A stretch of DNA of 64,000 nt from positions 52,014,995-52,078,994 of the forward strand of contig OY997659.1 in assembly GCA_963921795.1 (NCBI GenBank), written 5' to 3'. This DNA comes from Nannobrachium achirus (lineage: Eukaryota; Chordata; Actinopteri; Myctophiformes; Myctophidae). This document shows, piece after piece, positions 1 to 64,000 of the stretch; position 1 is the first letter of the stretch; each line of letters begins with the position of its first letter. The translations under genes were made by a program, and so were the position numbers. Below the pieces are notes generated by a model that had not been told where the DNA came from, made no database searches, and saw nothing but the letters and a program-made list of their open reading frames with translations.

Positions 1-110
1 GAGTTACGTCTTACGTGAACCACGTGACCAGCGCTGTGTTTCTGACCGCGCATTGGCAGAACTATGTTCTATCCGTCTGTCTTTCAATGTTATATGAGAT
101 ACTTAAAGTG

Positions 111-611
111 ACCTGCGTGAAGTTGGCACCCCATATGATGAAAAAATATATAAAAATTGTGTCATTCTTTAGTGCTGAATTTGTGCTGAATTGTGCCCTA
201 AATTTCATAATTTGTGCTGGTACCACTTTTTAGTTATTCTACATAACACCACTGTTTTGCTCCTATGTTCTACCATTATCTCTATCGCCCTCTTCTGGCC
301 ACACCACTGTAATGCTGCTGAATCTGCTAATTCATAACCATATAAATATTTATATATATATAAATATATATAAAAGCATAATTGATGATTTCAACGGCAC
401 AAATTAGAGCACATCCAGCACTAAAGAATGAGACCCTTTTTTCCCGATTTGGAGCCAAAAAATTGGGGGTGCAAGGCTCAGCAAAACTATAACTTGAAAT
501 ACCAGCAAAATTTCTAAAATTTACGGCACAATTCAGCACAAATTCAGCACTAAATAATGACACCATTTTTATATATGTTTTCAACACATGGGGTGCCAAC
601 TTCACGCAGGT
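111..611. mobile_element. 501-bp foldback element inserted in a SINE
   Basis: The arms begin ACCTGCGTGAAGTTGGCACC and end GGTGCCAACTTCACGCAGGT. Complementarity extends over about 110 bp on each side, with an AT-rich centre. CTTAAAGTG before and CTTAAACCG after suggest a target duplication within the host SINE, whose halves lie at 63-110 and 612-765. Confidence 0.7.
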
Positions 612-765
612 CTTAAACCGTGGTTCCTGCGGAAATAAGCCTCGGATTGCTAGGATCTCCTTTTAGTTGACCTTGTACCAGTGATTTGTACTGTCATGAA
701 ACTGTACTTTTTTCTATTGCAAACTTCTAATAAATTCTTCAGTCAATCAATCAAAAACTCTCTCA
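612..765 (+). mobile_element. SINE/retroposon of the (CAAT)n-tailed family, 3' half
   Basis: It contains TGGTTCCTGCGGAAATAAGC, GATCTCCTTTTAGTTGACCT and CATGAAACTGTACTTTTTTC, and ends AATCAATCAATCA. The 5' half is at 63-110. Further copies are at 9100-9290 (+), 10230-10480 (+, diverged), 7848-8052 (-), 9731-9945 (-) and 16390-16600 (-). Confidence 0.7.
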
Positions 766-1932
766 TACAAGGATCTGGTTTCAGGCAGCTACACGGACAC
801 CTCGAGTTGCCGGGGCAACCACCCGACTTCCAATTTATTTACCTGCCATTTATTAGTTTATTATTTTGACAATGTCTTTCTCTTTACACATGTTGTTATC
901 ATATTTTAGTTGACCAACAAGGACCAAAAAAGAAACAAAGAAACAGTGCCACAAATAATGAATGATTATTGAATACAAATATAAACTGGCACAACTCCCA
1001 CTAGTAAAATATAGGTTATGACTTTTGCTTTTGTTATACAGTCATGGATGTGTGTGGCTGGATGTCATGTGGATGTGTGTGGTTTATATTTTAAACAGTA
1101 GTAGCCTAATAGAAAAAGTAATAGTAAAAGTCTCTATGGTAAAAGTTAGCAGACTGGGTCCTTCAAGGGTAACGTGTTTGTAGTTGTAGTTCTTCAGAAC
1201 ACTGTTGTTGTAGCCTACATGTACAAAGTATTCTGTCACAACAGCGCCTCTACGTGGACACTCATAGTAAGTAACACAATACAGTTGGATGAAATAGACT
1301 TTTAAAATGACCAGCTCAACATGATCTACCCAAAACAATGTATGTATCTAAGGGGGCTTTGGAATAGCTGCACTGGCATTACATAATAAGACAAACACTT
1401 TTAAATAATGGGGAAAAATAGAGAAACAGTGAGGGAAAAAGTCTTCATCCCATTCTATGGAAGTGGTAGGTTTTCGGGTTTTCTGTAATGCTATACTGAC
1501 TCTTGAAAATAAAGCATTGCATTTGGGGTTTGCCTACTGGGCCCTTCTGGACCTTAATTCAAGTGACAATTACCAAAGGGGTTTTATGATTTTTTGATTA
1601 TAGCCTAAATATTTTTGGTTATATTTTAATTATATGTTTAGGGGGGCATGATACCTGCACATGCAGCCTTTGTGATCTACTGTCTGCAGTAGGGAGTTGG
1701 GGAGTTGATTTATTAACTGATTAATTTAGATTATTTAATTACAGAAAATGTTTGTGATTAAAAAAATAACACATTTTAATGGTACTTAGTTTTTGCAGCA
1801 TAGAACCTCTCTCACTGGACAAGTAGGATTTTCCCCTTCAAAATGTGACTTCAGCACCCGGGGGATGCTGAGTGGGCGGGCCGTGAATAAGGCTAATGGG
1901 AGAAGTTTTGATTAAAAAAAAGAAACTCACTC
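766..1932. other. no gene or recognised element
   Basis: AT-rich sequence. No splice-bounded coding exon, RNA gene or clear repeat is visible. Confidence 0.5.
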
Positions 1933-2096
1933 GTATTCATGGGTTGCATTTGTAGTCCTACACCAGCCATTTTGAGGACCAACACAGGTGTTTTGATTAA
2001 CGTAGTACATTGGTTCTATGCCAATCAGACACATTGAACACCTGTGTTGGTCCTTAATATGGCTGGTGTAGGTCTACAAATGCAACCCATGAATAC
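1933..2096. repeat. 164-bp foldback sequence
   Basis: GTATTCATGGGTTGCATTTG at the left is matched by CAAATGCAACCCATGAATAC at the right. The arms are about 60 bp with few mismatches, and the loop is about 45 bp. Confidence 0.9.
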
Positions 2097-2157
2097 CAAA
2101 ATGTGTTCCCAGGCAGCCCTAGATTTAACATATAGGCTACTCTCTCAAGCAAGGCCC

Positions 2158-2262
<105 letters not shown>

Positions 2263-2536
2263 GGGGGGGTCCCCAGCAAAAGTATAGCTAACATTGCATC
2301 ACTTTGAAACCACTATCCATTTACATGTTAGCTATTCAAAAAGCAGATCTACAAGCTCACAGTGTGTCACTTAGTATGGAGAGTATGGGCCAAAAGTGTG
2401 ACGTGACGGACAGACGGAGGGACGGCGGGTGGAGCTTAGATCATCAGGCTGAGCCACTCTGCTACAGGGGCGTCACACCAAACTCTGGGCCCCGGGCACA
2501 AGGATTCACTGCGGGGCCCCTGTGCTTTAACTATTG

Positions 2537-2612
2537 AAAAATAGCAGATATACAAGCTTACAGCGCGGCACCGAGTGCCGCGCTGCGAGCTTGTAGATCT
2601 GCTATTTTTGAA
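2537..2612. repeat. hairpin element copy
   Basis: A palindrome with arms AAAATAGCAGATATACAAGC and GCTTGTAGATCTGCTATTTT around CAGCGCGGCACCGAGTGCCG. The centre is GC-rich and almost perfectly self-complementary. Confidence 0.9.
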
Positions 2613-2855
2613 AAATCATGAAAATCTTTTAATATTTCAAATCCTTCTGAGGTTTTTTGAAAAACCTATATGTTTCTATGTCAGTGGAGCTCAAACCTTT
2701 TCATGTGAAGGACCCCCAAAATGGTATGTATTTGGCCACGGAACCCCATCTCAAAATATTGAGTTCCAGGGACCCCCCAGAAGCAAAATTTGAGTTACAA
2801 ATGTTCGCTTAAAAAATACATATATTCAAAGATTTGCACACATTTTCACGACTTT

Positions 2856-2934
2856 TCAAAAATAGCAGATCTACAAGCTCGCAGCGCGGCACTCGGTGCC
2901 GCGCTGTGAGCTTGTATATCTGCTATTTTTCAAT
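2856..2934. repeat. hairpin element copy
   Basis: Arms AAAATAGCAGATCTACAAGC and GCTTGTATATCTGCTATTTT around GCAGCGCGGCACTCGGTGCC. It differs from the version in the array units only around the loop. Confidence 0.9.
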
Positions 2935-3227
2935 AGCTAAAGTATAAACTAATTAAGGCCCCTCCACCACCTTGGGCCCCAGTAACTCAGTCCCACTTTC
3001 CTACCCCTTGTGACGCCCCTGCCTTTGCTACAGATGCAGAGACAAATGGGCCTCCCCGCCTGGCTGCATGCATGGAGTGGTTTGCTACCATTTGTGGATT
3101 TCTGTTAGCAGACAAGCGGAAAAAAGTCTCCTTTCCCATTGAAATGCATTGGCAGAATCCGGCCTCATGTGTAGAATAAAAGTGCGGTGTGACCGTGCCC
3201 TTACTGCTAAAAAACATTACTGACAAG

Positions 3228-3590
3228 TGTAGTGATACGCGGAAGCAGGGATTGATCCCCGGACTCCCACTCGCCAGTCCAACGCACAACCAGTCGTGCT
3301 AATAGGGCTGAGCCCAATAGGGCTGTTGTCGCTGGTTGCTACATTCACCCCCCTGGTCTTTTGGAGCACGCCCTCGCGCTTCACACATCACGCCGCGGAC
3401 CGCCGCACCCGACGTGGCACTGTTCCCTCACGCGAGGACATCACGCTCCTCATCCTGCCGACAACGCCAGATATAGTGATACGCGGAAGCGGGGATTGAA
3501 CCCAGGACTCCCACTCGCCAGTCCAACGCACAACCAGTCGTGCTAATAGGGCTGAGCCCGATTAGCAGGGCTGTTGTCGCTGGTTCATGG
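3228..3590 (-). mobile_element. two tRNA-derived SINE heads in direct repeat
   Basis: Two 110-bp copies (3228-3345 and 3474-3590) read on the minus strand GCACGACTGGTTGTGCGTTG (box A region), then GGGGATCAATCCC and GGGTTCAATCCCC (box B). About 130 bp of unassigned sequence separates them. Confidence 0.6.
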
Positions 3591-3671
3591 CTGGGTGCTA
3601 CACAAGCACAACTGATAGTATGTTGGTGTGGTTAGCTAAATTGTATCTTTCTATCCACAACTTTCCAACAT

Positions 3672-3929
3672 CCATCCATCCATCCATCCATCTTCAACCG
3701 CTTATCCGGAATCGGTTCGCGGGGGTAACAGTTCCAACTGAGACCTCCAGATTTCCTCATCCCGAGCAACTTCCTCCACTCCCTCAGGGAGCATACCGAG
3801 GCGTTCCCAAGCCAGTTTGGAGATATAATCCCTCCATCTGGTCTTTGGTCTGCCACGGGGTCTCCTCCCAGTGGGACGTGCATCGAGGACCTTCCTAGGA
3901 AGGCGCTCAGGAGGCATCCCATCGTGCAT
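3672..3929 (-). pseudogene. 3' end of a LINE reverse-transcriptase ORF
   Basis: On the minus strand the translation includes RRPRGRPKTRWRDYISKLAW and ERLGMLPEGVEEVARD, the typical C-terminus of LINE ORF2 proteins in fish. It is followed by a (GGAT)n tail at 3668-3690. The enzyme body is absent. Confidence 0.65.
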
Positions 3930-3996
3930 TGCGCCGAATGTGCAGGCAGCTTCCGGCGCCGCTGCCGAGTGTGATCTACAAGCTCACAGCGGTTGC

Positions 3997-4418
3997 TAGG
4001 GATGGGTATCGTTCACCTTTGAATCGATACGATACCTTTTTCGATACCTGGGAATCGATACGATACCCTTTCCGATACCATTTTCGATAATTTTTATTTA
4101 AGTTTAACTGCTGCGGTAGAGCAGAGGTGATGATGATGATCACACAGTGTGGCGGAGCGGAGAGTATAGACGTTGGATAATCATCATAATAATAAACATT
4201 ATAGGCTATTGTCGGCTATTTTCCACAGTAACGAGTGTAGCCTACTAAAGCAGTCATTAAACTCTCAGTAGCCCAACTGTTACAGATGCGACCGGCCAGG
4301 GGTGCCTTCCAGAGTATCGAAACGAGGTATCGTTCGTTTTTACGCGAACCGATACCCGATAGTATCGACGTCATGCAATCGATACCATTAAAAGTATCGC
4401 AGACGATACCCATCCCTA
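3997..4418. mobile_element. 422-bp hAT-type MITE inserted in a hairpin element
   Basis: Ends TAGGGATGGGTATCG and CGATACCCATCCCTA, flanked by GCGGTTGC (3989-3996) and ACGGTTGC (4419-4426), an 8-bp duplication with one mismatch. The flanks GATCTACAAGCTCACAGC and GTGAGCTTGTATGTCTGC are the two arms of a hairpin element, so the MITE landed in its loop. Confidence 0.75.
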
Positions 4419-4912
4419 ACGGTTGCATCTGCGATGCGACGTGAGCTTGTATGTCTGCTGTTAACCGGAAGTGTCCCGCAAATAATGCTACAGTGAATTC
4501 TCCCAGAAAAAGGTGGATAGGTCAAAGGGAGGTGCATTTAGAAAGCAAGGAAGGCATCAATCATACTAGCTTTAATGTAGCCTTTAATATAGCCTCAAAT
4601 ATTAAGAATTGTGATACGCTACAACCCTATAACTACTGACCCCTAGGAGGGAAGCTAGCATGTTATTGTTATTGTATATATTGAGTACTAAAAGTTGAAT
4701 TAAATAGTGAACAGTGTGCAGTAAATGCATTGTATACTGACAGTAGTTTGGTAACATGCAGTGTACCACATACTGTCGGTGTACACCAGTGTTTCTCAAC
4801 CACTGTGCCTGGGGACCTTTGGTGTGCCCCTGAGAAGGGTCAAGTGTGCCCCTTGAAACTGCTTGAAAGCCAGTATTGTATTTATCATTTTAAAAATGAT
4901 TTAAACTAGTGA

Positions 4913-4972
4913 AAACAGCCAATCTACAAACACCGCGAGGCGTTGTGTGCTTGTAGATATGCTGTTTTCACT
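4913..4972. repeat. hairpin element copy, diverged centre
   Basis: GAAAACAGCCAATCTACAAA pairs with TGCTTGTAGATATGCTGTTT around CACCGCGAGGCGTTG. Arms and centre have diverged together while keeping complementarity. Confidence 0.8.
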
Positions 4973-5489
4973 ACTTTTGTGCAACGGCCTTATATGATGA
5001 AGCAGGGCTTCTGCCCGACAGTGACGATTTACTTTGTTGGTCGCCCAGCCCCCAAAAATGGAACGAAGGCCGACATTTTATTTTAATTTTTTTCCTAATG
5101 GCCGGCCTGGACCGGCCGGGAATGAACCGGCCGTTCGGGAGTTGTCCCGCTTTTCAGAATTGACCGAATTCACGTTACGCAACTTCCTGGCGCTGACGTC
5201 ACGGTAGAAGGGGAAAAACTACTAATATCCCATAGAGTTAACACAGAAATCGCAAATTTAATGCAATTTCCGAATAGTAATGTATAAAATACGGCTAGCA
5301 TGATCAAGAACACAAGATAGTAAAAGGCACAAAGCGGTATAATTTACTTTACCGTGCGAAATAATGATTTGTTGGCTTTAAGTCCAGCTATTTCTATGTT
5401 ATTTTACCCTCCAAAGCTGACGTCAGCACCAAGAAGTTGCTGAGAAATTCGCTGAGTGCGCGTGCGTGGGCGGGCTGTGAATAGGGTCT

Positions 5490-5668
5490 ATGGCCAGCAC
5501 GTCCCTGCCTCCTGGGCGCTAGTATGTTGCAGGGACTTACCCCCAATACAACCCTTGATGCCAAGCAGGGAGGGGGGGCACTGCGTCCCAGAGTCTTTGT
5601 TAATACCTGAACAGGGTTTGAACCCCGACCTCCCAGTCTCAGGGCGGACACTCTAACCACAAGGCATT
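5490..5668 (-). mobile_element. tRNA-derived SINE
   Basis: On the minus strand GCCTTGTGGTTAGAGTGTCC (box A) and GGGGTTCAAACCCTG (box B) are followed by a body with GGTTGTATTGGGGGTAAGTC. The short frame over it is a by-product. Confidence 0.7.
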
Positions 5669-5974
5669 ATTTTCACTTCCCCAGGGCAGCACCATGGCTC
5701 CTATCTCTGTGTGCTGCTTTCTTTCCCTGGCAGGAAGCCTCATTGGCTAATGGTGGTCAAGGCCACTGATACTTTAGGTATATTTGACACCTGTTTTTGG
5801 ATGAGGTTTATATCTGACCATCAAGTCATATTTTCTGACATCTGGCCTAAACTCTTCATGTCAGCAGCATAGTGTGACAATAAATAAATAAACTACTTGA
5901 CAAACAGGAACACATCAGACACAAGTGGACACCTCACAAAAGACCAGGATCGACAACATACATGAGGGAAAGAG

Positions 5975-6172
5975 TTGTTTTTTCTTTTTAGATTTGTTTT
6001 GTTTTTTATGCCTTTATTTGATAGGATAGTAGACTGACAGGAAATGGGGAGAGAGATGGGGAATGACATGTGGCAAAGGTCATCCAGATCGGGAATCAAA
6101 CCAGCGGCGCCAGCAGGCATCATAGCCTGGTATGTGGTATGCGCCTTAACCACTAGGCCAGCGGGCGCCTGA
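5975..6172 (-). mobile_element. tRNA-derived SINE
   Basis: Read on the minus strand it opens GGCGCCCGCTGGCCTAGTGG (box A) and contains CTGGTTTGATTCCCGAT (box B). The body CCACATGTCATTCCCCATCT and the tail CTATCAAATAAAGGCAT follow. This is a standard fish tRNA-SINE layout. Confidence 0.75.
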
Positions 6173-7028
6173 GGGAGAGAGTTCTTATACTGTACATGTT
6201 CATTGTACATCTGATGGCAGTTGGCAAGAAAGAGAGTGTATTTTCGGGAGGAAAGTCATCCCCTGGCTGAAGGTGCTCACCCTATCCTGCAGATCACCAT
6301 AGAGTGGATGGGAGGGGTTAAAACCAGAGGGCACGAAAATATCAAATTACGTTTTCAGTATAGGCTACTCACCATGCAACACTTTTAAAAACACGCAGCA
6401 GAAGAAGGAAATGTTAATGTTTCTTAGAGATATTTGGGTGTGAAGTGTGGTTTACATAGGATATTATGCAAGTAACACTCAAAAGTGTGAACTTGCTACT
6501 GTAGGTTCTTTTGACAGGCTTTTTAATAGATTAAACTATCAAAATCATTAGGGCTTATCTGTGGATCACTATCATTCAAGAGGTGTCCCTGACAAGAACT
6601 TCAAGCCACTTTCACCCCTGGTTTTGGGGGGCCACCAAAATAAATGAGCTTCGGCTTCAGTCTGCGCCTTTTTCGGTGTTACCAAATGTGTTTAAAATCA
6701 AGATGAAGTGATTTTTTTCTTTGTAATGATGTAAGGCACAGAAATAAAATTCATATTCATATTCACATAGCGGAGTAGTGGTGCGGTAAGCAGTAATATT
6801 TGATACAGGGAACATCATGGCTTCAATTAAAGAAAAGGTGCAATTATGGGAAATTGCAAGTGTGGTTGCACTGTGGCACGAGTTGCGAGGAATTCACTGG
6901 GAAATGAATTCCTTTTACCATTTACAGTATTAGATATTGTGATGTCAAGTGAAGCATGATCAATTCTGTCTGATTGGACATGATATTGTCCAATCAGAAA
7001 AGGGACAAAAAACTTCCATTGAACTCAA
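6173..7028. other. no gene or recognised element
   Basis: Unique-looking intergenic sequence apart from short hAT-like words. Nothing coding is supported. Confidence 0.5.
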
Positions 7029-7420
7029 CCCAGCAACCACGGTCAGGACCTGGACCAATCAGTGACGTCTCCATTGGGGCCAGATCAAGTCAAACCATGA
7101 CTAGTCAGATCTGGCCTAGAATATCACCTGATTTCAACCAACATAAATCCTGCCCACGAAAACGGACGTCCTGGATTAATCAGAGAGGGTCCGATCGAGG
7201 CCAGATAACTAGTCAGATATGTCCCAGAATATAACCTTATATGCTCATATGTCAACTAACATTACAAACAATAACAATAATCCTATAGTCCATATGACGT
7301 CCTGGTAATGACGTCAAGATCATCCCCATATGGGCTGTGATCTGGCCGAGTTCTGAACGTCACCGGTGTCACCGGAGGACGTTATCATAACGTCATCATG
7401 ACGTCATTTGGCTTGCTGGG
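7029..7420. mobile_element. possible MITE with CCCAGCAA ends
   Basis: CCCAGCAA (7029-7036) and TTGCTGGG (7413-7420) bracket about 390 bp rich in ACGTC words (TGACGTC, AACGTCA) and in inverted TCAGATCTGG. No clear target duplication was found, so the assignment is tentative. Confidence 0.3.
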
Positions 7421-7845
7421 AATGGACTTGTGAAATTGTAAATGAAAACAGGTTTTACTTTAGGTGACATAAAAGTTTACAGTAAAAAAGGTTAAATGAA
7501 AACAGGGTTACTTTAGGTGACATAAACGTTCTCAGACCTAAAACAACTATAGTTAAATGAACAGTAGAATGATGGAAACGGTGTAGGCCTACAGTAGCCT
7601 ACAAACAACACCAGAAAAGCAGAAAGTCAGTAGAGTAATGAGCAGGAAGCTGTGCACCACAGGTGGTTTAGGCTTATGGTGTTTTTATTTTATTGTATTT
7701 ATTTATTTCTGTACTGTACCATACCATATAGACTATCAGGGGGTTTGATAATATTTCGAATTTATTTGGACACATTTGTATCATTTTAAACTTGAAGTAC
7801 AAAGTTATTTTCAGTTCTAACCAAAATGGCTATCATCTCAATGTT

Positions 7846-7847
<2 letters not shown>

Positions 7848-7880
<33 letters not shown>

Positions 7881-8052
7881 GACTTTATTAGAAGTTTGCA
7901 TAGGAAAAAGTACAGTTTCATGATGGTACAGTTCACTGCTACAAGGTCTACTAAAAGGAGATCCTAGAAAAGACTAAGCTTATTTCCATAGGAAACCATT
8001 GAAGTATCTCATATAACATTGAATGACAGTCTGATAGAACACAGTAGGCCTA
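7848..8052 (-). mobile_element. (CAAT)n-tailed SINE copy
   Basis: The (GATT)n run at the left is the tail on the minus strand. AGACTTTATTAGAAGTTTGC, GGAGATCCTAG and GAAGTATCTCATATAACATT follow. Confidence 0.7.
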
Positions 8053-8639
8053 CTAGCCTACTATGCAGTAGATATAGTCAGGAAAAAAAGGGGGAAAAAA
8101 TAAAATAAATAATACAGTACGGCTGCTGCCTGTAGGCCTAAGTGGTTTTTCAGGGCGATTTTAAAGGATGCTAGTGATCCACACTCCTTAAGGCGTTCCA
8201 CATTTTTGTGGTAGCAGAAGAACGAGTTTGACCCTTTCTTTGAGGTGACTCTGCGTTTTCTCTCAACATAATCTTGGGGATAATAATGACAAAAATGCCC
8301 TTATGTTGTTAATTTGAATGTAGGGCTACAACACAATTCTGATTTACTCAATTAAACACAAAGCTGGGAGTGAAAATTATTAATATAATGTAGGAGTGCC
8401 TTGGAGTAAAAACATATTTAGGCCTATTATTATCTGAGCCAAAAAGGTTTGGGAACCCCTGCCATATATTATGGACATGACATGCACCGCTTTACAAATA
8501 TTCTATTTACCTGCAGTGCAACAGTAATAGTCTTTAGATGGCAATGTTACAAATATAACATTTTGTATTTGCTTTAAAGACTAGATAGGGATTTTCCTTC
8601 CTGACACAAATGTAGCCAATCAGCGTGGACCGTCCCTCT

Positions 8640-9602
8640 GGTCTATGGGACGCAGAGCTCCGGAAGAAGGAAGTGCAGACGCTGATAGTAGAGTGACGTG
8701 TCAGATAGAGTTGGGATTTATGGCTCTTTGAAGTGAGCCGGATCTCTGGGATCCGTTCCTTTCAAAAAGTCGTTCAAAAGACTGGCTCATTCTAGTTACT
8801 AGTTTGTACATTTTGATTATAATTACAAATAACTTCAACCCTATATACATTTATTTCGGACATATAGGTACATACCTGCTATTTGAAAATTGCCGATCTA
8901 TTGCGACACATTGTGAGCTTGTAGATCTGCTATTAAAAAAAAAATCTACATTTTACTCATTGGAAAACCTGTGAAACAGGACATTCTGCATAATGAGTAG
9001 GCCTACGTTCTAATATTGGTACTTAAATACATTTTGATACAAATACTTTTTTTTACTTTTTTATGATTTTTCTGCTTTTGAAATTGATGTTATCCTAAAA
9101 GTACTATGTTCTATCCGTCTGTCTTTCAATGTTGTATGAGATACTTAAAATAAAGTGTGGTTCCTGTGGAAATAAGCCTTGGCTTTCTAGGATCTCCTTT
9201 TAGTAGACCTTGATTTGTGCTGTCATGATGAAACTGTACTTCTTTCTAATGCAAACTTCAAATAAATTAAAAAAAAAAAAAAAAAAAAAACTTCTACTTG
9301 ATTGCAGTATTGATATTGTTTTACTCAAGTAAAGAAATTGAGTATTTTTGTCCACACCACTGTTCATTTAGAAAGGAACGGCTCCCCTACTACTGCGAAC
9401 CGAATCCCATCGTTCATTGCAAAGAGCCGTTCAAAAGACTCGATTCGTCCGCGAACGTCCCACATCTGTAGTGTCAGAGGAGGAGGAACAGCTGAGGCTG
9501 TCAGAGAGACCAGGGTTCTTCTTATTATAACTCTATGGTTCTTCTACATGTTTATGTCTCACCTTCTCATCTTCAATCAACCTTCTCTCAGCTCTGATCA
9601 AC
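8640..9602 (+). promoter_or_regulatory. gmppa: presumed gmppa promoter and 5' UTR, split by an hAT element
   Basis: A GC-richer stretch with an ETS-type CCGGAAG at 8660-8666 lies at 8640-8705. The sequence resumes after a 765-bp transposon at 9471 with GTGTCAGAGGAGGAGGAAC and runs to the ATG at 9603. No TATA box is evident. The exact start site cannot be read from sequence alone. Confidence 0.3.
8706..9470. mobile_element. hAT-type MITE with 8-bp target duplication, nested with a SINE
   Basis: The element is flanked by GTGTCAGA at 8698-8705 and 9471-9478. Its ends are TAGAGTTGGGA on the left and TCCCACATCTGTA on the right (inverted similarity). Both ends carry GAACGGCTC/GAGCCGTTC-type motifs. 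It contains a (CAAT)-family SINE copy (about 9100-9290) and a hairpin element (8880-8935). A related sequence is at about 24950-25065. Confidence 0.65.
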
Positions 9603-9642
9603 ATGTTGAAGGCAGTCATTCTAATCGGGGGTCCGCAGAAAG
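9603..9642 (+). CDS. gmppa: gmppa coding exon 1
   Basis: The ATG at 9603 is preceded by CAAC and opens [13 protein letters not shown], the conserved GMPPA start. The exon ends one base into a Gly codon before the donor gtgagg. About 130 bp of likely 5' UTR (9471-9602) precedes it, directly after an hAT element. Confidence 0.93.
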
Positions 9643-9736
9643 GTGAGGATCTGTTCATTCACTTTATGTTAGACTGAACGCTGTGTGCTGTAGTCTGTTC
9701 TGTTGTGTTGATACTGTATGTGTGTTATGATGGAGA

Positions 9737-9770
<34 letters not shown>

Positions 9771-11835
9771 GACTTTATTAGAAGTTTGCATAGGAAAAGG
9801 TACAGTTTCATGACGGTACAGTTCACTGGTACAAGGTCTACTAAAAGGAGATCCATGAAAAGACTAAGCTTATTTCCATAGGAAACCATTGAAGTATCTC
9901 ATATAACTGAATGACAGACGGATAGAACACAGTACTATGCAGTAGATATGTAAAGAAGAGTGGGCACTGCATGGGCACTTCCATGTAAAATTGTCTATTT
10001 TGTAATATTTGGGAAATGTTCTCAAGTATAATGTCTACACCAGGGGTCTTCAACGTTTTCAGGCAAGGACCCCTTAACACACAGAGAGAGAGAGAGAGAG
10101 ATGAAGCAGGGACCCCCCCACTAACTTTTCGTAGATTCCATATAGTTTCATTGTTTGACAGCACAATCATCAGTGTATTTTGGATTCAGTATATAAAGTG
10201 TACTTGATACAGTAGTATGGTTTACTGTAAATGTCTTTCTATTTTCTATTCCTGATTTCTGACTGTTATATGATGTATTTTTGCATAGTAGCTACTGTGT
10301 ATATTTGTCTGTCATTGTATGTCTATGAATTGAGTACGATAGGACCCCAATGTAAACAAGCCATAGTGATTTCTTGGGTTTAAATGCTACTAGTAAACCT
10401 TGTATCTGCTGTCCTGTGCTTTTCCTTTGCAAACTGCTAATAAGGTATTCAATCAACCAATCAATCAATCAATCAATGATGTGAACATTATTATCAAACC
10501 AATTTATCATTATTTCTTTGACCAAAATGACTGGATATACAGGTTTTTTTTAGCACTTAAAAAATATTAGACCTTACATTTAATGTCCAAACATGTTCTA
10601 ATCACCTATAGGCTAGTAGTTAGTTTTCCACATATTTTATTCTTCTAACATTTTGGACTAATAGTCAAATGTATATGGAGGTGCCCACCCTTCCTTAGTG
10701 CCCACTCTTCCTGTAATACCATTATGAGCGTGTATTTGTGTGGTGGTAGGTTTGTTTAAATGAATGACGTGTTCATAACATGATAACACGCAAACAAACA
10801 AAGCAATTTAGCCTTTGTTTTGGTTGGATTTTAGGTACAACAACAGAACAGTAAGCAGTAGCCGATCTGTTCGTCATTGAGGCCACATGTACATTAAATT
10901 AGTTTAATTAATGTTTAATTAAATGCTATTGTCTTGCAGGCACAAGGTTCCGTCCGCTGTCTTTTGAAGTTCCCAAACCCTTGTTTCCAGTAGCTGGAGT
11001 TCCAATGCTCCAGCATCACATCGAAGCATGTGCAAAGGTGGGTGACTTCACTCCATGTAACCCTTTATGTCTGGGGTCTTCAACGTTTTTTTTTCCAACC
11101 TAGGACCCCTTAGGACCCCTTAGGACCTCTTAGGACCCCTTAGCTGAGAGAGATGAAGCAGGGAACACCTTCTACACATTGTATACAATTGTGTTGAAGA
11201 TTTAAGTTTTTCATAGATTTCATAAACTTGTTTGACAGCACGGTCATCAGTTTTGTGTAAATTCATGTTTTAGTTTGTTGGCTTGACTTATCTTTTCTAT
11301 TAATATTTTGTTTAATTTTCAGACATGTAACCACTTAAACCCTCCCTCAATACTGAGTTAGTAAACTTGACCAGTGGCTCTGTACTTGTTCTGCTATGTC
11401 CCACCGACTACTCCAAACCTCTTTGCCGAAAATAGCCGATCTAAAAGCTCACAATGCCTTGTGCCGCTTAATTTTCTTTTTCCAAAATAGTAGATCTATG
11501 TAAAAGCTCACACTGTCTTGCATCGCGACACGCTGTGAGCTTAGTATTTTTGAAGTATAAAATATAGGGTGTTCAAGTATTGTTGGAATACACTATAGTC
11601 TTTCTTATTAATGTCCTGGGGAAATATACAATATTTTGTTTGAATCAGCCTGCGTCTCTAGTTTCTGATGTACTTCTGTCTGATATGTGTGCTATTATGT
11701 GTTCCCAAGGTTCCCAACATGAAGGAGATTCTGCTCATGGGCTTTTATCAACCAAACGAAGAACTCACCAGGTTCCTGACCAACGCACAGCAGGAATTCA
11801 AGATCTCCATCAGGTAAACCACACAGCCAGGAGGA

Positions 11836-11924
<89 letters not shown>

Positions 11925-14900
11925 TTATGGTTGCCAGTGGTCCTCAAACATCTTCATGTCAAGGACCCCCGAATTGTATTTGGCCATTAGACTCCTATCT
12001 GAAAATACTTTGCGTCAGGGACTCCCATAAGGGAACATTTATGTGAAACAAGTACAAAAATAAATAGCTGTGTTTTTCCGACGATGATGTAAATCCTAGT
12101 CTACATGGCCTCAGGATCACTGCAGGACAAAGACTAAAAGAGAGAGAGACAGACAGACCGTAGTCTCCCGTAGCCAGACAACTATTCCACAACCTCCTGA
12201 ATCCTGCATAGAATCTTGAACCACACCTCCGGAAATCCAAGACGGGGAGCTGTAATCTTGTTTGTCATTTCTGTCGTTTAAAACTTGTGGGAGGCAACAG
12301 TCTGGCTCAGGAGACGAGATTGACTTGCTTTTTAATGGCTCACAACCAATCAGCCCAGTCAGACACGTTTGAAACATGGGGGGGGCTCTCCCAATGCACC
12401 CAGCATGAAAGTGAAACCACACCCAAACCACACCCAAACACCACACTTTTGTTGTTCCATCTGTTTTTATGTAAAGATCCCAGTCTTTCTAAATTAACTA
12501 AAAAATATTCTCATTTGAAGAATTTAGATCTATTTATTGTGTGCTCTAGAGCTTGTAGATCGGCTATTTTCAAGTTCAAATTCTTCAAAGTAACTAAAGT
12601 TTTCAAATAATTGTAGTGGAGTAAAATGACAATATTGGCCTTGGCTCTGAGATATAGTAGAGCAGAAGTAAAAGTACAGAAAATTGCAAACACTCCAGTA
12701 AAGTAAAAAAGAAATCATCAAAAGTGTACTTAAGTACAGTACTGGAGTAGAAGTACTATTACTGTAGTTGCTTCACTGCTGTTGCACACCAGCAGAAGTA
12801 AAGCTATAACTTCCATGTTGCTGTTGACCGTGTGGTTGGACAGGTATCTGCAGAAGTAAAGCTAACTTCCATGTTGCTGTTGACCGTGTGGTTGGACAGG
12901 TATCTGCAGAAGTAAAGCTATAACTGCCATGTTGCTGTGTTGACCGTGTGGTTGGACAGGTATCTGCAGGAGTACGCGGGCCTGGGCACCGGAGGGGGCA
13001 TCTATCACTTCAGAGATCAGATTCTCTCCGGCAGCCCCGAGGCCTTCTTTGTCCTGAACGCTGACGTGTGCTCAGAGTTTCCTCTGCCGGAGATTCTCAG
13101 CTTTCAGAAGGAACACGGAGAGCCCGGCAGCTTCGTGATCCTGGGGACAACGGTAAGGCTTCTCTTTGTGACTGACGAGCTGGGCTTGTATTTAATCTCT
13201 GGTGCAGTAGTTGTGAAAAAGGTTTAGTTATCCAGGGTTTTTCCAAGTCGAGGACCCCCAAATTGATATTTATTTCTATTTTCGATATATACATATATAC
13301 ATTTATATTTATAAAAAATAGCAGATGTTTAAGCTTGCAGTGCACTTATCATCTTTGTGAATTATTCTATCAATCACTTTTTTGTTATTATTAATAGATT
13401 TCTGATTTGTCATAAAACCACAAATAGCTGATAATCAAGCTCATGTATCACATTGTGACACGTTGTGAACTTGTAGATCAATTATTCTTTGAGGATCATC
13501 CTCTAAATTGATTTTCTTTATATACTGTATATAATCGATTAGTTTGACTGACTGTTGCACCCCTAAAGGAAATTCTGTGCAGCAAGAAGTGATAGATGGA
13601 TGAAGTGGTTAAAATATTTGTGATTCTGTATCAACTACTTTCGCTGGGGACCCCCTGGAACCCCCTCTAGGACCCCTGGGGATCCACTGGAGTTATCAGC
13701 AGTTAAAGCATCTCAGAATGTTTCCCTGATTTTGAGTTTTGGATTGTGCCCTAGTTTTGGCATCACTGATTATTGTTTGCAGATTGTTATGTTGGAAATA
13801 ATGCTGGCTGTGATCCAATAATTGTGCTGTGAACATTGTGCGATGACAACACCACCAACTCTCTCCTTCTACTAACCAGGCCAACAGGAAGCAGTCTATG
13901 AACTATGGCTGTATTGTTGAAAACCAGGAAACAAATGAGGTACGGATCCAGTTCTGTAGATGTTGTTTATGATCAATAAACTAACAATGCTCCTGACATA
14001 TTAGTGTCTATGTACAGTATTCAAACTTAAATGGTGCTTAATTTATGATCAATCATGCGTCAAAAAGTAGCAGATCTACAAGCTCAGTCAGAAATCCTTT
14101 AAAGCTACCCCCACATGCAAAGACCCACCTTTTCACTGTAGAGGTCTTCTATGTTCACTTGTTGTTTTGTATTTTGTGGGTTGTTTGTGTGTTTAGTTTC
14201 TGCACCCTCCGGTTGTGACGGACTGAAAGTGTGACTGAGGACTTGTCTAGTCTTCGTTGTCTTTTCCTATGATGTTATTCTCCTGTCTCTTCCTTCTCTC
14301 TGGTCCTTCGGACTGCGCCCAGGCAGGGGGCACAGGGGTTAAAGCTCTGTCCTGGGGACTGATTTCAGTCTTGAGGATTCCATAGGGGCTATTCCTGAGA
14401 TCAGTGCAGATCTGCAAAAACATAAGGGGGAGGTGTAGCGATGAAGTCGTCAAAACTCTAGTCAAGTTGATCTCCAAACTAAAAAGCAGTTATAATTTCA
14501 AGATCAGAGTTTTTGAAATGGCCAGACTAGCAATATAATACAACAGAACTTCAGAAGATACTTCTATAAAATGAAGCATGGAAACACCCCAAATATTGGT
14601 GTGCGCTGCACCCGCCATGTTTCAAAGATCACATATTGGGCCATTGGTCTGAAACTGTTCAGTCTTGGGATTTATTTTGGCTTTAACCAAACTGGGGGCA
14701 GTTTAATAACTGGATGGGGGGGGGGGGGGGGGGGGGGCACACTAATACCAAACCTATGAACTTACGAACACTTTGTGAGCTTGTAGATTGGCTACTCTGT
14801 GCAATGCAACGCAGTCGCACGACGGAGAATGAATGGCTTTTCTTCCTACGTTTCACCGACAATTCGATACCCTCCTTGAGGACTTCTTCTCTCAGGTCCA

Positions 14901-17900
14901 GGGATGAGACGATATGAAAATGCCATGTCACGATTTATTGTGACCAAAGCAATACAATTGCGATTTACAATTTAATCGCGATAATCAAAATATCCCCAGC
15001 ATTCATTTATCCCGGGGTGGAACATTAGCCCAAAAAAATCTACACGTTCACAACGTTGTGAGCTTGAAGACCGGCTATTTTTTTGGCAAAGAGATTTGGT
15101 AGAGAGTGAAAAAAGACTGTATCAAGTACGTTATTTCCAAGTCTGTTTTACCAAACCTAGAGGGTTTAAGTCAGACCTGGGCATTGTACAGCCAGCCCTT
15201 TGGTTCACTCTGACCTGCCCAAGCAAAATGACAAAATAAACACATTTTCTAATTTTACCTCATGCATGGACTAAAGCTGCATTGCTTTTATTTTTACGTT
15301 TTTTTATTCACGTACATAATGGACGCAATGCGTACATCAGCACGTGTGCGTGATCATTGGATCGTTGTCTCAATAACAAGCAGGTGGTCAGACTGGTCAC
15401 ACGTCAAGACGACCTGCCTTACCTTACCCATCAAAAATGGTTTAAGTGGCTAAAAAAAGAAATGTTGATGCCAAATGCATCAACAACAATTGGACTGCTA
15501 AGTATTTATTTACTGAAGTCGGAGGTAAAGCTGTGTGTTTAGTTTGCGGGGAGCACTGCCTTTTGGCCCGGCCCTCCACAATATTTCCTGTTGTTGTGGC
15601 CTCATGGAAAACATTATTGCCCACCCCTGGTTTAAGTGCTACCAGATGTGCAGTTCAGCAAATAAAAGGTGAATCGATCCCAGTGCGTGATGGAGGATAA
15701 TTTCACGATACATTTAAACCTCTGTGATTATCGCGATAAACGATAATAACGATCATCGATCCCATCCCTACTCAGGTCTTGCACTACGTTGAGAAGCCCA
15801 GCACGTTTGTGAGCGACATCATCAACTGCGGCATCTACCTGTTCACGCCGGCCATCTTCCAGCACATCGGCGCCGTCTTCCAGAAGAACCAGCAGGACAT
15901 GTTGTTGTGAGTGGGAGGACCAGGGCCTCCTGGGGGGTCCCTGATCTGAGTGCATGTGAATACCATTAATTCCTTTTTTCCTTTTGGGTCTCTTCATTTG
16001 TCTTTTTGTTTTCTCCTTCTTCCTCCTCCTTCTCCTCCTCTTCCTCCGCCATGATTTCTGTTTCCCGTTCTCACCCCCTCCTCCTACATTGGTCAGATAT
16101 CCATACGATGGGTAAGTTGGTACCAGCCAGGTTGTTACGGTGTGGTCGTAGACTAGAGTGTCACTGGTGTTGTCGGTGTGTGATGTGGACAGACAGTGCC
16201 GTAGTTTAGCCAGAGAACTAGCGGAATCTGTCCTGTGTTCTGTTACTGTTACTGTATTCATCCGGGATACACTGTAGTTCACCCCCCCAAAAAAATAGTT
16301 TTCCTATCGACTACTCAACCCATGGAGACTTGAATTCATGTATATTTTTTAGTTTTTGTCGCATTCCTTTGCCACTAATTTCATGACCATTTTTGATTGA
16401 TTGAAGAATGTATTAGAAGTTTGCAATAGAAAAAAGTACAGTTTCATGACAGTACAAATCACTGGCACAAGGTCAACTAAAAGGAGTTCCTAGAAAGCCG
16501 AGGCTTATTTCCACAGGAACCACACTTCAAGTATCTCATATAACATTGAAAGACAGACGGATAGAACATAGTACTTTATCTAGGATAATATCAATTTCAA
16601 AAACAGAAAAAGCATAACATCAAATACAAAGGCAGAAAAAAAGGGTGGGGGGAGCATGGGGGCTTAGTCTATTTACAAGTCACGGGTAGCAGCCGCCTGA
16701 AGGTGACTTTTCACACCGATATATCTTCATGATTATTCTATCGATTGCCTTTTTTGTTATTATCGATTTCTGATTTGTCGTACAACCACAAATAGTCGAT
16801 CGTCAAGCTCACGTTTGACATCGTGACACGGTCAATGACTATTTTTAAATAATCTATTAGTTAACTGGAAATTGTGTTTTGGCTGGAGCAAAGGGTCGAC
16901 CACACAGTGACACTTAGTTCAGTGAACTGATAAGACAAGGCTTACACAACACAACCTTCCCAGGATCTCATTACTTGCCATGGCATGCTTCGCTTTCAAC
17001 CACACAGTACTCCTCTTTGGATAAACTTTCATTGTGGATATTACCATATGGCTTTTTATTAATATTCCTTTCATTCATATATGTTTTTTTTTTTTTTTTA
17101 CATTTCCTTTCATCTTTGGGCTCTCATACATCAACTAGAAGAGAAAATTTCTAAGAAATTTTAAGTGTGCCTGCAGCTCGCTAAGTCTGTGCAACCTTGT
17201 GTAGCGGTTGGTGTTAGCATTAGCGTTATTTCATTTGACGCAACCCGCGTGTCTGTATGACAAACGGTTCACGAGATCAAGGGTCACTTCCTGTTTGGTG
17301 AGGGGCACTTCCTGTTTGGCGAAATAGGCCCCAATTAAGGTCATGGACGATTAATGAATTAAAGCTGCAAGCAGCGATGACCAGGCCCTCGCAGCTCTAC
17401 CCACGTCACAAGGCCAGCAGCCAATCAGAAACCAAACAGGAAGTCAGCCATTTCGACTAATTAGTGGCGTTTTGGAGCATTTTTGGCCGTTATCACGGGT
17501 CGCACTTTAACGACAGTTTTTTGAGAAAAAATTGTTTTGTGAGAAAAAAAAATTGAGAAAAAAACTTTTTTGAGAAAAAGAAATTTTGAAAAAAAAATTG
17601 AGAAAAAAAAATCTTGAGAAAAAAAAATGTGAGAAAAAAAAATGTTGAGAAAAAAATAATTTTGAGAAAACAATTTTGAGAAAAAAAAATTTTGAGAAAA
17701 AAAAAATTTTGAGAAAAAAAAAATTTTGAGAAAAAAAAAATTTTGAGAAAAAAAAAATTGAGAAAAAATTTTTTTGAGAAAAAAAAAATTGAGAAAAAAA
17801 TGTTGAGAAAAAACATTTTTTGAGAAAAAAAAATTTTTGAGAAAAAAAATTGAGAAAAAAAATTTGAGAAAAAAATTTTTTTGAGAAAAAAAAATTTGAG

Positions 17901-20900
17901 AAAAAAAATTTGAGAAAAAAAAAATTTGAGAAAAAAAAATTTGAGAAAAAAAATTTTTGAGAAAAAAAAAAATTGAGAAAAAAAAATTTGAGAAAAAAAA
18001 AATTGAGAAAAAAAAAAATTGAGAAAAAAAAAATTGAGAAAAAAAGAAAAGGTATGACACCAGCCGCAAGTCTGTACGACAAACGGTTCATGAGTTATAG
18101 AGGCACTTCCTGTTTGGTGAAGGGCACTTCCTGTTAAAGAGGGGGCGAGGCTTAATCAATTACAGCTCATCCCTATTGGTCGGAAAAAGACCAAAGTTGT
18201 GTGAGCATTTTACATTTTAAATGACGTTGCTAGGCAAAAGTATGGCAGAGTTATGTGGCGCCAAAGTTTCTGGGTTTTTTTCGGAGTCCCCCATTCAAAG
18301 TCAATGGAGTTTTTGGGCGTTGTTTTTTGCGAATTACATCGCAATCGGAAAGCGGATCGGAAAGAAAAGTAATAGCACACCATTCCCGGCCGAGCCGCAC
18401 ATTTTGATGTATATATTGCGGGGGTGGCGTAAATCGTGCGGCAGTTATTACGTGCCGAAGTTTCCCCCATTCTAAGTCAATGGGGTTTTTTGGCGTCGTT
18501 TTTTGCGAATTACGTCGCAATGGTAACGCGGATCGGAAAGAAAAGTAATAGCAACCTATTCCCGGCCGAGCCGCACGTTTTGATGTATATATTGCGGCGG
18601 TGGCGTAAATTGTGCGGCAGTTATTACGTGCAGAAATTCGTGGCGAAAGACTTAATTAATGACTTAAGTATGGCGGATTACAATAAGTGTTTTGCTATTG
18701 CATAGCAGGCACACTTAATTAACCATTGTGGATGTACAGTACATGTACAGTACATCAGTCAACCAGAGTGGGCAATTAATGATTTATTTGACCTGCCAGG
18801 CATTAGTACTATGGGCGTAGGCATGTGGTGGTGGTGGTGGTGGTGGTGGTGGCGCAACCTTGACAATCTGGAGGATTTCCACCTTAACTGTTTTACTGCT
18901 ACGGACGTTACCGTTCGCCCCAATTCTGAACGTCGCTCGTCGCCAATACGGCCGTTCGTTCGTTTACCTTGTTGATGTCCATAAGCTGATGAGGGGTCGC
19001 GCCGCCGTGTACAGTGAACACATCTGCCGCAATGATGGTCTAAAAAATCCATTATGCGTTAACATCAACGGAGACCAATTCACTTCCTTGTTGATTTCTC
19101 TGGCCCTGTGGCTTTGTGGCGAGTGACTGGTCTCAATGGATGGCAACTCAGAACGGCCAAATTCACATTAATTCTTGCATGACGCCGCCCTCTGCTGCCA
19201 GGTCCGCCAAAGTGCATGTTGCGCAATCAAAAAAAATTAAAATTAAATAAAAAACGTCTATATATCTACTATAACATCGCAAAGGTAAGCCGCTTTTTGC
19301 TGGCAAAAGACCCAATAAATAAATAAAACATCTGGCAGTAAAACTGTTAAGGACATCTGAAGGATTCTCACAATACCACGCCTGGGAACCAATCAGGGCT
19401 TATGAGCGAGGCTGGGAACCAATCAGGGCTTATGAGCGAGGCTGGGAACCAATCAGGGCTTATGAGCGAGGCCACTGCATTGGAGCTCACACTGATTGGA
19501 AACGGCGCCACAAAATAATGACCAGTGGAAAGAAGTTAATTTTTTTATTTTTTACTTGAGTAAAAGTAGCAATACCGCAATATAGAACTCTGTTCTCTGT
19601 TGCAAGTTGAAGTCCAGTATTCAAAATGTTGCTTGAGTAAAAATTACAAAAAGCTTTTTCAGAAAGAAATAGCAGATCTGTAACCTCACATCGCATCGCA
19701 TTGTGAGCTCGTAGATCAAGCTATTTTCAAATATAAAATATGAATCGCAAACCATGTACCATGCACCTCTACACCAAACCTATTTGCCAAAATTAGCCGA
19801 TCTACAAGCTTGTAGATCTGCTATTTTTGGCTAAAGTTCTCCTCAGAATTGTTCATTTAAAAGAACGATCTTATCACGCAAATATTTGGTGGCCCCCCTG
19901 TAGTAACTCTGAGGACCCCCTACGGACCCCTTGTTGAAGACATGTGGTCTAATGTGTTTCGTTGGTTGTCGTTGTCCGTTATGAAGAGAGGAGCCCACCA
20001 ACGGCTGGCACCGCGCTGAGGCCATCCGGCTGGAGCAGGACATCTTCACGGCCCTGGCGGGACAGGGCAAGCTCTACGTCTACAAGACCCTGAGCTTCTG
20101 GAGCCAGATCAAGTCTGCTGGGTGAGAGAACACGTCACGAACCTGTAAGACTCCCTAATCGGGAGATAAAGCGACCGTCGGGTCGCATACACAAACTTTA
20201 GAAGACAATCGTAGCCAATCAGGAGGGAATATGGGAAATGGGACAGATCCACGTTGATGACATGACTTTAGAGATACTGTGTAACGCTTTGCGTGATTTT
20301 AGGGCAGAATCTGTAGGAGCAGTGTCCAAAAATGTGTTTTGTTTAATTAAAAAATTATAATTTATCGAAGCCGAACTGAAATAGGACGGAACTAATGCTC
20401 CGGGATCGGTTTCGGACACATTATGGAGCGGACTGATTAACATTGAGGCCGCAAACCGGAAGCGGATGGTCCGTCCTCTAATCCGGCCTGTTAGCTTTAC
20501 AAGGCTTACAGATGGAGAACGGATTGATACATTCTCAAATTTTCAACGGATTTGAGAAGCTGATGGAATACGTGAACACACGATGCATAGCAGTGTCCGA
20601 TCACGCACGATGGGAACTGGATTAGCACCCGCGTTAACAGGTAGGAGAAGCCAGCAGTGAAAGACATAGAAAGATCTTCGGTTTCCTCGGCTGTATACAA
20701 CCAATGAGTTAACACTTCGCCAGCCGAAATAGAATGGCTTGTTGGTAGATTAGCCGTGAAATTTCTATTATTATAATTATTATGATCTGAACAGCATTCA
20801 TTTTACAAGATCCATCAACGCAATATCATGTATTCTCCATCCCCCCACCCCCTTCACGATTCCCCGTTGAAATCTCACCACGATCAGCCGTGAAATTCCT

Positions 20901-23900
20901 CAATCTGCATTGGCATAGAGTGGAGGTTTTGGCCGAGGCATCTTCTCCCTGTGCGTTTCGCGTGTGCGATCCGTTCACGTAAATGTGGGCGCAAATAATC
21001 CAAGTATGACTCTACAGTCAATGTGAACATTTTCGCTAGCTTAACCCCTAGCACTCCAGCTATGCTAACGCTAACGTCTAAACCATGAATGGATGGGAGC
21101 TGGGAAGCTCTAGCAGGGAAAGGACCTGACGTCACTTCCGCTTCATGTCAGAGGAGCCATGCGCTATCGATGGACGAGCGGTGACTAGGGAAGGTTAGAC
21201 AATCGACGATTTTCGGATAAAAAACATTTATTTCGTTTTTAATGACCCAGTACGGTAAATTACGGCGCGGCTGAGACTCCTTGCTCAGATGTTCGGTATA
21301 AAACGGTTTTAATATGGGCATCTCCATACGGCTGTCGAATATTCCACTATTCGAATACTTTGAGGTGGAATAATTCGAATACTAAAAATCCCTATATATT
21401 GGTGAATGCCCTAGTGTGAGTTCATGGGTGAATCTCTGTAAAGAGATGTTGGCCTCTCCCTGGGCTGTGTTTGATGTTGTATTCTCTCCCTCTCCCTGAG
21501 CTGTGGTTGATGTTGTATTCTCTCCATCTCCATCTCTCAACAGCTCTGCTATTTACGCCAGTCGTCTCTACCTCAACCAGTACCACAAAACCCACCCTGA
21601 AAGACTGGCCTCAAATAAAGAGGGCGGGCCCAAAATAAGTGGTATGTGTGCATGTTAGCTTAGCCACGAACACACTACAGTATTGTAACTACTGTTTCCT
21701 TTCTTTCATTTGGATGTACGATTGATGAGTCTAATCACGCTGCATTCCGTGTTCCTTTAGGTAATGTCTATATTCATCCTACAGCCAACATAGACCAAAC
21801 TGCTGTGGTAAGGCTCTACACTGTCTTCCATAGTTCATTACTTAATATTATTAGAAATGTTTAGGGCTGGAACTACCAATCTTAATGATTATTCTGTCCA
21901 TTACATTTTCGATTACCCATATTTTCCGGACTATAAGGCGCACCGGACTATAAGGCACACTGTCAATGAATGGTCTATTTTCGAACTGTTTTCATATATA
22001 AGGCGCACCGGACTATAAGGCGCACATAATAGACGCTACCGTTGCGTTATGCATCCAACAGATGGAGCTGTGCTAAAGGGAATGTCAATGTCAATGAATG
22101 ATCCATATATCAGGCGCACTGGACTATAAGGCGCACTGTAGTTTTTTGAGAAAATTAAAGGCTTTTAAGTGCGCCTTATAGTCCGGAAAATACAGTAATC
22201 AAATAATCAAGAAGGGTGTTATGTGTGCATCGGATTGTGACTTTTATAGATCTACTATATTATCTTTTTCTCACACATCTGCATTACGTAGAGAATGTAG
22301 AATAATTGTTATTTTGTTTGCCTGTTATCTCTTACTACAAATATTCTAAGTCAAATCTCATCAAATGGTGGTCCGCGGCTAAAATGCCCAATAACCTTGA
22401 TAGGAAAAGGGTTGTAAACCACTGGTTTAAAGTAAAACCATGCGATCTCTGGTGTGGTTCCTCTCTCCACAGTTGGGTCCCAACGTGTCCATCGGCACCG
22501 GGGTAACGATCGGAGCTGGAGTGAGAGTGAGAGAATCCATCATCCTGCACGGTGCAGCTCTGCAGGTAAACACACACTGTTCTGCACGGTGCTCTGCAGG
22601 TAAACACACACTGTTCTGCACGGTGCTCTGCAGGTAAACACACACTGTTCTGCACGGTGCTCTGCAGGTAAACACACACTGTTCTGCACGGTGCTCTGCA
22701 GGTAAACACACACACTGTTCTGCACGGTGCTCTGCAGGTAAACACACACTGTTCTGCACAGTGCAGCTCTGCAGGTAAACACACACTGTTCTGCACGGTG
22801 CCGCTCTGCAGGTAAACACACACTGTTCTGCACAGTGCAGCTCTGCAGGTAAACACACACTGTTCTGCACGGTGCCGCTCTGCAGGTAAACACACACTGT
22901 TCTGCACGGTGCTCTGCAGGTAAACACACACACTGTTCTGCACGGTGCTCTGCAGGTAAACACACACTGTTCTGCACAGTGCAGCTCTGCAGGTAAACAC
23001 ACACTGTTCTGCACGGTGCCGCTCTGCAGGTAAACACACACTGTTCTGCACAGTGCAGCTCTGCAGGTAAACACACACTGTTCTGCACGGTGCCGCTCTG
23101 CAGGTAAACACACACTGTTCGCGTCAGGAAACATTTTATGTTGCACTCTCTCTGGCACGGAACACATGAAGTACTTTATTTTTGGATTCTTGGATGGCTG
23201 GACTTTATTTTTTTAATAATTTATAATTTTTAATTTATAATCACATTCAAACATAATTATTACCAGTAAGACTCCCTAATCGGGAGGTAAGCCATGTTGA
23301 TAACATGACTGTAGAGATACTGTGTACCACTTTGCGTGATTTTAGGGCAAAATCTGTAGGAGCAGTGTCCAAAAATGTGTTTTGCAAAAATCACCCTGAT
23401 GGTGACGCTAAATGGGACAGATCCATGTTGATAACATGACTCTAGACATACTGTGCATCGCTTTGTGTGATTTTAGGGCAAAATCTGTTGGAGCTGTGTC
23501 CAAAAATGTGTTTAGCAAGAATCGGCCTGATGGTGGCGCTAGAAGAGGGCCATGTGAAAAATGAGGGGTGGAGGTTGTGGTTGGCGTGTGCAAAGTTTGG
23601 CATGGATAGGGGCAATGGTGGCAGAGATACGAGTCGGGCAACAGTTTCACGTGGCATGACTGACAGACGCTGGAGGTTTTGATAACCGATATATAATTAT
23701 GATATCGGTTTGATACTGATAGTACATTTTAAGGCCAACATCGTCCGATACCAATTCGATGACCGATTATTATTATTATTATTGTCCATCCTTACAACTG
23801 CCTTTACACTCAACCTGCTATTCGAATAATGACCTTAACTTTTTGTCTTCTACACCCTTGTCTCTGTCTCCGCCCTGTGGCTCTGTGAAGGATCACAGCT

Positions 23901-26813
23901 GTGTGCTGAACTGCATTGTGGGATGGGACAGCACCATCGGCAAGTGGGCCCGGGTGGAGGGGACCCCCAGCGACCCCAACCCCAACGACCCCTACGCCAA
24001 GATCGACAGCGAGACCCTGTTTAGAGAAGGAAAACTCACACCGTCCATTACTATCCTGGGTAAGAATGGGTGAATGTAATGCACAATCTCTGTAAAGCGC
24101 TTTGGATAAAAGCGCTATATAAATGCACCATTTACCATTTAAGAAGACTGGCTGCAATGTTAAGTGTGTGTATTGTTGCTGTCGGACAAAATGATATGAT
24201 ATAGTACTACTGATATAGTACTACACAGCAGCCATGTATTCAAAACATATATACAAACATTTGCAGGAATGCTTGGGTGATAAAAACCTCTTAAGCACTA
24301 AGATGTTAACTATAATGTAAGATTAATAACAACAACAAAAAATATGTTAAAAAAAAAACCCTATCTTTATCTTTATTTAAAACCTTAAAAATGTGTTTTC
24401 GTTGTGATGCTGATTTAAATATGAACATAAAGTATACACTGGGTATTCTTTGTAACACGTTAGTTCTGTTGATCAAAGCCGAAACAGCACAATGTTTTGT
24501 GTGTGCATTTTCAGAGCATGTTTAGTGTGGCCCTGATCCAGAAGAAGGGGTTGGGAGTAGCGTTGCAACGGTACGAGATTTTAACACCGAAAATACCGTC
24601 CGTGTCAACAGCGGCGGTTATCGGTAACACCGTTTCAACCACCATTGCGTGTCTTGTCGTCTTGTGAGCACTCAGTAGCAGCCAATGCTACCTCAAGCTA
24701 CAACCATCCGACCATATTAAAAATTCAGCTTTGTAAAAAAGCAACAACACTGTTAGTGTTACAACAACCCAGCGTTTTCTTGTTTGGCTAATCGTTGTTT
24801 ATCTTCCTACTGCGTGCTGTGACATTATAAAGCCACAACTAGTGTCCTGGAACGTGCCCTGCGAGTGGGGAGGAGACATCATGCAGTCTGATGGGCTGTG
24901 CCTCGCCCGTGGATGATCCTTTGATTCTGAATCTGTTCTCTTCACTCCCACACAAGGAACGGCTCCCGGCCTCCCGCGATTGGGAACCGAATCCCATCGT
25001 TCATTTAAAAGAGTTGTTCAAAAGAGTGGAATCGTTGGCGAACGTCACATCTCTACTGCGCTTTTACACGTTTGGTTTAGGGCAGTGGTTCTCAACCTGT
25101 GGGTCGGGACCCCCAGGGTGGTCGCCACTCGCCAAATTATTTTGGGGGCGTCCCCAGATGATGAGCTTAATGTGCAACATTGTTTTCTCTCTTAACAGTA
25201 GACAAACCAACATAAGGTTTAAGTGTATAGAGAGTACATACATAATATGCCATAATATGTCAAATATTATTTCTAACATGACAATTTAAGGACTTTTTAA
25301 TACCTCTAAAATGACAAATTAAACATTGGCCAAATTGTCAAATAAATCGTGAAAATGGCAGATCTACATGCTCACAACAAATTGTCAAATAAATCGTGAA
25401 AATGGCAGATCTACATGCTCACAACAAATTGTCAAATAAATCGTGAAAATGGCAGATATACATGCTCACAACAAATTGTCAAATAAATCGTGAAAATGGC
25501 AGATCTACATGCTCACAACGCCTCGCATTGCAAGGCGTTGTGAGCATGTAGATCGGCTATTTTCACAATAGAACAGTGTTAGGCCTATAAAAAATGTACT
25601 GCCTCAACTCTCGTCAGGGTGGGGGGGTCCCCAGTTAAAGTATGATTATTTGGGGGTCGCGGCCTGAAGGGCACGCTATGCCCTTTGGTCTGGTATCATT
25701 AACCGCCGGACGTACGCCTGTCTGGCGGTGATGTCCACCCGCGTCCCTCGATAACACTTTCCACGAGATGGAGACGTTTGTCGCTCCCTGACAGGCCCTG
25801 TATCTGTCTGTCTCTCGGGGAACACGCGCGCCGAATCTGAAGCCTGTGGGACGAACGGTTCTCGAGATACGCGGATTACAGACAGACAGACAGACAGACA
25901 CGCACGCACGCACGCAGGGACTTCTCGCATGTATAGATAGACGTGTCATATCTGCCGTGTGCAACTTCAAAGCCTAAAAGCCAAACAGAAATGTAATTGT
26001 CAACGACAAAAACACACTTAAATCGTTAATCGCAATTATTTGAGTGACAATGAATGGTCATGTAAAATGTCATGATGGTGACCTGTAGCGCTTTGGAGGC
26101 CGGACGCGACCGGACATCGTGTGGTCGAAAAAATCCCACACGGACGCATGGACGGCGTGTAAACGCGTGCATAGCCTACCCCCCCCCACCCGCGCGAGAG
26201 CCGCGCCAACACCCCACCCTGCGAATCCGCGATAACTACAAGCAATACTTTAATCAGTGGCTACTACTTTGCATAACAGGTTTCTAGTGGTGAATGTGTG
26301 AGCGTCCTCAAGCCCCCTCTATTCATATTATGGATATAGGTTTCCAGCTGTGACTGCATGTGCATGTGTCGATGTGTGTGTCCTCATACATGGCTCCATT
26401 ACTGTGGTATTTAGTGTTTGAGATTCATTCAAGGCAAACTTTGTTTCTCTAGCCTACTGCAGCGCTGTATTTTCTAAATGAATTAGAAGAAAGTAGAACA
26501 TAAAATCTTAAGTAACAATGCAAATGTAATTAAAACTAGAACACTATTGTTTTCCCACCATTAGATCTGCTGACATCCTTTCTATCTAAATAGCCTCTAG
26601 AGGCGCGTGCACGTGACGTCAATAAATGACCGTCCGCCAGGAAAAGAAAATCCCAAAGCACCACTGATGGTGACAGCCCAGGTCTGAATCCTTTGTGTCT
26701 CCTCTCCTGCAGGTTGCAACGTGACCATCCCCGCCGAGGTCATCATTCTCAACTCCATCGTCCTCCCGCACAAAGACCTCAACCGCAGCTTCAAGAACCA
26801 AATTATCCTCTAG
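9603..26813 (+). CDS. gmppa: GDP-mannose pyrophosphorylase alpha subunit, 12 coding exons
   Basis: The spliced coding exons are 9603-9642, 10940-11037, 11710-11813, 12960-13152, 13880-13939, 15776-15906, 19987-20121, 21544-21641, 21761-21807, 22473-22565, 23891-24059 and 26713-26813. They total 1,269 nt, every junction is GT-AG, and the phases agree, giving 422 residues plus TAG. The protein has the nucleotidyltransferase start GGPQKGTRFRPL (residues 9-20), KPLFPVAG (26-33), LGTGGG (89-94) and NADV (114-117). A left-handed beta-helix follows ([16 protein letters not shown] in exon 10), and it ends [10 protein letters not shown]. As known for the family, GMPPA is the cytosolic regulatory partner of GMPPB: it binds GDP-mannose and damps GDP-mannose synthesis for glycosylation. 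The length equals what I know of fish GMPPA. A teleost may have two paralogues, and I cannot tell which this is. The gene looks intact despite heavy repeat invasion of its introns. Confidence 0.95.
9731..9945 (-). mobile_element. (CAAT)n-tailed SINE copy in gmppa intron 1
   Basis: Seven GATT units are followed by AAGACTTTATTAGAAGTTTG and the same internal sequence as the copy at 7848. It lies about 90 bp after exon 1. Confidence 0.7.
10940..11037 (+). CDS. gmppa: gmppa coding exon 2
   Basis: The acceptor is ttgcag and the donor gtgggt. The exon encodes [20 protein letters not shown] and onward to EACAK. This is the nucleotide-binding signature of the nucleotidyltransferase domain. Confidence 0.95.
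11432..11562. repeat. hairpin element copies in gmppa intron 2
   Basis: Two left-arm versions (GAAAATAGCCGATCTAAAAG, AAAATAGTAGATCTATG) are followed by the complementary GACACGCTGTGAGCTTAGTA. Other partial copies in the gene lie at 8885-8935, 12550-12570, 13316-13345, 13420-13485, 14065-14085, 14775-14795, 15033-15080, 16787-16850 and 28086-28140. Confidence 0.7.
11710..11813 (+). CDS. gmppa: gmppa coding exon 3
   Basis: The acceptor is cccaag and the donor gtaaac. The exon encodes [19 protein letters not shown] and onward to EFKISI, plus two bases of an Arg codon. A (CA)n tract starts 24 bp after the donor. Confidence 0.93.
11840..11921. repeat. (CA)n microsatellite in gmppa intron 3
   Basis: About 40 uninterrupted CA dinucleotides begin 24 bp after the exon 3 donor. 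Confidence 0.98.
12783..12959 (+). repeat. three tandem copies of the exon 4 acceptor region
   Basis: A 56-60 bp unit containing AGCAGAAGTAAAGCT, CCATGTTGCTGT and GTGTGGTTGGACAG is repeated three times. Acceptor AGs fall at 12843, 12899 and 12959. The first two copies continue GTATCTGCAGAAGTAAAG, which would read RYLQK then stop. The third leads into the real exon. Confidence 0.85.
12960..13152 (+). CDS. gmppa: gmppa coding exon 4
   Basis: The acceptor ttggacag is followed by G-TAT-CTG-CAG-GAG. The exon encodes [18 protein letters not shown] through [13 protein letters not shown] to ILGTT and ends in phase 0 before gtaagg. Two upstream imperfect copies of this acceptor lie at 12843 and 12899. 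Only the third continues into an open frame. Confidence 0.95.
13880..13939 (+). CDS. gmppa: gmppa coding exon 5
   Basis: This 60-bp in-phase exon encodes [20 protein letters not shown]. The acceptor is taaccag and the donor gtacgg. Confidence 0.93.
15172..15629. mobile_element. nested hAT element with transposase N-terminal remnant
   Basis: The element is flanked by perfect 8-bp duplications GTTTAAGT at 15164-15171 and 15630-15637. Its ends are CAGACCTGGGCATTG and ATTGCCCACCCCTG, the common CAGGGGTGGGCAAT-type hAT terminus. It sits inside the element at 14899-15770, so it is the younger insertion. Confidence 0.7.
15446..15600 (+). pseudogene. remnant of hAT transposase BED zinc-finger region
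   Basis: The translation reads [20 protein letters not shown] followed by [15 protein letters not shown]. This is the opening of the zinc-finger region of fish hAT transposases and their domesticated GTF2IRD2/ZBED-like relatives. The C-x2-C is present, but the His half of the finger and the catalytic body are absent. It is a fragment carried by the short nested hAT element. Confidence 0.5.
15776..15906 (+). CDS. gmppa: gmppa coding exon 6
   Basis: The exon encodes [20 protein letters not shown] and onward to [10 protein letters not shown], and ends two bases into a Leu codon before gtgagt. The acceptor ctcag at 15771-15775 is part of the right-hand 8-bp target duplication of an hAT element, so the sequence upstream of it is transposon-derived. 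Confidence 0.95.
16097..16111 (+). CDS. gmppa: candidate alternative 15-nt microexon of gmppa
   Basis: Fifteen nucleotides lie between a strong acceptor (ggtcag after roughly 130 nt of nearly uninterrupted pyrimidines) and a consensus donor gtaagt, 190 bp after exon 6. Spliced between exons 6 and 7 it keeps frame. It would insert YPYDG and change MLL-EEPTNGW to MLL-YPYDG-EEPTNGW, just before the segment where GMPPA orthologues vary. Its use is inferred; the direct exon 6 to 7 junction matches the expected fish protein better. Confidence 0.35.
16390..16600 (-). mobile_element. (CAAT)n-tailed SINE copy in gmppa intron 6
   Basis: TTGATTGATTGAAGAATGTA, AGTACAGTTTCATGACAGTA and TCCACAGGAACCACACTTCA match the family in reverse orientation. 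Confidence 0.7.
17165..18714. mobile_element. 1.55-kb non-autonomous element flanked by TTAA
   Basis: Perfect 10-bp inverted ends GTGTGCCTGC (17165-17174) and GCAGGCACAC (18705-18714) are each bordered by TTAA (17161-17164 and 18715-18718). This fits piggyBac- or Kolobok-like integration. No transposase frame is seen inside. It contains CACTTCCTGTTTGGTGA repeats, a 535-bp GAGAAAAAAA minisatellite and two tandem modules of about 174 bp (18290-18630). Confidence 0.5.
17515..18050. repeat. TTTTGAGAAAAAAAA minisatellite
   Basis: More than 30 short units of the form (T)nGAG(A)n with variable run lengths lie here. Phe-rich frames on the minus strand are products of this low-complexity sequence, not genes. 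Confidence 0.95.
18723..19385. other. intron 6 sequence without recognised element
   Basis: It holds a (GGT)n run at 18823-18851. A moderately GC-rich stretch at 18855-19145 has an open frame on the plus strand, but it lacks any recognised domain. Confidence 0.4.
19386..19475. repeat. 30-bp tandem repeat, 3 copies
   Basis: Three copies of a unit containing GGGAACCAATCAGGGCTTAT and GAGCGAG lie in gmppa intron 6. Each carries a CCAAT motif. Confidence 0.9.
19663..19838. repeat. two hairpin element copies
   Basis: The first (19669-19733) pairs AAATAGCAGATCTGTAACCTC with GAGCTCGTAGATCAAGCTAT. The second (19790-19832) is a short form, TAGCCGATCTACAAG directly joined to CTTGTAGATCTGCTA, with essentially no loop. 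Confidence 0.8.
19987..20121 (+). CDS. gmppa: gmppa coding exon 7
   Basis: The acceptor is ttatgaag. The first base completes Leu and then reads [20 protein letters not shown] through GKLYVY to FWSQIKSAG. The donor is gtgaga. Several AG dinucleotides follow one another here; 19987 is chosen because it alone keeps the frame from exon 6. Confidence 0.93.
20146..20350. repeat. fragment of the CTCCCTAATCGGGAG element
   Basis: AGACTCCCTAATCGGGAGAT and the following GACAGATCCACGTTGATGAC and TTTTAGGGCAGAATCTGTAG match, in reverse, the element at 29514-30133. It lies just after gmppa exon 7. Confidence 0.65.
20351..21543. other. gmppa intron 7, no element assigned
   Basis: The sequence includes a pair of CTCTCCCTGAGCTGTG-type short repeats just before exon 8 (21455-21535) and hAT-like words near 21360. 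No exon is supported. Confidence 0.4.
21544..21641 (+). CDS. gmppa: gmppa coding exon 8
   Basis: The exon encodes [23 protein letters not shown] and onward to GGPKIS. The acceptor is caacag and the donor gtatgt. Confidence 0.94.
21761..21807 (+). CDS. gmppa: gmppa coding exon 9
   Basis: This 47-bp exon encodes [16 protein letters not shown], the entry to the beta-helix. The acceptor is ctttag and the donor gtaagg. Confidence 0.93.
21914..22196. mobile_element. MITE with TTTTCCGGACTATAAGGCGCA ends
   Basis: The left end ATTTTCCGGACTATAAGGCG and the right end CGCCTTATAGTCCGGAAAAT are inverted repeats. Internal copies of GCGCACCGGACTATAAGGCG are present. This terminal sequence is very common in fish genomes. 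It lies in gmppa intron 9. Confidence 0.75.
22473..22565 (+). CDS. gmppa: gmppa coding exon 10
   Basis: The exon encodes [19 protein letters not shown] and onward to ILHGAALQ, hexapeptide-repeat beta-helix coils. Its last about 14 bases and its donor gtaaac are the founder of the minisatellite that follows. Confidence 0.94.
22549..23118 (+). repeat. minisatellite made of the exon 10 end and donor site, 16 copies
   Basis: Sixteen copies of CTCTGCAGGTAAACACAC follow each other with spacings of 33, 35 or 36 bp, separated by CTGTTCTGCACGGTG-type sequence. The first copy is the true exon 10 end and donor. Length variants come from an optional GCA or GCC triplet and an extra CA. Open frames in this block on either strand are repeat artefacts. 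Confidence 0.9.
23265..23680. repeat. fragment of the CTCCCTAATCGGGAG element with tandem units
   Basis: The sequence begins AGACTCCCTAATCGGGAGGT and then has two units with GCGTGATTTTAGGGCAAAAT and TGTCCAAAAATGTGTTT. It ends GATGGTGGCGCTAGAAGAGG and so on. A piece of the same family (GGTGGCGCTAGAAGAGGGGC) is fossilised inside every array unit. Confidence 0.65.
23891..24059 (+). CDS. gmppa: gmppa coding exon 11
   Basis: The exon encodes [19 protein letters not shown] through [16 protein letters not shown] to TPSITIL. It carries the GMPPA-specific loop ([11 protein letters not shown]) implicated in control of GMPPB. The donor is gtaaga. A LINE-like tail begins about 20 bp into the intron. Confidence 0.95.
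24078..24141 (+). repeat. LINE/SINE 3'-tail fragment
   Basis: The words CTGTAAAGCGCTTTGGATAA and AAAGCGCTATATAAATGCA form the well-known 3' tail shared by fish L2-type LINEs and their SINEs. It lies about 20 bp inside gmppa intron 11. Confidence 0.6.
24142..24880. other. gmppa intron 11, mostly unassigned
   Basis: A transposon-like stretch with GTTGCAACGGTACGAGATTT and ATCGGTAACACCGTTTCAAC lies at 24560-24645. The rest is AT-rich without recognised content. Confidence 0.4.
25083..25660. mobile_element. hAT-like remnant with CAGTGGTTCTCAACC end
   Basis: CAGTGGTTCTCAACCTGTGG begins a widespread vertebrate hAT-type terminus. Near the other side GGGGGTCGCGGCC is seen. The element contains the four 47-bp tandem repeats. 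Similar termini appear at 4789 (CAGTGTTTCTCAACC), 10043 (CAGGGGTCTTCAACG) and 11066, and reversed in each array unit near 31365. Confidence 0.45.
25331..25570. repeat. four 47-bp tandem repeats ending in a palindrome
   Basis: Four direct copies at 25331-25518 each contain one arm of the locus-wide hairpin (GCAGATCTACATGCTCACAA). The last copy runs into the complementary arm GTTGTGAGCATGTAGATCGG at 25537-25560. The result is four left arms facing one right arm. Confidence 0.85.
25875..25918. repeat. (CAGA)n and (CACG)n microsatellite
   Basis: Tandem CAGA followed by CACG tetranucleotides lie in gmppa intron 11. Confidence 0.9.
26713..26813 (+). CDS. gmppa: gmppa terminal coding exon 12
   Basis: The acceptor is cctgcag. 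The exon encodes [20 protein letters not shown] and onward to [10 protein letters not shown], then TAG at 26811-26813. A decayed duplicate of its 3' half lies at 28247-28310. Confidence 0.95.
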
Positions 26814-26990
26814 TTATCTGTGCCTGGACGCTGGCTGTGTGGCTCCGCTTACACTGCCGTGAATGAAGGATCCATTTCGTCTAGAGCCGGCCGCCCCTGA
26901 TAGTTAGGGAAAATTAGCAGAATATCTGTCAAATCTGGGAATAAATTCCTTACCAAACAATTTCTTCACCAATGTGTTGGTAAAGATGTC
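26814..26990 (+). terminator. gmppa: gmppa 3' UTR with candidate poly(A) signal
   Basis: The only AATAAA close to the stop is at 26940-26945, inside the left arm of the foldback element that starts near 26899. If it is used, the transposon supplies the cleavage signal and the 3' UTR would be about 150 nt. This is an inference from position. Confidence 0.3.
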
Positions 26991-27534
26991 TAGTAACATA
27001 TCTAACAAAGATTGAAATTCAACATCCCTAGCAAAATATTTGACAGCTAGGGTAATTCTCGGTCTCATTCACTTACTATACACTGTACTGTAAGGGAAAA
27101 AAAATCACTCCCAAAAATATGCTTTAAGTGGGATGTGAGGGGTCTAACTAGGTGTTTTTATTTATTCTGAATCCACCTTGTGAAAAGTGATGACTCATCA
27201 CTAAACCATCGTTTTTTTGCGTCTGATTTTGGCCAAATGGATGTTTTTCGTTCAAAACAAATGCTTGCAATGGATTCAGAATAATTAAAAACACCTAGTT
27301 AGACCCCTAACATGCTACTTAAAGCATATTCTTGGGAGTGATTTTTCCCCCCTTATAGTACAGTGTATAAGTGAATGAGACCTAGAATTACCCTAGCTGT
27401 CAAATATTTTGCTAGGGATGTTGAATTTCAATCTTTGTTAGATATGTTACTAGACACCTTTACGAACACATTGGTGAAGAAATTGTTTGGTAAGGAATTT
27501 ATTCCCAGGGTTTTATTAAAATTCCCTGACTATG
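26899..27534. mobile_element. 636-bp foldback (long inverted repeat) element
   Basis: The left arm (about 26899-27175) and right arm (about 27271-27534) are near-complete reverse complements around a loop of about 95 bp. For example, AATTCAACATCCCTAGCAAA pairs with TTTGCTAGGGATGTTGAATT. The ends are GATAGTTAGGGAAAATT and AAAATTCCCTGACTATG. The paralogous empty site is readable at about 28866-28895, supporting insertion after the local duplication. Confidence 0.85.
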
Positions 27535-28246
27535 ACACTGCCTCTGGAGTTACTGTATATAAGACATCACAAGAGAGAAAAGATACTGGGACATTTGTTT
27601 GGTTGTTTTGAAAGGAAGATACAGGAATATTTTGATTATCATAATTAATAATGATATTATTATTGAATGAGAGCTTTGCTTTTTTCTTTTCTTTTTTTTT
27701 TTACAGGCAAGAATCTTTATTTTTATCTTTATTTTCTTAACAACCCAACGCGAGGGGGGGGGGGGGGGTCGTTCATGTGGGGGCGAATAACTTTGCTGGG
27801 TCTTTTCTTTGTTTTACAGCGTCTGACAAACAAAGATAATCAAACTAGGAGAGGTCTCGAAAGTGGATAAAAGAAAAGTTAACCTGACCTAACTTAAACC
27901 TGACACGGTCGTATGGTGAAAAATAGATTGACTGTGTAAGATCTGCTATTTTCTCCCTGTGTATAAAATAAGCATAATAAAAGGCCTAGGCTATTTTTGA
28001 GAATTTCCTCCTATAAACGAATCGTCTCTGTCGGGTGTAAACCTCACACGTCCAAAACTTTAAATTTTCAGGATACAAATTCAAAAGACGCAGATCTAGA
28101 AGCTCAAAGCGTTTTGAGCTCGAGGATCTGCTACTTTTGCTTTTGTGTGACGCTGTAGCATTTAATTTTCAAAAATAAAAAAACACATAAAGTTAGACTA
28201 TTATGGAGATATGAGGTTTCTTCCTGACGCTGGGTTTTAAACCGGG

Positions 28247-28310
28247 CCTTTGTCCTCCCGCGAGACGACCTCACCCGCTGCTTCAAAATCCGCAGGTTAT
28301 TATTGGAATA
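28247..28310 (+). pseudogene. decayed duplicate of the gmppa terminal exon
   Basis: GTCCTCCCGCGAGACGACCT and CACCCGCTGCTTCAA match the end of gmppa exon 12 (GTCCTCCCGCACAAAGACCT, CAACCGCAGCTTCAA) over about 55 bp, with substitutions that spoil the frame. The flank at 28866-28970 also matches the gmppa 3' flank at 27535-27615, so both exon and downstream sequence were duplicated. Confidence 0.7.
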
Positions 28311-28590
28311 CTGATATATTATTGATTTCAGCTGTTACTATTACAAACATGCAAACATGACCCACTTAAATTAGTAGCTTAATGACTAGTATAGTAGTAT
28401 TAAAATGTTTAGTCTTTTTCATGAGTATAACTAAATGCATTTGAAATTAAATCATAATTACATTTTACGATTCCAATTAAAAACATGACAAAAAATAATT
28501 CAGGATTCCAATTCAAAAGAAGCTAAAATATCTGCTATTTTTGCTTCTTTTGTATGAGATATGACAAAGTAGGACGTAGCAATATGCAAT

Positions 28591-28844
28591 GTGGCCCTCT
28601 GGAGTGAAGGTGGAAATATAGTGGCCCTCTGGAGTGAAGGTGGAAATATAGTGGCCCTCTGGAGTGAAGGTGGAAATATAGTGGCCCTCTGGAGTGAAGG
28701 TGGAAATATAGTGGCCCTCTGGAGTGAAGGTGGAAATATAGTGGCCCTCTGGAGTGAAGGTGGAAATATAGTGGCCCTCTGGAGTGAAGGTGGAAATATA
28801 GTGGCCCTCTGGAGTGAAGGTGGGAATATAGTGGCCCTCACCAT
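28591..28844. repeat. 30-bp minisatellite, 8 copies
   Basis: Eight almost identical 30-bp units (GTGGCCCTCTGGAGTGAAGG followed by TGGAAATATA) are followed by a partial ninth. No spacers are present. All frames on both strands are open because the period is a multiple of three, so the apparent ORFs are not evidence of coding. Confidence 0.97.
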
Positions 28845-28865
28845 CATCAAAGTTGCCCACCCCTG

Positions 28866-28975
28866 GTCTAGAGCGTCCCTGGCGCCACCTCCCTGAGTTA
28901 CTGTATATAAGGTGTCAAAAGAGAAAAGATATGGAACGTTTATTTTGCGGTTTTGAAAGGAAAAGATTTGTATGT
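28866..28975 (+). repeat. duplicate of gmppa 3'-flanking sequence
   Basis: The words CTAGAGC, GAGTTACTGTATATAAG, GAGAAAAGATA and GTTTTGAAAGGAA occur in the same order at 26880-26886 and 27548-27615. Here they are not interrupted by the foldback element. Confidence 0.7.
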
Positions 28976-29440
28976 ATTGTTCGACGTGGAAGCCGCTGTG
29001 CATTCTCCGCCTGTCGGCAACAATGGGACAAAGAGGGGGAGGCTAATCGCCTCTCCCGCTTGACTCACCTTGAAAACCTTTCCCTGAACTTTATATTGGA
29101 TTTTCGTGGAGAATTACTGACACCCTTGTAGTGTAATGCAATTAGCTTGAATTTAGTTTGATTTAGGCAAAGTTTTATTTGACAGTCGTGTTCTTTTTCC
29201 TCAAGGGAACCTCTCTGTTGTTGGTTGGATGGGGGTTGGGTTTGTTACTTGCACTAGTGGCTGTTTTTTTTTTTTAATGAAATAAAAAAAAACCTTGGGT
29301 CACCCACTGTGTGGTAAATGAGTGGATGTAATCATTTAGGAGGCTGTGATTACATTGTTTGCAGCATTTTAATTGTGACTCGCCTTATAGCCATACTGAC
29401 TAAAGAAATGGGATCTTCGATTTAGCTATGTTGTCTTTAT
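28976..29440. other. no gene or recognised element
   Basis: Downstream of the duplicated gmppa flank. An AATAAA at 29280 and a poly-T/poly-A pair are present, but nothing coding is supported. Confidence 0.4.
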
Positions 29441-30208
29441 AACGTGAAACTAGAATGAGGCATCGAGTCTGATGCTTGGAATAGTCTGTACCAACTTAAT
29501 TAGAAGCCTTTGATTTCAGAAGGTCATGGCAAAAAAGGCTTGTAGAGTTTATGATCATTGCGACCATCTTACTATCAAAACCTCCACCAGCTGTCCGTCC
29601 GTCAGTCCGTCAGTCTGTCTGTCACACGTCACACTTTTGCCCTGCTCATATCTCCGCAACCATTGCCCCGATCCATGCCAAATTTTACACACATACTCCT
29701 TGCCTGCCAAATCACAACCTCCACCCATCAATTCACACATGACCCTCTTCTAGTGCCACCATGAGGCTGATTCTTGCAAAACACATTTTTGGACACAGCT
29801 CCTACAATTTTTGCCCTAAAATCACGCAAATCGGTACACAGTATGTCTACACCCATGTCATCAACATGGATCTGTCCCATATAGCGCCACCTTCAGGCCG
29901 ATTTTTTAAAACACATTTTTGGACACTGCTCCTACAGATTTTGCCCTAAAATCACGCAAATCGGTACACAGTATGTCTACACCCATGTCATCAACATGGA
30001 TCTGTCCCATATAGCGCCACCTTCAGGCCGATTTTCTCAAACACATTTTTGGACACTGCTCCTACACATTTTGCCCTAAAATCACGCTGCGACCTGACGG
30101 TCGCTTATCTCCCGATTAGGGAGTCTTACTGGTAATGTGAAACTAGAAGGAGGCATGGAGTCTGATGCTTGGAATAGTCTGTACCAACTTAATTAGAAGC
30201 CTTTGATA
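29441..30208. repeat. 75-bp direct repeats flanking a MITE-like element
   Basis: The words CGAGTCTGATGCTTGGAATA and GTCTGTACCAACTTAATTAG at 29441-29514 recur at about 30136-30208. Between them lies an element containing GTCCGTCCGTCAGTCCGTCA, two tandem units of about 120 bp (CAAATCGGTACACAGTATGT) and the end CTCCCGATTAGGGAGTCTTA. Relatives occur at 20146-20350 and 23265-23680. Confidence 0.7.
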
Positions 30209-30312
30209 TGTGTTCATTTATATTCCTGAACAGATTATATGACAAAGGTCTCAGTCGTTCATAAATAGTTTTTGTTCCAGGTTTGTTCATGAGCTGATCA
30301 AGCCGGCTCCAT

Positions 30313-30446
30313 TCACTGACGCAACCGCAGTTTTCCCAACTACCCTGAGCGCAAGGGTGGGGGCGCAGGAGTGTGGGAAGCCTATTGCCCATCGGCCCCC
30401 ACAGTTGCGCTCAGGGTCATTGGGAAAACGGCGGTCGCTTCACTGA
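30313..30446. repeat. 52-bp inverted repeat spanning the left edge of the array
   Basis: The left arm 30313-30364 and right arm 30395-30446 match at about 44 of 52 positions as reverse complements (for example TTTTCCCAACTACCCTGAGC against GCTCAGGGTCATTGGGAAAA). The first base shared by all array units, at about 30371, lies in the loop. Only the right arm is present in the repeating unit. Confidence 0.8.
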
Positions 30447-31556
30447 CATGCATTTTATCGCACTTCCGGTGCGAGTTCTGGCACCCATGGTGAGCTTCAT
30501 AGCCAGACATGATGCATGCCCGGTGGTCACGTGTTTCAATTCCTTCCTTATCTTCCTTGGATGTGAGGCCAAAAAGGTGCCCTCAGGATATCACGTTATC
30601 ATGAGCTCAAGGCCTGGAGGCCACTGTTGACCTTGGCTTGGAGCAAGCCCTCAGGTATTTCAAGACACTTCCCTCTCCATAGCTCTGTTTGTGCGTGTGC
30701 GCGCGCGCGTGAGAGAGAGATGTCTGTCTATGCAAAGCCGTGCCGTGCGCGACATACATTTGTTGAGCGTGACACACACACACACACGAGTCGTGCGCAT
30801 GCGCGCATGTTAGGGGGAACATGAATAGGGGCAACGGTGCCATGTATTATAGGCCTACACAATAATGTTGTCTACAAAAAGCAACCTCATGGTGGCGCTA
30901 GAAGAGGGGCATGTGAGAAATCAGGGGCTGTGGTTTGCCAGCCAAACTTTAGTGAATCTGTGAATCTTAGAATCTATGTGTTCTAGAGTTATGAAATCTG
31001 TGTTCTGGATGTATACATTCTGTGTTCTAGATCTATACTTTCTAAGTGCTTTAGTTCTATATTTTTATGAATTCTGAATGAAAGATTTTGTCTGGAGGGC
31101 CAAATTGTCATGTGAAGCTTGACCAATCCTCAATTCTGTATGCACAGGACATGTACGGGACATGTACGGGACATACAAAGCCACACCTTGGAAGCGGCTT
31201 TCAAATAACTGTACTCTGTCGAGGTACCAACTTTGCATCTTGTGCACAAGTTGAGATGTGCCGTTTCAACTCCTCAATATTCACTGCTATTTGGAACTAA
31301 ATATTTTGAGATGGGCGTCCGTGGCCAAATAAATATCATTTTGGGGGTCCTTCACATGAAAAGGTTTGAGAACCACTGACATAGTAGTCTCTCGAGAACA
31401 GACTAACTGAGCTCCAGTTAAGTGAAAAGGACCTTTTCTTTGACGATGGCTGGCCAGATTGCTGACATAGAAACATAGTTTTTTCCCAAAAAATCTTAGA
31501 AGGATTCAAAAGACACTTATAGAATCGGGTCAAAATTCAAATGTTCACGATTTTTC

Positions 31557-31630
31557 AAAAATAGCAGATCTACAAGCTCGCAGCGCGGCACTCAGTGCCG
31601 CGCTGTGAGCTTGTATATCTGCTATTTTTT
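31557..31630. repeat. hairpin element within array unit 1
   Basis: AAAATAGCAGATCTACAAGC, GCAGCGCGGCAC, then the complementary GTGCCGCGCTG and GAGCTTGTATATCTGCTATT form a palindrome of about 74 bp. Copies in the other units start at 35398, 39251, 43093, 46955, 50784, 54640 and 62322. Unit 8 has an altered version at 58496. Confidence 0.9.
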
Positions 31631-31890
31631 CAATATTTAAAGCATACAATATTGCGTTATAATGTGTTCAGGCCTAAATGGTTTTAAAGATTCCTCACAG
31701 ACACTTCATGACTTCATGAGTGAACTACTAGCACTCCCCAGTGAACTCAATAAAGATGCAGGATGGACTGGAATCACACAATTGACTCACTGCTTATTAG
31801 TGTAGCATCGTTTTGTATTCTAGCACCGCTCCTTCAATGAAATTAATGTACTGCCTATTTCTTCATCTGAGGTCACAAAAACTGCGTCAG

Positions 31891-31974
31891 CAATGAGCTT
31901 ACGTCATCGATCAATGAGCTTACATCATCGATCAATGAGCTTATGTCATCGATCAATGAGCTTACGCCATCGGC
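31891..31974 (+). promoter_or_regulatory. four tandem 21-bp CRE-like repeats upstream of the ADAM10-like gene
   Basis: Four units CAATGAGCTTACGTCATCGA (plus T or C) contain TTACGTCA, TTACATCA, TTATGTCA and TTACGCCA. The first is the complement of TGACGTAA, an ATF/CREB-type site. The block lies 245 to 162 bp before the ATG and about 6 bp before the TATA-like box. Equivalent blocks start at 35732, 39585, 43427, 47289, 51118, 54974, 58830 and 62656. Confidence 0.6.
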
Positions 31975-31980
31975 CCGTAG

Positions 31981-31989
31981 TTTAAAAAG
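31981..31989 (+). promoter_or_regulatory. TATA-like box of array copy 1
   Basis: TTTAAAAAG lies 155 bp before the start codon, immediately after the CRE-like repeats. It predicts transcription start near 32010-32015 and a 5' UTR of about 120 nt. It occurs at the same offset in every copy. Confidence 0.45.
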
Positions 31990-32097
31990 AGATGCCTTTC
32001 AACGTTAGTCTCTGTGCCGTTAAAGCTTGTATCGTTACTTTTGGTTAATTAGTATTCAGTTTCATCACTTGTAACTTCAAGAGCAGATCAAAGCACA

Positions 32098-32134
32098 TTC
32101 AGCTGAATCAAACTCTCAGTTTGATTCAGCTGAA
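32098..32134 (+). promoter_or_regulatory. perfect 16-bp stem hairpin abutting the start codon
   Basis: TTCAGCTGAATCAAAC, then loop TCTCA, then GTTTGATTCAGCTGAA. The stem ends one base before the ATG. It is identical in all nine copies (starts at 35939, 39792, 43634, 47496, 51325, 55181, 59037 and 62863). In the mRNA it would sit in the path of the scanning ribosome. The same symmetry could alternatively act in DNA, since TTCAGCTGAA holds an E-box-type CAGCTG. Confidence 0.9.
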
Positions 32135-32135
32135 A

Positions 32136-33461
32136 ATGAACTCATTTAAGAAGGTGTTGCTGGTTCTTTGCTTTCTACAGAGCACTGCATGTCAGCTCAG
32201 AGACCCGCTGAACCAACACATCTGCCATCATGAAGGCCTGTCATATGACAGAGAGGCCCTGCAGAAGACAGCAGCATCTGAAGACGGCGTCCTGATGCTG
32301 AACTTCAAGGCTTATGGAAGGATCTTTAACTTGAAGATGAAGAGGGACAACAGCCTGTTGTCTCCACACCTCATGCTGGAGGCGCCCAATGCCAGCGCTC
32401 ACATTTACACCGTAGAGGCCTTGGGTGAGAATGGCACCGTAACCCATGGCACTGTGATCGATGGCCGCTTCGAGGGCCTGATCCACACGGGTCAAGGCAC
32501 ATACCATGTGGAACGTTCTGAGACCTACTTCAATGTGAGTGTTCCCCATCACTCTGTCATCTTTCATGAGAAGGACACCAGCTATCCTCATAGTGGCTCC
32601 CAGGAGGGTGGCTGTGCTGACCACTCACTCTCTGTGGAGGAGACGGCGTCCCAGCCATCAGACCCGATTAAAACAAGGTGGTGCGGCATGTACCTCCAGG
32701 CTGACCACCTCTACTTGAGGAAACACAAGACAGAGGAGCAGGTCGCGAAAATGCTAAACGAAAACATGAAGTTCCTCAACAAAGTGTTTGACAGGGTCAC
32801 TTTTGAGGAATTCCTGGGTGGATCAACGAAACTCCAATTTTATGTGAAAAAGATGACCATCTACGGAGATTCAAACAATGACTTCAAGGATGAGCGCATG
32901 AATGTAATGCAGGTTTTGGATGTCCTCTCAAAACAGAATCACGACGACTACTGCCTTTCCTATTTGTTCACCAGCAGAGTGGACAGGTGGACAGGGTCGA
33001 TTGGCGAAGCTAGTCTTGGGCAGCCGGAGGTAGAGGCGGGAATCTGCGCAAAGAACTCGATGTCGTATCCAAATGGCCCAACCCGACCCCCATGTAAAGA
33101 ACTTTGGTCTAAGAACACAGGCGTTGTTACTGACCTAGACAAATATGGTCAAAATATCAGACCTATAACCACACATATCAACTTTGCCCATAATATTGGA
33201 CACAGCCTTGGCTCCCCACATGACGATGTGGTACATGACGTCTGCAACAAGCTTGGCAAACACAATGACGAATGCAATAAGGTGAAGGCTGACTCATTCA
33301 TTATGTATTATGGAAACACACCAGGGAACCGGCCAAACAACATCTTGTACTCACCATGCAGCAAGTGCAGCATGTATACTGTGCTAAACGGCTCTAGGTT
33401 AGCAACTGGCGAATTAGGAGAAAGACCAAGAAGATGCTTAAGCTTCAATAAACCTCGTTAA
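32136..33461 (+). CDS. secreted ADAM10-like pseudoprotease, array copy 1
   Basis: This is a single-exon gene of 441 codons. The start is the ATG at 32136, which has A at -3 and directly precedes a hydrophobic signal peptide (VLLVLCFLQSTACQ). The ADAM10 prodomain follows (HEGLSYDREALQ, YGRIFNLKMKRDNSL, GTVIDGRFEGLI, EGGCADHS with the cysteine-switch Cys). The metalloprotease domain comes next (SKQNHDDYCLSYLFTSR, HINFAHNIGHSLGSPHD, Met-turn FIMYYGN). The protein ends there, without disintegrin, Cys-rich, membrane or cytoplasmic parts. The HExxH glutamate is Asn, and no RXKR furin site separates prodomain and protease. N-x-S/T sites occur at NAS, NGT, NVS and NGS. Copy 1 lacks 12 bp (codons MRCL) present in the others and has Arg for Lys in RVDRWTG. 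Absence of introns, compared with multi-exon ADAM10, points to a retrocopy. Confidence 0.88.
   Translation: MNSFKKVLLVLCFLQSTACQLRDPLNQHICHHEGLSYDREALQKTAASEDGVLMLNFKAYGRIFNLKMKRDNSLLSPHLMLEAPNASAHIYTVEALGENGTVTHGTVIDGRFEGLIHTGQGTYHVERSETYFNVSVPHHSVIFHEKDTSYPHSGSQEGGCADHSLSVEETASQPSDPIKTRWCGMYLQADHLYLRKHKTEEQVAKMLNENMKFLNKVFDRVTFEEFLGGSTKLQFYVKKMTIYGDSNNDFKDERMNVMQVLDVLSKQNHDDYCLSYLFTSRVDRWTGSIGEASLGQPEVEAGICAKNSMSYPNGPTRPPCKELWSKNTGVVTDLDKYGQNIRPITTHINFAHNIGHSLGSPHDDVVHDVCNKLGKHNDECNKVKADSFIMYYGNTPGNRPNNILYSPCSKCSMYTVLNGSRLATGELGERPRRCLSFNKPR
33447..33452 (+). terminator. poly(A) signal inside the last codons of the ADAM10-like gene
   Basis: AAT-AAA encodes Asn-Lys of the terminal SFNKPR and forms a canonical AATAAA 7 bases before the stop codon. 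If used, cleavage would fall within about 20 nt after TAA, leaving almost no 3' UTR. It is present at the same place in all copies that extend this far. Confidence 0.5.
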
Positions 33462-35976
33462 ATACCTCTGTTAGTATTCTTTAAAACTAATAGAGATGAG
33501 ACGGTTGTGTGTCCTTTTGGTAGCTTTATTGACATCCACTCCACCTCTCCTGAGTGAAATGTCTGGAGCTGGAGTCTGGTGCAACGCACAGGTCCTGGAC
33601 CTGGTGAGACGTAGGAGGGGCCCGGACAGGAGTCAATCCACAGAGCCTGGTCCTTCCTTGCGCCAGATTTCCTCTCCCAGCCTCGGCAGAGTAGTTCCAG
33701 AGTGGTGGAGTGAGTGGCCCTGTCTTTCCCTAATAGGACTGAGAGAGAGAGAGAGAAGTATAGAGCTAAGACTTAGCCACCGCTCACTTCAAACTTGCTT
33801 TGATTTTTTTTTTCAAAATGAAAATGCATTTCAACACGTGAGTTGTGTCATTAAATCAGATCTGTCTTTCACTCACTGTTTGACTGCAATGCATGCATGC
33901 AAGATGCACTGCATGGCTGCCCTGCCTCCCCCCCCCCCTCCCTCTTGACTTGCCTTCACCAATAGCGTTGTCAGGTCACTGGTGCATCAGGCTTGTGCCA
34001 CTTGTTTTTTTTTGTGCCGATATAAAGTATAATTAAAGCAAGACGGAGGCACGCCGTCTCAGGTGATCTTGAGCACCGTGGGACACCGCTGAGTGAGCGG
34101 CAGCGACCGAGTGGCCGTGTCGAGCGGTGCGAAAGTTGCATGATGAGCCGACTCAGACAGATGGTGACTCTTAGTTGGAGAGACAGCCGCTGGCCGCCGC
34201 GTCCACGTCCAGTGTGGGAAGCCTATTGCCCATCGGCCCCCACAGTTGCGCTCAGGGTCATTGGGAAAACGGCGGTCGCTTCACTGACATGCATTTTATC
34301 GCACTTCCGGTGCGAGTTCTGGCACCCATGGTGAGCTTCATAGCCAGACATGATGCATGCCCGGTGGTCACGTGTTTCAATTCCTTCCTTATCTTCCTTG
34401 GATGTGAGGCCAAAAAGGTGCCCTCAGGATATCACGTTATCATGAGCTCAAGGCCTGGAGGCCACTGTTGACCTTGGCTTGGAGCAAGCCCTCAGGTATT
34501 TCAAGACACTTCCCTCTCCATAGCTCTGTTTGTGCGTGTGCGCGCGCGCGTGAGAGAGAGATGTCTGTCTATGCAAAGCCGTGCCGTGCGCGACATACAT
34601 TTGTTGAGCGTGACACACACACACACACGAGTCGTGCGCATGCGCGCATGTTAGGGGGAACATGAATAGGGGCAACGGTGCCATGTATTATAGGCCTACA
34701 CAATAATGTTGTCTACAAAAAGCAACCTCATGGTGGCGCTAGAAGAGGGGCATGTGAGAAATCAGGGGCTGTGGTTTGCCAGCCAAACTTTAGTGAATCT
34801 GTGAATCTTAGAATCTATGTGTTCTAGAGTTATGAAATCTGTGTTCTGGATGTATACATTCTGTGTTCTAGATCTATACTTTCTAAGTGCTTTAGTTCTA
34901 TATTTTTATGAATTCTGAATGAAAGATTTTGTCTGGAGGGCCAAATTGTCATGTGAAGCTTGACCAATCCTCAATTCTGTATGCACAGGACATGTACGGG
35001 ACATGTACGGGACATACAAAGCCACACCTTGGAAGCGGCTTTCAAATAACTGTACTCTGTCGAGGTACCAACTTTGCATCTTGTGCACAAGTTGAGATGT
35101 GCCGTTTCAACTCCTCAATATTCACTGCTATTTGGAACTAAATATTTTGAGATGGGGGTCCGTGGCCAAATAAATATCATTTTGGGGGTCCTTCACATGA
35201 AAAGGTTTGAGAACCACTGACATAGTAGTCTCTCGAGAACAGACTAACTGAGCTCCAGTTAAGTGAAAAGGACCTTTTCTTTGACGATGGCTGGCCAGAT
35301 TGCTGACATAGAAACATAGTTTTTTCCCAAAAAATCTTAGAAGGATTCAAAAGACACTTATAGAATCGGGTCAAAATTCAAATGTTCACGATTTTTCAAA
35401 AATAGCAGATCTACAAGCTCGCAGCGCGGCACTCAGTGCCGCGCTGTGAGCTTGTATATCTGCTATTTTTTCAATATTTAAAGCATAAAATATTGCGTTA
35501 TAATGTGTTCAGGCCTAAATGGTTTTAAAGATTCCTCACAGACACTTCATGACTTCATGAGTGAACTACTAGCACTCCCCAGTGAACTCAATAAAGATGC
35601 AGGATGGACTGGAATCACACAATTGACTCACTGCTTATTAGTGTAGCATCGTTTTGTATTCTAGCACCGCTCCTTCAATGAAATTAATGTACTGCCTATT
35701 TCTTCATCTGAGGTCACAAAAACTGCGTCAGCAATGAGCTTACGTCATCGATCAATGAGCTTACATCATCGATCAATGAGCTTATGTCATCGATCAATGA
35801 GCTTACGCCATCGGCCCGTAGTTTAAAAAGAGATGCCTTTCAACGTTAGTCTCTGTGCCGTTAAAGCTTGTATCGTTACTTTTGGTTAATTAGTATTCAG
35901 TTTCATCACTTGTAACTTCAAGAGCAGATCAAAGCACATTCAGCTGAATCAAACTCTCAGTTTGATTCAGCTGAAA

Positions 35977-37314
35977 ATGAACTCATTTAAGATGAGATGT
36001 TTGAAGGTGTTGCTGGTTCTTTGCTTTCTACAGAGCACTGCATGTCAGCTCAGAGACCCGCTGAACCAACACATCTGCCATCATGAAGGCCTGTCATATG
36101 ACAGAGAGGCCCTGCAGAAGACAGCAGCATCTGAAGACGGCGTCCTGATGCTGAACTTCAAGGCTTATGGAAGGATCTTTAACTTGAAGATGAAGAGGGA
36201 CAACAGCCTGTTGTCTCCACACCTCATGCTGGAGGCGCCCAATGCCAGCGCTCACATTTACACCGTAGAGGCCTTGGGTGAGAATGGCACCGTAACCCAT
36301 GGCACTGTGATCGATGGCCGCTTCGAGGGCCTGATCCACACGGGTCAAGGCACATACCATGTGGAACGTTCTGAGACCTACTTCAATGTGAGTGTTCCCC
36401 ATCACTCTGTCATCTTTCATGAGAAGGACACCAGCTATCCTCATAGTGGCTCCCAGGAGGGTGGCTGTGCTGACCACTCACTCTCTGTGGAGGAGACGGC
36501 GTCCCAGCCATCAGACCCGATTAAAACAAGGTGGTGCGGCATGTACCTCCAGGCTGACCACCTCTACTTGAGGAAACACAAGACAGAGGAGCAGGTCGCG
36601 AAAATGCTAAACGAAAACATGAAGTTCCTCAACAAAGTGTTTGACAGGGTCACTTTTGAGGAATTCCTGGGTGGATCAACGAAACTCCAATTTTATGTGA
36701 AAAAGATGACCATCTACGGAGATTCAAACAATGACTTCAAGGATGAGCGCATGAATGTAATGCAGGTTTTGGATGTCCTCTCAAAACAGAATCACGACGA
36801 CTACTGCCTTTCCTATTTGTTCACCAGCAGAGTGGACAAGTGGACAGGGTCGATTGGCGAAGCTAGTCTTGGGCAGCCGGAGGTAGAGGCGGGAATCTGC
36901 GCAAAGAACTCGATGTCGTATCCAAATGGCCCAACCCGACCCCCATGTAAAGAACTTTGGTCTAAGAACACAGGCGTTGTTACTGACCTAGACAAATATG
37001 GTCAAAATATCAGACCTATAACCACACATATCAACTTTGCCCATAATATTGGACACAGCCTTGGCTCCCCACATGACGATGTGGTACATGACGTCTGCAA
37101 CAAGCTTGGCAAACACAATGACGAATGCAATAAGGTGAAGGCTGACTCATTCATTATGTATTATGGAAACACACCAGGGAACCGGCCAAACAACATCTTG
37201 TACTCACCATGCAGCAAGTGCAGCATGTATACTGTGCTAAACGGCTCTAGGTTAGCAACTGGCGAATTAGGAGAAAGACCAAGAAGATGCTTAAGCTTCA
37301 ATAAACCTCGTTAA
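35977..37314 (+). CDS. secreted ADAM10-like pseudoprotease, array copy 2
   Basis: This is the intact 445-codon reference form. The signal peptide is about residues 1-24 and the prodomain about 25-185, with cysteine-switch Cys164. The protease domain is about 186-445. The zinc motif runs His356-Asn357-Ile-Gly-His360 to His366-Asp367, and the Met-turn Met is at 394. The three zinc ligands are kept and the general-base Glu is replaced. Copies 5, 6 and 7 encode the same protein. An alternative in-frame start at Met6 would shorten the signal peptide slightly. Confidence 0.88.
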   Translation: MNSFKMRCLKVLLVLCFLQSTACQLRDPLNQHICHHEGLSYDREALQKTAASEDGVLMLNFKAYGRIFNLKMKRDNSLLSPHLMLEAPNASAHIYTVEALGENGTVTHGTVIDGRFEGLIHTGQGTYHVERSETYFNVSVPHHSVIFHEKDTSYPHSGSQEGGCADHSLSVEETASQPSDPIKTRWCGMYLQADHLYLRKHKTEEQVAKMLNENMKFLNKVFDRVTFEEFLGGSTKLQFYVKKMTIYGDSNNDFKDERMNVMQVLDVLSKQNHDDYCLSYLFTSRVDKWTGSIGEASLGQPEVEAGICAKNSMSYPNGPTRPPCKELWSKNTGVVTDLDKYGQNIRPITTHINFAHNIGHSLGSPHDDVVHDVCNKLGKHNDECNKVKADSFIMYYGNTPGNRPNNILYSPCSKCSMYTVLNGSRLATGELGERPRRCLSFNKPR

Positions 37315-39829
37315 ATACCTCTGTTAGTATTCTTTAAAACTAATAGAGATGAGACGGTTGTGTGTCCTTTTGGTAGCTTTATTGACATCCACTCCACCTC
37401 TCCTGAGTGAAATGTCTGGAGCTGGAGTCTGGTGCAACGCACAGGTCCTGGACCTGGTGAGACGTAGGAGGGGCCCGGACAGGAGTCAATCCACAGAGCC
37501 TGGTCCTTCCTTGCGCCAGATTTCCTCTCCCAGCCTCGGCAGAGTAGTTCCAGAGTGGTGGAGTGAGTGGCCCTGTCTTTCCCTAATAGGACTGAGAGAG
37601 AGAGAGAGAAGTATAGAGCTAAGACTTAGCCACCGCTCACTTCAAACTTGCTTTGATTTTTTTTTTCAAAATGAAAATGCATTTCAACACGTGAGTTGTG
37701 TCATTAAATCAGATCTGTCTTTCACTCACTGTTTGACTGCAATGCATGCATGCAAGATGCACTGCATGGCTGCCCTGCCTCCCCCCCCCCCTCCCTCTTG
37801 ACTTGCCTTCACCAATAGCGTTGTCAGGTCACTGGTGCATCAGGCTTGTGCCACTTGTTTTTTTTTGTGCCGATATAAAGTATAATTAAAGCAAGACGGA
37901 GGCACGCCGTCTCAGGTGATCTTGAGCACCGTGGGACACCGCTGAGTGAGCGGCAGCGACCGAGTGGCCGTGTCGAGCGGTGCGAAAGTTGCATGATGAG
38001 CCGACTCAGACAGATGGTGACTCTTAGTTGGAGAGACAGCCGCTGGCCGCCGCGTCCACGTCCAGTGTGGGAAGCCTATTGCCCATCGGCCCCCACAGTT
38101 GCGCTCAGGGTCATTGGGAAAACGGCGGTCGCTTCACTGACATGCATTTTATCGCACTTCCGGTGCGAGTTCTGGCACCCATGGTGAGCTTCATAGCCAG
38201 ACATGATGCATGCCCGGTGGTCACGTGTTTCAATTCCTTCCTTATCTTCCTTGGATGTGAGGCCAAAAAGGTGCCCTCAGGATATCACGTTATCATGAGC
38301 TCAAGGCCTGGAGGCCACTGTTGACCTTGGCTTGGAGCAAGCCCTCAGGTATTTCAAGACACTTCCCTCTCCATAGCTCTGTTTGTGCGTGTGCGCGCGC
38401 GCGTGAGAGAGAGATGTCTGTCTATGCAAAGCCGTGCCGTGCGCGACATACATTTGTTGAGCGTGACACACACACACACACGAGTCGTGCGCATGCGCGC
38501 ATGTTAGGGGGAACATGAATAGGGGCAACGGTGCCATGTATTATAGGCCTACACAATAATGTTGTCTACAAAAAGCAACCTCATGGTGGCGCTAGAAGAG
38601 GGGCATGTGAGAAATCAGGGGCTGTGGTTTGCCAGCCAAACTTTAGTGAATCTGTGAATCTTAGAATCTATGTGTTCTAGAGTTATGAAATCTGTGTTCT
38701 GGATGTATACATTCTGTGTTCTAGATCTATACTTTCTAAGTGCTTTAGTTCTATATTTTTATGAATTCTGAATGAAAGATTTTGTCTGGAGGGCCAAATT
38801 GTCATGTGAAGCTTGACCAATCCTCAATTCTGTATGCACAGGACATGTACGGGACATGTACGGGACATACAAAGCCACACCTTGGAAGCGGCTTTCAAAT
38901 AACTGTACTCTGTCGAGGTACCAACTTTGCATCTTGTGCACAAGTTGAGATGTGCCGTTTCAACTCCTCAATATTCACTGCTATTTGGAACTAAATATTT
39001 TGAGATGGGGGTCCGTGGCCAAATAAATATCATTTTGGGGGTCCTTCACATGAAAAGGTTTGAGAACCACTGACATAGTAGTCTCTCGAGAACAGACTAA
39101 CTGAGCTCCAGTTAAGTGAAAAGGACCTTTTCTTTGACGATGGCTGGCCAGATTGCTGACATAGAAACATAGTTTTTTCCCAAAAAATCTTAGAAGGATT
39201 CAAAAGACACTTATAGAATCGGGTCAAAATTCAAATGTTCACGATTTTTCAAAAATAGCAGATCTACAAGCTCGCAGCGCGGCACTCAGTGCCGCGCTGT
39301 GAGCTTGTATATCTGCTATTTTTTCAATATTTAAAGCATAAAATATTGCGTTATAATGTGTTCAGGCCTAAATGGTTTTAAAGATTCCTCACAGACACTT
39401 CATGACTTCATGAGTGAACTACTAGCACTCCCCAGTGAACTCAATAAAGATGCAGGATGGACTGGAATCACACAATTGACTCACTGCTTATTAGTGTAGC
39501 ATCGTTTTGTATTCTAGCACCGCTCCTTCAATGAAATTAATGTACTGCCTATTTCTTCATCTGAGGTCACAAAAACTGCGTCAGCAATGAGCTTACGTCA
39601 TCGATCAATGAGCTTACATCATCGATCAATGAGCTTATGTCATCGATCAATGAGCTTACGCCATCGGCCCGTAGTTTAAAAAGAGATGCCTTTCAACGTT
39701 AGTCTCTGTGCCGTTAAAGCTTGTATCGTTACTTTTGGTTAATTAGTATTCAGTTTCATCACTTGTAACTTCAAGAGCAGATCAAAGCACATTCAGCTGA
39801 ATCAAACTCTCAGTTTGATTCAGCTGAAA

Positions 39830-41167
39830 ATGAACTCATTTAAGATGAGATGTTTGAAGGTGTTGCTGGTTCTTTGCTTTCTACAGAGCACTGCATGTCA
39901 GCTCAGAGACCCGCTGAACCAACACATCTGCCATCATGAAGGCCTGTCATATGACAGAGAGGCCCTGCAGAAGACAGCAGCATCTGAAGACGGCGTCCTG
40001 ATGCTGAACTTCAAGGCTTATGGAAGGATCTTTAACTTGAAGATGAAGAGGGACAACAGCCTGTTGTCTCCACACCTCATGCTGGAGGCGCCCAATGCCA
40101 GCGCTCACATTTACACCGTAGAGGCCTTGGGTGAGAATGGCACCGTAACCCATGGCACTGTGATCGATGGCCGCTTCGAGGGCCTGATCCACACGGGTCA
40201 AGGCACATACCATGTGGAACGTTCTGAGACCTACTTCAATGTGAGTGTTCCCCATCACTCTGTCATCTTTCATGAGAAGGACACCAGCTATCCTCATAGT
40301 GGCTCCCAGGAGGGTGGCTGTGCTGACCACTCACTCTCTGTGGAGGAGACGGCGTCCCAGCCATCAGACCCGATTAAAACAAGGTGGTGCGGCATGTACC
40401 TCCAGGCTGACCACCTCTACTTGAGGAAACACAAGACAGAGGAGCAGGTCGCGAAAATGCTAAACGAAAACATGAAGTTCCTCAACAAAGTGTTTGACAG
40501 GGTCACTTTTGAGGAATTCCTGGGTGGATCAACGAAACTCCAATTTTATGTGAAAAAGATGACCATCTACGGAGATTCAAACAATGACTTCAAGGATGAG
40601 CGCATGAATGTAATGCAGGTTTTGGATGTCCTCTCAAAACAGAATCACGACGACTACTGCCTTTCCTATTTGTTCACCAGCAGAAAGTTTAAGTGGACAG
40701 GGTCGATTGGCGAAGCTAGTCTTGGGCAGCCGGAGGTAGAGGCGGGAATCTGCGCAAAGAACTCGATGTCGTATCCAAATGGCCCAACCCGACCCCCATG
40801 TAAAGAACTTTGGTCTAAGAACACAGGCGTTGTTACTGACCTAGACAAATATGGTCAAAATATCAGACCTATAACCACACATATCAACTTTGCCCATAAT
40901 ATTGGACACAGCCTTGGCTCCCCACATGACGATGTGGTACATGACGTCTGCAACAAGCTTGGCAAACACAATGACGAATGCAATAAGGTGAAGGCTGACT
41001 CATTCATTATGTATTATGGAAACACACCAGGGAACCGGCCAAACAAAATCTTGTACTCACCATGCAGCAAGTGCAGCATGTATACTGTGCTAAACGGCTC
41101 TAGGTTAGCAACTGGCGAATTAGGAGAAAGACCAAGAAGATGCTTAAGCTTCAATAAACCTCGTTAA
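39830..41167 (+). CDS. secreted ADAM10-like pseudoprotease, array copy 3 (variant)
   Basis: This copy is intact, with 445 codons. It differs from copy 2 by two adjacent residues, VD to KF (SRKFKWTG), caused by five changed bases within six, and by Asn to Lys in RPNKILYS. The Phe aligns with the Phe of the DRDFDDG stretch of ADAM10, so this may be an older allele or a converted patch rather than fresh mutation. HNIGH is unchanged. Confidence 0.87.
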   Translation: MNSFKMRCLKVLLVLCFLQSTACQLRDPLNQHICHHEGLSYDREALQKTAASEDGVLMLNFKAYGRIFNLKMKRDNSLLSPHLMLEAPNASAHIYTVEALGENGTVTHGTVIDGRFEGLIHTGQGTYHVERSETYFNVSVPHHSVIFHEKDTSYPHSGSQEGGCADHSLSVEETASQPSDPIKTRWCGMYLQADHLYLRKHKTEEQVAKMLNENMKFLNKVFDRVTFEEFLGGSTKLQFYVKKMTIYGDSNNDFKDERMNVMQVLDVLSKQNHDDYCLSYLFTSRKFKWTGSIGEASLGQPEVEAGICAKNSMSYPNGPTRPPCKELWSKNTGVVTDLDKYGQNIRPITTHINFAHNIGHSLGSPHDDVVHDVCNKLGKHNDECNKVKADSFIMYYGNTPGNRPNKILYSPCSKCSMYTVLNGSRLATGELGERPRRCLSFNKPR

Positions 41168-43671
41168 ATACCTCTGTTAGTATTCTTTAAAACTAATAGA
41201 GATGAGACGGTTGTGTGTCCTTTTGGTAGCTTTATTGACATCCACTCCACCTCTCCTGAGTGAAATGTCTGGAGCTGGAGTCTGGTGCAACGCACAGGTC
41301 CTGGACCTGGTGAGACGTAGGAGGGGCCCGGACAGGAGTCAATCCACAGAGCCTGGTCCTTCCTTGCGCCAGATTTCCTCTCCCAGCCTCGGCAGAGTAG
41401 TTCCAGAGTGGTGGAGTGAGTGGCCCTGTCTTTCCCTAATAGGACTGAGAGAGAGAGAGAGAAGTATAGAGCTAAGACTTAGCCACCGCTCACTTCAAAC
41501 TTGCTTTGATTTTTTTTTTCAAAATGAAAATGCATTTCAACACGTGAGTTGTGTCATTAAATCAGATCTGTCTTTCACTCACTGTTTGACTGCAATGCAT
41601 GCATGCAAGATGCACTGCATGGCTGCCCTGCCTCCCCCCCCCCCTCCCTCTTGACTTGCCTTCACCAATAGCGTTGTCAGGTCACTGGTGCATCAGGCTT
41701 GTGCCACTTGTTTTTTTTTGTGCCGATATAAAGTATAATTAAAGCAAGACGGAGGCACGCCGTCTCAGGTGATCTTGAGCACCGTGGGACACCGCTGAGT
41801 GAGCGGCAGCGACCGAGTGGCCGTGTCGAGCGGTGCGAAAGTTGCATGATGAGCCGACTCAGACAGATGGTGACTCTTAGTTGGAGAGACAGCCGCTGGC
41901 CGCCGCGTCCACGTCCAGTGTGGGAAGCCTATTGCCCATCGGCCCCCACAGTTGCGCTCAGGGTCATTGGGAAAACGGCGGTCGCTTCACTGACATGCAT
42001 TTTATCGCACTTCCGGTGCGAGTTCTGGCACCCATGGTGAGCTTCATAGCCAGACATGATGCATGCCCGGTGGTCACGTGTTTCAATTCCTTCCTTATCT
42101 TCCTTGGATGTGAGGCCAAAAAGGTGCCCTCAGGATATCACGTTATCATGAGCTCAAGGCCTGGAGGCCACTGTTGACCTTGGCTTGGAGCAAGCCCTCA
42201 GGTATTTCAAGACACTTCCCTCTCCATAGCTCTGTTTGTGCGTGTGCGCGCGCGCGTGAGAGAGAGATGTCTGTCTATGCAAAGCCGTGCCGTGCGCGAC
42301 ATACATTTGTTGAGCGTGACACACACACACACACGAGTCGTGCGCATGCGCGCATGTTAGGGGGAACATGAATAGGGGCAACGGTGCCATGTATTATAGG
42401 CCTACACAATAATGTTGTCTACAAAAAGCAACCTCATGGTGGCGCTAGAAGAGGGGCATGTGAGAAATCAGGGGCTGTGGTTTGCCAGCCAAACTTTAGT
42501 GAATCTGTGAATCTTAGAATCTATGTGTTCTAGAGTTATGAAATCTGTGTTCTGGATGTATACATTCTGTGTTCTAGATCTATACTTTCTAAGTGCTTTA
42601 GTTCTATATTTTTATGAATTCTGAATGAAAGATTTTGTCTGGAGGGCCAAATTGTCATGTGAAGCTTGACCAATCCTCAATTCTGTATGCACAGGACATG
42701 TACGGGACATACAAAGCCACACCTTGGAAGCGGATTTCAAATAACTGTACTCTGTCGAGGTACCAACTTTGCATCTTGTGCACAAGTTGAGATGTGCCGT
42801 TTCAACTCCTCAATATTCACTGCTATTTGGAACTAAATATTTTGAGATGGGGGTCCGTGGCCAAATAAATATCATTTTGGGGGTCCTTCACATGAAAAGG
42901 TTTGAGAACCACTGACATAGTAGTCTCTCGAGAACAGACTAACTGAGCTCCAGTTAAGTGAAAAGGACCTTTTCTTTGACGATGGCTGGCCAGATTGCTG
43001 ACATAGAAACATAGTTTTTTCCCAAAAAATCTTAGAAGGATTCAAAAGACACTTATAGAATCGGGTCAAAATTCAAATGTTCACGATTTTTCAAAAATAG
43101 CAGATCTACAAGCTCGCAGCGCGGCACTCAGTGCCGCGCTGTGAGCTTGTATATCTGCTATTTTTTCAATATTTAAAGCATAAAATATTGCGTTATAATG
43201 TGTTCAGGCCTAAATGGTTTTAAAGATTCCTCACAGACACTTCATGACTTCATGAGTGAACTACTAGCACTCCCCAGTGAACTCAATAAAGATGCAGGAT
43301 GGACTGGAATCACACAATTGACTCACTGCTTATTAGTGTAGCATCGTTTTGTATTCTAGCACCGCTCCTTCAATGAAATTAATGTACTGCCTATTTCTTC
43401 ATCTGAGGTCACAAAAACTGCGTCAGCAATGAGCTTACGTCATCGATCAATGAGCTTACATCATCGATCAATGAGCTTATGTCATCGATCAATGAGCTTA
43501 CGCCATCGGCCCGTAGTTTAAAAAGAGATGCCTTTCAACGTTAGTCTCTGTGCCGTTAAAGCTTGTATCGTTACTTTTGGTTAATTAGTATTCAGTTTCA
43601 TCACTTGTAACTTCAAGAGCAGATCAAAGCACATTCAGCTGAATCAAACTCTCAGTTTGATTCAGCTGAAA

Positions 43672-44262
43672 ATGAACTCATTTAAGATGAGATGTTTGAA
43701 GGTGTTGCTGGTTCTTTGCTTTCTACAGAGCACTGCATGTCAGCTCAGAGACCCGCTGAACCAACACATCTGCCATCATGAAGGCCTGTCATATGACAGA
43801 GAGGCCCTGCAGAAGACAGCAGCATCTGAAGACGGCGTCCTGATGCTGAACTTCAAGGCTTATGGAAGGATCTTTAACTTGAAGATGAAGAGGGACAACA
43901 GCCTGTTGTCTCCACACCTCATGCTGGAGGCGCCCAATGCCAGCGCTCACATTTACACCGTAGAGGCCTTGGGTGAGAATGGCACCGTAACCCATGGCAC
44001 TGTGATCGATGGCCGCTTCGAGGGCCTGATCCACACGGGTCAAGGCACATACCATGTGGAACGTTCTGAGACCTACTTCAATGTGAGTGTTCCCCATCAC
44101 TCTGTCATCTTTCATGAGAAGGACACCAGCTATCCTCATAGTGGCTCCCAGGAGGGTGGCTGTGCTGACCACTCACTCTCTGTGGAGGAGACGGCGTCCC
44201 AGCCATCAGACCCGATTAAAACAAGGTGGTGCGGCATGTACCTCCAGGCTGACCACCTCTAG
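43672..44262 (+). pseudogene. ADAM10-like array copy 4, stopped after the prodomain
   Basis: A 6-bp insertion near 44260 (CTCTAC becomes CTCTAGGCCTAC) introduces an in-frame TAG at 44260-44262. The product would be 196 residues: signal peptide, entire prodomain and only the first strand of the protease domain. The frame downstream stays open to 45015, so read-through would give a full-length protein with two extra residues. It could be a pseudogene or a secreted free prodomain. Confidence 0.75.
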
Positions 44263-45015
44263 GCCTACTTGAGGAAACACAAGACAGAGGAGCAGGTCGC
44301 GAAAATGCTAAACGAAAACATGAAGTTCCTCAACAAAGTGTTTGACAGGGTCACTTTTGAGGAATTCCTGGGTGGATCAACGAAACTCCAATTTTATGTG
44401 AAAAAGATGACCATCTACGGAGATTCAAACAATGACTTCAAGGATGAGCGCATGAATGTAATGCAGGTTTTGGATGTCCTCTCAAAACAGAATCACGACG
44501 ACTACTGCCTTTCCTATTTGTTCACCAGCAGAGTGGACAAGTGGACAGGGTCGATTGGCGAAGCTAGTCTTGGGCAGCCGGAGGTAGAGGCGGGAATCTG
44601 CGCAAAGAACTCGATGTCGTATCCAAATGGCCCAACCCGACCCCCATGTAAAGAACTTTGGTCTAAGAACACAGGCGTTGTTACTGACCTAGACAAATAT
44701 GGTCAAAATATCAGACCTATAACCACACATATCAACTTTGCCCATAATATTGGACACAGCCTTGGCTCCCCACATGACGATGTGGTACATGACGTCTGCA
44801 ACAAGCTTGGCAAACACAATGACGAATGCAATAAGGTGAAGGCTGACTCATTCATTATGTATTATGGAAACACACCAGGGAACCGGCCAAACAACATCTT
44901 GTACTCACCATGCAGCAAGTGCAGCATGTATACTGTGCTAAACGGCTCTAGGTTAGCAACTGGCGAATTAGGAGAAAGACCAAGAAGATGCTTAAGCTTC
45001 AATAAACCTCGTTAA
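44263..45015 (+). pseudogene. ADAM10-like array copy 4, remainder of the frame after TAG
   Basis: The frame of copy 4 continues without further disruption through QNHDDYCLSYLF, HNIGHSLGSPHD and FIMYYGN to the usual TAA. There is no separate promoter or signal peptide, so it would be translated only by read-through of TAG or not at all. Confidence 0.7.
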
Positions 45016-47533
45016 ATACCTCTGTTAGTATTCTTTAAAACTAATAGAGATGAGACGGTTGTGTGTCCTTTTGGTAGCTTTATTGACATCCACTCCACCT
45101 CTCCTGAGTGAAATGTCTGGAGCTGGAGTCTGGTGCAACGCACAGGTCCTGGACCTGGTGAGACGTAGGAGGGGCCCGGACAGGAGTCAATCCACAGAGC
45201 CTGGTCCTTCCTTGCGCCAGATTTCCTCTCCCAGCCTCGGCAGAGTAGTTCCAGAGTGGTGGAGTGAGTGGCCCTGTCTTTCCCTAATAGGACTGAGAGA
45301 GAGAGAGAGAAGTATAGAGCTAAGACTTAGCCACCGCTCACTTCAAACTTGCTTTGATTTTTTTTTTCAAAATGAAAATGCATTTCAACACGTGAGTTGT
45401 GTCATTAAATCAGATCTGTCTTTCACTCACTGTTTGACTGCAATGCATGCATGCAAGATGCACTGCATGGCTGCCCTGCCTCCCCCCCCCCCCCCTCCCT
45501 CTTGACTTGCCTTCACCAATAGCGTTGTCAGGTCACTGGTGCATCAGGCTTGTGCCACTTGTTTTTTTTTGTGCCGATATAAAGTATAATTAAAGCAAGA
45601 CGGAGGCACGCCGTCTCAGGTGATCTTGAGCACCGTGGGACACCGCTGAGTGAGCGGCAGCGACCGAGTGGCCGTGTCGAGCGGTGCGAAAGTTGCATGA
45701 TGAGCCGACTCAGACAGATGGTGACTCTTAGTTGGAGAGACAGCCGCTGGCCGCCGCGTCCACGTCCAGTGTGGGAAGCCTATTGCCCATCGGCCCCCAC
45801 AGTTGCGCTCAGGGTCATTGGGAAAACGGCGGTCGCTTCACTGACATGCATTTTATCGCACTTCCGGTGCGAGTTCTGGCACCCATGGTGAGCTTCATAG
45901 CCAGACATGATGCATGCCCGGTGGTCACGTGTTTCAATTCCTTCCTTATCTTCCTTGGATGTGAGGCCAAAAAGGTGCCCTCAGGATATCACGTTATCAT
46001 GAGCTCAAGGCCTGGAGGCCACTGTTGACCTTGGCTTGGAGCAAGCCCTCAGGTATTTCAAGACACTTCCCTCTCCATAGCTCTGTTTGTGCGTGTGCGC
46101 GCGCGCGTGAGAGAGAGATGTCTGTCTATGCAAAGCCGTGCCGTGCGCGACATACATTTGTTGAGCGTGACACACACACACACACGAGTCGTGCGCATGC
46201 GCGCATGTTAGGGGGAACATGAATAGGGGCAACGGTGCCATGTATTATAGGCCTACACAATAATGTTGTCTACAAAAAGCAACCTCATGGTGGCGCTAGA
46301 AGAGGGGCATGTGAGAAATCAGGGGCTGTGGTTTGCCAGCCAAACTTTAGTGAATCTGTGAATCTTAGAATCTATGTGTTCTAGAGTTATGAAATCTGTG
46401 TTCTGGATGTATACATTCTGTGTTCTAGATCTATACTTTCTAAGTGCTTTAGTTCTATATTTTTATGAATTCTGAATGAAAGATTTTGTCTGGAGGGCCA
46501 AATTGTCATGTGAAGCTTGACCAATCCTCAATTCTGTATGCACAGGACATGTACGGGACATGTACGGGACATACAAAGCCACACCTTGGAAGCGGCTTTC
46601 AAATAACTGTACTCTGTCGAGGTACCAACTTTGCATCTTGTGCACAAGTTGAGATGTGCCGTTTCAACTCCTCAATATTCACTGCTATTTGGAACTAAAT
46701 ATTTTGAGATGGGGGTCCGTGGCCAAATAAATATCATTTTGGGGGTCCTTCACATGAAAAGGTTTGAGAACCACTGACATAGTAGTCTCTCGAGAACAGA
46801 CTAACTGAGCTCCAGTTAAGTGAAAAGGACCTTTTCTTTGACGATGGCTGGCCAGATTGCTGACATAGAAACATAGTTTTTTCCCAAAAAATCTTAGAAG
46901 GATTCAAAAGACACTTATAGAATCGGGTCAAAATTCAAATGTTCACGATTTTTCAAAAATAGCAGATCTACAAGCTCGCAGCGCGGCACTCAGTGCCGCG
47001 CTGTGAGCTTGTATATCTGCTATTTTTTCAATATTTAAAGCATAAAATATTGCGTTATAATGTGTTCAGGCCTAAATGGTTTTAAAGATTCCTCACAGAC
47101 ACTTCATGACTTCATGAGTGAACTACTAGCACTCCCCAGTGAACTCAATAAAGATGCAGGATGGACTGGAATCACACAATTGACTCACTGCTTATTAGTG
47201 TAGCATCGTTTTGTATTCTAGCACCGCTCCTTCAATGAAATTAATGTACTGCCTATTTCTTCATCTGAGGTCACAAAAACTGCGTCAGCAATGAGCTTAC
47301 GTCATCGATCAATGAGCTTACATCATCGATCAATGAGCTTATGTCATCGATCAATGAGCTTACGCCATCGGCCCGTAGTTTAAAAAGAGATGCCTTTCAA
47401 CGTTAGTCTCTGTGCCGTTAAAGCTTGTATCGTTACTTTTGGTTAATTAGTATTCAGTTTCATCACTTGTAACTTCAAGAGCAGATCAAAGCACATTCAG
47501 CTGAATCAAACTCTCAGTTTGATTCAGCTGAAA

Positions 47534-48871
47534 ATGAACTCATTTAAGATGAGATGTTTGAAGGTGTTGCTGGTTCTTTGCTTTCTACAGAGCACTGCAT
47601 GTCAGCTCAGAGACCCGCTGAACCAACACATCTGCCATCATGAAGGCCTGTCATATGACAGAGAGGCCCTGCAGAAGACAGCAGCATCTGAAGACGGCGT
47701 CCTGATGCTGAACTTCAAGGCTTATGGAAGGATCTTTAACTTGAAGATGAAGAGGGACAACAGCCTGTTGTCTCCACACCTCATGCTGGAGGCGCCCAAT
47801 GCCAGCGCTCACATTTACACCGTAGAGGCCTTGGGTGAGAATGGCACCGTAACCCATGGCACTGTGATCGATGGCCGCTTCGAGGGCCTGATCCACACGG
47901 GTCAAGGCACATACCATGTGGAACGTTCTGAGACCTACTTCAATGTGAGTGTTCCCCATCACTCTGTCATCTTTCATGAGAAGGACACCAGCTATCCTCA
48001 TAGTGGCTCCCAGGAGGGTGGCTGTGCTGACCACTCACTCTCTGTGGAGGAGACGGCGTCCCAGCCATCAGACCCGATTAAAACAAGGTGGTGCGGCATG
48101 TACCTCCAGGCTGACCACCTCTACTTGAGGAAACACAAGACAGAGGAGCAGGTCGCGAAAATGCTAAACGAAAACATGAAGTTCCTCAACAAAGTGTTTG
48201 ACAGGGTCACTTTTGAGGAATTCCTGGGTGGATCAACGAAACTCCAATTTTATGTGAAAAAGATGACCATCTACGGAGATTCAAACAATGACTTCAAGGA
48301 TGAGCGCATGAATGTAATGCAGGTTTTGGATGTCCTCTCAAAACAGAATCACGACGACTACTGCCTTTCCTATTTGTTCACCAGCAGAGTGGACAAGTGG
48401 ACAGGGTCGATTGGCGAAGCTAGTCTTGGGCAGCCGGAGGTAGAGGCGGGAATCTGCGCAAAGAACTCGATGTCGTATCCAAATGGCCCAACCCGACCCC
48501 CATGTAAAGAACTTTGGTCTAAGAACACAGGCGTTGTTACTGACCTAGACAAATATGGTCAAAATATCAGACCTATAACCACACATATCAACTTTGCCCA
48601 TAATATTGGACACAGCCTTGGCTCCCCACATGACGATGTGGTACATGACGTCTGCAACAAGCTTGGCAAACACAATGACGAATGCAATAAGGTGAAGGCT
48701 GACTCATTCATTATGTATTATGGAAACACACCAGGGAACCGGCCAAACAACATCTTGTACTCACCATGCAGCAAGTGCAGCATGTATACTGTGCTAAACG
48801 GCTCTAGGTTAGCAACTGGCGAATTAGGAGAAAGACCAAGAAGATGCTTAAGCTTCAATAAACCTCGTTAA
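47534..48871 (+). CDS. secreted ADAM10-like pseudoprotease, array copy 5
   Basis: Intact, 445 codons, same protein as copy 2. The unit differs outside the gene: a 27-bp loss after the stop at 49432 removes the ATATAAAGTATAATTAAAGC stretch. Confidence 0.88.
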   Translation: MNSFKMRCLKVLLVLCFLQSTACQLRDPLNQHICHHEGLSYDREALQKTAASEDGVLMLNFKAYGRIFNLKMKRDNSLLSPHLMLEAPNASAHIYTVEALGENGTVTHGTVIDGRFEGLIHTGQGTYHVERSETYFNVSVPHHSVIFHEKDTSYPHSGSQEGGCADHSLSVEETASQPSDPIKTRWCGMYLQADHLYLRKHKTEEQVAKMLNENMKFLNKVFDRVTFEEFLGGSTKLQFYVKKMTIYGDSNNDFKDERMNVMQVLDVLSKQNHDDYCLSYLFTSRVDKWTGSIGEASLGQPEVEAGICAKNSMSYPNGPTRPPCKELWSKNTGVVTDLDKYGQNIRPITTHINFAHNIGHSLGSPHDDVVHDVCNKLGKHNDECNKVKADSFIMYYGNTPGNRPNNILYSPCSKCSMYTVLNGSRLATGELGERPRRCLSFNKPR

Positions 48872-51362
48872 ATACCTCTGTTAGTATTCTTTAAAACTAA
48901 TAGAGATGAGACGGTTGTGTGTCCTTTTGGTAGCTTTATTGACATCCACTCCACCTCTCCTGAGTGAAATGTCTGGAGCTGGAGTCTGGTGCAACGCACA
49001 GGTCCTGGACCTGGTGAGACGTAGGAGGGGCCCGGACAGGAGTCAATCCACAGAGCCTGGTCCTTCCTTGCGCCAGATTTCCTCTCCCAGCCTCGGCAGA
49101 GTAGTTCCAGAGTGGTGGAGTGAGTGGCCCTGTCTTTCCCTAATAGGACTGAGAGAGAGAGAGAGAAGTATAGAGCTAAGACTTAGCCACCGCTCACTTC
49201 AAACTTGCTTTGATTTTTTTTTTCAAAATGAAAATGCATTTCAACACGTGAGTTGTGTCATTAAATCAGATCTGTCTTTCACTCACTGTTTGACTGCAAT
49301 GCATGCATGCAAGATGCACTGCATGGCTGCCCTGCCTCCCCCCCCCCCCCCTCCCTCTTGACTTGCCTTCACCAATAGCGTTGTCAGGTCACTGGTGCAT
49401 CAGGCTTGTGCCACTTGTTTTTTTTTGTGCCGAGGCACGCCGTCTCAGGTGATCTTGAGCACCGTGGGACACCGCTGAGTGAGCGGCAGCGACCGAGTGG
49501 CCGTGTCGAGCGGTGCGAAAGTTGCATGATGAGCCGACTCAGACAGATGGTGACTCTTAGTTGGAGAGACAGCCGCTGGCCGCCGCGTCCACGTCCAGTG
49601 TGGGAAGCCTATTGCCCATCGGCCCCCACAGTTGCGCTCAGGGTCATTGGGAAAACGGCGGTCGCTTCACTGACATGCATTTTATCGCACTTCCGGTGCG
49701 AGTTCTGGCACCCATGGTGAGCTTCATAGCCAGACATGATGCATGCCCGGTGGTCACGTGTTTCAATTCCTTCCTTATCTTCCTTGGATGTGAGGCCAAA
49801 AAGGTGCCCTCAGGATATCACGTTATCATGAGCTCAAGGCCTGGAGGCCACTGTTGACCTTGGCTTGGAGCAAGCCCTCAGGTATTTCAAGACACTTCCC
49901 TCTCCATAGCTCTGTTTGTGCGTGTGCGCGCGCGCGTGAGAGAGAGATGTCTGTCTATGCAAAGCCGTGCCGTGCGCGACATACATTTGTTGAGCGTGAC
50001 ACACACACACACACGAGTCGTGCGCATGCGCGCATGTTAGGGGGAACATGAATAGGGGCAACGGTGCCATGTATTATAGGCCTACACAATAATGTTGTCT
50101 ACAAAAAGCAACCTCATGGTGGCGCTAGAAGAGGGGCATGTGAGAAATCAGGGGCTGTGGTTTGCCAGCCAAACTTTAGTGAATCTGTGAATCTTAGAAT
50201 CTATGTGTTCTAGAGTTATGAAATCTGTGTTCTGGATGTATACATTCTGTGTTCTAGATCTATACTTTCTAAGTGCTTTAGTTCTATATTTTTATGAATT
50301 CTGAATGAAAGATTTTGTCTGGAGGGCCAAATTGTCATGTGAAGCTTGACCAATCCTCAATTCTGTATGCACAGGACATGTACGGGACATGTACGGGACA
50401 TACAAAGCCACACCTTGGAAGCGGCTTTCAAATAACTGTACTCTGTCGAGGTACCAACTTTGCATCTTGTGCACAAGTTGAGATGTGCCGTTTCAACTCC
50501 TCAATATTCACTGCTATTTGGAACTAAATATTTTGAGATGGGGGTCCGTGGCCAAATAAATATCATTTTGGGGGTCCTTCACATGAAAAGGTTTGAGAAC
50601 CACTGACATAGTAGTCTCTCGAGAACAGACTAACTGAGCTCCAGTTAAGTGAAAAGGACCTTTTCTTTGACGATGGCTGGCCAGATTGCTGACATAGAAA
50701 CATAGTTTTTTCCCAAAAAATCTTAGAAGGATTCAAAAGACACTTATAGAATCGGGTCAAAATTCAAATGTTCACGATTTTTCAAAAATAGCAGATCTAC
50801 AAGCTCGCAGCGCGGCACTCAGTGCCGCGCTGTGAGCTTGTATATCTGCTATTTTTTCAATATTTAAAGCATAAAATATTGCGTTATAATGTGTTCAGGC
50901 CTAAATGGTTTTAAAGATTCCTCACAGACACTTCATGACTTCATGAGTGAACTACTAGCACTCCCCAGTGAACTCAATAAAGATGCAGGATGGACTGGAA
51001 TCACACAATTGACTCACTGCTTATTAGTGTAGCATCGTTTTGTATTCTAGCACCGCTCCTTCAATGAAATTAATGTACTGCCTATTTCTTCATCTGAGGT
51101 CACAAAAACTGCGTCAGCAATGAGCTTACGTCATCGATCAATGAGCTTACATCATCGATCAATGAGCTTATGTCATCGATCAATGAGCTTACGCCATCGG
51201 CCCGTAGTTTAAAAAGAGATGCCTTTCAACGTTAGTCTCTGTGCCGTTAAAGCTTGTATCGTTACTTTTGGTTAATTAGTATTCAGTTTCATCACTTGTA
51301 ACTTCAAGAGCAGATCAAAGCACATTCAGCTGAATCAAACTCTCAGTTTGATTCAGCTGAAA

Positions 51363-52700
51363 ATGAACTCATTTAAGATGAGATGTTTGAAGGTGTTGCT
51401 GGTTCTTTGCTTTCTACAGAGCACTGCATGTCAGCTCAGAGACCCGCTGAACCAACACATCTGCCATCATGAAGGCCTGTCATATGACAGAGAGGCCCTG
51501 CAGAAGACAGCAGCATCTGAAGACGGCGTCCTGATGCTGAACTTCAAGGCTTATGGAAGGATCTTTAACTTGAAGATGAAGAGGGACAACAGCCTGTTGT
51601 CTCCACACCTCATGCTGGAGGCGCCCAATGCCAGCGCTCACATTTACACCGTAGAGGCCTTGGGTGAGAATGGCACCGTAACCCATGGCACTGTGATCGA
51701 TGGCCGCTTCGAGGGCCTGATCCACACGGGTCAAGGCACATACCATGTGGAACGTTCTGAGACCTACTTCAATGTGAGTGTTCCCCATCACTCTGTCATC
51801 TTTCATGAGAAGGACACCAGCTATCCTCATAGTGGCTCCCAGGAGGGTGGCTGTGCTGACCACTCACTCTCTGTGGAGGAGACGGCGTCCCAGCCATCAG
51901 ACCCGATTAAAACAAGGTGGTGCGGCATGTACCTCCAGGCTGACCACCTCTACTTGAGGAAACACAAGACAGAGGAGCAGGTCGCGAAAATGCTAAACGA
52001 AAACATGAAGTTCCTCAACAAAGTGTTTGACAGGGTCACTTTTGAGGAATTCCTGGGTGGATCAACGAAACTCCAATTTTATGTGAAAAAGATGACCATC
52101 TACGGAGATTCAAACAATGACTTCAAGGATGAGCGCATGAATGTAATGCAGGTTTTGGATGTCCTCTCAAAACAGAATCACGACGACTACTGCCTTTCCT
52201 ATTTGTTCACCAGCAGAGTGGACAAGTGGACAGGGTCGATTGGCGAAGCTAGTCTTGGGCAGCCGGAGGTAGAGGCGGGAATCTGCGCAAAGAACTCGAT
52301 GTCGTATCCAAATGGCCCAACCCGACCCCCATGTAAAGAACTTTGGTCTAAGAACACAGGCGTTGTTACTGACCTAGACAAATATGGTCAAAATATCAGA
52401 CCTATAACCACACATATCAACTTTGCCCATAATATTGGACACAGCCTTGGCTCCCCACATGACGATGTGGTACATGACGTCTGCAACAAGCTTGGCAAAC
52501 ACAATGACGAATGCAATAAGGTGAAGGCTGACTCATTCATTATGTATTATGGAAACACACCAGGGAACCGGCCAAACAACATCTTGTACTCACCATGCAG
52601 CAAGTGCAGCATGTATACTGTGCTAAACGGCTCTAGGTTAGCAACTGGCGAATTAGGAGAAAGACCAAGAAGATGCTTAAGCTTCAATAAACCTCGTTAA
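51363..52700 (+). CDS. secreted ADAM10-like pseudoprotease, array copy 6
   Basis: Intact, 445 codons, same protein as copy 2, with HNIGHSLGSPHD and no furin site. The upstream promoter, CRE-like repeats and start-codon hairpin are all preserved. Confidence 0.88.
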   Translation: MNSFKMRCLKVLLVLCFLQSTACQLRDPLNQHICHHEGLSYDREALQKTAASEDGVLMLNFKAYGRIFNLKMKRDNSLLSPHLMLEAPNASAHIYTVEALGENGTVTHGTVIDGRFEGLIHTGQGTYHVERSETYFNVSVPHHSVIFHEKDTSYPHSGSQEGGCADHSLSVEETASQPSDPIKTRWCGMYLQADHLYLRKHKTEEQVAKMLNENMKFLNKVFDRVTFEEFLGGSTKLQFYVKKMTIYGDSNNDFKDERMNVMQVLDVLSKQNHDDYCLSYLFTSRVDKWTGSIGEASLGQPEVEAGICAKNSMSYPNGPTRPPCKELWSKNTGVVTDLDKYGQNIRPITTHINFAHNIGHSLGSPHDDVVHDVCNKLGKHNDECNKVKADSFIMYYGNTPGNRPNNILYSPCSKCSMYTVLNGSRLATGELGERPRRCLSFNKPR

Positions 52701-55218
52701 ATACCTCTGTTAGTATTCTTTAAAACTAATAGAGATGAGACGGTTGTGTGTCCTTTTGGTAGCTTTATTGACATCCACTCCACCTCTCCTGAGTGAAATG
52801 TCTGGAGCTGGAGTCTGGTGCAACGCACAGGTCCTGGACCTGGTGAGACGTAGGAGGGGCCCGGACAGGAGTCAATCCACAGAGCCTGGTCCTTCCTTGC
52901 GCCAGATTTCCTCTCCCAGCCTCGGCAGAGTAGTTCCAGAGTGGTGGAGTGAGTGGCCCTGTCTTTCCCTAATAGGACTGAGAGAGAGAGAGAGAAGTAT
53001 AGAGCTAAGACTTAGCCACCGCTCACTTCAAACTTGCTTTGATTTTTTTTTTCAAAATGAAAATGCATTTCAACACGTGAGTTGTGTCATTAAATCAGAT
53101 CTGTCTTTCACTCACTGTTTGACTGCAATGCATGCATGCAAGATGCACTGCATGGCTGCCCTGCCTCCCCCCCCCCCCCCTCCCTCTTGACTTGCCTTCA
53201 CCAATAGCGTTGTCAGGTCACTGGTGCATCAGGCTTGTGCCACTTGTTTTTTTTTGTGCCGATATAAAGTATAATTAAAGCAAGACGGAGGCACGCCGTC
53301 TCAGGTGATCTTGAGCACCGTGGGACACCGCTGAGTGAGCGGCAGCGACCGAGTGGCCGTGTCGAGCGGTGCGAAAGTTGCATGATGAGCCGACTCAGAC
53401 AGATGGTGACTCTTAGTTGGAGAGACAGCCGCTGGCCGCCGCGTCCACGTCCAGTGTGGGAAGCCTATTGCCCATCGGCCCCCACAGTTGCGCTCAGGGT
53501 CATTGGGAAAACGGCGGTCGCTTCACTGACATGCATTTTATCGCACTTCCGGTGCGAGTTCTGGCACCCATGGTGAGCTTCATAGCCAGACATGATGCAT
53601 GCCCGGTGGTCACGTGTTTCAATTCCTTCCTTATCTTCCTTGGATGTGAGGCCAAAAAGGTGCCCTCAGGATATCACGTTATCATGAGCTCAAGGCCTGG
53701 AGGCCACTGTTGACCTTGGCTTGGAGCAAGCCCTCAGGTATTTCAAGACACTTCCCTCTCCATAGCTCTGTTTGTGCGTGTGCGCGCGCGCGTGAGAGAG
53801 AGATGTCTGTCTATGCAAAGCCGTGCCGTGCGCGACATACATTTGTTGAGCGTGACACACACACACACACGAGTCGTGCGCATGCGCGCATGTTAGGGGG
53901 AACATGAATAGGGGCAACGGTGCCATGTATTATAGGCCTACACAATAATGTTGTCTACAAAAAGCAACCTCATGGTGGCGCTAGAAGAGGGGCATGTGAG
54001 AAATCAGGGGCTGTGGTTTGCCAGCCAAACTTTAGTGAATCTGTGAATCTTAGAATCTATGTGTTCTAGAGTTATGAAATCTGTGTTCTGGATGTATACA
54101 TTCTGTGTTCTAGATCTATACTTTCTAAGTGCTTTAGTTCTATATTTTTATGAATTCTGAATGAAAGATTTTGTCTGGAGGGCCAAATTGTCATGTGAAG
54201 CTTGACCAATCCTCAATTCTGTATGCACAGGACATGTACGGGACATGTACGGGACATACAAAGCCACACCTTGGAAGCGGCTTTCAAATAACTGTACTCT
54301 GTCGAGGTACCAACTTTGCATCTTGTGCACAAGTTGAGATGTGCCGTTTCAACTCCTCAATATTCACTGCTATTTGGAACTAAATATTTTGAGATGGGGG
54401 TCCGTGGCCAAATAAATATCATTTTGGGGGTCCTTCACATGAAAAGGTTTGAGAACCACTGACATAGTAGTCTCTCGAGAACAGACTAACTGAGCTCCAG
54501 TTAAGTGAAAAGGACCTTTTCTTTGACGATGGCTGGCCAGATTGCTGACATAGAAACATAGTTTTTTCCCAAAAAATCTTAGAAGGATTCAAAAGACACT
54601 TATAGAATCGGGTCAAAATTCAAATGTTCACGATTTTTCAAAAATAGCAGATCTACAAGCTCGCAGCGCGGCACTCAGTGCCGCGCTGTGAGCTTGTATA
54701 TCTGCTATTTTTTCAATATTTAAAGCATAAAATATTGCGTTATAATGTGTTCAGGCCTAAATGGTTTTAAAGATTCCTCACAGACACTTCATGACTTCAT
54801 GAGTGAACTACTAGCACTCCCCAGTGAACTCAATAAAGATGCAGGATGGACTGGAATCACACAATTGACTCACTGCTTATTAGTGTAGCATCGTTTTGTA
54901 TTCTAGCACCGCTCCTTCAATGAAATTAATGTACTGCCTATTTCTTCATCTGAGGTCACAAAAACTGCGTCAGCAATGAGCTTACGTCATCGATCAATGA
55001 GCTTACATCATCGATCAATGAGCTTATGTCATCGATCAATGAGCTTACGCCATCGGCCCGTAGTTTAAAAAGAGATGCCTTTCAACGTTAGTCTCTGTGC
55101 CGTTAAAGCTTGTATCGTTACTTTTGGTTAATTAGTATTCAGTTTCATCACTTGTAACTTCAAGAGCAGATCAAAGCACATTCAGCTGAATCAAACTCTC
55201 AGTTTGATTCAGCTGAAA

Positions 55219-56556
55219 ATGAACTCATTTAAGATGAGATGTTTGAAGGTGTTGCTGGTTCTTTGCTTTCTACAGAGCACTGCATGTCAGCTCAGAGACC
55301 CGCTGAACCAACACATCTGCCATCATGAAGGCCTGTCATATGACAGAGAGGCCCTGCAGAAGACAGCAGCATCTGAAGACGGCGTCCTGATGCTGAACTT
55401 CAAGGCTTATGGAAGGATCTTTAACTTGAAGATGAAGAGGGACAACAGCCTGTTGTCTCCACACCTCATGCTGGAGGCGCCCAATGCCAGCGCTCACATT
55501 TACACCGTAGAGGCCTTGGGTGAGAATGGCACCGTAACCCATGGCACTGTGATCGATGGCCGCTTCGAGGGCCTGATCCACACGGGTCAAGGCACATACC
55601 ATGTGGAACGTTCTGAGACCTACTTCAATGTGAGTGTTCCCCATCACTCTGTCATCTTTCATGAGAAGGACACCAGCTATCCTCATAGTGGCTCCCAGGA
55701 GGGTGGCTGTGCTGACCACTCACTCTCTGTGGAGGAGACGGCGTCCCAGCCATCAGACCCGATTAAAACAAGGTGGTGCGGCATGTACCTCCAGGCTGAC
55801 CACCTCTACTTGAGGAAACACAAGACAGAGGAGCAGGTCGCGAAAATGCTAAACGAAAACATGAAGTTCCTCAACAAAGTGTTTGACAGGGTCACTTTTG
55901 AGGAATTCCTGGGTGGATCAACGAAACTCCAATTTTATGTGAAAAAGATGACCATCTACGGAGATTCAAACAATGACTTCAAGGATGAGCGCATGAATGT
56001 AATGCAGGTTTTGGATGTCCTCTCAAAACAGAATCACGACGACTACTGCCTTTCCTATTTGTTCACCAGCAGAGTGGACAAGTGGACAGGGTCGATTGGC
56101 GAAGCTAGTCTTGGGCAGCCGGAGGTAGAGGCGGGAATCTGCGCAAAGAACTCGATGTCGTATCCAAATGGCCCAACCCGACCCCCATGTAAAGAACTTT
56201 GGTCTAAGAACACAGGCGTTGTTACTGACCTAGACAAATATGGTCAAAATATCAGACCTATAACCACACATATCAACTTTGCCCATAATATTGGACACAG
56301 CCTTGGCTCCCCACATGACGATGTGGTACATGACGTCTGCAACAAGCTTGGCAAACACAATGACGAATGCAATAAGGTGAAGGCTGACTCATTCATTATG
56401 TATTATGGAAACACACCAGGGAACCGGCCAAACAACATCTTGTACTCACCATGCAGCAAGTGCAGCATGTATACTGTGCTAAACGGCTCTAGGTTAGCAA
56501 CTGGCGAATTAGGAGAAAGACCAAGAAGATGCTTAAGCTTCAATAAACCTCGTTAA
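55219..56556 (+). CDS. secreted ADAM10-like pseudoprotease, array copy 7
   Basis: Intact, 445 codons, same protein as copies 2, 5 and 6. The unit length (3856 bp) equals that of unit 6. Confidence 0.88.
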   Translation: MNSFKMRCLKVLLVLCFLQSTACQLRDPLNQHICHHEGLSYDREALQKTAASEDGVLMLNFKAYGRIFNLKMKRDNSLLSPHLMLEAPNASAHIYTVEALGENGTVTHGTVIDGRFEGLIHTGQGTYHVERSETYFNVSVPHHSVIFHEKDTSYPHSGSQEGGCADHSLSVEETASQPSDPIKTRWCGMYLQADHLYLRKHKTEEQVAKMLNENMKFLNKVFDRVTFEEFLGGSTKLQFYVKKMTIYGDSNNDFKDERMNVMQVLDVLSKQNHDDYCLSYLFTSRVDKWTGSIGEASLGQPEVEAGICAKNSMSYPNGPTRPPCKELWSKNTGVVTDLDKYGQNIRPITTHINFAHNIGHSLGSPHDDVVHDVCNKLGKHNDECNKVKADSFIMYYGNTPGNRPNNILYSPCSKCSMYTVLNGSRLATGELGERPRRCLSFNKPR

Positions 56557-59074
56557 ATACCTCTGTTAGTATTCTTTAAAACTAATAGAGATGAGACGGT
56601 TGTGTGTCCTTTTGGTAGCTTTATTGACATCCACTCCACCTCTCCTGAGTGAAATGTCTGGAGCTGGAGTCTGGTGCAACGCACAGGTCCTGGACCTGGT
56701 GAGACGTAGGAGGGGCCCGGACAGGAGTCAATCCACAGAGCCTGGTCCTTCCTTGCGCCAGATTTCCTCTCCCAGCCTCGGCAGAGTAGTTCCAGAGTGG
56801 TGGAGTGAGTGGCCCTGTCTTTCCCTAATAGGACTGAGAGAGAGAGAGAGAAGTATAGAGCTAAGACTTAGCCACCGCTCACTTCAAACTTGCTTTGATT
56901 TTTTTTTTCAAAATGAAAATGCATTTCAACACGTGAGTTGTGTCATTAAATCAGATCTGTCTTTCACTCACTGTTTGACTGCAATGCATGCATGCAAGAT
57001 GCACTGCATGGCTGCCCTGCCTCCCCCCCCCCCCCCTCCCTCTTGACTTGCCTTCACCAATAGCGTTGTCAGGTCACTGGTGCATCAGGCTTGTGCCACT
57101 TGTTTTTTTTTGTGCCGATATAAAGTATAATTAAAGCAAGACGGAGGCACGCCGTCTCAGGTGATCTTGAGCACCGTGGGACACCGCTGAGTGAGCGGCA
57201 GCGACCGAGTGGCCGTGTCGAGCGGTGCGAAAGTTGCATGATGAGCCGACTCAGACAGATGGTGACTCTTAGTTGGAGAGACAGCCGCTGGCCGCCGCGT
57301 CCACGTCCAGTGTGGGAAGCCTATTGCCCATCGGCCCCCACAGTTGCGCTCAGGGTCATTGGGAAAACGGCGGTCGCTTCACTGACATGCATTTTATCGC
57401 ACTTCCGGTGCGAGTTCTGGCACCCATGGTGAGCTTCATAGCCAGACATGATGCATGCCCGGTGGTCACGTGTTTCAATTCCTTCCTTATCTTCCTTGGA
57501 TGTGAGGCCAAAAAGGTGCCCTCAGGATATCACGTTATCATGAGCTCAAGGCCTGGAGGCCACTGTTGACCTTGGCTTGGAGCAAGCCCTCAGGTATTTC
57601 AAGACACTTCCCTCTCCATAGCTCTGTTTGTGCGTGTGCGCGCGCGCGTGAGAGAGAGATGTCTGTCTATGCAAAGCCGTGCCGTGCGCGACATACATTT
57701 GTTGAGCGTGACACACACACACACACGAGTCGTGCGCATGCGCGCATGTTAGGGGGAACATGAATAGGGGCAACGGTGCCATGTATTATAGGCCTACACA
57801 ATAATGTTGTCTACAAAAAGCAACCTCATGGTGGCGCTAGAAGAGGGGCATGTGAGAAATCAGGGGCTGTGGTTTGCCAGCCAAACTTTAGTGAATCTGT
57901 GAATCTTAGAATCTATGTGTTCTAGAGTTATGAAATCTGTGTTCTGGATGTATACATTCTGTGTTCTAGATCTATACTTTCTAAGTGCTTTAGTTCTATA
58001 TTTTTATGAATTCTGAATGAAAGATTTTGTCTGGAGGGCCAAATTGTCATGTGAAGCTTGACCAATCCTCAATTCTGTATGCACAGGACATGTACGGGAC
58101 ATGTACGGGACATACAAAGCCACACCTTGGAAGCGGCTTTCAAATAACTGTACTCTGTCGAGGTACCAACTTTGCATCTTGTGCACAAGTTGAGATGTGC
58201 CGTTTCAACTCCTCAATATTCACTGCTATTTGGAACTAAATATTTTGAGATGGGGGTCCGTGGCCAAATAAATATCATTTTGGGGGTCCTTCACATGAAA
58301 AGGTTTGAGAACCACTGACATAGTAGTCTCTCGAGAACAGACTAACTGAGCTCCAGTTAAGTGAAAAGGACCTTTTCTTTGACGATGGCTGGCCAGATTG
58401 CTGACATAGAAACATAGTTTTTTCCCAAAAAATCTTAGAAGGATTCAAAAGACACTTATAGAATCGGGTCAAAATTCAAATGTTCACGATTTTTCAAAAA
58501 TAGCAGATCTACAAGCTCTTTCAAAAATAGCAGATCTACAAGCGTGAGCTTGTATATCTGCTATTTTTTCAATATTTAAAGCATAAAATATTGCGTTATA
58601 ATGTGTTCAGGCCTAAATGGTTTTAAAGATTCCTCACAGACACTTCATGACTTCATGAGTGAACTACTAGCACTCCCCAGTGAACTCAATAAAGATGCAG
58701 GATGGACTGGAATCACACAATTGACTCACTGCTTATTAGTGTAGCATCGTTTTGTATTCTAGCACCGCTCCTTCAATGAAATTAATGTACTGCCTATTTC
58801 TTCATCTGAGGTCACAAAAACTGCGTCAGCAATGAGCTTACGTCATCGATCAATGAGCTTACATCATCGATCAATGAGCTTATGTCATCGATCAATGAGC
58901 TTACGCCATCGGCCCGTAGTTTAAAAAGAGATGCCTTTCAACGTTAGTCTCTGTGCCGTTAAAGCTTGTATCGTTACTTTTGGTTAATTAGTATTCAGTT
59001 TCATCACTTGTAACTTCAAGAGCAGATCAAAGCACATTCAGCTGAATCAAACTCTCAGTTTGATTCAGCTGAAA

Positions 59075-60383
59075 ATGAACTCATTTAAGATGAGATGTTT
59101 GAAGGTGTTGCTGGTTCTTTGCTTTCTACAGAGCACTGCATGTCAGCTCAGAGACCCGCTGAACCAACACATCTGCCATCATGAAGGCCTGTCATATGAC
59201 AGAGAGGCCCTGCAGAAGACAGCAGCATCTGAAGACGGCGTCCTGATGCTGAACTTCAAGGCTTATGGAAGGATCTTTAACTTGAAGATGAAGAGGGACA
59301 ACAGCCTGTTGTCTCCACACCTCATGCTGGAGGCGCCCAATGCCAGCGCTCACATTTACACCGTAGAGGCCTTGGGTGAGAATGGCACCGTAACCCATGG
59401 CACTGTGATCGATGGCCGCTTCGAGGGCCTGATCCACACGGGTCAAGGCACATACCATGTGGAACGTTCTGAGACCTACTTCAATGTGAGTGTTCCCCAT
59501 CACTCTGTCATCTTTCATGAGAAGGACACCAGCTATCCTCATAGTGGCTCCCAGGAGGGTGGCTGTGCTGACCACTCACTCTCTGTGGAGGAGACGGCGT
59601 CCCAGCCATCAGACCCGATTAAAACAAGGTGGTGCGGCATGTACCTCCAGGCTGACCACCTCTACTTGAGGAAACACAAGACAGAGGAGCAGGTCGCGAA
59701 AATGCTAAACGAAAACATGAAGTTCCTCAACAAAGTGTTTGACAGGGTCACTTTTGAGGAATTCCTGGGTGGATCAACGAAACTCCAATTTTATGTGAAA
59801 AAGATGACCATCTACGGAGATTCAAACAATGACTTCAAGGATGAGCGCATGAATGTAATGCAGGTTTTGGATGTCCTCTCAAAACAGAATCACGACGACT
59901 ACTGCCTTTCCTATTTGTTCACCAGCAGAGTGGACAAGTGGACAGGGTCGATTGGCGAAGCTAGTCTTGGGCAGCCGGAGGTAGAGGCGGGAATCTGCGC
60001 AAAGAACTCGATGTCGTATCCAAATGGCCCAACCCGACCCCCACGTTGTTACTGACCTAGACAAATATGGTCAAAATATCAGACCTATAACCACACATAT
60101 CAACTTTGCCCATAATATTGGACACAGCCTTGGCTCCCCACATGACGATGTGGTACATGACGTCTGCAACAAGCTTGGCAAACACAATGACGAATGCAAT
60201 AAGGTGAAGGCTGACTCATTCATTATGTATTATGGAAACACACCAGGGAACCGGCCAAACAACATCTTGTACTCACCATGCAGCAAGTGCAGCATGTATA
60301 CTGTGCTAAACGGCTCTAGGTTAGCAACTGGCGAATTAGGAGAAAGACCAAGAAGATGCTTAAGCTTCAATAAACCTCGTTAA
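59075..60383 (+). pseudogene. ADAM10-like array copy 8, frameshifted by a 29-bp deletion
   Basis: Twenty-nine bases are missing at the 60043/60044 junction, after NGPTRPP. The frame shifts, adds RCY and stops at 60053-60055, giving 326 residues without the zinc-motif helix. The remaining protease sequence (VVTDLDKYGQ through HNIGH to SFNKPR) continues in another frame to 60383. This unit also has a rearranged hairpin element at 58496-58570. Confidence 0.85.
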
Positions 60384-62900
60384 ATACCTCTGTTAGTATT
60401 CTTTAAAACTAATAGAGATGAGACGGTTGTGTGTCCTTTTGGTAGCTTTATTGACATCCACTCCACCTCTCCTGAGTGAAATGTCTGGAGCTGGAGTCTG
60501 GTGCAACGCACAGGTCCTGGACCTGGTGAGACGTAGGAGGGGCCCGGACAGGAGTCAATCCACAGAGCCTGGTCCTTCCTTGCGCCAGATTTCCTCTCCC
60601 AGCCTCGGCAGAGTAGTTCCAGAGTGGTGGAGTGAGTGGCCCTGTCTTTCCCTAATAGGACTGAGAGAGAGAGAGAGAAGTATAGAGCTAAGACTTAGCC
60701 ACCGCTCACTTCAAACTTGCTTTGATTTTTTTTTTCAAAATGAAAATGCATTTCAACACGTGAGTTGTGTCATTAAATCAGATCTGTCTTTCACTCACTG
60801 TTTGACTGCAATGCATGCATGCAAGATGCACTGCATGGCTGCCCTGCCTCCCCCCCCCCCCCTCCCTCTTGACTTGCCTTCACCAATAGCGTTGTCAGGT
60901 CACTGGTGCATCAGGCTTGTGCCACTTGTTTTTTTTTGTGCCGATATAAAGTATAATTAAAGCAAGACGGAGGCACGCCGTCTCAGGTGATCTTGAGCAC
61001 CGTGGGACACCGCTGAGTGAGCGGCAGCGACCGAGTGGCCGTGTCGAGCGGTGCGAAAGTTGCATGATGAGCCGACTCAGACAGATGGTGACTCTTAGTT
61101 GGAGAGACAGCCGCTGGCCGCCGCGTCCACGTCCAGTGTGGGAAGCCTATTGCCCATCGGCCCCCACAGTTGCGCTCAGGGTCATTGGGAAAACGGCGGT
61201 CGCTTCACTGACATGCATTTTATCGCACTTCCGGTGCGAGTTCTGGCACCCATGGTGAGCTTCATAGCCAGACATGATGCATGCCCGGTGGTCACGTGTT
61301 TCAATTCCTTCCTTATCTTCCTTGGATGTGAGGCCAAAAAGGTGCCCTCAGGATATCACGTTATCATGAGCTCAAGGCCTGGAGGCCACTGTTGACCTTG
61401 GCTTGGAGCAAGCCCTCAGGTATTTCAAGACACTTCCCTCTCCATAGCTCTGTTTGTGCGTGTGCGCGCGCGCGTGAGAGAGAGATGTCTGTCTATGCAA
61501 AGCCGTGCCGTGCGCGACATACATTTGTTGAGCGTGACACACACACACACACGAGTCGTGCGCATGCGCGCATGTTAGGGGGAACATGAATAGGGGCAAC
61601 GGTGCCATGTATTATAGGCCTACACAATAATGTTGTCTACAAAAAGCAACCTCATGGTGGCGCTAGAAGAGGGGCATGTGAGAAATCAGGGGCTGTGGTT
61701 TGCCAGCCAAACTTTAGTGAATCTGTGAATCTTAGAATCTATGTGTTCTAGAGTTATGAAATCTGTGTTCTGGATGTATACATTCTGTGTTCTAGATCTA
61801 TACTTTCTAAGTGCTTTAGTTCTATATTTTTATGAATTCTGAATGAAAGATTTTGTCTGGAGGGCCAAATTGTCATGTGAAGCTTGACCAATCCTCAATT
61901 CTGTATGCACAGGACATGTACGGGACATGTACGGGACATACAAAGCCACACCTTGGAAGCGGCTTTCAAATAACTGTACTCTGTCGAGGTACCAACTTTG
62001 CATCTTGTGCACAAGTTGAGATGTGCCGTTTCAACTCCTCAATATTCACTGCTATTTGGAACTAAATATTTTGAGATGGGGGTCCGTGGCCAAATAAATA
62101 TCATTTTGGGGGTCCTTCACATGAAAAGGTTTGAGAACCACTGACATAGTAGTCTCTCGAGAACAGACTAACTGAGCTCCAGTTAAGTGAAAAGGACCTT
62201 TTCTTTGACGATGGCTGGCCAGATTGCTGACATAGAAACATAGTTTTTTCCCAAAAAATCTTAGAAGGATTCAAAAGACACTTATAGAATCGGGTCAAAA
62301 TTCAAATGTTCACGATTTTTCAAAAATAGCAGATCTACAAGCTCGCAGCGCGGCACTCAGTGCCGCGCTGTGAGCTTGTATATCTGCTATTTTTTCAATA
62401 TTTAAAGCATAAAATATTGCGTTATAATGTGTTCAGGCCTAAATGGTTTTAAAGATTCCTCACAGACACTTCATGACTTCATGAGTGAACTACTAGCACT
62501 CCCCAGTGAACTCAATAAAGATGCAGGATGGACTGGAATCACACAATTGACTCACTGCTTATTAGTGTAGCATCGTTTTGTATTCTAGCACCGCTCCTTC
62601 AATGAAATTAATGTACTGCCTATTTCTTCATCTGAGGTCACAAAAACTGCGTCAGCAATGAGCTTACGTCATCGATCAATGAGCTTACATCATCGATCAA
62701 TGAGCTTATGTCATCGATCAATGAGCTTACGCCATCGGCCCGTAGTTTAAAAAGAGATGCCTTTCAACGTTAGTCTCTGTGCCGTTAAAGCTTGTATCGT
62801 TACTTTTGGTTAATTAGTATTCAGTTTCATCACTTGTAACTTCAAGAGCAGATCAAAGCACATTCAGCTGAATCAAACTCTCAGTTTGATTCAGCTGAAA

Positions 62901-64000
62901 ATGAACTCATTTAAGATGAGATGTTTGAAGGTGTTGCTGGTTCTTTGCTTTCTACAGAGCACTGCATGTCAGCTCAGAGACCCGCTGAACCAACACATCT
63001 GCCATCATGAAGGCCTGTCATATGACAGAGAGGCCCTGCAGAAGACAGCAGCATCTGAAGACGGCGTCCTGATGCTGAACTTCAAGGCTTATGGAAGGAT
63101 CTTTAACTTGAAGATGAAGAGGGACAACAGCCTGTTGTCTCCACACCTCATGCTGGAGGCGCCCAATGCCAGCGCTCACATTTACACCGTAGAAGCCTTG
63201 GGTGAGAATGGCACCGTAACCCATGGCACTGTGATCGATGGCCGCTTCGAGGGCCTGATCCACACGGGTCAAGGCACATACCATGTGGAACGTTCTGAGA
63301 CCTACTTCAATGTGAGTGTTCCCCATCACTCTGTCATCTTTCATGAGAAGGACACCAGCTATCCTCATAGTGGCTCCCAGGAGGGTGGCTGTGCTGACCA
63401 CTCACTCTCTGTGGAGGAGACGGCGTCCCAGCCATCAGACCCGATTAAAACAAGGTGGTGCGGCATGTACCTCCAGGCTGACCACCTCTACTTGAGGAAA
63501 CACAAGACAGAGGAGCAGGTCGCGAAAATGCTAAACGAAAACATGAAGTTCCTCAACAAAGTGTTTGACAGGGTCACTTTTGAGGAATTCCTGGGTGGAT
63601 CAACGAAACTCCAATTTTATGTGAAAAAGATGACCATCTACGGAGATTCAAACAATGACTTCAAGGATGAGCGCATGAATGTAATGCAGGTTTTGGATGT
63701 CCTCTCAAAACAGAATCACGACGACTACTGCCTTTCCTATTTGTTCACCAGCAGAGTGGACAAGTGGACAGGGTCGATTGGCGAAGCTAGTCTTGGGCAG
63801 CCGGAGGTAGAGGCGGGAATCTGCGCAAAGAACTCGATGTCGTATCCAAATGGCCCAACCCGACCCCCATGTAAAGAACTTTGGTCTAAGAACACAGGCG
63901 TTGTTACTGACCTAGACAAATATGGTCAAAATATCAGACCTATAACCACACATATCAACTTTGCCCATAATATTGGACACAGCCTTGGCTCCCCACATGA
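62901..64000 (+). CDS. secreted ADAM10-like pseudoprotease, array copy 9 (cut by window end)
   Basis: The frame is open from the ATG at 62901 to the window end, in the codon for Asp of HNIGHSLGSPHD. The translated part equals copy 2; one silent change (GAG to GAA in EALGENG) distinguishes it. The array continues beyond the window. Confidence 0.87.
   Translation, partial: MNSFKMRCLKVLLVLCFLQSTACQLRDPLNQHICHHEGLSYDREALQKTAASEDGVLMLNFKAYGRIFNLKMKRDNSLLSPHLMLEAPNASAHIYTVEALGENGTVTHGTVIDGRFEGLIHTGQGTYHVERSETYFNVSVPHHSVIFHEKDTSYPHSGSQEGGCADHSLSVEETASQPSDPIKTRWCGMYLQADHLYLRKHKTEEQVAKMLNENMKFLNKVFDRVTFEEFLGGSTKLQFYVKKMTIYGDSNNDFKDERMNVMQVLDVLSKQNHDDYCLSYLFTSRVDKWTGSIGEASLGQPEVEAGICAKNSMSYPNGPTRPPCKELWSKNTGVVTDLDKYGQNIRPITTHINFAHNIGHSLGSPH

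Follow-up and report, generated by a model that had tools for sequence, protein, structure and literature searches.

An intronless ADAM10-like tandem array in Nannobrachium achirus and the promoter-leader cassette it shares with other gene bodies

Introduction

From position 30371 onward, the window (the whole stretch of DNA analysed, 64,000 nucleotides from the myctophid fish Nannobrachium achirus) is filled with almost identical copies of an intronless gene whose product resembles ADAM10. This raises the questions of where the gene came from, what its product may still do, and whether the array stands alone in its genome. Retrogene arrays, domain loss from ADAM-type proteases, and new genes formed by fusion are each already known separately. 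A description of a gene family such as the one reported here was not found in the openly licensed PMC literature, among the matches listed.

Results

Extent and homogeneity of the array

Self-comparison shows nine units in head-to-tail order in the window, with starts at 30371, 34212, 38065, 41918, 45769, 49598, 53454, 57310, and 61136, the ninth being cut by the window end. The eight complete units measure 3826-3856 bases, and identity to unit 2 is 99.2-99.97% across the window (unit 8 aligns to unit 2 as two pieces, at 99.3% and 99.8%). The first-pass annotation had counted nine units of about 3.85 kb, which is right for the window but not as a total, i.e., the array runs on to 18 complete 3.85-kb units over 69.3 kb of one large contig (C22:52045365-52114684), and a nineteenth, promoterless copy lies ~12.7 kb past it. 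Differences among the nine window units are private to single units, except for the length of a C-run, which bears out the earlier reading of very recent amplification or homogenisation; with its head-to-tail, homogenised units, the locus belongs among concerted tandem gene arrays. Each complete window unit has one long open reading frame (ORF), with copies 4 and 8 broken within the window, and over the whole array the frame is open in 15 of the 18 complete units (broken at 52058663, 52074066, and 52077892). Variable residues of the protein did not cluster significantly (P 0.077), though residues 286-289 look hypervariable. Rfam gave zero matches in the window at gathering thresholds.

30371..64000, forward strand: tandem array, nine of the 18 units (self-comparison, unit alignment)
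30310..30449, no strand: imperfect inverted repeat spanning the array's left edge, 30310-30364 against 30394-30449 (self-comparison)
32136..33461, forward strand: copy 1 coding sequence (CDS), in-frame 12-bp deletion in the signal-peptide region (ORF list, unit alignment)
35977..37314, forward strand: copy 2 CDS, the reference copy, 445 aa with signal peptide, prodomain, and metalloprotease-like domain (ORF, Pfam, PDB)
39830..41167, forward strand: copy 3 CDS, clustered change of VD to KF at residues 286-287 (ORF, unit alignment)
43672..44262, forward strand: copy 4, shortened by a 6-bp insertion carrying a stop codon (ORF, unit alignment)
47534..48871, forward strand: copy 5 CDS (ORF)
51363..52700, forward strand: copy 6 CDS (ORF)
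55219..56556, forward strand: copy 7 CDS (ORF)
59075..60055, forward strand: copy 8, its frame disrupted by a deletion of 29 bp (ORF, unit alignment)
62901..64000, forward strand: copy 9 CDS, leaving the window, its frame breaking beyond it near codon 402-410 (self-comparison)
37300..37305, forward strand: AATAAA shortly before the stop codon of copy 2 (sequence inspection)

Ancestry and architecture of the array protein

Pfam and PDB searches place the array protein among the ADAM10/17 metalloproteases, with ADAM10 first (112 bits versus 36 for ADAM17) and human ADAM10 as the best solved match. Descent from the Adam9/9-like lineage was not found: every one of the 21 solved sequences reaching E 0.01 belongs to ADAM10 or ADAM17, and the trees hold no ADAM9 row. 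The metzincin catalytic fold is kept and is closest to ADAM10; Foldseek ranks three ADAM17 zymogen chains before ADAM10, and their Z is lower in structure comparison. In a 20-row tree, the window protein came out on a long branch and most forks stayed open; separate prodomain and metalloprotease-domain (MP) trees were used instead. In the prodomain tree, the retro clade has support 96/96 and groups with ADAM10 proper at 81/84, upholding the ADAM10 ancestry proposed earlier; in the MP tree, the array clade sits on a long branch, its placement open and not grouped with ADAM10 proper. The array prodomain is 43.7% identical to ADAM10 (P0093) and 50-55% identical to four intronless relatives (L015-L018). 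An ADAM10-type prodomain is thus present behind a signal peptide assigned by eye, the Pfam propeptide model matching the protein weakly (E 0.034, under its cut-off).

The frame stops after the metalloprotease domain, so that the disintegrin, Cys-rich, and transmembrane parts are absent, in line with the domain loss that the first-pass annotation had stated. It had also quoted the motifs HINFAH and GSPHD, but overlooked the missing Glu in the zinc site.

37042..37074, forward strand: copy 2 zinc-site sequence HNIGHSLGSPH, Asn replacing the catalytic Glu (trees, alignment)

Instead of the active-site pattern HExGHxxGxxHD, all nine window units carry HNIGHSLGSPHD, in which the three zinc-binding His are retained. 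In zinc metallopeptidases of this class, Glu is the general base. The furin-type site between prodomain and metalloprotease domain is also gone, the sole R-x-[KR]-R standing at residue 434. Because Asn replaces the catalytic Glu in 9/9 units and the furin-type site is lost, the product, which had been taken for a metalloprotease, is probably a secreted protein that is not an active protease.

Homologue searches, in which only candidates with five-residue words in common were scored, yielded nine proteins at 31-34% identity, each bearing the name ADAM10, and no close relative of the truncated gene; with residues 250-430, none of 134 scored candidates reached E 0.001. With a profile, 101 proteins were obtained at E 1e-10, the majority named ADAM10 or read here as the ADAM10-like paralog. 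Among viral contigs, no relative of the array gene was seen.

A retrogene origin and its relatives

A multi-exon ADAM10 lies on contig C7, with splice sites around the exon homologous to the array gene; across this one compared exon, bounded by AG and GT in C7, the array frame is continuous, in agreement with the earlier description of an intronless gene. Retroposition of ADAM10 is inferred because introns are lacking here and an intron-bearing ADAM10 is present; a poly(A) remnant and a target-site duplication would hardly be preserved in a copy that is old. Close homologues with introns, which would speak for another origin, were not seen in this genome. Three further contigs (C23, C16, and C11) hold four longer, likewise intronless relatives of ADAM10, and an ADAM10-like gene spread over several exons sits separately on C1. 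The array gene thus descends from ADAM10 and consists of a single exon. A second cluster at 54.23-54.29 Mb has the truncated form too (5 of its 8 leader loci are incomplete), and the truncation is therefore older than the array.

A promoter-leader cassette at 34 places

The array gene begins with a ~0.8-kb cassette consisting of a CRE/TATA-like promoter, the signal peptide, and the ADAM10-like prodomain.

35690..36513, forward strand: unit 2 promoter-leader cassette (comparison with fusion loci)
35732..35813, forward strand: unit 2 promoter tandem repeat, 3.9 x CAATGAGCTTACGTCATCGAT, with CRE-like TTACGTCA (same place in 9/9 units)
35822..35828, forward strand: unit 2 TATA-like TTTAAAA, 155 bases upstream of the ATG (sequence inspection)
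35939..35975, forward strand: unit 2 inverted repeat immediately upstream of the ATG, its 16-bp stem lying in the predicted 5' UTR (self-comparison, folding)

The CRE-like sites are short matches taken without statistical control. A 141-nt stretch with the inverted repeat folds at -40.1 kcal/mol (z -4.87). The cassette occurs at 34 places, 32 of them within 2.7 Mb of the array's contig, and promoter and leader stand together at all 34 promoter places, one array leader copy being without promoter. C22-type leader loci number 35, of which 33 are on one contig. The first-pass annotation had assumed a promoter gained for the array; the same promoter and leader recur at these places, six of them leading into other bodies, so that it was not gained for the array alone. 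Rather than standing by itself, the array forms a single branch within a larger promoter-leader system. When the C22 genes are compared with L015-L018, promoter similarity is weak and the case for homology marginal (5/16 pairs above all 200 simple shuffles, by small margins).

Six fusion loci

At six loci (L009-L014), close similarity to unit 2 stops at the same base, 36513 (unit position 2302, codon 179), and is followed by a 51-bp linker repeat and then a different body. Three bodies are diverged metalloprotease domains (L009-L011), two are double trypsin-like (L013, L014), and one is unrelated (L012). The reading frame is kept across four of the six leader-body joins, with single frames running through the linker into the body in L009 (651 aa), L010 (568 aa), L011 (630 aa), and, from an internal Met, L013 (704 aa). 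Three of the six are damaged: L012 has the second half of its body in another frame, L013 has one TAA in its leader, and L014 has leader and body in different frames.

Among the metalloprotease bodies, L009 keeps HEVAHSVGAPHD at its active site and could be catalytically active; in L010 and L011, Gln or Ala replaces the catalytic Glu. Starting 12-13 bases past the breakpoint, L009 and L010 again resemble the array, though less closely (67-68%), and an old paralog with a homogenised leader therefore fits these two as well as a swap does. The trypsin domain is recognised in L013 and L014 (PF00089, 4.5e-45 over two stretches and 6.3e-14), the L014 body aligns with residues 26-387 of the double body in L013, and the relatives of both bodies carry an unrelated leader. 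The first trypsin domain of L013 reads ARC for AHC and SDVGAP for GDSGGP, lacking the His57 and Ser195 of an active S1 protease. For the L012 body, a lectin reading was considered but not confirmed: Lectin_C stayed below its cut-off (E 0.098, 13.8 bits against 22.6), there was no PDB match up to E 1, and the predicted fold had a pLDDT of 35; this body had no other match in this genome.

Between two fusion-type genes, synonymous divergence is 0.018 in the leader and ~0.9 in the rest. Leader dN/dS has point estimates of 0.47-0.53 when the comparison is with five fusion loci and of 0.38-0.64 when it is with five relatives of the array type. Between the array and L022, the leader has 4 synonymous and 9 nonsynonymous changes and the MP 4 and 20 (Fisher p 0.41), and the array type shows no clear constraint on its recent coding change.

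Discussion

Comparison with known systems

P-I snake venom metalloproteinases arose by loss of the domains after the protease domain, and these venom enzymes belong to another ADAM lineage than ADAM10. Passages of PMC8742412 describe domain-deletion forms and propeptide-only derivatives and mention a lectin-linked form, so that, as here, the propeptide is kept, the part that follows is replaced or changed, and domains after the protease are lost; linker repeats and trypsin bodies are absent from those passages, and there is no sign of venom here. ADAM10-like, described in part of PMC3055250 as a vertebrate paralog of ADAM10, shares with ADAM10 and the array protein the prodomain and metalloprotease fold, whereas the array gene lacks introns, disintegrin, Cys-rich, and transmembrane parts, the furin-type site, and the catalytic Glu. 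The intronless group I testicular ADAM clusters of amniotes, of the Adam9/9-like lineage, likewise combine retroposition with tandem duplication in the passages of PMC4550289, but the array genes match ADAM10 and their leader also stands on non-ADAM bodies. ELOA3 of primates is a homogenised tandem retrogene array too, of variable copy number; it encodes an RNA polymerase II elongation factor, and the abstract mentions no leader cassette on other bodies (PMC10664989).

Proposed history and its alternatives

We consider it probable that a retrogene-derived promoter-leader cassette was joined to swapped, mostly inactive enzyme bodies, and that the 18-copy array stems from one truncated member. 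An ADAM10 mRNA would have been reverse-transcribed and inserted as an intronless gene; four large contigs now hold related single-exon genes (C22, plus C23, C16, and C11 with the longer forms). One C22 descendant with a CRE/TATA-like promoter would have retained only the signal peptide, the prodomain, and the metalloprotease-like domain. In several members, a 51-bp repeat linker stands at the prodomain end. The cassette would then have moved before other bodies by a presumed route of DNA-level duplication, gene conversion, or linker recombination, and one truncated member would have been amplified very recently to 18 copies. Cassette behaviour is proposed because six loci share a 3' breakpoint, their bodies differ, and the two halves differ in synonymous divergence. 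Most likely, the prodomain, which furin no longer removes, would serve as an invariant module for secretion and folding, while the variable bodies, most of them changed at the active site, might work through binding, whether as decoys, inhibitors, or recognition proteins, possibly in a cAMP-responsive secretory or reproductive tissue, where high copy number would raise the dose.

The arrangement suggests a genome that assembles new secreted proteins from parts. In its widest form, the idea is tentative: a parts kit on one chromosome stretch, in which the ADAM10-retrogene promoter and leader stay constant and linker recombination adds varied bodies from at least two families, most of them altered in catalysis, yielding a rapidly evolving set of pseudo-enzymes that are secreted or perhaps membrane-anchored, without the usual exon shuffling. 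If true, one promoter-leader cassette at 34 places in intronless genes, with other bodies at six of them, would be a rare natural experiment on secreted-protein assembly in vertebrates; one could then test if inactive enzymes persist as binders, if body swaps are driven by the linker repeats, and if selection acts on copy number.

It is unlikely, though the best of the alternatives, that the array is a non-functional 3.85-kb satellite from a retropseudogene, with frames open only through recent amplification and fusions that are random rearrangements in a repeat-rich region. The broken frames (3/18), the incomplete leader loci of the 54 Mb cluster, the damaged fusions, and the unconstrained recent MP change would fit such a satellite; the single frames that cross the linker into different bodies in L009, L010, L011, and L013, the pairing of promoter and leader at every promoter place (one array leader lacking it notwithstanding), the leader dN/dS, and the TATA-like and poly(A) signals near the frame do not. 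Given the damaged fusions and incomplete leader loci, part of the cassette system may nevertheless be decaying DNA.

Gene conversion among old paralogs, without body swapping, is an improbable sole cause of the leader similarity. It could account for the metalloprotease bodies of L009-L011 and for the concentration of leader loci on one contig, but paralog conversion cannot join unlike bodies and therefore fails for L012-L014, where the trypsin bodies have relatives with an unrelated leader and the L012 body is unrelated; the 3' breakpoint common to 6/6 also speaks against it. Conversion may act in addition to swapping. Less probable still is an assembly artefact, i.e., a collapsed or inflated array or chimeric joins: units are near-identical and two unplaced contigs (C145 and C487) each carry one unit in flanks ~90-99% identical to those of the array, yet units have private differences, the stretches examined contain no N, and four of six joins are in frame. 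The least credible reading gives the secreted array protein proteolytic activity despite the unusual Asn at its active site, since, for all that the zinc-binding His and the fold are kept, the class needs Glu as general base, the furin-type site is lost, and the relatives L010 and L011 have Gln or Ala at the same position.

Over 8.6 kb, the two unplaced contigs agree with each other at 99%. A reading of them as simple array alleles was considered but not adopted: with two such contigs, at 96-98% identity to the C22 locus, alleles and paralogs would both fit.

Anatomy of the array

The window contains no N over its whole 64,000 nt and corresponds to C22:52014995-52078994 in the 1.66-Gb, 564-contig assembly. 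By self-comparison, nine units lie head to tail from 30371 up to the window's end, with 99.2-99.97% identity to the second unit. Genome search extends the array to 18 complete units (52045365-52114684 on C22), 15 of which have open frames, and places a nineteenth copy, lacking the promoter, about 12.7 kb past it. Support is strong both for this anatomy and for the origin of the array gene by retroposition. Among 101 proteins compared, the multi-exon ADAM10-like gene on contig C1 has its top identity (79.4% over 447 residues) with its Centroberyx gerrardi counterpart and near 75% identity with several percomorph proteins, while two other fishes rank first by summed bit scores. At most, this points to a spiny-rayed fish. 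In eight units the array gene is followed by a frame of 150-180 aa whose start is signal-like (33496-33948 in the first unit, the equivalent place elsewhere); it is probably not a gene, because its DNA consists in part of a dispersed repeat.

Distribution of the promoter-leader cassette

A 181-residue query of the leader (signal peptide and ADAM10-like prodomain), with all 55 candidates scored, gave 44 matches in the genome. A 287-base query of the promoter and 5' UTR was found at 34 places, every one immediately 5' of a found leader; the remaining rows of that search are the hairpin matched to its own reverse strand.

Leader matches and promoter places by location
Array: 19 leader matches; promoter in 18 units
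Unplaced contigs: 2 leader matches; 2 promoter places
Second cluster of truncated-gene leader loci (C22, 54.23-54.29 Mb): 10 rows, 8 loci; 8 promoter places
Fusion loci: 6 leader matches; 6 promoter places (L010 partial)
Longer intronless retrogenes: 4 leader matches
Multi-exon genes: 3 leader matches

Cassette and body at the fusion loci

At all six fusion loci, identity of >90% to the array unit stops at unit position 2302, directly followed by a 51-bp repeat, of which SVEETASQPSD in the array protein looks, by eye, like one partial copy. The bodies are as follows.

L009, L010: metalloprotease bodies, about 52% identity to the array's
L011: metalloprotease body, 33.5% identity to the array's
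L012: coil-like body, spread over two frames
L013: trypsin body, one 704-aa frame from an internal Met; one TAA within the leader
L014: trypsin body; leader and body frames differ

In L009 and L010, a weaker array match (67-68%) restarts 12-13 bases past the breakpoint, which makes their bodies remote relatives of the array body. Between L009 and L011, 2 synonymous changes fall in the leader (dS 0.018) and about 139 beyond it (dS 0.90, a rough value because the bodies align at about one-third identity). For L009 and L010, dS is 0.035 in the leader and 0.225 in the rest. The leaders of L011 and L012 agree at 97.1% of 858 ungapped bases, with unlike bodies. These comparisons indicate that leader and body differ in history, and both the cassette and the swapping of bodies appear well supported by sequence, the clearest cases being L012, L013 and L014, likewise the damaged loci. 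L009 and L011 have in common an identical 80-bp 3' end, found in the genome at these two places only; it encodes a hydrophobic tail that reads as the kind preceding a GPI anchor.

The trypsin-type genes

The trypsin bodies of L013 and L014 are members of a second intronless family; counting these two, seven of the ten long trypsin-body matches lie on C22. The loci L037-L044, mainly on C22, are intronless with two trypsin-like domains, and several have a repeat-rich N-terminus and altered catalytic residues. Altered positions include the catalytic His and Ser of the first trypsin domain in L013 and the catalytic Ser in L037. L037-L041 and L044 have a signal peptide and repeats of their own; outside these trypsin loci, the genome search for their leader gave a single weak hit (E 7e-4), on C17, at what is apparently a multi-exon locus. 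L037-L044 may constitute a second retrogene family, whose multi-exon relative would lie on C17 near 11.38 Mb.

Active site and processing

Any function of the array and fusion proteins is inferred. The array protein is probably enzymatically dead: its zinc site reads HNIGHSLGSPH, with Asn replacing the catalytic Glu, in all nine window units, broken ones included, and in those second-cluster and unplaced-contig relatives whose frames are long enough to reach it. Its sole furin-like motif is at residue 434, with none between domains. Among the fused bodies, the catalytic Glu position is Gln in L010 and Ala in L011, which also lacks the third zinc-site His; L009 retains HEVAHSVGAPHD, and its body could be active as an enzyme.

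Divergence and selection

Six single-base changes and about seven larger events separate the nine units, every one of them confined to a single unit; a C-run also varies in length among the units. The larger events comprise deletions of 12, 29, 27 and 11 bp, an insertion of 6 bp, replacement of about 25 bases of a hairpin loop in unit 8 and clustered changes in unit 3; their number roughly equals that of the single-base changes, which is unusual in an array this young.

Differences from the array (three second-cluster genes; unplaced contigs)
Leader: 2.4%; 0.9-1.1%
Metalloprotease part: 2.8-3.0%; 1.5-1.8%
3' flank: 0.4-1.9%; 0.1-1.7%
5' flank: about 7%; 2.2-2.3%

In the metalloprotease part, the small counts are 19-20 nonsynonymous and 2-4 synonymous changes against the second cluster (dN/dS 1.3-2.3), and 10-14 and 1-2 against the unplaced contigs. 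The nonsynonymous excess is compatible with either fast change or relaxed constraint, and the one contrast tested, metalloprotease part versus leader, was not significant (p 0.41). Residues 286-289 of the array protein (about 36832-36843) vary when two array copies, the second cluster and the unplaced contigs are compared; a test for clustering of variable residues was not significant (P 0.077). The unplaced contigs C145 (L026) and C487 (L025) carry one unit apiece, flanked by stretches collinear with the array's left and right flanks; these are either single-copy alleles or paralogs of the array locus.

Upstream signals

By raw counts, a CRE-like 8-mer lies ≤600 bases from the ATG in all seven C22 leaders examined and all four longer retrogenes, and TTTAAAA occurs in 7/7 of those C22 leaders. 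Raw counts for the trypsin-family genes, four of which had a shorter upstream stretch, are 3/7 for a perfect TGACGTCA and 7/7 for TATAAA. These sites may hint at a common cAMP-responsive tissue. A hairpin with a 16-bp stem stands immediately 5' of the ATG (35939-35975); the stem, which in L012 and L014 may include a G-U pair, is present in the ten C22-type leaders compared and may exert translational control.

A possible second intronless sheddase

A 690-aa single-exon frame, ADAM17-like by eye, lies at C3:14096200-14099300 (- strand). It contains HELGHNFGADHD and disintegrin-like and membrane parts and, given this ADAM17-like reading, may be an intronless copy of a second sheddase.
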